Positions 1-41,480 of a stretch of DNA of 41,480 nucleotides are shown here, piece by piece. The stretch is from assembly GCA_025800105.1 (NCBI GenBank), contig JAOXSG010000953.1, positions 1 through 41,480 on the forward strand. Direction: 5' to 3'. Every line of letters begins with the position of its first letter. Positions within the stretch are counted from its first letter, which is position 1. This DNA is from Cohaesibacter sp. GTDB lineage: Bacteria > Pseudomonadota > Alphaproteobacteria > Rhizobiales > Cohaesibacteraceae. Below the pieces are notes generated by a model, which ran no database searches, had not been told where the DNA came from, and saw only the letters and a list, made by a program, of their open reading frames with translations. The position numbers were made by a program, and so were the translations under genes.

Positions 1-392
1 AATTATCTGCAACCGCTGGCTTGCCACCGCGAAAAATTGGCGAGGATGCCATGGCGGTTTTACAAGCCCATGATTGGCCGGGTAATGTGCTTCAGCTCAA
101 GAATAATGTCGAGCGCTTGCTGATTTTGACCAAAGGGGAAGAAGACGCGATCATTTCTGCGGATCTATTGCCCAGTGAAGTGGGTGAGACGGCCCCTTCC
201 ATTCCCGGTGGCAGTGAAGCCAATGAACAGATTATGTCTTTGCCGCTGAAAAAGGCGCGAGAAGTGTTTGAGCGTGAATATTTGAAAGCCCAGATTGCCC
301 GTTTTGGCGGAAATGTCTCGCGCACGGCGGAATTTGTTGGTATGGAACGCAGTGCCTTGCATCGTAAACTGAAATCTCTCGGCGTTGTTTGA
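1..392 (+). CDS. ntrX: Nitrogen assimilation response regulator NtrX, C-terminal part (5' cut by window)
   Basis: The open frame runs in from the left edge (first full codon at position 3) and ends at TGA 390-392. NtrX is the DNA-binding partner of the membrane sensor kinase NtrY. Visible are the end of the AAA+ ATPase domain, with the segment DWPGNVLQLKNNVERL, a linker, and a C-terminal Fis-type helix-turn-helix (VSRTAEFVGMERSALHRKL) for DNA binding. The receiver domain and most of the ATPase lie outside the window. The position normally occupied by the sensor II arginine (GNVRQL or GNVREL in the family) is leucine here, and the next basic residue is Lys instead of Arg. The downstream trkA-hfq-hflX order is the classic alphaproteobacterial ntrYX context, which favours NtrX over NtrC. 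Confidence 0.9.
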   Translation, partial: LSATAGLPPRKIGEDAMAVLQAHDWPGNVLQLKNNVERLLILTKGEEDAIISADLLPSEVGETAPSIPGGSEANEQIMSLPLKKAREVFEREYLKAQIARFGGNVSRTAEFVGMERSALHRKLKSLGVV

Positions 393-503
393 GATGCATC
401 ACATCGGGCGAGCGTTTCATAATATAGGCTTGCCTGATCTATTTTGTCTGACACCCTTTGGCATGCTTGCTTTGAGCGGCTGGAACATGAAGAGCGATAA
501 GTC

Positions 504-1880
504 ATGAAGGTCTTGATTTGTGGGGCTGGGCAGGTTGGCTACGGGATTGCCCGCCATTTGTCTGCCGAACAAAATGATGTCACGGTGATTGACAGCTCAC
601 CGGCTCTGGTTTCGGCCATTCGCGATACGCTGGATGTGCGCGGTTATGTCGGGCATGGGGCGCATCCTGATATGTTGGCGCGCGCCGGTGCCGATGAGGC
701 CGATATGATTGTTGCGGTGACGCTTTATGACGAAGTCAATATGGTGGCTTGTCAGGTGGCTCACTCCATTTTCAATGTGCCGACCAAAGTGGCCCGCGTG
801 CGGGCGCAAAGCTATTTGGAAAAGCACTGGGCCAATCTGTTTTCGCGTGAGCATATGCCCATTGATGTGATCATTTCGCCCGAATTGGAAGTGGGTGAAA
901 TGGTTCTGTCGCGCATGGCCTTGCCCGGAGCTGAAGATACGGTGCGCTTTGCCGATGGTCAGGTTGTGATGGTTGGCATTCGCTGTGAAGATGGCTGCCC
1001 GGTGGTGGATACGCCTTTGCGGCAATTGTCTGATCTCTTTCCGGATCTTCATGCCGTTGTTGTGGGCATTCGCCGCAATTCGCGTTTGTTTGTGCCTCAT
1101 ACCGATGATCAGATGCTGGAAGGAGATCTGGTTTATCTGGTCGTGCCGCAAGAACAAGTCAGGCGTACCCTGTCGATTTTTGGCCATGATGAAGGGCAGG
1201 CGGCGCGTGTGGTGATTGCCGGTGGTGGCAATATCGGACGTTATGTTGCCAAGACACTGGAAGAGAGACGGGCGCGCACAAAATGCAAGATTATTGAGAC
1301 CAATAGAGAGCGGGCCATTAAGGTTGCCAATGATTTGCATGACACAATTGTCTTGCAAGGCAGTGCCCTTGATCTGGAAATTTTAAGGGAAGCCGACATT
1401 CGTGACGCGGATACATTGATTGCGCTGACCAATAATGATCAGGTCAATATTCTGTCCTGTGCCATGTCCAAGCGCCTTGGCTGCGCCCGTACCATGGCCT
1501 TGCTCAATGATGCCAATTATCCCGAACTTGCACAGGATCTGGGCATTGATGCCTATGTGAACCCGCGCTCTGTGACCATTTCCAAAATTTTGCAACATGT
1601 GCGCCGGGGGCGTATTCGTGGTGTTCATGCCGTAGAAGATGGGGCGGCAGAGGGGATTGAGGCCGAAGCGCTGGAAACCTCTCCTTTGGTGGGGCGGCCT
1701 TTGCGATCGGTTGAATTTCCTGACGGGGTGCGGGTTGGTGCCATCTATCGGTCGGGTAAAGTGATTATGCCGGATGGGGAAACCAAAATTCAAGCTGGAG
1801 ATCGCGTGATCCTGTTTGCCTTGGCGGATCGTGTGAAACAGGTTGAGATGTTGTTCCGCGTCAGTTTTGAGTTTTTCTGA
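504..1880 (+). CDS. trkA: Trk potassium uptake regulatory subunit TrkA
   Basis: Cytoplasmic NAD(H)-binding gating subunit of the Trk/Ktr potassium transporter. The 458-residue length fits full-length TrkA, which has two TrkA-N (RCK, Rossmann) plus two TrkA-C modules. The first Rossmann motif is at the N-terminus (KVLICGAGQVGYGIARHLS, then VTVIDSS). The second begins near residue 235 (VVIAGGGNIGRYVAKTLEE). Each is followed by a TrkA-C-like segment, with VEFPDGVRVGAIYRSGKV in the last. The gene starts 111 bases after ntrX and is followed 42 bases later by trkH, its membrane partner, so the two are probably co-transcribed. ATG 504 was chosen because the Rossmann strand begins directly after it. 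The Shine-Dalgarno sequence is weak. Confidence 0.95.
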   Translation: MKVLICGAGQVGYGIARHLSAEQNDVTVIDSSPALVSAIRDTLDVRGYVGHGAHPDMLARAGADEADMIVAVTLYDEVNMVACQVAHSIFNVPTKVARVRAQSYLEKHWANLFSREHMPIDVIISPELEVGEMVLSRMALPGAEDTVRFADGQVVMVGIRCEDGCPVVDTPLRQLSDLFPDLHAVVVGIRRNSRLFVPHTDDQMLEGDLVYLVVPQEQVRRTLSIFGHDEGQAARVVIAGGGNIGRYVAKTLEERRARTKCKIIETNRERAIKVANDLHDTIVLQGSALDLEILREADIRDADTLIALTNNDQVNILSCAMSKRLGCARTMALLNDANYPELAQDLGIDAYVNPRSVTISKILQHVRRGRIRGVHAVEDGAAEGIEAEALETSPLVGRPLRSVEFPDGVRVGAIYRSGKVIMPDGETKIQAGDRVILFALADRVKQVEMLFRVSFEFF

Positions 1881-1922
1881 TTTGGATTGTCTGTTCAGGT
1901 CCGGGGCGGGGCGTCTTTTTCT

Positions 1923-3383
1923 ATGACAGCTATTTTCTATTTTCTGTCTATGATTTTGGGTTTTCTTGGTGCGCTTATGCTGCCAACCGCCCTGATTGCG
2001 CTTAGTTCTGGTCAAATTCAGCTTGCGGAAGAGTTTTTGCTGACGGCCGGTTTAACGGGTTTTTTATCAGGCGGGGTGTTTTTTGCCTTGCGGGGGCAGG
2101 AAAAAGCACTGGTCAATGCGCAAACCTATTTGCTTTGCATTCTGGTCTGGATTGGTTTGCCTTTCGTCGCGGCCTTTCCTTTTGTTATTTCTGGCCAATT
2201 GTCCGGTATCAATGCTCTGTTTGAAGCGGTGTCGGGGTTAACCACGACGGGAGCCAGTGTTTTTCGCACATTGGAAGAGGTGCCAAGTGCGATTATTTTC
2301 TGGCGCTCGATCTTGCAATGGTTTGGCGGTTTCCTCACCCTGCTGACATTTTTGCTAATTTTGGCTCCAAATGGCATTGGTGGATTGCCAAGTCGTCATA
2401 TCGGCATGATTGAACAGGCTTTTGGTGATGAAAGCGGGCGGGCCTTTTATGTGGTACGGCAGGTGGGTGGCGCTTATGCTCTGCTGACGATTGTTTTGGC
2501 TTGGCTGCTGATTTTAAGTGGTATTTCGCCCTTTGATGCCATGTGTCTGGCTTTCTCCACTCTTTCGACCGGTGGTTTTATGCCCATTGATGGCACGCTG
2601 AGTTCTTATGACAATCGATGGGCAGAATTTTTGATTGCGCTGGGTATGGTGATTGGCGCGACCAGTATTTTTTGGCATCGCATGGCGGTGCGTGGCAAAT
2701 TGCAAATGTTGAGCGAACATCGGGAAAGCTATTATTTGCTCGCAATGATGGCCGTGCTTGGTCTGCTTTATTCCATTATCCTGTTTCGCCTTGCGGGCAG
2801 TGCAAGTGTGCTGCCGCCTTTGTCGGCTTTGAGGCAGGGATTTTTCACGGCAATCTCGCTTGTGACAACATCGGGTTTTGAAATTCGCCATGCCGATGTT
2901 ACGGTTCTACCGGGTTTGATGGTGGCTTTTCTTGCTATGATTGGGGCCACGCCTTTTTCAACGGCAGGAGGCCTGAAGCTTTATCGGTTTGGGGCTATGG
3001 TGATGCAGGCCGGGCGTGAAGTGGGGCGGTTGATTTATCCTCACTCCATTCGCGGTGGCCGTTTTGGCAAGACCGATTATACGATCCAGTTGATGAAATC
3101 CATCTGGGCCTGTTTTTTGCTTTCGGTTATTCTGGTGATCGTTGTTGCGGTTATTTTAAGCCATGATATTGGCCATTTTGACGGGGCCCTGCTGGCAACC
3201 ATTTCGGCTTTTTCCAATATTGGGCCTCTTTATAGTGCGGGATGGAGCGCAACCAATGCGTGGCCAGATTATTATCAGCTCTCGCTTGTATCCAAATATG
3301 CCCTGATCGCAACAATGATTTTGGGACGGTTTGAGATCATTGTTTTTCTGGGGGCCATCAATCTCAATTTCTGGCGGCGCTGA
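1923..3383 (+). CDS. trkH: Trk potassium transporter membrane subunit, TrkH family
   Basis: Integral inner-membrane potassium-conducting subunit, about 486 residues, made almost entirely of hydrophobic helices. The four pore loops of the TrkH/KtrB/HKT superfamily can all be recognised by their filter glycines: GLTTTGASVF, STLSTGGFMP, SLVTTSGFEI and SAFSNIGPLYS, spaced as four M1-P-M2 repeats. A TTG at 1887 would add 12 residues. ATG 1923 is preferred because the protein then starts directly with the first membrane helix (MTAIFYFLSMILG), as is usual in the family; the ribosome-binding site is weak for both. It lies directly behind trkA, so gating and pore subunits are encoded together. Many rhizobial relatives go straight from trkA to hfq, so a linked trkH here is a useful local difference (from memory, not checked). 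Confidence 0.92.
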   Translation: MTAIFYFLSMILGFLGALMLPTALIALSSGQIQLAEEFLLTAGLTGFLSGGVFFALRGQEKALVNAQTYLLCILVWIGLPFVAAFPFVISGQLSGINALFEAVSGLTTTGASVFRTLEEVPSAIIFWRSILQWFGGFLTLLTFLLILAPNGIGGLPSRHIGMIEQAFGDESGRAFYVVRQVGGAYALLTIVLAWLLILSGISPFDAMCLAFSTLSTGGFMPIDGTLSSYDNRWAEFLIALGMVIGATSIFWHRMAVRGKLQMLSEHRESYYLLAMMAVLGLLYSIILFRLAGSASVLPPLSALRQGFFTAISLVTTSGFEIRHADVTVLPGLMVAFLAMIGATPFSTAGGLKLYRFGAMVMQAGREVGRLIYPHSIRGGRFGKTDYTIQLMKSIWACFLLSVILVIVVAVILSHDIGHFDGALLATISAFSNIGPLYSAGWSATNAWPDYYQLSLVSKYALIATMILGRFEIIVFLGAINLNFWRR

Positions 3384-3645
3384 CTTTTCTTTTGTTGTTG
3401 GTATTGATTGAAATCTCTTGGCATAATTGTCATTGCCAGCATATTATTTTCGTGAATCAGATTTAAAAGTAAAGAGTGCCAAATATTATTTTGCTTCTTT
3501 TAGGATATGTGGTTTTCGTTGTGTAAGTTGGTTATCGTCTGAATATGCGCGCAGTTGTGGACAAGCAATGCGATATTTGATGGTAATTTGTTATTTATGA
3601 AATCGCGACTTGGCCTTTGTTCGTTTGCTGGTCAATAATGATAGG

Positions 3646-3685
3646 TGGTTCACCTTAATCACGTTGTGATTGCATTGGCGAACCA
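3646..3685. repeat. Nested inverted repeat upstream of hfq
   Basis: Outer arms TGGTTC (3646-3651) and GAACCA (3680-3685) enclose a second perfect pair, AATCAC (3657-3662) and GTGATT (3666-3671), with a 3-base centre. It lies about 35 bases upstream of the proposed hfq -35 box. It could be a regulator site or an RNA hairpin. There is no T-tract, so a simple terminator is unlikely. Confidence 0.5.
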
Positions 3686-3719
3686 AAGATGCTCTACTTC
3701 TTTGCAGGCCTTTTGTGAT

Positions 3720-3749
3720 TTGATCAAGACGATGATCACTTCCTATAAG
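3720..3749 (+). promoter_or_regulatory. Candidate sigma-70-type promoter of hfq
   Basis: TTGATC at 3720-3725 and TATAAG at 3744-3749 are 18 bases apart, which predicts a start near 3756 and a leader of about 30 bases before the hfq ATG. The spacer contains an inverted repeat, TGATC (3721-3725) and GATCA (3734-3738), that overlaps the -35 box and could be an operator. This is inferred from consensus match and spacing only. Confidence 0.42.
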
Positions 3750-3786
3750 AGCCGATATAGAACAGATAAACAATAAGGTAGGAAAA

Positions 3787-4041
3787 ATGGCAGAACGCGC
3801 CCAGAACCTCCAGGATACTTTTCTCAACCATGTTAGAAAAACCAAAACGCCCTTGACCATTTTTCTTGTCAATGGTGTCAAGTTGCAAGGGGTTGTGACT
3901 TGGTTTGATAATTTTTGTGTGTTGCTGCGCCGGGATGGCCATTCACAGCTGGTCTATAAACATGCAATTTCGACCATTATGCCAAATGGGCCTCTTTCCC
4001 TGTTTGAAGGTGGGGAAACTGCTGAAAAGGCTGATAGCTGA
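3787..4041 (+). CDS. hfq: RNA chaperone Hfq
   Basis: Hexameric Sm-like RNA-binding protein that pairs small RNAs with mRNAs in the cytoplasm. The 84-residue length is normal for alphaproteobacterial Hfq. The N-terminal helix ([16 protein letters not shown]) carries the conserved Q/N/F surface. Sm1 ([20 protein letters not shown]) and Sm2 ([12 protein letters not shown], containing the YKHA signature) follow, with a short acidic tail. A good ribosome-binding site (AAGGTAGGAAAA) precedes ATG 3787. The stop codon is directly followed by the TTG start of hflX, so hflX is probably translated by coupling. The order trkA-hfq-hflX-mazG supports the identification. Confidence 0.98.
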
Positions 4042-5448
4042 TTGGCTGACAAGACTGAATTTGAGGGCGATAAGCCCAAGCGCCGCAATCGCGCCTTGAT
4101 TGAGAGGGGTGGGGTTGCGGTTTCTGCATTGGTTATTGTGCCAATCTTATCCCAGCATTTGCAAGGCAAGATGATCGCCCAAGGGGATGGAAAACCCATT
4201 CGGCGGAGCGATAAGGCACGTCTTGAGGAAGCTGCGGGTCTGGCGGCTGCGATTGAGCTTGATGTGGTGGATGTTGTGCGTGTGCCTCTGACCACCATTC
4301 GGCCTGCCACCCTGATTGGCAAAGGCAAGCTTGAGGAGCTTGGGGTTCGTATTCACGATGAGAAGATAGATCTTGTCATCATGGATTCTGCGCTTACGCC
4401 CATTCAGCAACGCAATCTTGAAAAAGAATGGAATTGCAAGATATTGGACCGGACCGGTCTTATTCTTGAAATTTTTGGTCGCCGCGCCCAAACCAAGGAA
4501 GGCCGGTTGCAGGTTGAGCTTGCGCATTTGAATTATCAAAAAGGGCGCCTTGTTCGCAGCTGGACGCACCTTGAGCGCCAGCGTGGCGGGATTGGCTTTA
4601 TGGGTGGTCCCGGTGAAACCCAGATTGAGGCGGACCGTCGTGCTTTGCAGGAAAAGATCGGGCGTTTGGAGCGAGATCTGGAGCAGGTGCGCCGTACCCG
4701 TGGTCTGCATCGTTCCAATCGACAAAAAGTGCCGCATCCCGTTGTGGCTTTGGTCGGCTATACCAATGCCGGTAAATCGACTTTGTTCAACCGATTGACC
4801 GATGCCGGGATTTTCGCCAAAGATTTGCTTTTTGCCACTTTGGATCCGACCTTGCGGACCTTAACGCTTCCCCATGGTCGGCCGATCATTTTATCGGACA
4901 CAGTTGGATTTATTTCTGATCTTCCAACGCATCTTGTTGCCGCTTTTCGCGCAACGCTGGAAGAGGTGCTGGAGGCGGATGTCATTTTGCATGTGCGCGA
5001 TATCTCGCATGAAGATACAGCGGCGCAGGCTGAAGATGTTGCCAGTGTTCTGGACCATCTGGGCATTAAAATGGATGAAGATCCGCGTGTGATTGAAGTC
5101 TGGAATAAGATTGATTTGCTCACTGAAGAGGATCGTCTTTCGCTGATTGACTTGGCCGCTCAACAACATCGATCTGTTGCGACCGAGCAAATGCAGCCGA
5201 TCGCGCTTTCTGCCATTACTGGCGAGGGGGAGGATCTTCTTCTGTCTGCTGTGGAAGACAAGCTGGGCGAAAAAGATAATTTGATATCTGTTCGGCTGGA
5301 TTATGCGGATGGCGAAGGGCTTGCTTGGCTGTATCGCCATTGTGATGTTCTGAGCCGCGAGGATGATGAAGACGGCATCCGGCTTTCTTTGCGCATTCAG
5401 GATAAGTTCCAGAGCGAAATTCGACAGCGTTTTTCAGTTCTGTCCTGA
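4042..5448 (+). CDS. hflX: Ribosome-associated GTPase HflX
   Basis: Ribosome-splitting GTPase of the OBG-HflX group, 468 residues. The N-terminal HflX domain contains the glycine-rich stretch RGGIGFMGGPGETQIEADRR, then a coiled linker (LERDLEQVRRTRGLH). The G domain starts near residue 235: G1 GYTNAGKSTLF, G3 DTVGFISDLP, G4 NKIDL. The first possible start is TTG 4042, which abuts the hfq stop with no spacer. Later ATGs would cut into the conserved VIVPIL strand that opens the HflX domain, so TTG (or a nearby non-ATG codon) is likely the real start. Translation would then depend on ribosomes finishing hfq. A terminator follows 22 bases after the stop. Confidence 0.95.
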   Translation: MADKTEFEGDKPKRRNRALIERGGVAVSALVIVPILSQHLQGKMIAQGDGKPIRRSDKARLEEAAGLAAAIELDVVDVVRVPLTTIRPATLIGKGKLEELGVRIHDEKIDLVIMDSALTPIQQRNLEKEWNCKILDRTGLILEIFGRRAQTKEGRLQVELAHLNYQKGRLVRSWTHLERQRGGIGFMGGPGETQIEADRRALQEKIGRLERDLEQVRRTRGLHRSNRQKVPHPVVALVGYTNAGKSTLFNRLTDAGIFAKDLLFATLDPTLRTLTLPHGRPIILSDTVGFISDLPTHLVAAFRATLEEVLEADVILHVRDISHEDTAAQAEDVASVLDHLGIKMDEDPRVIEVWNKIDLLTEEDRLSLIDLAAQQHRSVATEQMQPIALSAITGEGEDLLLSAVEDKLGEKDNLISVRLDYADGEGLAWLYRHCDVLSREDDEDGIRLSLRIQDKFQSEIRQRFSVLS

Positions 5449-5470
5449 TCGTAGAATTTCTGTCAATTTT

Positions 5471-5502
5471 ATAAGGGCCTGAGATCATTCTCTGGCCCTT
5501 AT
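5471..5502. terminator. Bidirectional intrinsic terminator between hflX and mazG
   Basis: A perfect 9-bp stem, ATAAGGGCC (5471-5479) and GGCCCTTAT (5494-5502), with a 14-base loop. T-rich tracts flank both sides (ATTTTAT on the right; AAAATT on the left, which reads AATTTT on the reverse strand). It sits between two converging genes and touches the mazG stop codon. Confidence 0.85.
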
Positions 5503-5503
5503 T

Positions 5504-6364
5504 TTATGTCAGTGATTTGGCGGATTGCCAAAGGCTTTCCATTTGATCAAGACTTGCTTCTTGCAGGGAGATGTTGTCTTCATTTAAGCGTTGTTCGACA
5601 TGGCCAAACCGATCTCTGAATTTTTGGTTGGTGATGGCAAGGGCCTCATCGGGATCAATATGACATTGGCGTGCCAGATTGATGACAGCAAAGAGCAGAT
5701 CGCCAATTTCTGATTTCATGGCAAGACTGTCCAGTGATGCATCTTGTTGTTGCAAGGCTTGTAGTTCTTGCTTGACCTCTTGAGTTTCTTCTTCAATTTT
5801 GTCCAGCACCAAGGCCGGGTCATTCCAGTCAAAGCCAACCTTGCTTGCCTGTTTTTGTAATTTGGTGGCCGCTTTCATGGCGGGCATTCCTCTTGGGACA
5901 TCATCAAGGAATGCTTTCTTCGCTTCATCATCGAACCCCAGAGCTGCGCGGCGCTGTTGACGTTCTTGCTTTTCTTCAGCCTTGATGGCTTCCCATGCGC
6001 CTTTCACCAATGCCTTGCCGCGCATTTGTGCATCGCCAAAGACATGAGGATGGCGGCGGACCATTTTTTTGGTGATGGCATGAACGACGTCACCAAAATT
6101 GAAAGCATCCTGCTCTTTGGCCATTTGCGCGTGAAAAACAACCTGCAAAAGCAGATCGCCCAATTCTTCGCGCATATCATCCAGATCCTTGCGCTCAATG
6201 GCATCCTGCACTTCATAGGCTTCTTCGATGGTGTAGGGAATGATGGAGCTGAATGTCTGTTCCACATCCCATGGGCAACCACTTTCCTTGTCGCGCAGTC
6301 TGGACATGATTTCCAGCAGCATTTCAATGTCTCTGGAGGCTTCTATTTTTATGGATTTGGACAT
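5504..6364 (-). CDS. mazG: Nucleoside triphosphate pyrophosphohydrolase MazG
   Basis: All-alpha NTP pyrophosphatase that hydrolyses (d)NTPs to NMP and pyrophosphate; it cleans nucleotide pools and has been linked to ppGpp control. Two MazG-like repeats are visible. The first has RLRDKESGCPWDVEQTF and the metal-binding pattern EEAYEVQDAI...REELGDLLLQVVFHA. The second has EEETQEVKQEL...SEIGDLLFAVINLAR. The longest frame starts at 6412, but ATG 6364 (MSKSIKIEASRDIEMLLEIM) matches the usual N-terminus. With this start the gene overlaps the end of mnmD by 16 bases, so the two form a translationally close pair. Conserved neighbour of hflX in alphaproteobacteria. Confidence 0.93.
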   Translation of the reverse strand: MSKSIKIEASRDIEMLLEIMSRLRDKESGCPWDVEQTFSSIIPYTIEEAYEVQDAIERKDLDDMREELGDLLLQVVFHAQMAKEQDAFNFGDVVHAITKKMVRRHPHVFGDAQMRGKALVKGAWEAIKAEEKQERQQRRAALGFDDEAKKAFLDDVPRGMPAMKAATKLQKQASKVGFDWNDPALVLDKIEEETQEVKQELQALQQQDASLDSLAMKSEIGDLLFAVINLARQCHIDPDEALAITNQKFRDRFGHVEQRLNEDNISLQEASLDQMESLWQSAKSLT

Positions 6365-7149
6365 GGGCTGGATCCGGTTTCTTGATGCGTGTTGGATTTG
6401 ATGCCGTGACACATATCACGCTTATGGCCAAAGCCTTTGCGTTTTTTTACCTCAAAGCCTGCTTGTTGCAAATTGCGTCTCACCCATCCGGCGGCTGTAT
6501 ATGTGGCAAAGCTGGCTCCGGGCTGACTGGCTTCATAGACAGCTTGCAGCAAAGGCAAGCTCCAGAGGTCGGGATTGGTTTTTGGGTTAAAGCCATCCAG
6601 ATACCAAGCCGCTATGTTTTGCCTTAGGTCTGCGGGCAGGGAGCTGAGGCCGTCCATAGCCTCTCCGATAAAGAGATAAAGCTGGGCAGCGTCAAATATC
6701 AGATTGTTCCATCCCGGCTTTAGATTTTGCCATTGCGTGAGCAAATGTTCAGGCAATGGATGAAGATCGTGCCAAGGGGATAGAGCCTTTTGAAGATCTG
6801 GCCCGCTCATGGGATATTTTTCAAATGAGCAAAATGTCAGCCTTTGGCTTGTTTTTTGCTCACTGTTGTACTTATCCTCATGTGATGCATTTAAAGTGAC
6901 GTTTGTGGATGAAGCGTTTCTTTGTGAGAAGGCCTGCCATGTGGCCAAAAAATTGAGACCTGTGCCAAATCCCAATTCGCCAATGATTGGACTCTCGTCC
7001 TTTTGCCAGCGTGTGGTTAATGCATTGCCTTCGATGAAGACATATCTGGTTTCGCTCAAGCCATCCTGACGGGAATAATAGCTGTCGTCAAAGCGTGTGG
7101 ATATGGGGGTCAAATTGTCCAGCCAGGAGAGTTCTGCCTGTTCGGCCAT
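6349..7149 (-). CDS. mnmD: tRNA 5-methylaminomethyl-2-thiouridine methyltransferase, stand-alone MnmD
   Basis: DUF752/MnmC methyltransferase-domain protein of 266 residues. It would transfer a methyl group from S-adenosylmethionine to nm5(s2)U34 in tRNA wobble positions, giving mnm5(s2)U. Diagnostic motifs are the SAM-binding strand IGELGFGTGLNFLATW and the active-site segment AWYLDGFNPKTNPDLWS. A class I methyltransferase fold with a late aromatic segment (FATYTAAGWVRRNLQQAGFEV) is consistent. In enterobacteria this domain is the N-terminal half of bifunctional MnmC. Here it stands alone, and a DAO-family FAD protein is encoded divergently 70 bases away. It overlaps mazG by 16 bases downstream. 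Confidence 0.9.
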   Translation of the reverse strand: MAEQAELSWLDNLTPISTRFDDSYYSRQDGLSETRYVFIEGNALTTRWQKDESPIIGELGFGTGLNFLATWQAFSQRNASSTNVTLNASHEDKYNSEQKTSQRLTFCSFEKYPMSGPDLQKALSPWHDLHPLPEHLLTQWQNLKPGWNNLIFDAAQLYLFIGEAMDGLSSLPADLRQNIAAWYLDGFNPKTNPDLWSLPLLQAVYEASQPGASFATYTAAGWVRRNLQQAGFEVKKRKGFGHKRDMCHGIKSNTHQETGSSPCPNP

Positions 7150-7219
7150 AGGAAATGCCTTTGTTATCCGGTAGGGTCAGGCCCAATCATTTGGCCAAGA
7201 TTAAGATGGAATACCTATT

Positions 7220-8377
7220 ATGCCAAGCGCAAAGCCTGCTCTTTCCTCATGTCATGCTGATTGTCTCATCATTGGTGGTGGGGTTTTTGGATTGTCCATT
7301 GCCCGCACCTGTCTTGGGGCTGGATTGTCCGTCATGGTGCTGGATCAGGGGCGTGTGGGCGAGGGGGCCAGCTTTGGCCTTTTAGGGGCTTTGATGCCTC
7401 ATATGCCCGCCAGATGGAATGTCAAAAAAGAATTTCAATTCAAGGCATTATATGAATTATCTAAAGTTAAAGTTTTACTTGAAGAAGAGACTGGCCACTC
7501 TATTGGTTATGAGAGATGTGGGCGCATTGTGCCGCTTAGCAATTCCAATTTGAAAGGCCATAGTCAGATCCGTTCTGATGAAGCGGAAGCCGTTTGGCAT
7601 AAGCAGGAAACGGGATATTTTTATGCCTTGCGCAACGAGGTTGACTATCAAGGCTGGCTCAATCCTGATCATGCGCCAGAGGGATATGCGTTTGACAATT
7701 TGTCTGCCAGAGCCAATCCGCGTCTTTATTGTGCAGCACTGAAAGAAAGCATCTTGAAGCGTGGCGGACATATTCGTGAGCAATGTCAGGTGATCAAAAT
7801 AGAAGAGCAGGGTGCTGGCGTTCGGGTTGTGCTTGCTGATGGCGGGTGCCTGTCGGCTGATAAACTTGTGCTCTGCGCTGGCTATCAGTCTTTTGCCTTG
7901 CTGGAAGCTTTGGTTGGTCAGAGTGGTTTGGGGCAAGGGGTTAAGGGGCAGTCGTTGCTTGTCAAAGCCAATCAGGCGCCGGGATTGCCCATTCTCTATG
8001 ATCGCGGTCTTTATGTTGTGCCGCATGATGGCGGCTATTGTGCGATTGGCAGCTCGTCGGAAAATGATTGGCAAGATCCATCGTCGACCGACCATCTGTG
8101 TGATGAGATGTGGCTGAAGGCTCAGGATTTGTGTCCTGCTGTTCGTGGTGCCGAGATTATTACACGCTGGGCCGGTGTGCGACCCAAGGCAAGCAAGCGC
8201 GATCCTATGATTGGATTTATTCCGGGCTCGGATCGTCTCTTTGTTGCGACGGGTGGCTTTAAAATCAGCTATGGCATTGCACATCATATCGCTCAAATCA
8301 GTATGGAACGATTGTGCGGTATTGCCGATAGTCTGGCCGTGCCGCCAACATTTGAAATATCCCATCATTTGTCCTGA
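7220..8377 (+). CDS. FAD-dependent oxidoreductase, DAO family (possible MnmC oxidase-half or glycine-oxidase type)
   Basis: 385-residue flavoprotein of the D-amino-acid oxidase fold. The N-terminal dinucleotide motif DCLIIGGGVFGLSIARTCL is followed by the second FAD strand (VMVLDQG) and GEGASFGLLGALMPHMP. The C-terminal half has the DAO-type segments YVVPHDGGYCAIGSSSEND, RWAGVRPKASKRDP and LFVATGGFKISYGIAHHIA. Such proteins oxidise amines: glycine/sarcosine (ThiO, SoxB) or, as the C-terminal half of MnmC, the carboxymethylaminomethyl group on tRNA uridine 34. The divergent neighbour is the MnmC methyltransferase half, so the tRNA role is attractive but unproven. ATG 7220 is 12 residues ahead of the FAD motif; the ribosome-binding site is weak. 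Confidence 0.8.
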   Translation: MPSAKPALSSCHADCLIIGGGVFGLSIARTCLGAGLSVMVLDQGRVGEGASFGLLGALMPHMPARWNVKKEFQFKALYELSKVKVLLEEETGHSIGYERCGRIVPLSNSNLKGHSQIRSDEAEAVWHKQETGYFYALRNEVDYQGWLNPDHAPEGYAFDNLSARANPRLYCAALKESILKRGGHIREQCQVIKIEEQGAGVRVVLADGGCLSADKLVLCAGYQSFALLEALVGQSGLGQGVKGQSLLVKANQAPGLPILYDRGLYVVPHDGGYCAIGSSSENDWQDPSSTDHLCDEMWLKAQDLCPAVRGAEIITRWAGVRPKASKRDPMIGFIPGSDRLFVATGGFKISYGIAHHIAQISMERLCGIADSLAVPPTFEISHHLS

Positions 8378-8612
8378 TCGCATTTTTATCTGCAATGCAT
8401 CTTTTCGGTTGCTGTTATCAGGTGCGGGGGATTGTCTGATATATGGTTTAAGGATTGCTGCGTTTGATATTTCTTGGATAACATTGAAGTCTCATAATCT
8501 ATATTATGGAACTTATTTTTATTTTTAATTTAATTCTGGTCTTCAGTTTGAGTTTATTTCTTCTTTTAGATTCAAGTTTCTATCTTTTGTTTTTAAAGTA
8601 TGATTATGCGCA

Positions 8613-8645
8613 CCCCTTTATAGCTCAAGCTATTCTTATCAGGGG
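8613..8645. repeat. Nested palindrome in the gene-poor region
   Basis: ATAGCT (8620-8625) and AGCTAT (8628-8633) form a perfect 6-bp pair around a 2-base centre. They are enclosed by CCCCT (8613-8617) and AGGGG (8641-8645). The very small inner centre suits a protein-binding dyad better than an RNA hairpin. Confidence 0.45.
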
Positions 8646-8875
8646 CGATTGATGCACAAATAGTCAGATAATTATAAATGCAGAACCATTTCTAGCGTCG
8701 TTATGGTTAACGAAATGCAACCAAATTTCAGTTTTCTGAATATTACTGGAATGCTGATTGTCAGGCACGCGCGCTTGCTTTGCAAAATTATATCACAAAT
8801 TCTGTATGAGCGCGCCTTTTGCTATTTGCATGGCTTGGACGTCTCACGAAACAGCGCTCAAAGCGTGCCTATTAG

Positions 8876-8906
8876 CATGATTGGATTTCACTCTTCTCCA
8901 ATCATG
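8876..8906. repeat. 10-bp perfect inverted repeat downstream of the MBL-fold gene
   Basis: CATGATTGGA (8876-8885) and TCCAATCATG (8897-8906) are exact reverse complements with an 11-base loop. It lies 29 bases beyond the stop of the reverse-strand MBL gene, so it could end or protect that transcript, but no T-run follows on either strand. Confidence 0.55.
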
Positions 8907-8934
8907 TGTGTGCGCGATGCAATGCGAGTATGAT

Positions 8935-9753
8935 TTAAAGGCTGAAATCGATTGTCATGCCGTCATAAGCTGGCTCGACGCTATCCGGCAGATAGCTGCG
9001 CAAGGCTTCATAATCCAGATCAATATGCATATGGGTCAGGATTGTGCGCTTTGGTTTCAGACGCTCTGTCCATTCCAAAACCTGATCGACGCAGAAATGA
9101 CTGGCATGTGGCGTATAGCGCAAGGCATCGACAATCCAGACATCAAGATTTTGCAACAAGTCTATGCTTTGTTCTTCCAGATCGCTGACATCGGATGAAT
9201 AGGCAATATTGCCACAACGAAAGCCAAGAGAATGAATATCGCCATGCACCTGATTGTAAGGCAGTAATTCAATGCTGCCCGCTGGTCCGTCAATGATGAC
9301 CGGTTGTGCGTGATCAATGCTATGATGGTTCAGAATTGGCGGATAAGAGCTGCCTGCAGGCGTTTCAAAGCAATAACCAAAGGCTGAATATAATTGAGCG
9401 GTTGTTAGCTCATTTGCATAGACATCCACACGTTGGCGGCGATTGATGACAAACGCGCGCAAATCATCGATGCCATGCAGGTGATCGGCATGAGGATGGG
9501 TATAGACAACGCCATCGGCCCAATCGACATTGGCTTGCAGCATTTGATTGCGAAAATCCGGCCCGGTATCAACCAGAATCCGGGTGACGTTGTCATCGCA
9601 AAAGCGCTCAAAAAGAGCCGAACATCTTTGCCGGCGGTTTTTTGGATTGTTGGGGTCGCATTGCCCCCAATCACCGCCAATGCGTGGCGTGCCGGGGGAA
9701 GACCCACAGCCAAGGATGGTCAAGCGATGATTGGACTTGCTTGCATTTGGCAT
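8935..9753 (-). CDS. MBL-fold metallo-hydrolase, PhnP-like
   Basis: 272-residue metallo-beta-lactamase-fold phosphodiesterase/hydrolase. The zinc-binding signature is THPHADHLHGIDD, with further metal ligands plausible at NQVHGDIHSLGF, the SSDVSDL aspartate and LTHMHIDLDYE. The N-terminus TILGCGSSPGTPRIGGDWG is typical of the PhnP/YcbJ-like subgroup that follows tatD in alphaproteobacterial operons. Family members hydrolyse cyclic phosphodiesters; the substrate of this stand-alone housekeeping version is not known to me, and no phn genes are nearby. It starts 32 bases after tatD ends and is the last gene of the metG-tatD-MBL run. Confidence 0.88.
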   Translation of the reverse strand: MPNASKSNHRLTILGCGSSPGTPRIGGDWGQCDPNNPKNRRQRCSALFERFCDDNVTRILVDTGPDFRNQMLQANVDWADGVVYTHPHADHLHGIDDLRAFVINRRQRVDVYANELTTAQLYSAFGYCFETPAGSSYPPILNHHSIDHAQPVIIDGPAGSIELLPYNQVHGDIHSLGFRCGNIAYSSDVSDLEEQSIDLLQNLDVWIVDALRYTPHASHFCVDQVLEWTERLKPKRTILTHMHIDLDYEALRSYLPDSVEPAYDGMTIDFSL

Positions 9754-9785
9754 TGTGATCCCCTTCCCCTGATATGGTCAGCTTC

Positions 9786-10559
9786 TTATTGCGCCTTGGA
9801 AAAGAGGCGGAAGAAATTTTCTGTTGTGATGCGCGCAATTTCTTCAATACTGACGCCTTTGACCTCTGCCAGAACTTGCGCAGTATGGGCCACATAAGCC
9901 GGTTCATTGCGCTTGCCTCTATATGGCATTGGGGCCAAATAAGGCGCATCTGTTTCCACCAGCAAACGATCGAGGGGCACATCGGCAACGATGTCTCTGA
10001 TATCCTGGCTGCGTTTGAAGGTCAGGATGCCGGAGAGGGAGATATAATGGCCCATTTCAAGGGCTTCCATCGCCAATTTGCGCCCTGATGAGAAGCAATG
10101 CAAAAGGGCAGGATAGGCTCCCTCTTCCATGCCTTCTTTTAAGATGGTGATCATATCGTCGTCGGCATCGCGCGAATGGATGACCAAAGGCAATTGCGTG
10201 ATGCGAGCGGCATCAATATGGGTGCGCAAACCTTGGGCCTGCGCCTCCTTTGGGGCATTGTCATAAAAATAGTCAAGACCGGCTTCGCCAATGGCGACAC
10301 ATTTGGGATGCTCTGCCAGTTTGGCAATATCGTTTGCGGTGAAATCCAGTTCCTTGTCCGCATTATGCGGATGTGTGCCGACCGAGCAGAAAATATTGTC
10401 ATAGTGTTCTGCAATGGCTTTGATCTGGTCAAATTTGCGAATATGCGTGGAGATGGTCACCATGTGACCAACTCCTGCCAACTCTGCACGGCGAACCACG
10501 TCGTCCAATTCGGCACTTAATTCTGGAAAATCCAGATGGCAATGACTATCTACCAGCAT
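9786..10559 (-). CDS. tatD: TatD family metal-dependent deoxyribonuclease
   Basis: 257-residue TIM-barrel hydrolase of the amidohydrolase superfamily; family members act as 3'-5' exonucleases in DNA repair. All expected metal ligands are visible: DSHCHLDFPE at the N-terminus, AIGEAGLDYFYD (Glu), LPLVIHSRDADDD (His), ALLHCFSSG (His) and LLVETDAPYLAP (Asp). The end of the barrel (RGKRNEPAYVAHTAQVLAE) matches the family signature. ATG 10559 lies directly before the first strand. It follows metG by 12 bases, so the two are co-transcribed; the metG-tatD pair is widespread. Confidence 0.95.
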   Translation of the reverse strand: MLVDSHCHLDFPELSAELDDVVRRAELAGVGHMVTISTHIRKFDQIKAIAEHYDNIFCSVGTHPHNADKELDFTANDIAKLAEHPKCVAIGEAGLDYFYDNAPKEAQAQGLRTHIDAARITQLPLVIHSRDADDDMITILKEGMEEGAYPALLHCFSSGRKLAMEALEMGHYISLSGILTFKRSQDIRDIVADVPLDRLLVETDAPYLAPMPYRGKRNEPAYVAHTAQVLAEVKGVSIEEIARITTENFFRLFSKAQ

Positions 10560-10571
10560 ATTTGTGCCTTT

Positions 10572-12125
10572 TTATTCCGCTTCTTTTTCGACATAGCGCG
10601 GGAAAACCGGACTTGGTTTTTCGATTGGTGTGCCAGCAGGCAAGCGATGGTCTGCGCCCAGTTTGTCAAAAGAGCGGGCATCGGTTGATATTGCCAGAAG
10701 GTCCAGCAATTTGGCCGAAGAATTTGGCATGAAAGGCTGCGCCAGAATGCCGACCTGACGGATCAGCTCTGCCGTGACATAAAGCACCGTATTCATACGG
10801 TCCGGGTCGGTTTTGCGCAAAGCCCAAGGTTCTTGGGAGGCGAAATATTTGTTGGCTTCGCCCACCACATCCCAAATGGCTTCCAGTGCTTTATGCAGGC
10901 GTTGGCGATCCATGGCTTGTCGGCATAGATCCAGCATTGCATCGGCTTGCGCCAAAATGGCTTTGTCGGCATCGCTGAATGCACCCGGCTCTGGCAATTG
11001 TTTGTCGCAATTTTTTGCGATCATGGAGAGCGAACGGCTGGCCAAATTGCCCAGATCATTGGCAAGGTCGGCATTGGTGCGGTTTACAATCGCCTCATGG
11101 CTGTAATTGCCATCCTGTCCGAATGGCACTTCGCGCATGAAGAAAAAGCGTGTTTGATCAAGGCCATATTCGTCCAATAGCGAGAATGGATCAATGACAT
11201 TGCCAACGGATTTTGACATTTTTTCGCCGCGGTTAAACAGAAACCCATGGGCAAAAACGCGCTTTGGCAGGGGAATGCCCGCAGACATCAAAAAGGCTGG
11301 CCAATAGACCGTATGGAAGCGGGTAATATCCTTGCCAATGATATGCATGGCATTGGGCCAGAAAGTTTTGAAATTCTCGGCCTCTTCATTTGGATAGCCA
11401 AGGGCGGTGATATAATTGGTCAGCGCATCAACCCAGACATACATGACATGATTGTCGGTGCCGGGAACCGGAATGCCCCAGTCAAAGGTGGTGCGGGAAA
11501 TGGAGAGATCGCGCAGGCCGCCTTTAACAAAAGACGCAACCTCGTTGCGGCGTTCAGCAGGGCCAATGAAATCGGGCTGAGTTTCATAAAGCTCCAGCAA
11601 TTTGTCTTCATATTTGGACAGGCGGAAGAAATAGCTCTCTTCTTCGGTCCATTCAACCGGACTGCCTTGGGGGCCATAGCGAATACCGTCTTCGCGCACT
11701 TGCGTTTCGCTCTCAGCATAGAAAGCTTCATCGCGCACGGAATACCAGCCTGCATAGCTATCGAGATAGATATCTCCGGCCTCTTCCATCTTTTTCCAAA
11801 TGGCCTTGCAGCTTTCATAATGGCGGGCCTGCGTGGTGCGAATGAAATCATTGTTGGAACAATTGAGCGCTTTGGCCATTTTTTCGAAAACGGGGGCATT
11901 GCGATCAGCCAATTGTGCCGCTGTCATTTCTTGCTTTTCGGCGGTTTGTTGCATTTTCTGGCCATGCTCATCGGTGCCAGTCAGAAAAAACACATTAAAG
12001 CCGTCAAGGCGCTTGAAGCGGGCAATGGCATCTGTTGCCATCATCTCATAAGCATGGCCGATATGAGGCGCGCCATTGGGATAAGAGATTGCAGTGGAGA
12101 TGAAAAAATTCTTTTGATCTGCCAT
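10572..12125 (-). CDS. metG: Methionyl-tRNA synthetase
   Basis: Class I aminoacyl-tRNA synthetase charging tRNA-Met, about 517 residues. The HIGH motif is H21-IGH-24 within [15 protein letters not shown], and KMSKS lies near residue 301 ([10 protein letters not shown]). The connective domain [16 protein letters not shown] has no cysteine pairs, so this is a form without the zinc knuckle. The protein ends soon after the anticodon-binding helices and lacks the C-terminal EMAP/Trbp111-like tRNA-binding domain. The frame is open to 12158, but ATG 12125 ([18 protein letters not shown]) gives the normal N-terminus. A 201-base gap separates it from holB upstream, so it may have its own promoter. Confidence 0.97.
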
Positions 12126-12326
12126 GAGACTCGCTTCTTTCGCATCAGGAGTGAGCAAGCTTGGTCTCTGCCCTGCTCTTTTATGCGATTTTGTTATATA
12201 TGACTGTTTGCTGTCATGGTTTTGGGACAGCTTCGCGTGGGGGTCAAGCCTTTAATCGACAATGATTGCGCAAAAGTTTCTCATAACCCACATAGAAACG
12301 AAGGAAGGCCTTTCATGCCGTTGGTA

Positions 12327-13394
12327 TTATGCACGAGAGGCTTCTGCCAGCAGGCGCACCACATTGATGGCCGTTTGCTTTTTATCGAGATTGAAAATCT
12401 GCGTTTCACGCAAGCTTTCGCCAGCTTTTTCCCAAGCATCGGCCAGTGCCATCATGCTGTTTGTTGAGGGGGATGTCTGGCTTCGTTTTTGGTGCAATTG
12501 TGCGCTGAGATAGCGAAAAACCAGATCGGAGAATTTGGCGAAATTCTGCTCTTTGCCGCGTTGTGCGACGAGATCGCCAAAATGATGCAGGCTTTCATAA
12601 TCTGGTTTAAACGGCGGAGCGAGAAGCCTTTCAAAGGCATGCACCATGATCAGGCCATCCTCAGATTGCAATTCGGCAGCTTGGCGCAAGGAGCCTTCGC
12701 AAATCTGGCTGATATGCTCAACTGTTTCTTCACTGGCTATGTCCAATTTATTCAGTGCCATAGCGAGGGTCGGATTTTCCAACGGTGCGAAATTGAGTTT
12801 GCGGCACCGGGAGCGGATGGTAGGGAGTAATTTTCCCGGTGCGTGGGAAATCAGGAAAAAAACGGTTTTAACAGGCGGTTCTTCGAGAATTTTTAGCAAG
12901 GCATTAGCGGCATTGGCGTTTAAATCATCTGCCGGATCAACGATGCATACGCGCCATGTATCTTCGCCTGCGGTGGAGCCAAAAAAGCGGACCGTTTTGC
13001 GCACTTCATCGACCGTGATTTCGGTGCGAAATTTCTTGGCCTTTGCATCATAGGGGCGCTCAATGGACAGCAAATTGGGATGGGCGCGGTTGGCGACCTG
13101 TCTTGCCGCATGATTGTCGGGATGGATATAGAGACTGCTTGGTTCGATCAGGGATGCTCCCTGCCCCATGCTGCCATGATCAAATATGAAGCGAGCAGCG
13201 CGATAGGCAAAAGTGGCTTTGCCGATGCCTTTGGGGCCGGTTAACAACCAGGCATGATGCATTTTTTCAGAAAGCCAAGCATTGAGCAGGGCTTTTTCCT
13301 GTTCTTCATGGGCGAAAAAATGCGTTTGTTGATGTGGAGGGGCCAAACCATCCAAGGCGTCAAAAATTGGAATGTCCAAATCATGCTGTGCCAT
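12327..13394 (-). CDS. holB: DNA polymerase III subunit delta'
   Basis: 355-residue AAA+ clamp-loader subunit. A Walker A-like loop is seen at LLTGPKGIGKATFAYRAA (the usual T/S after GK is replaced by A). The acidic region DEVRKTVRFF is followed by VCIVDPADDLNANAANALLKI and the clamp-loader SRC motif in PTIRSRCRKLNF. The last third is the variable collar region. Delta' is normally a rigid, non-hydrolysing subunit, so a degenerate P-loop is not alarming. It starts 5 bases after tmk ends, the standard tmk-holB pairing. Confidence 0.93.
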   Translation of the reverse strand: MAQHDLDIPIFDALDGLAPPHQQTHFFAHEEQEKALLNAWLSEKMHHAWLLTGPKGIGKATFAYRAARFIFDHGSMGQGASLIEPSSLYIHPDNHAARQVANRAHPNLLSIERPYDAKAKKFRTEITVDEVRKTVRFFGSTAGEDTWRVCIVDPADDLNANAANALLKILEEPPVKTVFFLISHAPGKLLPTIRSRCRKLNFAPLENPTLAMALNKLDIASEETVEHISQICEGSLRQAAELQSEDGLIMVHAFERLLAPPFKPDYESLHHFGDLVAQRGKEQNFAKFSDLVFRYLSAQLHQKRSQTSPSTNSMMALADAWEKAGESLRETQIFNLDKKQTAINVVRLLAEASRA

Positions 13395-13399
13395 TGTGA

Positions 13400-14086
13400 T
13401 CAGCCTTTTGTCTTTGATTTGGATTTGCTCTTGTCTTGCTTATCGCTCAGCAATTCGTCTTTGACAATCGACCAGATATCATAGGCAATTTCGTCTTCGG
13501 TTTGGCTGGCATCGATGATCTTGCAGCGCTTGGGATCACGTTGGGCCAATTTCAGGAAAGCCTGTCGGCGCTTTGTATGAACGGCGACGGTTTCCCTTTC
13601 AAACCTATCTGCACTTTCGCCTTCTGGTCTTCGTTTGTTGGCGCGTTCCAGACCAATATCGGCCCGCAAATCAAGAATGAAGGTTAAATCGGGGACCATG
13701 CCATCAATGGCCAGTTTTTCCAAACTGTCGATCAGCTTTGGTTCCACATTATCGGCTTCGCCCTGATAGACACGGGTGGAATCCATGAAGCGGTCACACA
13801 AAACCCAGATTTTGTCTTTCAAGGCAGGACGAATGGTCGTATCCACATGATCGGCTCTTGCTGCGGCAAAAAGAATGGCCTCTCCAGCCGGGCTCATGCC
13901 AATTTCCTGTGCCATGCCAGACAGCAGAACATGGCGCACGGCTTCCGCTCCGCAGGAGCCACCGGGCTCTCTGCTATGGATGGTTTCAATCCCTTCCGCA
14001 TTCAAGCGTTTGGACAAATGGCGTATCTGGGTTGTCTTGCCGACCCCCTCGCCGCCTTCAAATGTGATGAATTTGCCCCTGCTCAT
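13400..14086 (-). CDS. tmk: Thymidylate kinase
   Basis: 228-residue P-loop kinase phosphorylating dTMP to dTDP for DNA synthesis. Walker A is FEGGEGVGKTTQ at residues 8-20. The dTMP-site DR(Y/F)xxS motif appears as LCDRFMDSTRVYQG, and the lid region as RRPEGESADRFERE. The C-terminus ends in a lysine/serine-rich tail (SDKQDKSKSKSKTKG), slightly longer than usual and probably disordered. It is packed between the carboxypeptidase gene (45-base gap) and holB (5-base gap), a conserved rhizobial order. Confidence 0.97.
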   Translation of the reverse strand: MSRGKFITFEGGEGVGKTTQIRHLSKRLNAEGIETIHSREPGGSCGAEAVRHVLLSGMAQEIGMSPAGEAILFAAARADHVDTTIRPALKDKIWVLCDRFMDSTRVYQGEADNVEPKLIDSLEKLAIDGMVPDLTFILDLRADIGLERANKRRPEGESADRFERETVAVHTKRRQAFLKLAQRDPKRCKIIDASQTEDEIAYDIWSIVKDELLSDKQDKSKSKSKTKG

Positions 14087-14131
14087 TGCCGACTCGTTGG
14101 TTTAAGTGATCTGGCAATCAGTATTAAGCGC

Positions 14132-15298
14132 TTAGAGCCATCCGAGCAACAGGTGATGCAGACCATCCAAGGCCCGTTGTGTCAAGGTGCCGGGGTCAAC
14201 AGAATGGGCGGCGACCAATGGTGCCTCCATGACCAGTTGGTCATCGGTCCAGATTTTGAGGGTTGCAAGTTGGCTTCCCTCTTCAATGGGGGCTTTGATT
14301 GGCCCCTGATAAACAACGCGGGCTTTTAGTTTGCCGCGTTTTGAGCGTGGCATGAACAGGCTGATGGGTTTTTCGCTCACCAGCATGACTTTTGCCTGAT
14401 TGCCGCCATGGACATCGGCAAAGGCGATTTCTTCATTGGTCTCATAAAGGCGTTGACTGACAAAGGCACGGAACCCCCAATCGATAATTTTTCTGGATTC
14501 AAGGGCGCGTTCTTTTTTTGATTTCATGCCGCTCATGATCAAAATTAGACGCTGATCATTGCGCAGAACAGAGGCAACCACGCCGTAGCCAGAGGCTTTT
14601 GTATAACCGGTTTTTAGCCCGTCAGCGCCTTGGGTCTGGCCCAATAAAGGATTGCGGTTTCTTTGGGTGATTTTGTTCCAGGTAAATTCGGGAATGGAGA
14701 AATATTTGTAATAGTCTGGATAGGTTTTGATCAAATGGCGGGTGAGTTTTGCCAGATCTTGGGCGGTTACATATTGGTTTTCTGCTGGCAGGCCGGTTGA
14801 ATTGACAAAATTTGAACCGGTCAAGCCAATTTCTTGGGCGCGTGCATTCATCAATTCGGAAAAGCTTTCTTCATTGCCTGCCATGCCTTCTGCAATGGCA
14901 ATGCAGGCGTCATTGCCTGATTGAACGATGATACCGTTCAGCAAAGCACTCAATGGTATGGACGAATTGAGTTTGGCAAACATTGTCGAGCCGCCAGAGG
15001 ATCCCCCTCCTTTGCGCCAAGCATTTTCGCTGATTAAAAATTCATCCTCCATGGATAATTCCCCTTGCTCCAAAGCATTGAAAACGACTTCCAGCGTCAT
15101 CAATTTGGCAAGGGATGCGGGAGGAAAAGGGCTTTGTGCGTCTTTGGAAAAGAGAACCGATCCGGAATCCCAGTCAATCAGCAGGGCTTGGCGGGCCTTG
15201 GTCTGAAAGATTTGGGCATTGGCAACAGAAAGAGCGGCGATCAGAAAAATCGCGGATAGTGAAATAAGAAGAGAATGTCTGACAGACAGCGGCATCAT
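14132..15298 (-). CDS. Serine-type D-alanyl-D-alanine carboxypeptidase (PBP5/6 family)
   Basis: 388-residue low-molecular-weight penicillin-binding protein that trims the terminal D-alanine from peptidoglycan pentapeptides in the periplasm. A Sec signal peptide with cleavage near SVANA is obvious. The three active-site motifs are present: SxxK as S62-LAK65 (PPASLAKLMTLE), SxN as QSGNDACIA and KTG as DGLKTGYTKASG. The C-terminal domain (IAFADVHGGNQAKVMLV...) is the PBP5_C beta domain, and the last residues (LDGLHHLLLGWL) form a possible amphipathic membrane anchor. The start is at the first or second of two adjacent ATGs. It lies downstream of an rlpA terminator, so it should have a promoter between 15299 and 15476. 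Confidence 0.94.
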   Translation of the reverse strand: MMPLSVRHSLLISLSAIFLIAALSVANAQIFQTKARQALLIDWDSGSVLFSKDAQSPFPPASLAKLMTLEVVFNALEQGELSMEDEFLISENAWRKGGGSSGGSTMFAKLNSSIPLSALLNGIIVQSGNDACIAIAEGMAGNEESFSELMNARAQEIGLTGSNFVNSTGLPAENQYVTAQDLAKLTRHLIKTYPDYYKYFSIPEFTWNKITQRNRNPLLGQTQGADGLKTGYTKASGYGVVASVLRNDQRLILIMSGMKSKKERALESRKIIDWGFRAFVSQRLYETNEEIAFADVHGGNQAKVMLVSEKPISLFMPRSKRGKLKARVVYQGPIKAPIEEGSQLATLKIWTDDQLVMEAPLVAAHSVDPGTLTQRALDGLHHLLLGWL

Positions 15299-15476
15299 CC
15301 AATTTCCTAAGGTCCATTGGCCCTTATAGGCTCAATGCTCTTTTTGAGTGGTTTTTATTGTAAAATAGTGGGCAAAATATTGATCGTCCCAATCAATCGG
15401 TTGGCTCTTGAGCTGTCAGCTTACACTGGAAACATCAAAAGGAAAAGGCGAGCAAAGGAAACTTGCGCAAAATATA

Positions 15477-15513
15477 AGGGCGCAAATAGATCACATCTAT
15501 GTGTTTGCGCCCT
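15477..15513 (-). terminator. Intrinsic terminator of rlpA
   Basis: A perfect 10-bp stem, AGGGCGCAAA (15477-15486) and TTTGCGCCCT (15504-15513). An inner TAGAT/ATCTA pair lies inside the loop. On the reverse strand it is followed by TATATTTTGC. It lies about 60 bases after the rlpA stop and before the carboxypeptidase gene, and so separates the two transcripts. Confidence 0.75.
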
Positions 15514-15573
15514 GATTATCAGTTTGATAAAGCTATGCTAATTCAATTAGGGATGAGAGACATACTCTCTCCT

Positions 15574-16914
15574 TTATCGCATCAATCCCATATCCGCACG
15601 CATTGCTTCAATATCGTGCCATGTGACGCCAGCTTTTAATGTGACGATAGAAAGCTGGGTTTTTCCATCATGCCTATTGGTCGTCTTGATGGCAGCCAGC
15701 ATGGCAAATTCGCGGGCCAGACGCATGGCATAGGCGGGCTCGAACGCCCCTATCTGATGGCTGTTTTTCCTGATGCTCGCAAGCTCATTGGCTTTTTTGC
15801 CAAGCGCAGCTTTGAGAGATTGTGCTCCCTTTACCGATCCTTGTGCGGTGAGATTTGCAATTGCCTCATGCCCCTCTGATAGCCGCCTTTGGTTATAAGT
15901 GGGCGCATAATTGAGGGAGACAGGATAGGCCTGTGCCAGCTTATAAATGGGTTTGGGCTTTGTTGGCGTTTTTGCCCTTAACGCTTTTGGCGGATGATAG
16001 CCATCGCCAACCAGATCAATGGGTGCCCATCCGGCATTTGCCGGTTGGCTCAATTGCTCAGGTGTTGGGTTTGGGGCAATCATCGATGCATTCAGCGTTG
16101 GCACATGGGCAAGCAGATAATTGGAGCGCGTTTTGCGAGTTGAGGTTGGTCTCAAACTTGGCTGGGTGTTTGAGGCGACCATAACAGGGGCTGCGATGCG
16201 GCGCTCTTGGCCTTCTTTGGGAACGGCTCTGAAATCATCGCCTATTCTCTGGCCACGACGACGATAGGAGGCTTCCAGATAGCGCTCGTCTTGTCCGTCC
16301 ATGCGGGCTTTGCCGATATATTTTACACGCACATTGGTGATGCCGTCATTCTTAAAAGAAAGCACTTCTGCAACGCGTTTGGACAAGTCAATGATCCGGT
16401 TGTGCGCATAGGGGCCGCGATCATTGATCCTGACAATCACGGAACGGCCATTTTTCAGATTGGTGACGCGGGCATAGCTTGGCAGTGGCAAAGTTGGGTG
16501 AGCCGCTGTCAGGGTATTCATGTCGAAAATTTCGCCATTGGCTGTCAAACGACCATGGAAATCATCGCCATACCAAGAGGCCTTGCCTGTTTTGTTATAG
16601 CCCGGCTCATGTTTGGGGCGATAGAGCTTGCCAGCAACTCGGTAGGGTTTGCCGACTTTGTAATGCCCTCCTCCTTTGCGAAATTCGCCTTTGGATGTCG
16701 CCACCCGCTCACTGGCAGAGACGCCATATTTGGGATCGAATTTGCCTTTGGAGCCTTTGTTGGAGGGAACGGGGCCAGAGGATGAACAAGCGCTTACCAA
16801 TGCGCCAAGCGCAATACAGGATAGTGCCCGTATGCTTTTTGTCGCAAAAGATGAATTGATCCAGACGCTTGTTGATTGGCCCATTGACAATGTCCATTTT
16901 GCCGCTTTTGTCAT
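15574..16914 (-). CDS. rlpA: RlpA family septal-ring lipoprotein / lytic transglycosylase
   Basis: Outer-membrane lipoprotein with a double-psi beta-barrel that in characterised homologues cleaves naked peptidoglycan glycans at the septum. From ATG 16914 a lipoprotein signal ends in the lipobox LVSAC. The DPBB core follows: GKASWYGDDFHGRLTANG, AAHPTLPLPSYARVTNL and the conserved IVRINDRGPYAHNRIIDLS, which carries the catalytic Asp and invariant Arg. The C-terminal 60 residues (HQIGAFEPAYAMRLAREF ... WHDIEAMRADMG) look like a diverged SPOR domain, which would target it to denuded septal glycan. The frame is open to 17028. ATG 16914 or ATG 16884 gives a more normal signal peptide, so the start is uncertain. 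Confidence 0.85.
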   Translation of the reverse strand: MTKAAKWTLSMGQSTSVWINSSFATKSIRALSCIALGALVSACSSSGPVPSNKGSKGKFDPKYGVSASERVATSKGEFRKGGGHYKVGKPYRVAGKLYRPKHEPGYNKTGKASWYGDDFHGRLTANGEIFDMNTLTAAHPTLPLPSYARVTNLKNGRSVIVRINDRGPYAHNRIIDLSKRVAEVLSFKNDGITNVRVKYIGKARMDGQDERYLEASYRRRGQRIGDDFRAVPKEGQERRIAAPVMVASNTQPSLRPTSTRKTRSNYLLAHVPTLNASMIAPNPTPEQLSQPANAGWAPIDLVGDGYHPPKALRAKTPTKPKPIYKLAQAYPVSLNYAPTYNQRRLSEGHEAIANLTAQGSVKGAQSLKAALGKKANELASIRKNSHQIGAFEPAYAMRLAREFAMLAAIKTTNRHDGKTQLSIVTLKAGVTWHDIEAMRADMGLMR

Positions 16915-17338
16915 ACCGACATTACTCACATACTCTATGTCGGGCATCTTCCTAGCCTCGATTGACAGGAAAATGCATAACCGCTTCATAATCTGCCTTC
17001 GCTGATCACAAGGGTCAGCAAAGTCCAATTGCCTAATCTTTTATGAGCTTTCACCAAATGTTTATAGGCGCTTTGGTGGCTGCCGATAAATTCTATCAAT
17101 AAAGGCCATGTTATTCATGAATCCAGATCAAATTTCCAGCAAAAAATGGTTAATTCCGTTTGCTATGGTAAAAGAAGTCTGAATATAGGGTGCTTTATGT
17201 TTGATCTATTGAATATATAAATTGAGAGAGATAAACTGGGATCGGCACATTGGATTGGCTGAGAATATCTGGGTAGAGGCGATCAGATTTTAAGATTGTA
17301 TATTGACGTTTCGGTAAAGGTAAGGCTCAATCGGCTGC
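16915..17338. other. rlpA-thioesterase divergent spacer (424 bases)
   Basis: No credible gene apart from a possible N-terminal extension of rlpA up to 17028. AT-rich between 17100 and 17330. It should contain promoters for both divergent genes, but I could not pick one with confidence. Confidence 0.4.
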
Positions 17339-17902
17339 TTGAATGATGATTTGTTAAATAGGTATCTGGTTGTGTATCCGCTTGTTCGTCTGGCCCGTGT
17401 TCTTTTCAAGGCTTATCGCTCCCCTGCTTTGTCGATGCATGATGAAGGGCAGATCAGTTTTTATTGCCGGCCATGGGATATTGATCCCTTTATGGAAATG
17501 AATAATGGGCGCATCCTGACTCTCTATGATTTGGGGCGCTTTGAATTATCGACACGCGCAGGTTTGTGGCAAACGCTTCAAAAAAATGGCTGGGGTCTGG
17601 CTGTGGCAGGAAGTTCCACGCGCTATCGCAAACGCATCAAATTGTTTGACAAAGTGGTCATGAAAACGCGGGTTGCGGGTATTGAGGGACGCTGGTTTTA
17701 TATTGAGCAATCCATGTGGGTGAAGGGACAGCCTTGTAACTCTGTTCTGCTTCGCACCTGCGTTACATCCAAAGGCAAGGCCATGGATAGTCAGGATGTT
17801 TTGGATGCGATGGATTTATCGGCTGAGGATATGACTTTGCCTGATTGGGTCCGTGGCTGGGTCGATGGTGATGCGCTTCGCCCTTGGCCACCTATGTCCT
17901 GA
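17339..17902 (+). CDS. Hotdog-fold acyl-CoA thioesterase-like protein (4HBT_2/THEM6-like)
   Basis: 187-residue single-domain hotdog protein. The segment RPWDIDPFMEMNNGRILTLYDLGRF is the signature of the 4HBT_2 group (D-x-MNNGRY-x-DLGR), followed by the central beta strands RYRKRIKLFDKVVMKTRV and WFYIEQSMWVKG. Family members hydrolyse acyl-CoA or acyl-ACP thioesters; substrate and pathway are unknown here and the neighbours give no hint. No in-frame ATG exists at the 5' end. TTG 17339 is the first possible start, and GTG 17372 (just before YPLVRLARVL) is a reasonable alternative. A strong terminator follows 18 bases after the stop. Confidence 0.8.
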   Translation: MNDDLLNRYLVVYPLVRLARVLFKAYRSPALSMHDEGQISFYCRPWDIDPFMEMNNGRILTLYDLGRFELSTRAGLWQTLQKNGWGLAVAGSSTRYRKRIKLFDKVVMKTRVAGIEGRWFYIEQSMWVKGQPCNSVLLRTCVTSKGKAMDSQDVLDAMDLSAEDMTLPDWVRGWVDGDALRPWPPMS

Positions 17903-17920
17903 TTGGGGTAGGTTTCATGC

Positions 17921-17953
17921 AAAAAGCCGCCGGACTATCCAGCGGCTTTTTTT
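17921..17953. terminator. Bidirectional intrinsic terminator
   Basis: AAAAAGCCGC (17921-17930) pairs perfectly with GCGGCTTTTT (17942-17951) around an 11-base loop. T-runs lie on the forward side (seven T's) and, through the A-run, on the reverse side. It separates the converging thioesterase and FecR-domain genes. Confidence 0.93.
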
Positions 17954-17971
17954 GAACGCGTTTGACGTTGC

Positions 17972-18892
17972 CTAATAGCGTTTCTTTTTCATGGAATAGG
18001 CAACAATGAGCGCAATTGCCATGCCAATGATTGCGGCCAGCAAGAGAAGCACCGGCATACTGTTGGGCAGGACGCTTTCATAGAGCATGTCCATCAGATC
18101 CATCGCTGGCATCAATATGGGTGTGAAGACAGCGCTTAGAACATTACCCAAACCGAAAAAGACTGCGCCAATTGCTGAGAGCAGGAAGCCCAAAGTTCCG
18201 CTAATCAAGCCGCTGTTGCCGTTGCTATCTTTGGGCGTTGATCTGGCTTGGGGATTTGGATTTGGAATTTTCAGTTCGGTAAAGACTTCTGGATAGTCGG
18301 CAAACAATTTGGCTTGTGGCGGGTTGTCCAACAGCAACAGACGGGTTGGTACCTGACTGGAGGATGTCATGCTGGCCGCCTGTCCTGGGCGAATGTCGGC
18401 ACTTTCTTCAGAGATATTGCTGTTGACGCCAACCAGACCTTCAAAAACCCGTACCAGTGAGCGTGTGGCTGTGCTGGAAACAGTGAAGCGCGTTCCCTTG
18501 ACCACTGCTGCAATGAAAGGTGTATCAACCGTGAAATGCTTGTTTGGCATCTTTTTCACGATTAGGTCCAGTTTGCCTGTTTTCAGTTTGATGAGGGTGT
18601 TGTCGGGATCATTGCCCTCATCCTTTGGGATAGACATAATGGTGTTGGAGCCAACCTGAATACGCTCTTTGCCTCTTGCCAGCAAAACCCGGCTTCTGTC
18701 TCCGGTTTTAAGCGTATGGCCCGGTTTGAGTTGGGCATTTTTTGTCAGCACAATTTCTTCTTCGCTCTTGGTGTCAAGAAGCCATGCCATGCCACTAATA
18801 CGTCGGATTTCCCACGATTGGCTAGCTTGCGCGGTGGCTGTTGTCCCCACCATCACCATGAAGAAGATTAAATTGAGGAATAGTTTTCGCAC
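17972..18892 (-). CDS. FecR-domain periplasmic protein with C-terminal membrane anchor
   Basis: From GTG 18892 the protein (306 residues) starts with a clean signal peptide (RKLFLNLIFFMVMVG, then TTATAQA). This start has a GAGGGTGGAA ribosome-binding site, so it is preferred over the longer frame to 19057. A FecR/DUF-type beta domain follows: LKTGDRSRVLLARGKERIQV, LKTGKLDLIVKK, FTVDTPFIAAVVKGTRFTV. Next come a Pro/Ser/Asn-rich linker, a glycine-rich hydrophobic stretch and a last membrane helix ending in SMKKKRY. Classic FecR proteins are inner-membrane sensors with a cytoplasmic anti-sigma N-terminus. That part is absent here and no ECF sigma factor is adjacent, so an envelope structural or ligand-binding role is more likely. 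Exact function unknown. Confidence 0.78.
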   Translation of the reverse strand: MRKLFLNLIFFMVMVGTTATAQASQSWEIRRISGMAWLLDTKSEEEIVLTKNAQLKPGHTLKTGDRSRVLLARGKERIQVGSNTIMSIPKDEGNDPDNTLIKLKTGKLDLIVKKMPNKHFTVDTPFIAAVVKGTRFTVSSTATRSLVRVFEGLVGVNSNISEESADIRPGQAASMTSSSQVPTRLLLLDNPPQAKLFADYPEVFTELKIPNPNPQARSTPKDSNGNSGLISGTLGFLLSAIGAVFFGLGNVLSAVFTPILMPAMDLMDMLYESVLPNSMPVLLLLAAIIGMAIALIVAYSMKKKRY

Positions 18893-19104
18893 ACTTTCCA
18901 CCCTCGTCTGAAATTTTGCAGCTTCCTTTGCCCATGCCATTATTATAGCTGGAAGCATTTGTCTCCCGATTACTAGCACATGCGTGCTCCCGTGGTGACA
19001 GTATGTGTTTTGGGAGTAAAGGTGGCGTAAAAGAATAGCGTTAATTTTGTCCAACACTGATTAAGTAATCTTGGGTACTCTTTCTACAGGCTTTTTTAAA
19101 CGCA

Positions 19105-19128
19105 AAAAGGGGCGTTTTCGCCCCTTTT
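19105..19128 (-). terminator. Intrinsic terminator of the Yej/Opp-type ABC operon
   Basis: A perfect 10-bp stem, AAAAGGGGCG (19105-19114) and CGCCCCTTTT (19119-19128), with a 4-base loop. The reverse strand continues into TTTTTGCG. It lies 31 bases after the ATPase stop. Confidence 0.92.
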
Positions 19129-19158
19129 GATCCGTTGTTTTTGCTCTGCGAGAGTTTG

Positions 19159-20844
19159 TCAGGCCTGATGGGTGCGTAACGTCGGGGCCGCTGCCAACAG
19201 GGATTTTGTATAATCTTTTTGAGGATTACGAAACAGGTCCAATGTCGGAGCGCTTTCGACAATCTTGCCTTTTTCCATGACGGCAACATGATCGCAGAGA
19301 TTGGCGACGACGGCGAGATCATGGCTGATGAAGAGGAAGGTCAGGCCAAGCTCTTTTTGCAGGGATTTCAGCAATTCCAGAATTTCTGCCTGAATGGATA
19401 CATCCAGCGCCGCAACGGCTTCGTCGGCGACCACAAATTTGGGGCCGCAAACCAGAGCGCGGGCAATGGCAATCCTTTGTCGCTGACCGCCGGAAAAGGC
19501 ATGAGGGAAGCGCCGCAAATGCTCCAGATTTAGCTTGCATTTGGCGGCAATCTCTCTGACCCGCTCATCGGTTTCCTTACGATTTTTGGTGATGCCCATC
19601 ACTTCCAAAGGTTCGGCGATGATATCGCGCACCGTCATGCGTGGTGAGAGAGCGGCGTAAGGGTCCTGAAAAATCAATTGCGCGCGTTTGCGGAAATCTT
19701 TCAAATCATGGCGATCCAGCGCTGCGATTTCGTAATGGACGTCATCATCATTATAAATGATTTCGCCCTGTGCCATGTTATAGGCCCCTAAAATGGTGCG
19801 GCCTGTGGTGGATTTTCCTGATCCGCTTTCTCCCACCAGTCCAAAGAAACTGCCCTTGGGAATGTCGATGGAGACATCATTGACAGCTGTGAGCAGATTT
19901 TTCTTGCCAAGGAAGGATTTGCTGATTTCGAACTGGACGGAGAGGTTGCGCACCGATATCAGGGTCTCGGCTTTGTCGGTAGGCTCTTTGCCTGTGGCTG
20001 GCACAGTGTCGTTTGCATCGTCATCCTGATTGATGAAGTCGTCCAATTTGGGCACAGCATCCAGCAAGCGCTGCGTATAGCTGTGTTGTGGGTGAAGGAT
20101 AATGTCATCCACGGTGCCCTGCTCGACAATCTTGCCATTTTGCATCACAGCTACCCGATCGGCGATTTGGGAAATGACGGCCAGATCATGGGTGACGAAA
20201 ATCATGCCCATGCCAAAATCGTGTATCAATTCTTGCATCAAGTCGAGCACTTGCGCCTGAATGGTGACATCCAGCGCGGTGGTGGGTTCGTCTGCGATCA
20301 GCAATTTGGGTTTTGTGGACAGAGCCATGGCGATCATAGCGCGCTGACGCATGCCGCCAGAAAATTCAAAGGCATATTGGTCAAAGCGGCGGGACGGGTC
20401 GATGATCCCTACCCGATCCAGCATATCGACCGACAGTTCACGGGCTTCCTTGAAGCTCATTTTGCGATGAAGCATCAATTGTTCGGCCATTTGTTTGCCG
20501 ATGGTAATGGCCGGGGCAAAACTGGCAATTGGTTCCTGAAAAATCATGGAGACCAGATCCCCACGCACTTTGCGTAGCTCTTTTGCCTTGCGTAAGGACA
20601 GAATGTCGACTTCTTCCTCGTCTGTTGTCAGGATCATGGAAGAATTTTCGCCATAATGGGCATAATGGGGGTTGAGCTGCATCAAGGAGCGGCCGGTAAC
20701 GGATTTGCCGGATCCACTTTCACCAACCAGACCCAAGACCTCACCCGGCGCAACATCAAAGCTGATATTGTCAACGGCGGTTATATCGCCCTCAAGCGTT
20801 GAGAATTTTACGCTTAGATCGCGAACGCTAAGAAGAGAAGTCAT
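19159..20844 (-). CDS. Peptide/oligosaccharide ABC transporter, fused double ATP-binding protein (YejF-like)
   Basis: 561-residue protein with two complete ABC ATPase domains of the DppD/DppF type in one chain. Domain 1: Walker A GESGSGKSVTG, signature FSGGMRQRAM, Walker B LLIADEPTTALD and H-loop VTHDLAV. Domain 2: GESGSGKSTTG, FSGGQRQRIAIARAL, VVADEAVAALD and ISHDLAV. Each ATPase ends with the oligopeptide-transporter C-terminal segment (HPQHSYTQRLLDAVP and NPQKDYTKSLLAAAP). The acidic linker near residue 275 separates the halves. Its start overlaps the upstream permease stop by one base (TAATG), so both are made in step. It is the last gene of a four-gene operon and powers the importer from the cytoplasmic side. 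Confidence 0.95.
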   Translation of the reverse strand: MTSLLSVRDLSVKFSTLEGDITAVDNISFDVAPGEVLGLVGESGSGKSVTGRSLMQLNPHYAHYGENSSMILTTDEEEVDILSLRKAKELRKVRGDLVSMIFQEPIASFAPAITIGKQMAEQLMLHRKMSFKEARELSVDMLDRVGIIDPSRRFDQYAFEFSGGMRQRAMIAMALSTKPKLLIADEPTTALDVTIQAQVLDLMQELIHDFGMGMIFVTHDLAVISQIADRVAVMQNGKIVEQGTVDDIILHPQHSYTQRLLDAVPKLDDFINQDDDANDTVPATGKEPTDKAETLISVRNLSVQFEISKSFLGKKNLLTAVNDVSIDIPKGSFFGLVGESGSGKSTTGRTILGAYNMAQGEIIYNDDDVHYEIAALDRHDLKDFRKRAQLIFQDPYAALSPRMTVRDIIAEPLEVMGITKNRKETDERVREIAAKCKLNLEHLRRFPHAFSGGQRQRIAIARALVCGPKFVVADEAVAALDVSIQAEILELLKSLQKELGLTFLFISHDLAVVANLCDHVAVMEKGKIVESAPTLDLFRNPQKDYTKSLLAAAPTLRTHQA

Positions 20845-21980
20845 TATTTACGCTCCGAATAAGGATCTGCTGCGTCTCTCAAACCATCGCCGACAAAGAC
20901 GAAGGCAAGAACGATGGCGATGAAGATGGGGACCGGAATGAAATACCATTGATAATTGAGCAAGACATCGACCTTGGTGACATTTTGCAGCATGACGCCA
21001 AGGGAATTGACCGGATCTTTCAGGCCCAGCCCAATGAAGCTGAGAGCGGTTTCACTGAGCACCATATAGGGGAAGGAAATCACCAGATCGACAATGATGT
21101 AACTGGTGAATGATGGGAGCAAATGTTTGCGGATGACATGGGCAGAGGATGCACCACAAAGGCGGGCTGCGGTGACATATTCTGCCGTTCGCTCTGCCAG
21201 AACATGGGTGCGAATCCGGCGGGCAAGCGTGCCCCAGCCCAATGTGCCAAGCAACATGGAAATGAAGAAAAAGCGCATTTCCGCCGACCATTCCTGAGGT
21301 ATGAAGGCGGCCAAGGCCATGAAAAGCGGAATGGTTGGGACCGTCTTGACTGTATCCATAAGCGCTTGCAACACGGTGTCAACAAAGCCGCCAAAAAAGC
21401 CTGCTGTACTGCCAATGATCAGGGCCAGAATGAAGGAGATCAGCACGCCCAATGTGCCCACCGCAAGTGAGACGCCAATGGCATGCAGGGTGCGTGAGAA
21501 AATATCCTTCCCCCCGCCATCTGTTCCAAACAGATGCAGATAACCCTCTTCTACGCCGAAGAGATGGCGCTCAAATTTCATGCCCAGAAAGTTATAGTCC
21601 CAGCCTTTTGGAAAGAAGGTGACGTAATTGCGTTCTTCGGTTTCGCGGGTGACCCAGCGAAAATTGGTTTTAACGCTGCGAAAGCGTTCCACTTTGTGAA
21701 TGAACGGGGTCAGCGAACAACCATTGGCATCGCAAAATTGCGGGATTTGCGGGGCGCCATTGACATAGTCGGCATTGCGGCCTGATGCATCTGGCGCATA
21801 AGGCGAGAGGAAAGAAGAAAAGATACCACACACGACAATGAAGCCAAGAATACTGGCTGCAATCATGGCTGAACGCTTGGCTTTGAAGCGCGACCAGATG
21901 AGCTGCATCTGGGAGGCGGTATAATAATCTTCTTTGGAGATTTCTTTGCGTTTGCCACGCAAGACGGAGAGGAGTGCCAT
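20844..21980 (-). CDS. Peptide/oligosaccharide ABC transporter permease (OppC/YejE-like)
   Basis: Inner-membrane permease of the DppC/OppC family, about 378 residues from ATG 21980. This ATG lies one base after the stop of the preceding permease and is preferred over the longer frame. The N-terminal OppC_N helix (SAMIAASILGFIVVCGIFSSF) is followed by a long periplasmic insert with two cysteines (QFCDANGCSL) and FGTDGGGKDIFSRTLHA, typical of YejE-like proteins. The cytoplasmic EAA loop appears as AEYVTAARLCGASSAHVIRK. The C-terminus GDGLRDAADP is the family hallmark. It works with the adjacent OppB-type permease and the fused ATPase. Confidence 0.93.
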   Translation of the reverse strand: MALLSVLRGKRKEISKEDYYTASQMQLIWSRFKAKRSAMIAASILGFIVVCGIFSSFLSPYAPDASGRNADYVNGAPQIPQFCDANGCSLTPFIHKVERFRSVKTNFRWVTRETEERNYVTFFPKGWDYNFLGMKFERHLFGVEEGYLHLFGTDGGGKDIFSRTLHAIGVSLAVGTLGVLISFILALIIGSTAGFFGGFVDTVLQALMDTVKTVPTIPLFMALAAFIPQEWSAEMRFFFISMLLGTLGWGTLARRIRTHVLAERTAEYVTAARLCGASSAHVIRKHLLPSFTSYIIVDLVISFPYMVLSETALSFIGLGLKDPVNSLGVMLQNVTKVDVLLNYQWYFIPVPIFIAIVLAFVFVGDGLRDAADPYSERK

Positions 21981-21981
21981 A

Positions 21982-22986
21982 TTAGAAGAACCCTTTACGA
22001 ATGCGTGGATCAACGATTGCCAGCAAAATGTCGGTGATGAAATTGAGGCCGACAATGCCCGCAGTCATCATTAAGATGATGGCCCCTGCCAATTGCTGGT
22101 CATTGGATTTTGCCAAGGCATCCAAGAGCAAAGCCCCGGCATCGGTCAGCACCAGAACAGCGGCGACGATTGGCAAATCATTGAAAATGCGGTTCAGGTC
22201 ATAGCCGATGGAATTGATCACTGGCCCCAGAGAATGGCGGGCTGGATAATGCCAGAGCAAATAACTGCCGGAGATGCCTCTGGCGCGAGCTGCTGTGACA
22301 TAGAGTTTGTCTTTTTCATCGGAGACCAGTGCGCGCACGGTTTGCATTTGGATGGCGGTGGCGGACCAGGCCAGAATGAAAATAGGCAGCCAGGCGCGGC
22401 TCATCATGTCGGTAAATTTGGCCATCGTCCAAGGTGCATCGCGAAATTCATCACTGAATAAGCCGGTTAGCGTTTCTCCGAAATAGATGGTGGAGAAGAG
22501 CATGACCACGAGTGCAAGCAAGAAGTTTGGCAGCGCCAGACCAAGATAGGAGAAGATGCGCAAGGAAGAATCGAACCAGCTATCACGCAGACTTGCCGAA
22601 AGAATGCCGATTGGAACGGAAATGGCATAGGTCAAGAGCAGAGCGGCGAGAGACAGGCCCATGGAAATGGCCATTTTGTCGCCAACGAGCTGCAAGACAT
22701 CGACGCGCCAGAGACAGCTTTCGCCCCAATATCCTCTGAATGTGATGTCACTGATCCATGTCGCCCATCTGACCACATAGGGTTTATCCAGACCCATTCT
22801 GACTTCTTCGGCCCGAATATCCTCGTCTGTGACGGAAACGCCTTGGGTATCCTTATAGGCAAGATAGCGCTCTGCGCAATTGCCCGGTACCAGTTCCATA
22901 AGTGAAAATACGACGAATGAGACGAGAAGCATCGTCGATATCGCCGCCCCGAGGCGGGTTGTGAAGAATTTCAGGAATGCCGACAT
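21982..22986 (-). CDS. Peptide/oligosaccharide ABC transporter permease (OppB/YejB-like)
   Basis: 334-residue inner-membrane permease of the DppB/OppB family. N-terminal helix TTRLGAAISTMLLVSFVVFSL, then a periplasmic insert containing two cysteines (NCAERY and ESCLWR), and the EAA-type loop KDKLYVTAARARGISGSYLL. Six membrane spans are plausible and the end (LLAIVDPRIRKGFF) matches the family. It follows the binding-protein gene after an 82-base gap that contains a hairpin, and is separated by one base from the OppC-type permease. The paired cysteines in both permeases are worth noting but may simply be structural. Confidence 0.94.
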   Translation of the reverse strand: MSAFLKFFTTRLGAAISTMLLVSFVVFSLMELVPGNCAERYLAYKDTQGVSVTDEDIRAEEVRMGLDKPYVVRWATWISDITFRGYWGESCLWRVDVLQLVGDKMAISMGLSLAALLLTYAISVPIGILSASLRDSWFDSSLRIFSYLGLALPNFLLALVVMLFSTIYFGETLTGLFSDEFRDAPWTMAKFTDMMSRAWLPIFILAWSATAIQMQTVRALVSDEKDKLYVTAARARGISGSYLLWHYPARHSLGPVINSIGYDLNRIFNDLPIVAAVLVLTDAGALLLDALAKSNDQQLAGAIILMMTAGIVGLNFITDILLAIVDPRIRKGFF

Positions 22987-23013
22987 TGGTTCTACCTTGA
23001 CAGAATGATGCGA

Positions 23014-23030
23014 CCGGGCGGTAAGCCCGG
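23014..23030. repeat. GC-rich hairpin between binding-protein and permease genes
   Basis: CCGGGC (23014-23019) and GCCCGG (23025-23030) form a perfect 6-bp stem with a 5-base loop, 39 bases after the binding-protein stop. There is no T-run. This position fits a processing or partial-attenuation hairpin that lets binding protein be made in excess over membrane subunits. Confidence 0.6.
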
Positions 23031-23068
23031 GCGCAAAGACATGTATATCTATCGAATGGTGCGATTGA

Positions 23069-25114
23069 TTATTCGCTCAACCACCACTGATCTGGATGGT
23101 ATGGGTAGGACCGATAATATTCGTAAGCCCAGACTTTAAACGGTTCAAAATTCTGCAACTTGTTGGACCGATAGATGATGTTCTGGGTCTGAACAGTGCC
23201 AATGAATTGCAGATTTGTCAGCTGAATATCGATGATCTTGGAACCCAGCTCATCATAGTCCTTGGTGCCGGGAGTTGTTGCCTGCCAAGCGCGGGCGGTA
23301 TCTTCCAGTTCCTTGGTCCATGCTGGAGGCTGAACGCCTTCTTTGCCGCCCGATGTATTATAGCGATCCCACAATACGCCATTGCGTTGGTGGAAGAAGG
23401 TGCCAAATGGAACAACAAATCGGTCAATATTGCCTTGCATCAAAGCGGCAGGTCGACCATTTTTCCATGCTGTCACATCCAGCTCGTTTGCAGATTGTGC
23501 TGCACGATATTCATCGGACGTCACTTCCTTGACATTGGTCTTGATGCCAGCTGAGGTCCAATATTGCGCAACGGATTCTGCTTCTGCAACCGTGATGCCT
23601 TGGGTGGAGAATTGCAGATTGATGACAAATGGCTTGCCGGATGGCAGCTCACGCAGCCCATCGCCATCGGTGTCTTTCAGGCCCAATTCATCCAGCAATT
23701 TTGCAGATTTTTTTGCATCAAAGCTGGTTGCATATTCGACTTGCTCTTTGGAAGCAAAAGATGGAGCTGGGCTGAAACCAAGATATTGCATAGGTTTGCC
23801 AAGGCCAAGATTGGCAAGCTCGTTCAACTCGTCACGATTGATTGCATGGCTCATAGCCAAGGTGAATTTTGAGTTGGAGAAGATTGCGCGCTTTTCTTCA
23901 TCGGCAGATGTGGAGTTAAAGCCAAAGGTTGCCAATGTGATTTGTGGGCGTAGGTAAACGGTGTAATTGCCTTTTTCCTGACCATCCAGAAGGGTTGGTG
24001 CCTGTGTCAGCTGGTTTGACTGGGATTTATAGTCAATCTCGCCATTGAGCATTTTCAAAGCGCGGACTTCTGCATCGGGCAGATAGACTTCGGAAATCTC
24101 ATTGATGTAAGGCAGCTGGTTCCCCGCTGTGTCAACCACATGATAATAAGGGTTGGCAACAACACGGCGTCCTTCGGTGCTTTCTTCTACGACAATGTGG
24201 CTTTCCAGAGTTGGCACTACTGATTTTGGAAGATTTTTGACCTTGTTTGGCACTTTGAGCAAGGGAGATGGAACGTCTTTCCAGTCAGAGCCGCCATAAT
24301 AGGCTGCGATCACTTCATAGCCGGTTTCAAAGCCTGCCTCTTTTGCCAGCTTGTCCGCATCTGGATTGATGGCCGGGTGATATTTGCCAAGGAAATGTTT
24401 TGGCTGGAATGGCTGGCCATAATATTGGGATGTTGCGGCCAAAAAGCCCGGATTTGGGGCAGCAAATTTAAATTTGAAGGTCAGATCGTCGATGATCTCA
24501 ATGTCCATTGGCTTGCCGCCAGAGGTCCAGATATCCTTGACTTTGCCAACGACTTTCTCGTCCAGCGTGACATTTTTGAGCCAAAATTCAACATCTGCTG
24601 TGGTGAAGGGAGCACCGTCAGACCATTTGTGGCCTTTACGCAGTTTGAATGTGATTTCGGTGAAATCTGCATTCCATTCCCATGATTTTGCGACATTGGG
24701 CTTGATGGTAATAAGATCTCCATCAAAGCGTGTCAGGCCAACATGGCGAATGGAGAGCATATCGGATGTGCCGGATTCTGTCGCATTGGAAAAGCCATCC
24801 AGAACGCCGCCATATTTCCCGGCTGCTTCAAAGGGAGCAACGACCAATGGTTCGGCAGGCAGACGTTCAGCAAGGGCTGGCAGATCTTTTGAATTGCCGG
24901 TGATGCGCGCATTCAGCTCTTTGATGGAAGGGTTTTCAGAGAATGACAGCTTGCAATTGGCAGCAGCTTCAAACTCGGCCAGTTCGAATTGCTTGGGATG
25001 GGCCGATTTCAGGCCTTTCATGTCAGAGACTGTTGCAACAGGACAAGCTGCTGAGGCGGATATGCTAAAGGCCAGCAGAGCGCCGCTGGCAAGAAATGCA
25101 GATTTGAGGCTCAT
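23069..25114 (-). CDS. ABC transporter substrate-binding protein, family 5 (SBP_bac_5)
   Basis: 681-residue periplasmic solute-binding protein with a Sec signal peptide (LASGALLAFSISASA, cleavage before AC). Typical family 5 segments are ITFKLRKGHKWSDGAPFTTADVEFWL, YINEISEVYLPDAEVRALKMLNGEIDY and TLAMSHAINRDEL. A DTDGDGLRELPSG segment resembles a calcium-binding or linker loop. Family 5 proteins bind oligopeptides, nickel chelates or oligosaccharides; the large size is like YejA and like rhizobial alpha-galactoside-binding proteins. The surrounding sugar-catabolic genes make an oligosaccharide or glycoside ligand attractive, but this is inference. ATG 25114 has a GAGGGAGAAAA ribosome-binding site. 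It heads the four-gene operon SBP-permease-permease-ATPase. Confidence 0.93.
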   Translation of the reverse strand: MSLKSAFLASGALLAFSISASAACPVATVSDMKGLKSAHPKQFELAEFEAAANCKLSFSENPSIKELNARITGNSKDLPALAERLPAEPLVVAPFEAAGKYGGVLDGFSNATESGTSDMLSIRHVGLTRFDGDLITIKPNVAKSWEWNADFTEITFKLRKGHKWSDGAPFTTADVEFWLKNVTLDEKVVGKVKDIWTSGGKPMDIEIIDDLTFKFKFAAPNPGFLAATSQYYGQPFQPKHFLGKYHPAINPDADKLAKEAGFETGYEVIAAYYGGSDWKDVPSPLLKVPNKVKNLPKSVVPTLESHIVVEESTEGRRVVANPYYHVVDTAGNQLPYINEISEVYLPDAEVRALKMLNGEIDYKSQSNQLTQAPTLLDGQEKGNYTVYLRPQITLATFGFNSTSADEEKRAIFSNSKFTLAMSHAINRDELNELANLGLGKPMQYLGFSPAPSFASKEQVEYATSFDAKKSAKLLDELGLKDTDGDGLRELPSGKPFVINLQFSTQGITVAEAESVAQYWTSAGIKTNVKEVTSDEYRAAQSANELDVTAWKNGRPAALMQGNIDRFVVPFGTFFHQRNGVLWDRYNTSGGKEGVQPPAWTKELEDTARAWQATTPGTKDYDELGSKIIDIQLTNLQFIGTVQTQNIIYRSNKLQNFEPFKVWAYEYYRSYPYHPDQWWLSE

Positions 25115-25133
25115 AGGTTTTCTCCCTCATTGG

Positions 25134-25162
25134 ATAGAGCGAGTGCCTTCTAATCGCTCTAT
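25134..25162. repeat. Inverted repeat in the leader of the family 5 ABC operon
   Basis: ATAGAGCGA (25134-25142) and TCGCTCTAT (25154-25162) are exact reverse complements with an 11-base spacer, 20 bases upstream of the binding-protein ATG. Downstream of the proposed promoter, it would be either an operator dyad or a 5' leader hairpin near the ribosome-binding site. Confidence 0.65.
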
Positions 25163-25193
25163 TTAACAATTTTATGAAAATTCATCATCTATA

Positions 25194-25221
25194 TTTATAC
25201 GCTATAGAAAATTCCTGTCGA
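25194..25221 (-). promoter_or_regulatory. Candidate promoter of the family 5 ABC operon
   Basis: On the reverse strand TCGACA (25221-25216) and TATAAA (25199-25194) are 16 bases apart. This would place the transcript start near 25187, leaving a leader of about 70 bases that includes the inverted repeat. Consensus-based only. Confidence 0.35.
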
Positions 25222-25368
25222 GCTTGATTCTTAATACAAATATGGTCTAGGATATGGGCCGCCCTGCACTGCCTAGTAAAATTTCCCGCTTATGTTTTCT
25301 TGAGAATGGCGGATTATTTGGGTTTTTGAATTTATGCTCATTTCCATTTCGACTTATTCAGAAAAATC

Positions 25369-25422
25369 CTGACGGCTTTTTTTCATATCATCAAAGCTCT
25401 TGAGATATGTTTTTGCCGCCAG
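25369..25422 (-). terminator. Candidate terminator after the reverse Gfo/Idh/MocA gene
   Basis: On the reverse strand CTGGCGGC (25422-25415) pairs with GCCGTCAG (25376-25369; one mismatch). Inside it CATATC and GATATG (25409-25404, 25389-25384) pair perfectly. The element is followed by GATTTTTC and lies about 75 bases beyond the stop codon. Confidence 0.45.
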
Positions 25423-25495
25423 TTTTTGTGTGAGCACTATACTGGGATTTGATTCGGTTCTTCTGTTATCCCTGCCAGATTGTCCCCAAATATGA

Positions 25496-26479
25496 CTATG
25501 GAAGCGTTTGCCATTGACCCTGTTGGGCGGATAAGCGTATGGCATCCAGAATAGCCTGATTGGCGTAGGAATTTTGCAATGAGACGGTCGGTTCCCCCTC
25601 GCCCGCAAAGACTTTGCTGACCGATTCAATTTGTCGTGCAAATTGGCAAATATCCTGATAAGTTTTTGTTTCTAATATTTCATTTTCTTTATAAAGAAAA
25701 ATGCTCTGCTCACCGCTATTGGGCGGATTATAGCTTTTGGGTATGTCTATACGGCCCTTTGTTCCATAAATGGTCAGGCTTTCACTGCGATTGGCGCGGG
25801 CGCTGACATAGATGGAGAGATCAAAGTCACCAAAATCAAGCCAAGCTGTGGTTTGGATATCTGCTTTTGCCGATTGATCATAAAAAGAGCGTCCCAGAAC
25901 CCTTTGTGGTTCGCGTCTTGTAATCCAGCGGGTTAGAAAAATCGGATAGAGGCCAATATCACGAAGAGCGCCGCCATCTTCACGATTTCTGATATTGTTT
26001 GCATCATCGAGATAATAGGTGAAACAGCCCTCTATGCGCTGAATTTTGCCAATTGCGCCGCTTTCTATCCAGTGGCGAACCTGCTCCCATTGCGGATGAT
26101 AGGCCACCATGAAGCCTTCAATGGCCCATTTGCCTGCTGCCTTTGCAGCTGATTGTATCTCATGGACTTCATCTGCCTGCAATGTGATGGGTTTTTCACA
26201 CAAGACGTGCTTGCCAGCCGATAAGGCCTGTTTCGTTGCTTCTAGATGTTGATCATTGGGCAATGGGATATAAATGGCGTCGATGTCAGGATCGTTTAAA
26301 AGGCTGTCATAGGTGGTGTATGTTTTGGGAATATCAAAGTCGCTTGCAAAGTTTTGGGCTTTGGTTTGTGAGCGGCTGGCAATGGCCCGTATGTCTGCAT
26401 TTGCCACCTGTTTGATGGCTGGCAGGAATTGTTTTCTTGCAATGCCTGCTGCTCCCAATATTCCCCAGCCTATTGTCAT
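25496..26479 (-). CDS. Gfo/Idh/MocA family NAD(P)-dependent oxidoreductase (GFOR/dihydrodiol dehydrogenase-like)
   Basis: 327-residue two-domain oxidoreductase acting on a sugar or cyclitol. The N-terminal Rossmann motif is WGILGAAGIARKQF, and the catalytic lysine is in HVLCEKPITLQADE. The segment GALRDIGLYPIFLTRW carries a tyrosine where many relatives have histidine, as in glucose-fructose oxidoreductase, 1,5-anhydrofructose reductase and dihydrodiol/xylose dehydrogenases. The C-terminal beta sheet contains YGTKGRIDIPKSY. ATG 26479 has a strong ribosome-binding site (AAGGAGACAGGG). It is divergent from a second Gfo/Idh/MocA gene across a 164-base spacer holding a palindromic operator candidate. 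The exact substrate cannot be told. Confidence 0.88.
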   Translation of the reverse strand: MTIGWGILGAAGIARKQFLPAIKQVANADIRAIASRSQTKAQNFASDFDIPKTYTTYDSLLNDPDIDAIYIPLPNDQHLEATKQALSAGKHVLCEKPITLQADEVHEIQSAAKAAGKWAIEGFMVAYHPQWEQVRHWIESGAIGKIQRIEGCFTYYLDDANNIRNREDGGALRDIGLYPIFLTRWITRREPQRVLGRSFYDQSAKADIQTTAWLDFGDFDLSIYVSARANRSESLTIYGTKGRIDIPKSYNPPNSGEQSIFLYKENEILETKTYQDICQFARQIESVSKVFAGEGEPTVSLQNSYANQAILDAIRLSAQQGQWQTLP

Positions 26480-26548
26480 CCCTGTCTCCTTTTTGTGCTG
26501 AATTCTTGATGGTTTGAGAAAATCATCCTTGGCTTTTTTCAGACGATA

Positions 26549-26578
26549 TTGACATTCCTACAGGATATCTCCTAAAAA
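26549..26578 (+). promoter_or_regulatory. Candidate promoter of the forward catabolic operon
   Basis: A perfect TTGACA at 26549-26554 is followed after 18 bases by TAAAAA (26573-26578). The start site would fall inside or right after the palindrome at 26579-26590, which is the usual arrangement for repression by a LacI-type regulator. Confidence 0.5.
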
Positions 26579-26590
26579 TGGAACGTTCCA
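26579..26590. promoter_or_regulatory. Putative LacI-family operator
   Basis: TGGAACGTTCCA is a 12-bp perfect palindrome with a central CG, the hallmark of LacI/PurR-type operators. It touches the -10 element of the forward operon and lies in the spacer shared with the reverse Gfo/Idh/MocA gene. A LacI regulator is encoded at 31628-32644. I did not notice a second exact copy in the window by eye. Confidence 0.6.
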
Positions 26591-26643
26591 AAAATAAAAT
26601 AATGGTTCTTGATTGTCTTGGATCTCATTTGGGAGGATGTGGA

Positions 26644-27816
26644 ATGGGTGAAGTTAAGGTCGCAATTCTTGGGGCGTCGGGCTGGATGGGCAAAGTTCAC
26701 ACGATGGCGTTTCAAACCTTTCCGCATTTTTTGGGAGACCGCTATGGCACAGCAAAAGTCGCTGCCCTTGTCAGCCGTCATCCTGATACTGCCAAAGAGC
26801 TTTCCTTTCGTGCGCCGGGTGCCAAACTCTTTACCGATTGGCGTGATGCGATCCGCGATCCAGACATTGATCTGATTGATATTTGTTTGCCTGATAATCT
26901 GCATTATGAGGTGGCTAAAGCGGCGCTTGAAGCGGGCAAGCATGTCTTTTGTGAAAAGCCCCTTGCGGAAAGTGCAAAAGAGGCACGAGAATTGGCCGAT
27001 CTTGCCAAGGCAAAAAATCTCATCACCCGTGTTGGCCATGCTTTTCCGCGCAATCCGGTTCATGATTTGGCGAAAGATTTGATCGACGCTGGTGAAATTG
27101 GTGAGATCAAATTGTTCAAGGGATGCCAACATATTGATGTGTTTGGCGATCCTATGGCGCCTTTTATGTGGCGGGCAGATGGTAAATTGGCCCCGACTGG
27201 CATTGTTGGCGATACGGGCTCTCATGTTTTCAGTTTCATGGATTTTCTGGTGGGTCGGGTTTCGTCTCTGATTGCGGATAATTTCATTACAGCAGAGCGC
27301 CGACCGCTTGTTGATGGATCTGGTTTGGGCGAGGACGTCGCCTTGACGGGCAATGAAGACTGGGCAGAGGTGACCAATCCTGATGGCTGCAATATTCTGT
27401 GTCGCTTTGAAAATGGCGCGCGCGGTCTTGTTGATTTTAGCCGGGTCGCAACAGGTCGCAAATTCATGCAAGGCTATGAGATTTATGGCACCAAAGGCAG
27501 TTTGGTTTATAATTATGACGAGATAAACCGCCTTCGGTTCTATTCCAATGACGACAAGGCGGGGCAACGCGGCTTTCGGGAAATTGACGTTGGTCCTGAT
27601 TATCCAAATTATGGTGCTTTTCTGCCTCTTCCCAATTTTGCGCTTGGCTATAATGAGAGCAAAATCATTGAAGCGGCTGAGGTTGTGCGATCTATCGCGC
27701 AAAATGAAGCAATGTGGCCAACCTTTGAATCCGGCCATCATATTTGCGCCATTGTCGATGCCTGTATGGAATCATCCAAGACCCAGCGTTGGGTTGATCT
27801 TGCTGATCTGGGCTAA
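26644..27816 (+). CDS. Gfo/Idh/MocA family NAD(P)-dependent oxidoreductase
   Basis: 390-residue oxidoreductase. Rossmann motif VAILGASGWMGKVHTMAF, catalytic lysine in HVFCEKPLAESAKE, and a catalytic His-type motif GDTGSHVFSFMDFLVG as in inositol dehydrogenase-like members. The C-terminal domain has EIYGTKGSLVYNYDEINRL. ATG 26644 is chosen over an earlier frame start at 26578 because GGGAGG (26631-26636) is ideally placed and because the Rossmann strand starts right after; 26578 also falls inside the promoter/operator. It is the first gene of a forward operon with a flavoprotein and KDG kinase and probably oxidises or reduces a sugar intermediate. Its active-site type differs from the divergent neighbour, so the two are not simple duplicates. 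Confidence 0.88.
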   Translation: MGEVKVAILGASGWMGKVHTMAFQTFPHFLGDRYGTAKVAALVSRHPDTAKELSFRAPGAKLFTDWRDAIRDPDIDLIDICLPDNLHYEVAKAALEAGKHVFCEKPLAESAKEARELADLAKAKNLITRVGHAFPRNPVHDLAKDLIDAGEIGEIKLFKGCQHIDVFGDPMAPFMWRADGKLAPTGIVGDTGSHVFSFMDFLVGRVSSLIADNFITAERRPLVDGSGLGEDVALTGNEDWAEVTNPDGCNILCRFENGARGLVDFSRVATGRKFMQGYEIYGTKGSLVYNYDEINRLRFYSNDDKAGQRGFREIDVGPDYPNYGAFLPLPNFALGYNESKIIEAAEVVRSIAQNEAMWPTFESGHHICAIVDACMESSKTQRWVDLADLG

Positions 27817-27875
27817 GGCCCCTGCTCTTTCCTGAGTATTTTGCTTTGCTTACGGTACGATAAGAGGATCTGATT

Positions 27876-29954
27876 TTGACCATCCCTCACACCATTTTGG
27901 ATCGGCTGACCGATGTTGACATGCCGCGTTTGCCGGCAGAGCCTCAATTGCAAGAGCAGATTACAATAGCCGATGCTATCATTCCTGTTCATCAAACTGG
28001 CACAATTGTCGTGGGCAGTGGTGCTGCGGGATTGCGCGCCGCTGTCGAGCTGCATCGGCGCGATGGGGATGTGACAATCCTTAGTCAAAGTGCATGGGGC
28101 GGGACGTCAGCCTGTTCGGGGTCAGACAAGCAAACCTTGCATACGGCCAACAGCTCTGATCAGGGCGACAATTTCAAAGAGATGGCCAAGGCCATTCGAG
28201 CCGGGGGCGCGATGGATGAAGACACGGCTTATATTGAAGCCGTTGGCTCTGTGCGCTCTATGGCCAGTTTGCAATTTTTGGGTCTGCCTTTGCCTCAAGA
28301 TCAACTTGGCGGCACCTTACGCTATCAGACAGATCATGATGAGATTGGCCGCGCCACCAGTTGCGGGCCGCGCACATCGCGCTTGATGGTCAAGGTGTTG
28401 GCGCAAGAGGCGATCGCGCTTGGGATCCCCTTTTTCAATCACACCACCTGTGTGCGGATCCTGTTTGAAGAAAAAGACGGAGAGCAAGTGATTGCGGGCC
28501 TTTTGGCGGTGCGGCCCAAAGCACAGAGCAAGGACAATCCTTTTGGATTTGTGATTTTCCAAAGCTCCAGCATCATTCTAGCGGCAGGTGGCCCCGGAGA
28601 ATTATATCGCGACAGCGTTTTTCCCAATGGCTGTTTTGGCTCTCTTGGTCTTGCCTTGCAAGCCGGGGTAGAGCTTGTAAACCTGACCGAGAGCCAATTT
28701 GGTATTGGCACTCGCCGAGAGGGCTTTCCGTGGAATTTGTCGGGCACTTATGTGCAGGTGATGCCGCATATTTATTCGCTTGATGATGAGGGCAATGAGC
28801 ATCATTTTCTGGCAGATTATTATCGCAGCACGCAGGAAATGGCCTCCAATATCTTTCGAAAAGGCTATCAATGGCCGTTTCATGCGACCCGGATGGCTGA
28901 TTTTCAATCCAGCCTTGTTGATTTGGCTGTGTTTCGCGAAAATCAAAAAGGCCGTCGCGTCTTTATGGATTTTAATCGCAATCCCCTGCCCGTTGTCGGG
29001 GATTTGCCCTTCAGTCTTGAGCGTCTTGATGAGGATGTCAGTCTCTATCTGAAACATGCCAAGGCCGATCAGGCTTTGCCGATTGATCGCTTGCGGCATA
29101 TGAACCCATTGGCGATTGAGCTTTATCGTCGCTACAAGGTTGATATTGCAAAAGATCCTTTGGAATTTGCGGTCAATAACCAGCATATGAATGGCGGTAT
29201 CGCGGTTGATATTTGGGGTCAGAGCAATCGGGTGGGGCTTTATGCGGTTGGTGAAGCTGCGGGCACTCATGGGGTGACCCGGCCCGGAGGGTCTGCGTTA
29301 AATGCCGGACAGGTTTTTGGCACGCGGGCCGCCGAACATATTGCGGGCCATGGCATGGCAACCAAGCCCCAGCGCCTGATTGATCAAAGCTGTATTGAAG
29401 ATGCACTTCTCTGTGTTGAGGCGATTTTGAAGGCGGATAGTCCTTTGCATTATAGCGATATCCGCAAAGATATTCAGGCCCGCATGAGTGATCAGGCAGG
29501 CATTCTTTGCACGGCAAAAGAGGTGCATGATGCCCGTCTTGCTGCAAAAGAGCTGAATGGCCGTATCAGTGCCCATGGCATTGCTTATGATCGGATATCA
29601 GAAGCCGGTCGTGTGCTGCAATGGCATCAAATGGCTTTGGCGTCAGAGGCGGTTTTAACGGCGCTTGACCATTATATTTCTCATGGTGGTGGCAGCCGTG
29701 GTGCGCGGGCTATTTGTGATCCTGCTGGGGAGATAACGCCCATGGCACGTAGTGGGCCTTTGACGGATTATCGCTTTGTCGTTGAGAAAGACGAGGATCG
29801 CAAAAAGCAAATTCTTGTTCACTTGCAAGATGATGCTTTTCTTGTGTCTGAGCGGGAGAACCGTTCTTTTGATGAGAGCAAACGTTCTTTCTTTGAACGG
29901 GATTGGCCCGCCTGGCTGACGGGTGCCATTTATCAGCCTTCTTCTGACTTATAG
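27876..29954 (+). CDS. Large FAD-dependent oxidoreductase, fumarate reductase/aspartate oxidase type (FAD_binding_2), substrate unknown
   Basis: 692-residue soluble flavoprotein. The FAD motif is GTIVVGSGAAGLRAAVEL near residue 41, followed by WGGTSACSGSDKQTLH, the covering segment of the FAD_binding_2 fold. Late in the protein come MNGGIAVDIWGQ, then GLYAVGEAAGTHGVTRPGGSALNAGQ, the C-terminal FAD closure of the succinate dehydrogenase/aspartate oxidase group. No signal peptide or haem/flavin-binding extension is visible. TTG 27876 is the start: AGAGGA (27863-27868) is correctly spaced and no suitable ATG exists. It lies between a Gfo/Idh/MocA enzyme (59-base gap) and KDG kinase (25-base gap), so a role in oxidising a sugar-derived compound is inferred. 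I do not recognise a characterised orthologue. Confidence 0.8.
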   Translation: MTIPHTILDRLTDVDMPRLPAEPQLQEQITIADAIIPVHQTGTIVVGSGAAGLRAAVELHRRDGDVTILSQSAWGGTSACSGSDKQTLHTANSSDQGDNFKEMAKAIRAGGAMDEDTAYIEAVGSVRSMASLQFLGLPLPQDQLGGTLRYQTDHDEIGRATSCGPRTSRLMVKVLAQEAIALGIPFFNHTTCVRILFEEKDGEQVIAGLLAVRPKAQSKDNPFGFVIFQSSSIILAAGGPGELYRDSVFPNGCFGSLGLALQAGVELVNLTESQFGIGTRREGFPWNLSGTYVQVMPHIYSLDDEGNEHHFLADYYRSTQEMASNIFRKGYQWPFHATRMADFQSSLVDLAVFRENQKGRRVFMDFNRNPLPVVGDLPFSLERLDEDVSLYLKHAKADQALPIDRLRHMNPLAIELYRRYKVDIAKDPLEFAVNNQHMNGGIAVDIWGQSNRVGLYAVGEAAGTHGVTRPGGSALNAGQVFGTRAAEHIAGHGMATKPQRLIDQSCIEDALLCVEAILKADSPLHYSDIRKDIQARMSDQAGILCTAKEVHDARLAAKELNGRISAHGIAYDRISEAGRVLQWHQMALASEAVLTALDHYISHGGGSRGARAICDPAGEITPMARSGPLTDYRFVVEKDEDRKKQILVHLQDDAFLVSERENRSFDESKRSFFERDWPAWLTGAIYQPSSDL

Positions 29955-29979
29955 CCCTATACCTGACGGAATGTTTGTT

Positions 29980-30906
29980 ATGCGCCATATTTCATCCAAT
30001 CATTTTTTGGCAATTGGAGAGGCCATGGTTGAAATGGCCCCTGTTGAAAGCGGGCTTTATCAGCGTGGTTTTGCGGGGGATTGTTTCAATACCGCTTGGC
30101 ATGTTGCGCAAATTCTGGGAAAACGCGCCTCGGTTGGGTTTGCCACCCGCCTTGGCTCAGACGACATATCAAACCAGTTTATGGATGACTTGAGGCAAGA
30201 TGGCATAGATGTCTCCCTCATTCATCAAGATGATCAACGCATGATGGGCTTATATCTCATTGAATTGGATGGCGTTGAGCGCAGCTTTCATTATTGGCGG
30301 CAGATGTCTGCGGCTCGTGTCATGGCCGATGATGAGGTGTGGCTTGACAAAATTTCCCGGCAAACGGGTTTGATCCATGTCTCTGGCATCACGCTTGCCA
30401 TTCTCTCGCCCAAAGCCCGGCAGCGCTTGTTTGTGGCTCTCTCTAAAGCACGGGATGATGGGGCGATTGTGTCTTTTGACCCCAATATCCGTCCGAAATT
30501 ATGGTCTTCTCTTGAAGAGATCCATGAAACCTTGCGTGAGATCTTTTCTATCACCGATATTGCTTTGCCCAGTTTTGATGATGAACACACACATTGGGGT
30601 GATCCATCGCCCACAGCCACCATTGAGCGGTTAAAGGCTGCGGGAATTGGTGAGATTATCGTCAAAAATGGCGATCAGGCAATTGCGTGCCATATTGGCG
30701 GGCAAACGCGCTTCATTGATACGCCAGCCGTATCAAACATCTGCGATACGACCGGTGCGGGCGATGCGTTCAATGCCGGTTATCTTGGCGCCAGATTATT
30801 GGGTCAAGATCCTGTTGCTTGCGTTCATGCCGGGCAAAGATTGTCCGCCGAAATCCTGCGCCATTTTGGTGCGCGGATGCCAAAATCTGCTGTGCCTTCC
30901 CTATGA
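29980..30906 (+). CDS. kdgK: 2-keto-3-deoxygluconate kinase, PfkB family
   Basis: About 308 residues. Phosphorylates KDG to 6-phospho-KDG with ATP. The N-terminal FLAIGEAMVEMAP and substrate segment YQRGFAGDCFNTAWHVAQIL match KdgK closely. The PfkB signature with catalytic Asp is DTTGAGDAFNAGYLGARLL. The frame is open from 29923. ATG 29980 is preferred because ACGGA lies 9 bases upstream and the first strand follows closely; ATG 29971 is possible. It ends the forward operon and converges with the KDPG aldolase gene 27 bases away. KdgK and Eda are consecutive enzymes, yet here they are encoded on opposite strands, probably under the same LacI regulator. Confidence 0.9.
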   Translation: MRHISSNHFLAIGEAMVEMAPVESGLYQRGFAGDCFNTAWHVAQILGKRASVGFATRLGSDDISNQFMDDLRQDGIDVSLIHQDDQRMMGLYLIELDGVERSFHYWRQMSAARVMADDEVWLDKISRQTGLIHVSGITLAILSPKARQRLFVALSKARDDGAIVSFDPNIRPKLWSSLEEIHETLREIFSITDIALPSFDDEHTHWGDPSPTATIERLKAAGIGEIIVKNGDQAIACHIGGQTRFIDTPAVSNICDTTGAGDAFNAGYLGARLLGQDPVACVHAGQRLSAEILRHFGARMPKSAVPSL

Positions 30907-30907
30907 G

Positions 30908-30923
30908 GAGGGCATAATCCCTC
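30908..30923. terminator. Short hairpin between converging kdgK and eda
   Basis: GAGGG (30908-30912) and CCCTC (30919-30923) form a 5-bp stem with a 6-base loop that can extend with a one-base bulge (AGGAGGG with CCCTCTCCT). A weak TCATTTTAT tract follows on the forward strand. It is the only terminator-like structure in this 27-base convergent gap. Confidence 0.45.
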
Positions 30924-30933
30924 TCCTGTCATT

Positions 30934-31569
30934 TTATAGAGAGCGTGCCTTTGCCAATGCTTTGGCTGCATTTTGGCGGATTGTGTCCCACTTTCCGGCC
31001 ATTATATCGTCTTGTTTGGCAATCCATGTGCCGCCAACGGCATTGACCATATCAAGGCTTAGCCAATCGGCCATATTGTCCAAAGAGATGCCACCGGTTG
31101 GATTGAAACGAATGCCCGTATGCAGATAAGGGCCTGCGATATTTTTTAGCATTGCGGGGCCGCCTGAGGCCATTGCGGGATAGAATTTGACCAATTTACA
31201 TCCATGCCGCAAGGCGATTTGCAGCTCTGATGGGGTCATAATGCCCGGTGCAAAAGGCAGTGCTATGTCAGCTGCTACTTTCAGGACAGAGGCGTCAATG
31301 CCTGGAGAGAGAGCAAACATGGCCCCGGCATTTTTGGCAATTTTTGCCTGCTCTTCATCAAGCACAGTGCCCGCGCCGATCAGCATATCGGGGCGATGGT
31401 GCGCAATCTGCTCAATCGCTTTGGCGGCGGCTTTTGTGCGAAAGGTGATTTCGGCAACGGGCAGACCCGCCTCTATCAGGGCATCGGCCAATGGCAAGGC
31501 ATCTTGCTCCCGGTCCAGAGCAATCACTGGCACCACACCAAACGTTGCAAGTTTTTCAAAGATATCCAT
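30934..31569 (-). CDS. eda: 2-dehydro-3-deoxy-phosphogluconate (KDPG/KHG) aldolase
   Basis: 211-residue class I aldolase cleaving KDPG to pyruvate and glyceraldehyde 3-phosphate. The catalytic residues are recognisable: Glu in VAEITFRTKAA, the phosphate-site GAGTVLDEEQ, and the Schiff-base lysine in CKLVKFYPAMASGG. RFNPTGGISLDN and AVGGTWIAK complete the barrel. ATG 31569 is chosen over 31581 because TGAGG then lies at the right distance. It is the last gene of the long reverse block, 58 bases after the LacI gene, so regulator and aldolase are likely co-transcribed. It supplies the final step of the KDG route begun by KdgK. Confidence 0.94.
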   Translation of the reverse strand: MDIFEKLATFGVVPVIALDREQDALPLADALIEAGLPVAEITFRTKAAAKAIEQIAHHRPDMLIGAGTVLDEEQAKIAKNAGAMFALSPGIDASVLKVAADIALPFAPGIMTPSELQIALRHGCKLVKFYPAMASGGPAMLKNIAGPYLHTGIRFNPTGGISLDNMADWLSLDMVNAVGGTWIAKQDDIMAGKWDTIRQNAAKALAKARSL

Positions 31570-31627
31570 ATGATGCCTCATAGCCTTTTCGTTGTTGTTT
31601 TCGGCCTATTGGCTTTATGCCGCTGGC

Positions 31628-32644
31628 TCAAAGACTGTTGTGACTGGATTGCCGAATAGACAAGGACACTGATGTTCTGGTTTCTGCGGATGGTTTTGCG
31701 CCATGTTCCAGCCAGTTTATGATTGTGGCAGCTGTCTGTTCTCCAATCTTGGCAATGTTGCAACTGATCGAAGACAGCGAGGGAAAGGTTTGGGCGACAT
31801 CTTCGATATCGTCAAAGCCGACCAGCAAAAAGTCTTTGCCAACGGCGCATTGTTGTTCCTGAAACCCCGATAACATACCAAGGGCAACGAGATCATTGAA
31901 ACAAAGGGCTGCGTCTATTTCCGGGTGCTCTTGCAACATTTTTTTTGCAGCTTGGCGGCCAAAATCGCGGGTTGCACTGCCTGTCAGGATGAAAGGCTCA
32001 AGCTTTTCGTCTTTGAGTGCTTTCAAATAGCCTGATTTGCGCTCTTCGGTGATTGCACGGGCTTCCAACCCCCCAACAAAAGCAATGCGTTTGGCACCTT
32101 GCTTGATCAGATGATGCGTAGCAAGACTTGTGCCTTCTACATAATCGGGGGCGAGAAAGGGGAAAATATCCCATCGTTTATCGACCGAGCGCAGCAATTG
32201 CATGGTGGGGATGCCTGCCCTTTCCAGCGCGTCGAAGCTTTCAGCCGTGTCCCCATAAGCAGGAGAAATGATCAGGGCGGAGACGCCATGTTCAATCATG
32301 GAGCTGATGACTTGGGACTGAGTTTGCGGATTTTCGTCAGTATTGGCGATAACCGCCGAATAGCCTGCCTCTGACAAGGTCATTTGCAGAGAGGTGGCAA
32401 ATTCGGTGAAGAAGGGGTTGCGCAAATCATTGATCACCAACCCGACAAGACCGGCATTGGACATGCGCATATTGGCTGCGGCCCGGTTATAGACATAGCC
32501 CAGATCGCTCATGGCTTCGAGCACCAGAAGACGTGTGGACTGGCGCACAGACGGATTGTTTTGCAAAACCAGACTGACCGTCGATTTTGACACCCCCGCT
32601 TTGCGGGCAACATCTATGATTGTTGGTCTGCGCTTCTCAGCCAC
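31628..32644 (-). CDS. LacI family transcriptional regulator
   Basis: 338-residue one-component regulator. The N-terminal helix-turn-helix and hinge are classic: PTIIDVARKAGVSKSTVSLV followed by RQSTRLLVLEAMSDLGYVYN. The effector domain is a periplasmic-binding-protein-like sugar-binding fold (GLVGLVINDLRNPFFTE, DAALCFNDLVALGM, GFDDIEDVAQTFPSLSSI). Sugars or sugar acids normally relieve DNA binding. Located between the Dabb gene (79-base gap containing a nested hairpin) and eda. The likely operator is the CG-centred palindrome TGGAACGTTCCA at 26579-26590. It probably controls both arms of the catabolic cluster. Confidence 0.93.
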   Translation of the reverse strand: MAEKRRPTIIDVARKAGVSKSTVSLVLQNNPSVRQSTRLLVLEAMSDLGYVYNRAAANMRMSNAGLVGLVINDLRNPFFTEFATSLQMTLSEAGYSAVIANTDENPQTQSQVISSMIEHGVSALIISPAYGDTAESFDALERAGIPTMQLLRSVDKRWDIFPFLAPDYVEGTSLATHHLIKQGAKRIAFVGGLEARAITEERKSGYLKALKDEKLEPFILTGSATRDFGRQAAKKMLQEHPEIDAALCFNDLVALGMLSGFQEQQCAVGKDFLLVGFDDIEDVAQTFPSLSSISCNIAKIGEQTAATIINWLEHGAKPSAETRTSVSLSIRQSSHNSL

Positions 32645-32685
32645 TCTTCGTCACTCCATCAAGCCGTCGGTCATCCTGTTGATGC

Positions 32686-32724
32686 GCCCCTTTTACGTTT
32701 GATTATGGGGCCAATCAAGGGGGC
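32686..32724. repeat. Nested hairpin between the Dabb and LacI genes
   Basis: Outer GCCCC (32686-32690) and GGGGC (32720-32724), with inner TTGATT (32699-32704) and AATCAA (32713-32718) around an 8-base loop. It begins at the Dabb stop codon. There is no T-run after it on the reverse strand, so attenuation or mRNA processing upstream of lacI is more likely than full termination. Confidence 0.45.
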
Positions 32725-33032
32725 TAACAGGCGAGGTCAAATACCAGAATGCCATCCAGTCCGCCGACCGCATTGGCAACAAGTTTGGCACCCAGTTTTT
32801 TGTGGTCCTCGTGGTCCTGATAGGCCTGCAAGGTCTCCCAATCGGCAAAATCTGCTACAAATCCATGCATATAGCCGCGTTCAATCTGTTCCGGGCTTTC
32901 GCTTTTGCCTGCGGTAATGGACAACACACCCGGAATTTTGTCTTTGATCTCGTGCAATTCTGCAAAGATTGCGGCAATGTCCTGTTCGCCAAGTGTGTCT
33001 TGAAATTTAATCAAAACGATATGTCTTATCAT
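32724..33032 (-). CDS. Stress-responsive A/B barrel (Dabb) domain protein
   Basis: 102-residue single-domain protein. The N-terminus MIRHIVLIKFQD with the conserved His, the central ITAGKSESPEQIERGYMHGF and the aromatic-rich YQDHEDHKKLG are typical of the Dabb ferredoxin-like dimeric barrel. Some family members catalyse cyclisation or protect against stress; many have no known activity. It overlaps the stop of the upstream GMC gene by ATGA, a sign of tight translational coupling. A role linked to the GMC product (for example handling an unstable keto-sugar or lactone) is a guess from context. Confidence 0.85.
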   Translation of the reverse strand: MIRHIVLIKFQDTLGEQDIAAIFAELHEIKDKIPGVLSITAGKSESPEQIERGYMHGFVADFADWETLQAYQDHEDHKKLGAKLVANAVGGLDGILVFDLAC

Positions 33033-34624
33033 GATGCTGTCATCCCGTTGTCGTGTTTAATCATGTCTGCGGCTTTCTCTCCAATCATGATGGCGGCCGC
33101 GTTGGTATTGGACGAAATGACCGTTGGCATGATGGCGTTATCAACCACCCGCAGACCTTCGATGCCATTGAAGCGCAAGCGTATATCGACTACGGCCTCC
33201 TCATCTGCGCCCATGCGGCATGTTCCAACACAATGGTGCGATGTTTTGGAATGCTGGCAGATGAAGTCAAAATAATCCTGATCGCTTTTCACCTCTGGTC
33301 CGGGCAAGCGCTCTGCCAAAATGTAATCGGACAAAGCGGATTGAGAGAGAATGTCCTGTGTCAGTTTCAGGCCTCTAATCGACATCTCCCGATCGATTGG
33401 ATCTTCAAGATAATTGGGGTCAATCAAGGGGGCTTTTGCCGGATCATCACTTTGCAAGCGCACGCTGCCTCTGGAGCGCGGGCGCAAATAGCAGGAATTG
33501 AGGGTTACCCCGCCCTGTGGCATGGATGCGACGCCATGCTCGATGCCAGTGCCCAAGCCCAAATGAAATTGCAGATCAGGCGAGCGGGCATCCGGGTCGG
33601 CATACCAAAAACCGCCGGTTTCAAACAAGGAAGAGGCAACGGGGCCTTTGCGGCCAAAGATATATTGCAGTCCGGCAAGTGCGGCCCAATGGGGTTTTGC
33701 ATAGCGATCATAGCTATAAGGGCCGCTTAATTCGGCAATGCAATAGAGATCAAGATGATCTTGCAGATTGGCGCCAACGCCGCCTTGATCATAGACCACA
33801 TCCATACCGAGGGATTTTAGATGGTCGGCAGGCCCGATGCCTGAGAGTTGCAACAATCTTGGTGAACCGATTGCACCAGAGGCAAGCAAGACTTCGCGAT
33901 CTGCGTGATAGAGCGTGCCATCGGTCAGTTCCACCCCTGTTGCCCGGCCTTTTTCGACGATGATGCGGCGGACTTGCGCCCCCAGCTTGACCGTCAGGTT
34001 TTTGCGGAGCTGATTGGGGGTGACATATGCCATGGCGGCAGAAGAACGGCGGACATTGCGCTGGGTGAGCTGATAATAGCAGGTGCCGTCTTGCTTTTCG
34101 CCATTGATATCCAGATTGCGGGGGATGCCAAGCTGGGCGGCAGCATCGAAATAGGCATCGCAAATTGGCAATGGGGCACTTGGTTGGCTTACGCCAAGGG
34201 GGCCGCCTTTGCCATGATAGTGATTTTCGTACGTGTCATTGTCTTCTGCCTTTTTGTAATAGGGCAAAATATCGTCATAGCCCCAGCCTGTGCAGCCCAT
34301 TTGCAGCCAGTCGTCATAATCCTGCGCATTACCGCGGGTGTAAATCTGGGCATTGATAGCAGAGCCGCCGCCAATCACCTTGGCTTGGGTATAGCGAAAG
34401 ATCTTGTTTTGCATATGTTTTTGCGGGATGGTGTCCCAGCCCCAAGAGCCAATGCCTTTTGTCATTTTCGCAAAGCCTGCGGGTAAATGATAAAAGGGAT
34501 GCTTGTCGCCGCCCCCTGCTTCCAACAAGAGAATAGAGGCTGAGGGATCTTCCGAGAGGCGGCCTGCAAGAACAGAACCGGCAGAGCCTCCACCAATAAT
34601 AATGAAATCATAGCCTTGTGACAT
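33029..34624 (-). CDS. GMC family FAD oxidoreductase, choline/alcohol dehydrogenase-like
   Basis: 531-residue glucose-methanol-choline flavoenzyme. The FAD motif is DFIIIGGGSAGSVLAGRLSE. The GMC signature 1 region is KVIGGGSAINAQIYTRGN and signature 2 is GAIGSPRLLQLSGIGP. The catalytic His lies in SHHCVGTCRMG and its partner Asn in SSNTNAAAIMIGEKA. It most resembles BetA/AlkJ-type dehydrogenases that pass electrons to quinones, with no signal peptide, so it would work in the cytoplasm or at the inner membrane. The nearby aldehyde dehydrogenase could take the next step (alcohol to aldehyde to acid). A very strong ribosome-binding site (AAGGAGGGG) precedes ATG 34624. Its stop overlaps the Dabb start. 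Confidence 0.9.
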   Translation of the reverse strand: MSQGYDFIIIGGGSAGSVLAGRLSEDPSASILLLEAGGGDKHPFYHLPAGFAKMTKGIGSWGWDTIPQKHMQNKIFRYTQAKVIGGGSAINAQIYTRGNAQDYDDWLQMGCTGWGYDDILPYYKKAEDNDTYENHYHGKGGPLGVSQPSAPLPICDAYFDAAAQLGIPRNLDINGEKQDGTCYYQLTQRNVRRSSAAMAYVTPNQLRKNLTVKLGAQVRRIIVEKGRATGVELTDGTLYHADREVLLASGAIGSPRLLQLSGIGPADHLKSLGMDVVYDQGGVGANLQDHLDLYCIAELSGPYSYDRYAKPHWAALAGLQYIFGRKGPVASSLFETGGFWYADPDARSPDLQFHLGLGTGIEHGVASMPQGGVTLNSCYLRPRSRGSVRLQSDDPAKAPLIDPNYLEDPIDREMSIRGLKLTQDILSQSALSDYILAERLPGPEVKSDQDYFDFICQHSKTSHHCVGTCRMGADEEAVVDIRLRFNGIEGLRVVDNAIMPTVISSNTNAAAIMIGEKAADMIKHDNGMTAS

Positions 34625-34669
34625 GAACCCCTCCTTGTTGGGCCCTGTTGGATATCAGGTCTTTGCCGA

Positions 34670-36160
34670 TCAATGCACGGCGATCGTCTTTTCCATGAAA
34701 TCTGCGGTGCGAATGGCAAGAGCTGCGATTGTCAGTGCAGGATTGACGGCTGCCGATGTTGGCAGAACGGATGCATCTGCAATGAAAAGATTGGGATGAT
34801 CGTGACTGCGGCACATAGCATCGACGACGCTTGATCTTGGATCATTGCCCATGCGCGCTGTACCGCATTGATGGGACGGTGTGCGGCGATCAAAGGGTTT
34901 TGACAGAACGATTGGATATCCCGCCTGTTTCAACTTGCCTTTTATCTTCTCGACAAGGGCAAGATGGGCGTCCCAGTTGGAGCGCTTCCAGTCCAGTTTG
35001 ATTTGGCCCTTTTGCAGGCTGACCCGGCTGTCCGGGTGGGGTAAATCTTCGGACATGGCGTAAATATCGACAGAATGGGCGGCAATCCAGTTGGCAATTG
35101 GGCGCGGAAGGCCTGAAGCGGCTTGCAAAATGGTGCCGGAGATTTTTCCCAGCATCTGGATATTGCCCAGCGGCTCGCCATTTGGCCCGCCTGTCAGGTA
35201 ATAGTCATTGACCATCAGGGTTTTTTGATAAATGGAGCGATTGCGCCTGAATGGATGAAGCGCCATGACAGCCGAGCAATTGTGATTCATAAAATTGCGG
35301 CCAACCTGATCGGAGCTGTTGGCCAGACCATTGGGATTTTGCTCATTCGCGGAGGCGAGCAACAAAGCAGCGCTCTGTACGGCCCCCGCTGCCAAGACTA
35401 TGGTAGGCGCTTGCAATCTTTCGCCGCTATCCAGCTCAATTGCGCTGATATGATTGTCTTTGCCGGTTAGAAGCCGCTTGACTTTTGCTTTTGTGAGCAA
35501 AGAAACGTTGTTATGTTTGAGCGCCATGGTCAGCCCGATGCTATGGGCATCCATCTTGCCGCCATTGGTATCGGGAAAGGCATCCCATGGGGTTGGTGCG
35601 TGTGCCAGCCATCGGTCGAGATCCACCCCAAGCGGGAGGGATGAGGGATTGAGCCCGACCGATGACAATCTGGTTCGCAAGTCTGCAATATCCGGCTCAT
35701 CTGGCACGGGAGCGTAAAGATAGGCTTTGGAGTGAGCTGGCTCGCTCGGATCTTCGCCAATTTGCCCTCTGACCTTATAGAGATGCTCTGCCTGACTATA
35801 GAATGTTTCCAGTTCTTGATAGGAAATGGGCCAACCGGGAGTTTGCCCGCCCATATGCGCTATGGGTGAGAAATCCTCTTGGCGATAGCGCATGAGGACT
35901 GCGCCGTAAAATCTGGAATTGCCGCCGGTATAATAATAATTGCCCGGATTGAAAGGCTCATTTTGGCCATTCAACCATGTCTCATCGGGACGATAATGGC
36001 CTTTGGCGAAAATGGCGTCATCATCGCGGTCATTCTGGTCGGGGAGCAAATGATCTCCCCTTTCCAGAATGAGAATATTCAGGCCCGATGGTGCTAATGC
36101 TGCGGCAAGTGTTGCGCCGCCCATGCCGGATCCTATGATGATGACATCTGGCCCTTTCAT
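34670..36160 (-). CDS. GMC family FAD oxidoreductase, short sugar-dehydrogenase type
   Basis: 496-residue flavoprotein of the GMC superfamily but of a different subgroup from its neighbour. The FAD motif is DVIIIGSGMGGATLAAALAP and the GMC segment YYYTGGNSRFYGAVLMRYR. The product-side helix is VLAAGAVQSAALLLASA. The catalytic His lies in SHQCGTARMGNDP and Asn in AAVNPALTIAALA. This layout resembles pyranose/glucoside dehydrogenases and other bacterial GMC enzymes acting on sugars. No Tat or Sec signal is seen, unlike periplasmic glucoside-3-dehydrogenases. ATG 36160 overlaps the stop of the ABC ATPase (ATGA), linking expression of the importer and the oxidase. The substrate is inferred to be the imported sugar. 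Confidence 0.87.
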   Translation of the reverse strand: MKGPDVIIIGSGMGGATLAAALAPSGLNILILERGDHLLPDQNDRDDDAIFAKGHYRPDETWLNGQNEPFNPGNYYYTGGNSRFYGAVLMRYRQEDFSPIAHMGGQTPGWPISYQELETFYSQAEHLYKVRGQIGEDPSEPAHSKAYLYAPVPDEPDIADLRTRLSSVGLNPSSLPLGVDLDRWLAHAPTPWDAFPDTNGGKMDAHSIGLTMALKHNNVSLLTKAKVKRLLTGKDNHISAIELDSGERLQAPTIVLAAGAVQSAALLLASANEQNPNGLANSSDQVGRNFMNHNCSAVMALHPFRRNRSIYQKTLMVNDYYLTGGPNGEPLGNIQMLGKISGTILQAASGLPRPIANWIAAHSVDIYAMSEDLPHPDSRVSLQKGQIKLDWKRSNWDAHLALVEKIKGKLKQAGYPIVLSKPFDRRTPSHQCGTARMGNDPRSSVVDAMCRSHDHPNLFIADASVLPTSAAVNPALTIAALAIRTADFMEKTIAVH

Positions 36161-37269
36161 GGCTTTATGCGCATTTCGGTTGCAGGATCGAAAGCCACGG
36201 CTTTTTCCATATTGACGGCAAACTGGAAGATATCGCCAGACTGTACATTGGCATCGGCGCGCATTCTGGCAATGATTTCCTTGCCGCCCAATTCCATGGT
36301 GACATAGGTATCAGCACCAGCAGGCTCTGTGACGCCAATGCGGTTTGTCAGGCTGACAATATTGGAAGAATTGCGATCTGCGCCATCGGGATCTGTGATC
36401 GATTCCGGGCGAATACCCAAGAGAATGTCCTTGCCATCCCAGTCAGACAGATTGTCCTGCTCAAGGCGCAACATTTGCTCGGACCCATCATGGATTTTGA
36501 CAAGCGCATGAGGGGTGCCGTCCTGCATTGTGATTTTGGCAGGCACCACATTCATGGCGGGACTGCCCATGAAGGTAGCCACATACACATTGGCCGGGCT
36601 GTCATAAATCTCTTTCGGGGTGCCCAATTGCTGCACATAGCCCTGATACATGACAGCAATGCGCGTTGACAGCGTCATGGCTTCAATCTGGTCATGGGTC
36701 ACATAGACGATGGTTGTTTTGAGCTTTTCGTGCAGCTTCTTGATTTCTGTGCGCATATCAACGCGTAATTTTGCATCCAGATTGGACAAGGGTTCATCAA
36801 ACAGGAAAACGTCAGGATCGCGCACCAGCGCCCTGCCCATGGCGACCCTTTGGCGCTGACCGCCGGATAATTGGCCGGGTTTGCGATCCAGCAGATTTTC
36901 GATCTGCAACAATTTTGCAACATCTTGCAGAGCGGTTTGCTGATCTTCTTTTGGCACATTATGCATTTCCATGCCAAAGGTGATATTTTGCGCAACGCTC
37001 ATATTGGGATAGAGGGCGTAGCTTTGAAAGACCATGGCGATATTGCGTTTTGACGGATGGACACCGTTCATCACGCGATCCTTGATCGAGATCTCGCCTG
37101 AGGTGATTGTTTCAAGCCCTGCAATCATGTTCAAAAGCGTGGATTTTCCGCAGCCGGACGGGCCGACCAGAACGAGAAACTCCCCTTCTTCTACCGCGAT
37201 ATCCACCTGATGCAGAACTTCTACCTGTCCATAAGACTTCGTAACATTCTGTATATCGAGAAAGCCCAT
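36157..37269 (-). CDS. Sugar ABC transporter ATP-binding protein (MalK/UgpC/GtsD type)
   Basis: About 370 residues. The ABC domain has Walker A GPSGCGKSTLLNMIAG, Q-loop VFQSYALYPNMSV, signature LSGGQRQRVAMGRAL, Walker B VFLFDEPLSNLDAKLR and H-loop YVTHDQIEAM. The C-terminal third is the TOBE/OB regulatory domain of MalK-like proteins (LLGIRPESITDPDG, IGVTEPAGADTYVTMELGG). ATG 37269 (MGFLDIQNVTKSYG) follows a good AAGGAAAAG site and is preferred over the frame start at 37314. It serves the two permeases encoded directly upstream, 31 bases away. Confidence 0.96.
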   Translation of the reverse strand: MGFLDIQNVTKSYGQVEVLHQVDIAVEEGEFLVLVGPSGCGKSTLLNMIAGLETITSGEISIKDRVMNGVHPSKRNIAMVFQSYALYPNMSVAQNITFGMEMHNVPKEDQQTALQDVAKLLQIENLLDRKPGQLSGGQRQRVAMGRALVRDPDVFLFDEPLSNLDAKLRVDMRTEIKKLHEKLKTTIVYVTHDQIEAMTLSTRIAVMYQGYVQQLGTPKEIYDSPANVYVATFMGSPAMNVVPAKITMQDGTPHALVKIHDGSEQMLRLEQDNLSDWDGKDILLGIRPESITDPDGADRNSSNIVSLTNRIGVTEPAGADTYVTMELGGKEIIARMRADANVQSGDIFQFAVNMEKAVAFDPATEMRIKP

Positions 37270-37300
37270 ATTCTTTTCCTTATGTCGATCTTTCATCATT

Positions 37301-38179
37301 TTAGCCTTTGACACTGCCTGCCATCAGGCCTCTGACGAAATAGCGTCCTGCTACGATATAAACGAGAAGGGTTGGAAGAGCCGCGAGAATGGCTCCTGCA
37401 AAATGCACGTTATATTCCTTAACCCCGGTTGAGGATTGCACCAGATTGTTCAGCGCCACGGTCATGGGTTGGCTCTGCCCGCCAAAAGAGGCACCAAAGA
37501 GGAAGTCATTCCAGATATTGGTGAATTGCCAGATGACGCAGACAACCGTAATGGGGCCGGAGACCGGCAACATGATGCGCCAGAAAATGCGAAAGAAGCC
37601 TGCACCGTCAATCATGGCCGCGCGCACCAGCTCTGTCGGGAAAACGGCATAATAATTGCGGAAATAGAGGGTCGAAAAGCCGATGCCATAGACCACATGC
37701 ACAAGAACCAGTCCCGGTATGGAGCCTGCCAGTCCCAATTTTCCTAAGACAGAGGCCATAGGGATCAGAACGATCTGAAAGGGAATGAAGCAGGAAAAGA
37801 GCAACAGGCCAAAGATGATTGTATCGCCCTTAAAGGTCCATTTTGTCAGCACATAGCCGTTCAAAGCCCCAAGAATGGTTGAAATGGCAACGGCGGGCAC
37901 CACCATCAGAATGGAATTGAGGAAATAGGGTTTCAGGCCGGTTGGCTCAACGCCGATTTGGGCCGATGACCATGCCTGTTTCCATGGCTCGATGGTCCAG
38001 CTCTCTGGCAGCGCCATCATATTGCCACCGGTAATTTCAGCCAATGGTTTGAGGGAATTGGCAACCATGACGAAAAGCGGCAGCAAATAGAAAAGCGCGA
38101 AAACAAGCAAAATGCCGTAAATGAATATGCGCGTTCCGGTGCCGGTGCGTATTGCTGTATCCTGTTCTGCGACGGCCAT
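37301..38179 (-). CDS. Sugar ABC transporter permease (MalG/GtsC type)
   Basis: 292-residue inner-membrane permease of the CUT1 family. The N-terminal helix is FIYGILLVFALFYLLPLFV, five more spans follow, and the EAA loop is ELVRAAMIDGAGFFRIFWRI. It ends in FVRGLMAGSVKG, the normal MalG-type C-terminus that contacts the ATPase. ATG 38179 overlaps the stop of the upstream permease by one base (TGATG) and has AAGGAG eight bases before it; a GTG at 38182 is an alternative. It forms a heterodimer with the MalF-type permease. Confidence 0.94.
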   Translation of the reverse strand: MAVAEQDTAIRTGTGTRIFIYGILLVFALFYLLPLFVMVANSLKPLAEITGGNMMALPESWTIEPWKQAWSSAQIGVEPTGLKPYFLNSILMVVPAVAISTILGALNGYVLTKWTFKGDTIIFGLLLFSCFIPFQIVLIPMASVLGKLGLAGSIPGLVLVHVVYGIGFSTLYFRNYYAVFPTELVRAAMIDGAGFFRIFWRIMLPVSGPITVVCVIWQFTNIWNDFLFGASFGGQSQPMTVALNNLVQSSTGVKEYNVHFAGAILAALPTLLVYIVAGRYFVRGLMAGSVKG

Positions 38180-39075
38180 CACTTTTTCTCCTTCAATTCA
38201 GCATAGAGATAGGGTGTCATGATGGCGGCGATTGTCATCAGCATGATCACAGCGGATGCGGCACCAATGCCCATTGAATTTCTGGTGAAGGTGTAGGAAT
38301 ACATGAAGGTTGCCGGTAATTCGGTTGCCCGTCCTGGCCCGCCTCCGGTCAATGCGATGATCAAATCATAGGATTTGACCGCCAGATGGGCGAGGATGAC
38401 AAAAGCGGAGAGGAAAGCGGGACGCAGCAGCGGGATTACAATGCGGCGATAGAGGTTCCAGTTTGATGCCCCATCAATCTGGGCGGCTTTGAGGATTTCG
38501 TTGTCAATGCCACGCAAACCTGCCAGAAACATTGACATAACAAAGCCAGATGTTTGCCAGACAGCGGCAATCACAACGGTATAGATTGCAAGATTTCGGT
38601 CTTTGATCCAGCCAAATTCGAAACTCTCCCAGCCCCATAAATGCATGGTATTTTCGAGGCCTATGCCCGGATCCATAATCCACTTCCAGGCGGTGCCGGT
38701 GACAATGAAGCTCAACGCCATTGGATAGAGATAGATCGGGCGCAACATCCCCTCGCCGCGGATTTTCTGATCCAAAAGAATTGCGAGACTGAGGCCAATC
38801 ACGGTGCAAATCACGATATAGAGCGTTGCGAAAATGCCCAGATTGATGATGGCAGTCCACCAAGCACGCAATCCCCAAAGCTTAACATAATTGCCAACGC
38901 CAACCCAATCATGGCTTGGCAGCATTTTGGAGCCGGTGAAGCTGAGATAGATCGTATAGATGATAAAGCCATAGACGAAGACGAACATGGCTGCCACGGA
39001 GGGCGATAAAACGATTTTCGGCAACCATTCTTGAAGACGTGTACGAAAATCCGCCGTAGAACTGCTGGATGTCAT
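38179..39075 (-). CDS. Sugar ABC transporter permease (MalF/GtsB type)
   Basis: 298-residue CUT1 permease with about six membrane helices. The EAA motif is EILKAAQIDGASNWNLYRRI and family segments such as LYPMALSFIVTGTAWKWIMDPG are clear. ATG 39075 has a near-ideal GGGAGGAACC site, so it replaces the longer frame starting at 39090. The gap to the binding-protein gene (122 bases) contains a 9-bp hairpin. It pairs with the downstream MalG-type permease by coupled translation. Confidence 0.94.
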   Translation of the reverse strand: MTSSSSTADFRTRLQEWLPKIVLSPSVAAMFVFVYGFIIYTIYLSFTGSKMLPSHDWVGVGNYVKLWGLRAWWTAIINLGIFATLYIVICTVIGLSLAILLDQKIRGEGMLRPIYLYPMALSFIVTGTAWKWIMDPGIGLENTMHLWGWESFEFGWIKDRNLAIYTVVIAAVWQTSGFVMSMFLAGLRGIDNEILKAAQIDGASNWNLYRRIVIPLLRPAFLSAFVILAHLAVKSYDLIIALTGGGPGRATELPATFMYSYTFTRNSMGIGAASAVIMLMTIAAIMTPYLYAELKEKK

Positions 39076-39155
39076 GGTTCCTCCCGGCATGGGTCATCAT
39101 TCAATGGCTTGCATGTCACAAACCAAGGCAAAGGCTAAAATTATAGTTGAGTGAA

Positions 39156-39184
39156 GGACAGAGGCAGACTTTCCACCTCTGTCC
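39156..39184. repeat. Hairpin between the sugar-binding-protein and permease genes
   Basis: GGACAGAGG (39156-39164) and CCTCTGTCC (39176-39184) pair perfectly over 9 bp with an 11-base loop, 13 bases after the binding-protein stop. On the reverse strand it is followed by TTCACTCAAC, not a T-run. This suggests a transcript-stabilising or partial-attenuation element. Confidence 0.75.
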
Positions 39185-39197
39185 ATTATGGTGCAGC

Positions 39198-40451
39198 TTA
39201 TTGGGCTGCTTCCACTGCATTGACCAATTCTTCAACGGCGGCTTTTGAATCATATTCACCGTTGAAATGCGCTGTCACTACGTCATAAATGGCGTTTTTG
39301 ACAGCTGCGCGGTTGGCATGGCCATGAGCAATGGATCCGACCAATGTGCCGCTTTTGGATGCTGCGGCCAGATCGGCCATGCCTTGCTTGCCGCAAGCAT
39401 CAAAAGCATCATTTGGCACATCGGTACGGGCGGGGACTGACCCTTTGACCACATTGAAAGCAGACTGGAAGGTTGGCGACATAATGGCTTTTGCCATAGC
39501 CCCTTGTGCTGCTTTTGCGGACTCTTTGGAGACAGAGAACATGGCAAACTGATCAGAATTGAAGCTGACAGTGCCTTCAGAGCCGGGAACGCGGAAGCAG
39601 AGGAAATCTTTGCCCGGCGCTTTTTTGGCCTTCAAAAACTCGCCCTTGGCCCAGTCACCCATGATCTGGAAAGCGGCATCGCCATTGATGACCATGGCAG
39701 AGGCAAGGTTCCAGTCGCGGCCAGAGAAATTGTCATCAACAAAGCTGCGCAAGGTGGCCATGCGTTCAAAGGCTTCGTTCATTTTTTCAGAGCCAAGGGT
39801 TGCTGGATCCAGATCAACAAATGCCTTGCGATAGAAATCTACGCCGCCAACAGACAGGACGACGCCATCAAACATTGTGGCATCCTGCCAAGCCTGACCG
39901 CCATGAGCGAGGGCTGTGCGACCGGATTTTTTAACGGCCTGCATGGCTGCAACAAACTCGTCCCAGTTTGCAGGTTGTTTGATGCCCAATTCGTCAAGGA
40001 TCGCCTTGTTGGCCCAAACCCAGTTGGTTGAATGGACATTGACCGGAGCAGATACCCAGTGGCCGCCATGTTTGGAGAATTTTTGCAAGGCTTTTGGAAC
40101 CACTGCGTCCCAGCCTTCCTGTTTTGCAACATCGTCCAGATTTGCCAGTGCTTTTTGATCAGCCCAATCCAGAATGTCAAAGCCAAGCATTTGCACAGCG
40201 GTTGGTGCATCGCCTGCGGTGACGCGGGCGCGCAAAGTGGTCATGGCCGCCTCGCCGCCACCACCGGCAACGGGCATATCCACCCAGCCGATATTCTGGT
40301 CAGCCAGATCTTTTTTCAGAACCTGAAGCGCGGCAGCTTCGCCACCAGATGTCCACCAGTGCAGAACCTCCACATCTTCTGCCTGTGCCATGCTGGTTGT
40401 TGCCATCAGCGCTGCGCAAACGGCCATTGTTTTACCGATAGTCCTACGCAT
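39198..40451 (-). CDS. Sugar ABC transporter substrate-binding protein (GtsA-like)
   Basis: 417-residue periplasmic binding protein of family 1 (CUT1). The Sec signal peptide is [20 protein letters not shown] with cleavage after MAQA. The mature N-terminus [19 protein letters not shown] and later [16 protein letters not shown] resemble glucose/mannose-binding proteins of the Pseudomonas GtsABCD type. Two cysteines (FLCFRV, DACGKQ) may form a disulfide. ATG 40451 follows GGGAGGAAA. It lies 44 bases after the aldehyde dehydrogenase gene. The ligand is probably a monosaccharide or small glycoside; resemblance to GtsA is from memory of the family, not a search. Confidence 0.92.
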
Positions 40452-40495
40452 GAAATTTCCTCCCTATTCTTGCGTTGGTATGTTGGGTTTGAGAC

Positions 40496-41480
40496 TTATG
40501 TGCTGGTCTCTTTCACCCATTTTTGCCTTGTATTGCCGATCCGCATGACCAGCGATTTGACTTCCAAAAATTCCTCAAATCCGTATGATCCGATTTCACG
40601 ACCCTGACCGGATTGTTTCATGCCGCCAAAGGCCAATTCAGGAAAACCGTCCATCCATGTATTGGTCCAGACGGTGCCAGCATTGGCGCGGCGGCTAAAT
40701 TCCAGACAGGTATCGACATTGGCACTCCACACGCCTGCCGATAATCCATATTCGGTGTCATTAACCAATTGGATTGCTTCTTCAAGTGTGCGGAAAGTGA
40801 GAATTGTTAGAACCGGGCCAAAGACTTCCTCGCGTGCGATGGCCATATCCGGGGTAATATTTTCAACCACTGTGGGCTGGTAGAATTGCTCTCCCACATT
40901 GGGAACGCGCAAAAGATCGCCGCCAAGGCTGACTTTGGCCCCTTCTCTGACTGCATCCTTGATATAGCCATCGATCTTTTGCAAATGTTCAGGCGTGACG
41001 ATGGCCCCGACTTGCGTCTCGTCATTCAAGGGATTACCGAAAGCCACCTTGCGCGACAAGCCAAGCACACGCTCAACAAAATCTTTGGCAATATCTTCAT
41101 GCACGATAATGCGGCTTGATGAGTTGCAGCATTGACCAACATTGAAATAGACACCGAAGGTAACCGCATCTGCGGCCTGCTCGATATTTGCATCGGGGAA
41201 AATGACTTGCGGGTTTTTGCCGCCCAGCTCAAGAGCGACTTTTTTCAGGCTATCGCCTGCGGATTTGGTGATTAGCTTGCCGACCGCTGTGGAGCCGGTG
41301 AAGGACACCATGTCAATATCGGGGTGACTTGACAGCAGACTGCCAACCGGGTCGCCATAGCCCAGAACGATGTTGCACACACCAGCGGGCAAACCTGCCT
41401 CAGCCAGAAATTCTCCAATCATTGCAGTGGTGGATGGGGTCATCTCAGATGGCTTGACCACACAGCAACAGCCAGCGGCC
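40496..41480 (-). CDS. Aldehyde dehydrogenase, NAD(P)-dependent (5' end cut by window)
   Basis: Only the last 328 codons are present; the frame runs off the right edge, with AAGCCCVVKPSEMTPST (cofactor-binding Lys) read through the border. Visible features are the nucleotide loop SFTGSTAVGKLI, the general-base Glu in ALELGGKNPQVIF and the catalytic Cys in FNVGQCCNSSSR. The motif EVFGPVLTILTF and the C-terminal AFGGMKQSGQGREIG complete the classic ALDH superfamily layout. It resembles betaine-aldehyde and related broad-range dehydrogenases. Together with the choline-dehydrogenase-like GMC enzyme it could turn an alcohol into a carboxylic acid. It is the upstream-most gene seen of the reverse block, so the operon promoter lies outside the window. 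Confidence 0.93.
   Translation of the reverse strand, partial: AAGCCCVVKPSEMTPSTTAMIGEFLAEAGLPAGVCNIVLGYGDPVGSLLSSHPDIDMVSFTGSTAVGKLITKSAGDSLKKVALELGGKNPQVIFPDANIEQAADAVTFGVYFNVGQCCNSSSRIIVHEDIAKDFVERVLGLSRKVAFGNPLNDETQVGAIVTPEHLQKIDGYIKDAVREGAKVSLGGDLLRVPNVGEQFYQPTVVENITPDMAIAREEVFGPVLTILTFRTLEEAIQLVNDTEYGLSAGVWSANVDTCLEFSRRANAGTVWTNTWMDGFPELAFGGMKQSGQGREIGSYGFEEFLEVKSLVMRIGNTRQKWVKETST

Follow-up and report, generated by a model that had tools for sequence, protein, structure and literature searches.

The window analysed here, 41,480 nucleotides in length, spans an entire contig from a Cohaesibacter-like genome that is 65% complete; it contains two convergent gene arms that meet at KdgK/Eda. 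Gene families were assigned to translated open frames with Pfam profiles, and every gene named in the first-pass annotation of this DNA proves to be an open frame of the family given there. The forward arm consists of Gfo2, a Gfo/Idh/MocA sugar dehydrogenase resembling levoglucosan dehydrogenase (26578–27816, PF01408), FAD2, a FAD_binding_2 flavoprotein (27876–29954, PF00890), and a KdgK-like PfkB kinase (29923–30906, PF00294). A perfect palindrome, TGGAACGTTCCA, lies ahead of this arm at 26579–26590 and is presumed to be a LacI-type operator; because it occupies these positions, the true start of Gfo2 is probably the ATG at 26644. The kinase probably starts near 29971. The block on the reverse strand comprises ten genes. 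Nearest the convergence point are Eda, a KDPG/KHG aldolase (30934–31581, TIGR01182), a LacI-family regulator that presumably governs both arms (31628–32644, PF00356 and PF00532), and a Dabb-domain protein (32724–33032, PF07876), followed by two GMC flavoenzymes, one long and similar to choline-dehydrogenase-like alcohol dehydrogenases (33029–34624, PF00732/PF05199), the other short and similar to FAD glucose/fructose dehydrogenases (34670–36160, PF05199). A CUT1 importer follows, with an ATPase of the UgpC/MalK type (36157–37314, PF00005), permease 2 (37301–38182, PF00528), permease 1 (38179–39090, PF00528), and a sugar-type solute-binding protein, SBP (39198–40451, PF01547). The outermost gene, ALDH (40496–41480), is cut by the contig end and matches PF00171 from profile position 152.

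The CUT1 ATPase scores 460.9 bits against NF008653, exceeding the cut-off of 432, and the SBP matches PDB entries 4r2b (608 bits), 8hqq (410 bits) and 5dvf (365 bits), the last two of which are named as sugar ABC binding proteins, as well as 2b3b, a named glucose-binding protein, at 143 bits. This likeness to sugar-binding proteins, one of them a named glucose-binding protein, supports sugar import. The long GMC reaches 545.4 bits against NF002550 (cut-off 605), and the short GMC matches PDB entries 6a2u and 7w2j. Gfo2, which matches Rhizobium Gfo2 at 75% and PDB entries 6a3f and 5ya8, is similar to levoglucosan dehydrogenase over its full length, but its score against the corresponding profile, NF052479, is 303.9 bits and does not reach the cut-off of 650. 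The myo-inositol pathway enzymes IolB, IolD and IolE are not found among the window genes by family.

Neighbourhoods were read in 57 close-group loci with 10-kb flanks, many of them cut by contig ends, and genes were labelled by best BLAST hits, a few of which are paralogues. The number of loci with a label is 49 for the short GMC, 48 for the long GMC, 41 for the SBP and 39 for the levoglucosan-dehydrogenase-like Gfo, and this co-occurrence is more than chance. The Dabb-domain protein is present in 22. A second Gfo/Idh/MocA gene (25496–26479), which the first-pass annotation had counted as a member, lies outside the interval given there (26480–41480) and is labelled in only one of the 57 loci, that of the Cohaesibacter relative, so its membership in the system is improbable. 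In Rhizobium sp. CCGE531, LacI, Gfo, CoA-transferase, hydratase, ALDH, CUT1 importer, both GMCs, Gfo2, FAD2, kinase and aldolase form a single run, which terminates in a fructose-bisphosphate aldolase instead of Eda. The palindrome is also shared. G008, a Cohaesibacter relative with the same cluster at 90–100% identity, carries one copy before the forward arm and two copies, 22 bp apart, before the operon of the CoA-transferase. Across 45 related genomes there are 68 exact copies, 64 of them at these two operons, against two for a control pattern, and seven of the 45 have no exact copy; the source genome has a single exact copy, and the reversed control pattern likewise occurs there once. Since the palindrome stands before both arms and 64 of 68 copies fall at these operons, the two arms most likely form one LacI regulon, whose regulator would bind TGGAACGTTCCA. 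The first-pass suggestion that the arms belong together is thus upheld by the CCGE531 run and the common operator. It is very improbable that the arms have separate functions and merely converge in this genome: they do lie on opposite strands, but genes of both arms run in one direction in Rhizobium and in many Rhodobacteraceae loci, and the same palindrome precedes both, so that this reading is largely refuted.

KdgK and Eda had been proposed as the exit of the pathway, by way of KDG, and for this genome the proposal is plausible. Eda scores 234.5 bits against TIGR01182, above the cut-off of 156.05, and in alignment it retains E45, R49, T73, K133 and T161 of E. coli Eda, which we take to be active-site residues that include the Schiff-base lysine and the catalytic glutamate; S184 is replaced by threonine. 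The kinase, directly downstream of FAD2, best matches profile NF052444 (246.9 bits, under the curated cut-off of 400), and its best PDB chain, 4e69, is a 2-dehydro-3-deoxygluconokinase. As the general product of such clusters, KDG is a weaker candidate. The kinase is labelled in 18 of the 57 loci, once at 28% identity only, and Eda in four, and other lineages have DUF993 plus glycerate 2-kinase: five clusters that keep this importer and the GMCs carry these two and an SDR where FAD2, KdgK and Eda would stand. The locus resembles the lower branch of the semi-phosphorylative Entner-Doudoroff pathway in its aldolase and its KdgK-like kinase, but both are optional among relatives of this cluster, and here they would be reached through CoA thioester chemistry, without an aldonate dehydratase.

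The flavoprotein FAD2 has a predicted structure (AlphaFold2, pLDDT 87.8) whose closest fold is that of FrdA, the fold of the flavoproteins of succinate dehydrogenase, fumarate reductase and L-aspartate oxidase. Unlike these, it has no iron-sulphur or membrane partner among its window neighbours, and the equivalents of FrdA H44, H232, T244, E245, R287 and H355 are missing in all 36 aligned sequences. Of the seven FrdA residues compared, R390 alone is retained in 36/36, in an alignment of ~20% identity whose individual columns may be displaced by one position (H437 stands beside the H355 column). We take H232, T244, E245, R287, H355 and R390 of FrdA to be the dicarboxylate-binding and proton-shuttle residues. 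Judged by these comparisons, FAD2 is a predicted SDH/FRD-fold protein of a separate branch, without their known active site. Relatives occur in 3106 of 5426 complete E. coli genomes, within an uncharacterised locus that K-12 has lost, where a core of FAD2, CoA-transferase and hydratase is coupled to a TRAP importer or a galactonate-family MFS protein (314.3 bits, cut-off 395); these importers suggest an acid as the substrate in E. coli. In a Puniceicoccaceae locus, FAD2 lies close to an ALDH and a hydratase, and the CoA-transferase nearby is an unrelated one, of class III. A YdiF-type CoA-transferase was found in seven of 18 more distant genomes, and none was found in the genomes of two planctomycete loci in which Eda, by Pfam, stands beside FAD2; FAD2 may therefore not need CoA.

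No aldonate dehydratase is present among the 14 window genes. Because the window is the entire contig, the absence of the missing steps reflects an assembly edge. The first-pass annotation had offered two guesses for this gap, that the missing steps lie off the contig or that the route is unusual, and each holds in part. In G008, a full-length ALDH 97% identical to that of the window adjoins an enoyl-CoA hydratase and a YdiF-type CoA-transferase, followed by an isomerase and a siderophore-type importer, and neither a dehydratase nor a lactonase is found among these two CoA enzymes and the next four genes. The pair belongs to the same families as the E. coli YdiF-type acetate/3-ketoacid CoA-transferase and enoyl-CoA hydratase, but is wired into a sugar importer operon adjoining a LacI regulator. 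Both catalytic glutamates are retained in all nine aligned enoyl-CoA hydratases, including that of G008. The Rhizobium CoA-transferase retains a glutamate aligned with YdiF E333, presumably the catalytic residue, and the G008 enzyme is 64% identical to it. Forty-nine of the 57 close-group FAD2 genomes were checked for the CoA-transferase, and every one has it; it sits at the cluster in 39, and in the other ten the contig breaks off before that point. From these relatives, we infer that the present genome also carries the pair beyond ALDH.

These genes bear on two alternatives. In the first, favoured by the earlier reading of the locus, KDG would be reached by conventional oxidation of a sugar or polyol, with the dehydratase or lactonase elsewhere in the genome and the CoA enzymes serving another purpose. 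KdgK, Eda and several sugar dehydrogenases would suit such a route. Some enolase-superfamily members are sugar-acid dehydratases, and genes of this superfamily lie ~9 kb before FAD2 in one related locus (L077) and beside a CoA-transferase, without FAD2, in another (L133), so that a dehydratase is possible in some relatives. However, the CoA-transferase and hydratase sit between operator and ALDH in both G008 and CCGE531, the annotation of the CCGE531 run shows no dehydratase, and the four G008 genes past the CoA-transferase include none; we consider this route improbable. In the second, cleavage of a 3-keto-glycoside or C-glycoside, Gfo2 or the short GMC would oxidise a glucoside at C3, the glycosidic bond would be eliminated, and the other enzymes would process the freed sugar. 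The levoglucosan-dehydrogenase-like character of Gfo2 fits this idea, as do the AP2-type sugar isomerases/epimerases, a family that serves in 3-keto-glycoside eliminations, in FAD2 loci of E. coli, Propionivibrio and Coraliomargarita. Yet no 3-keto-glycoside hydrolase or lyase of the DUF1080 or AP2 type is found among the window genes, and the CoA-transferase in every genome tested would be left unexplained, which makes this alternative decidedly improbable.

The reading we prefer, tentatively and with slightly less than even confidence, is that the arms form a single regulon under LacI control, through which a neutral, glucose-like sugar derivative is used aerobically by a CoA-dependent route. 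Its support comes from sequence comparison: gene content, the linkage to CoA enzymes in relatives, the catalytic residues of Eda, hydratase and transferase, and the common palindrome. The E. coli and Puniceicoccaceae FAD2 loci and the five clusters with DUF993 also count in its favour. The substrate, the order of steps and the role of FAD2 are put forward as follows. The compound would enter through the CUT1 importer, its primary alcohol would be oxidised to an aldehyde by the long GMC and then to a carboxylate by ALDH, and a ring hydroxyl would become a ketone through the short GMC and Gfo2. The CoA-transferase would form a CoA thioester and the neighbouring enoyl-CoA hydratase would remove the beta-hydroxyl in place of a sugar-acid dehydratase, a step that would be needed if the alpha carbon bears a ring ether and not a free hydroxyl. 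FAD2 would catalyse an oxidation or reduction in the acid part of the pathway, ring opening would yield a 2-keto-3-deoxy-hexonate, and KdgK and Eda would phosphorylate this product and cleave it to pyruvate and glyceraldehyde 3-phosphate. Several points speak against this reading: the redox enzymes outnumber those that the net chemistry to KDG requires, and a hydratase with both glutamates could hydrate instead of dehydrating. The low kinase score, the small numbers of loci with KdgK or Eda, the fructose-bisphosphate aldolase of CCGE531, the two planctomycete loci and the seven genomes with no exact palindrome count against it as well.

A further alternative, which we consider unlikely, resembles beta-oxidation and would serve a deoxy or carbocyclic polyol acid. 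The CoA-transferase would activate this acid, a flavoprotein would introduce a double bond, and after addition of water by the hydratase an SDR or Gfo would oxidise the beta-hydroxyl, so that the chain or ring could be cut; KdgK and Eda would be incidental. In a sister cluster of the present genome (G000:C15) and in one on S. meliloti pSymA, the CoA-transferase and hydratase are accompanied by a true acyl-CoA dehydrogenase and an SDR, the pSymA cluster also has ETF, and in E. coli an SDR lies beside the hydratase, transferase and FAD2. Against this, the annotated stretches of CCGE531, E. coli HS and pSymA contain no thiolase, the SBP belongs to the sugar-binding type, and five related clusters lack FAD2 and acyl-CoA dehydrogenase in the stretch read while keeping the rest. 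A 3-oxoadipyl-CoA thiolase gene lies ~10 kb before the CoA-transferase in R. daejeonense and Rhizobium sp. ACO-34A, with other genes between.

A more specific form of the preferred CoA-dependent reading, possible rather than probable in our judgement, is that the regulon breaks down a hexose-type sugar whose ring-locked acid, made by flavin dehydrogenases and ALDH, is CoA-loaded, beta-dehydrated and opened to a 2-keto-3-deoxy acid; that FAD2 founds a new functional family of SDH-fold flavoenzymes in alphaproteobacteria, E. coli and planctomycetes; and that the alphaproteobacterial substrate mimics glucose but has no free anomeric centre, as is the case for 1,5-anhydroglucitol. The C6 acid of 1,5-anhydroglucitol is an isomer of 2-keto-3-deoxyhexonate. 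To our knowledge, GMC, ALDH and CoA enzymes, which this cluster adds to a Gfo2 of levoglucosan dehydrogenase (LgdA) type, have no use in the Lgd pathway. The available excerpts of a review of anaerobic 1,5-anhydroglucitol breakdown (PMC12441222) report no aerobic enzyme for this compound and describe a PTS-based, oxygen-sensitive route with glycyl-radical enzymes; common ground is limited to the possible substrate class, and the window genes include no enzyme of that kind. The Anaerostipes myo-inositol pathway, as far as the excerpted account goes, is a sugar-derived route that employs a CoA-transferase, an enoyl-CoA hydratase and an acyl-CoA dehydrogenase, but there the CoA chemistry follows the aldolase, with 3-oxoacid CoA-transferase chemistry on 3-oxopropionate (PMC8355322). 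No published description of the present system was found in the open-licence literature searched. If the proposal is true, a catabolic logic would be added in which a sugar acid is activated with CoA and no sugar-acid dehydratase is used, the conserved FAD2 flavoprotein family and DUF993 would each gain a function class, and the role of the E. coli FAD2 locus, its gene so widespread in that species and lost in K-12, would become testable.

Every gene listed in the first-pass annotation is present as an open frame in the window, a complete contig (G000:C552) of an assembly with 3.57 Mb in 1224 contigs and 65% completeness. The ALDH gene closing the reverse block (30,934–41,480) matches its profile from position 152 onwards and is cut by the contig end, so what precedes it cannot appear in the window. 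Ten of the main frames within the first 17 kb are of housekeeping type, e.g. TrkA, TrkH, HflX, MazG and methionyl-tRNA synthetase, and an oligopeptide-type ABC importer occupies 19–25 kb. The Gfo/Idh/MocA gene at 25,496–26,479, previously counted as a second such enzyme of the system, is kept in the Cohaesibacter relative and not in the other loci of the close FAD2 group (57 loci, from the best 80 of 562 relatives); on this gene content it is probably not a member and was rejected as one. It adjoins the oligopeptide-type importer and a FecR-domain protein (17,972–25,114). Gfo2, the Gfo/Idh/MocA protein of the forward arm (26,578–30,906), is not levoglucosan dehydrogenase proper, as ruled out by its family-profile score.

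Comparison with close relatives shows what lies beyond the edge. The nearest named relative among the best 80 of 562, a Cohaesibacter MAG (locus L045, taken to be genome G008), has this cluster too, its proteins being 90–100% identical to those of the window. Past ALDH it encodes an enoyl-CoA hydratase and a CoA-transferase (41% and 64% identical to those of Rhizobium, respectively), and these are followed by four genes, one of the D-lyxose isomerase family on the opposite strand and the others of a siderophore-type ABC importer. A dehydratase or lactonase, which might have lain just outside the window, is not found in G008 among the CoA-transferase, the hydratase and these four genes. In Rhizobium sp. 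CCGE531 a single run in one direction comprises LacI, Gfo/Idh/MocA, CoA-transferase, hydratase, ALDH, CUT1 importer, short GMC, long GMC, Gfo2, FAD2, a sugar kinase and a fructose-bisphosphate aldolase; seven of the eight proteins compared with the window are 54–75% identical, and LacI is 39% identical.

The FAD2 locus set is the best 80 of 562 relatives, and the 57 close loci include two betaproteobacterial MAGs (L094, L097) and leave out 23 more distant FAD2 types (L100, L101, L103–L105, L107–L124). A CoA-transferase with at least 62% identity is present in all 49 close-group genomes searched (the 57 loci without L045, L052, L058, L072, L093, L094, L097 and L098), and it occupies the expected cluster position in 39; in the other 10 the FAD2 locus stops at a contig edge. 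The enzyme was also seen for L045, L052 (genome G042), L093, L094 and, at 52% identity, L097. An earlier distance test by contig coordinates, which placed 45 of 49 within 20 kb, could match different contigs, and the stricter per-locus test was used instead. Across an even sample of the class (289 genomes), FAD2 occurs in two, the CoA-transferase in six and the short GMC in three; both FAD2 genomes carry all three genes, and four carry the CoA-transferase without FAD2. The only CoA-transferase of YdiF type found in the window's own genome (E up to 1e-180) belongs to a sister cluster on a different contig, so the copy belonging to the window cluster is presumably missing from the assembly.

A shared palindrome makes it likely that both arms answer to one LacI-type switch. 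LacI operators are typically palindromes with a central CG beside the LacI gene, and TGGAACGTTCCA, an exact match at 26,579–26,590 before the forward arm, looks like a putative operator of this kind. The window holds this one match against 0.09 expected, with at least one match in 8 of 100 shuffles. No other exact copy exists in the own genome, where the reversed control pattern is likewise present once; one genome by itself therefore carries little weight. Across 45 related genomes there are 68 exact copies, distributed over 38 genomes with none in the other seven, and two copies of the control, both in one genome. Of the 68, 51 are no more than 3.5 kb from the CoA-transferase and 13 no more than 2.5 kb from FAD2. 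Distant operator targets were considered and rejected: two of the remaining four copies precede an additional SBP of the same cluster, and two lie elsewhere, at genes that by eye look like housekeeping genes. G008 has one copy before Gfo2 and two copies, 22 bp apart, before the CoA-transferase–hydratase–ALDH–importer operon. The D-lyxose isomerase-family gene of G008 (PF07385; L039 3727–4446) is divergent to this operon, with both operator copies in the gap between. This gene may be part of the regulon, in which case it would hint at a sugar substrate.

CoA activation followed by the hydratase would do the work of a dehydratase. Of the steps in the proposed route we infer this replacement most strongly, from the linkage, the conserved residues and the Puniceicoccaceae locus L119, in which the CoA-transferase is replaced by one of an unrelated family. 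Least secure are the substrate and the step at which FAD2 acts. Several observations run against the route, which would end in KdgK and Eda. First, of the 57 loci (from the best 80 of 562 relatives), 18 have a KdgK-like kinase, in one case with 28% identity, and four have Eda. Second, the CCGE531 run has a fructose-bisphosphate aldolase. Third, two planctomycete loci have Eda (by Pfam) in genomes where no YdiF-type transferase was found, and L077 and L133 contain enolase-superfamily genes.

The FAD2 model (AlphaFold2, mean pLDDT 87.8, pTM 0.91) has the SDH/FRD fold, and its best PDB match is FrdA (5vpn_A; target-length TM of 0.79 at 19% identity). In 36 aligned FAD2 sequences, including that of the window, R390 of FrdA is retained but counterparts of its H44, H232, T244, E245, R287 and H355 are missing; these sequences share another set of residues that does not vary. 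These losses rule out succinate dehydrogenase, fumarate reductase and aspartate oxidase, so that FAD2 is, by its active site, none of these known members. The retained arginine suggests a carboxylate substrate. FAD2 has no match in the phage collection. Homologues with ~54% identity in other genomes of the genus (L042–L044) lie with LacI and a TRAP importer, and no GMC or CoA genes are labelled within the 20 kb read. In Phycisphaerae and Sedimentisphaerales MAGs (L122 2224–6998, L124 5542–11,980), FAD2 with ~40% identity adjoins an SDR and a KDPG-aldolase-family protein, and L124 has an Old Yellow Enzyme homologue upstream.

An Escherichia coli FAD2 homologue is 54% identical, with matches in 3106 of 5426 complete genomes. 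In the three intact loci read, the cluster is flanked by ytfB and rplI and runs TetR, SDR, AP2, hydratase, CoA-transferase, FAD2 and importer; the importer is either TRAP or galactonate-family MFS (AVS0453). In 1441 genomes the complete HS-type cluster (HS, L126 4164–13,947) is covered to at least 80%. K-12 MG1655 is without it, and its pseudogene ytfA (L125 5695–6093) is a remnant of the cluster's TetR regulator, matching the C-terminal 133 residues at 100% identity. In strain PSJ-12 (L176 8001–8250) the FAD2 gene and importer are only fragments while SDR, AP2, hydratase and CoA-transferase are still annotated; thus, the locus decays in some lineages. The acid-type-looking importers in E. coli versus the sugar-type ones in alphaproteobacteria would fit a shared acid intermediate.

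Candidate substrates considered are 1,5-anhydroglucitol, 4-O-methylglucuronate, carbocyclic sugars and glucosylglycerol. Among matches of the window SBP, PDB 4r2b was reportedly solved with glucose, and 8hqq and 5dvf reportedly bind glucose. Tying 1,5-anhydroglucitol to the window cluster is speculation. According to one source, its recently described gut breakdown is anaerobic, an aerobically working enzyme would need identifying, and Rhizobiaceae have a different aerobic route, for 1,5-anhydrofructose (PMC12441222).

Two further cluster forms contain the CoA genes. Five variant clusters (G274, R. daejeonense, S. meliloti Ak57, Microvirga ossetica and Rhizobium sp. ACO-34A) keep the Gfo–CoA-transferase–hydratase–ALDH–importer–GMC block next to a LacI gene. 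None of FAD2, Gfo2, KdgK or Eda is found in the stretches read; SDR, DUF993 and glycerate 2-kinase take their place in all five. Glycerate 2-kinase suggests that the product is a C3 acid or aldehyde, as when a 2-keto-3-deoxy acid is split without phosphorylation; DUF993 would then be the aldolase. The third form is represented by G000:C15 of the own genome, S. meliloti pSymA, which carries a similar cluster, and plasmids of three Rhizobium strains. All five stretches contain a ribose-type importer, Zn-alcohol dehydrogenase, ALDH, long GMC, CoA-transferase and hydratase. Four also have acyl-CoA dehydrogenase and SDR, which in NLR16a are absent or beyond the stretch; DUF993 and AP2 are labelled in three, and ETF is annotated in pSymA and TH2. 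The G000:C15 cluster (L129 1057–19,848 and L130 1–2696) has the genes common to all five and acyl-CoA dehydrogenase, SDR, DUF993 and AP2, together with AroE-like, Dabb and glycerate 2-kinase genes. Searches of the open-licence PMC literature, which is without subscription papers, found no description of DUF993, of the window cluster or of its E. coli counterpart, and those for S. meliloti locus tags were likewise without result. Present in the FAD2, variant and third forms, the CoA-transferase/hydratase pair thus recurs as a unit in clusters of sugar or polyol type.
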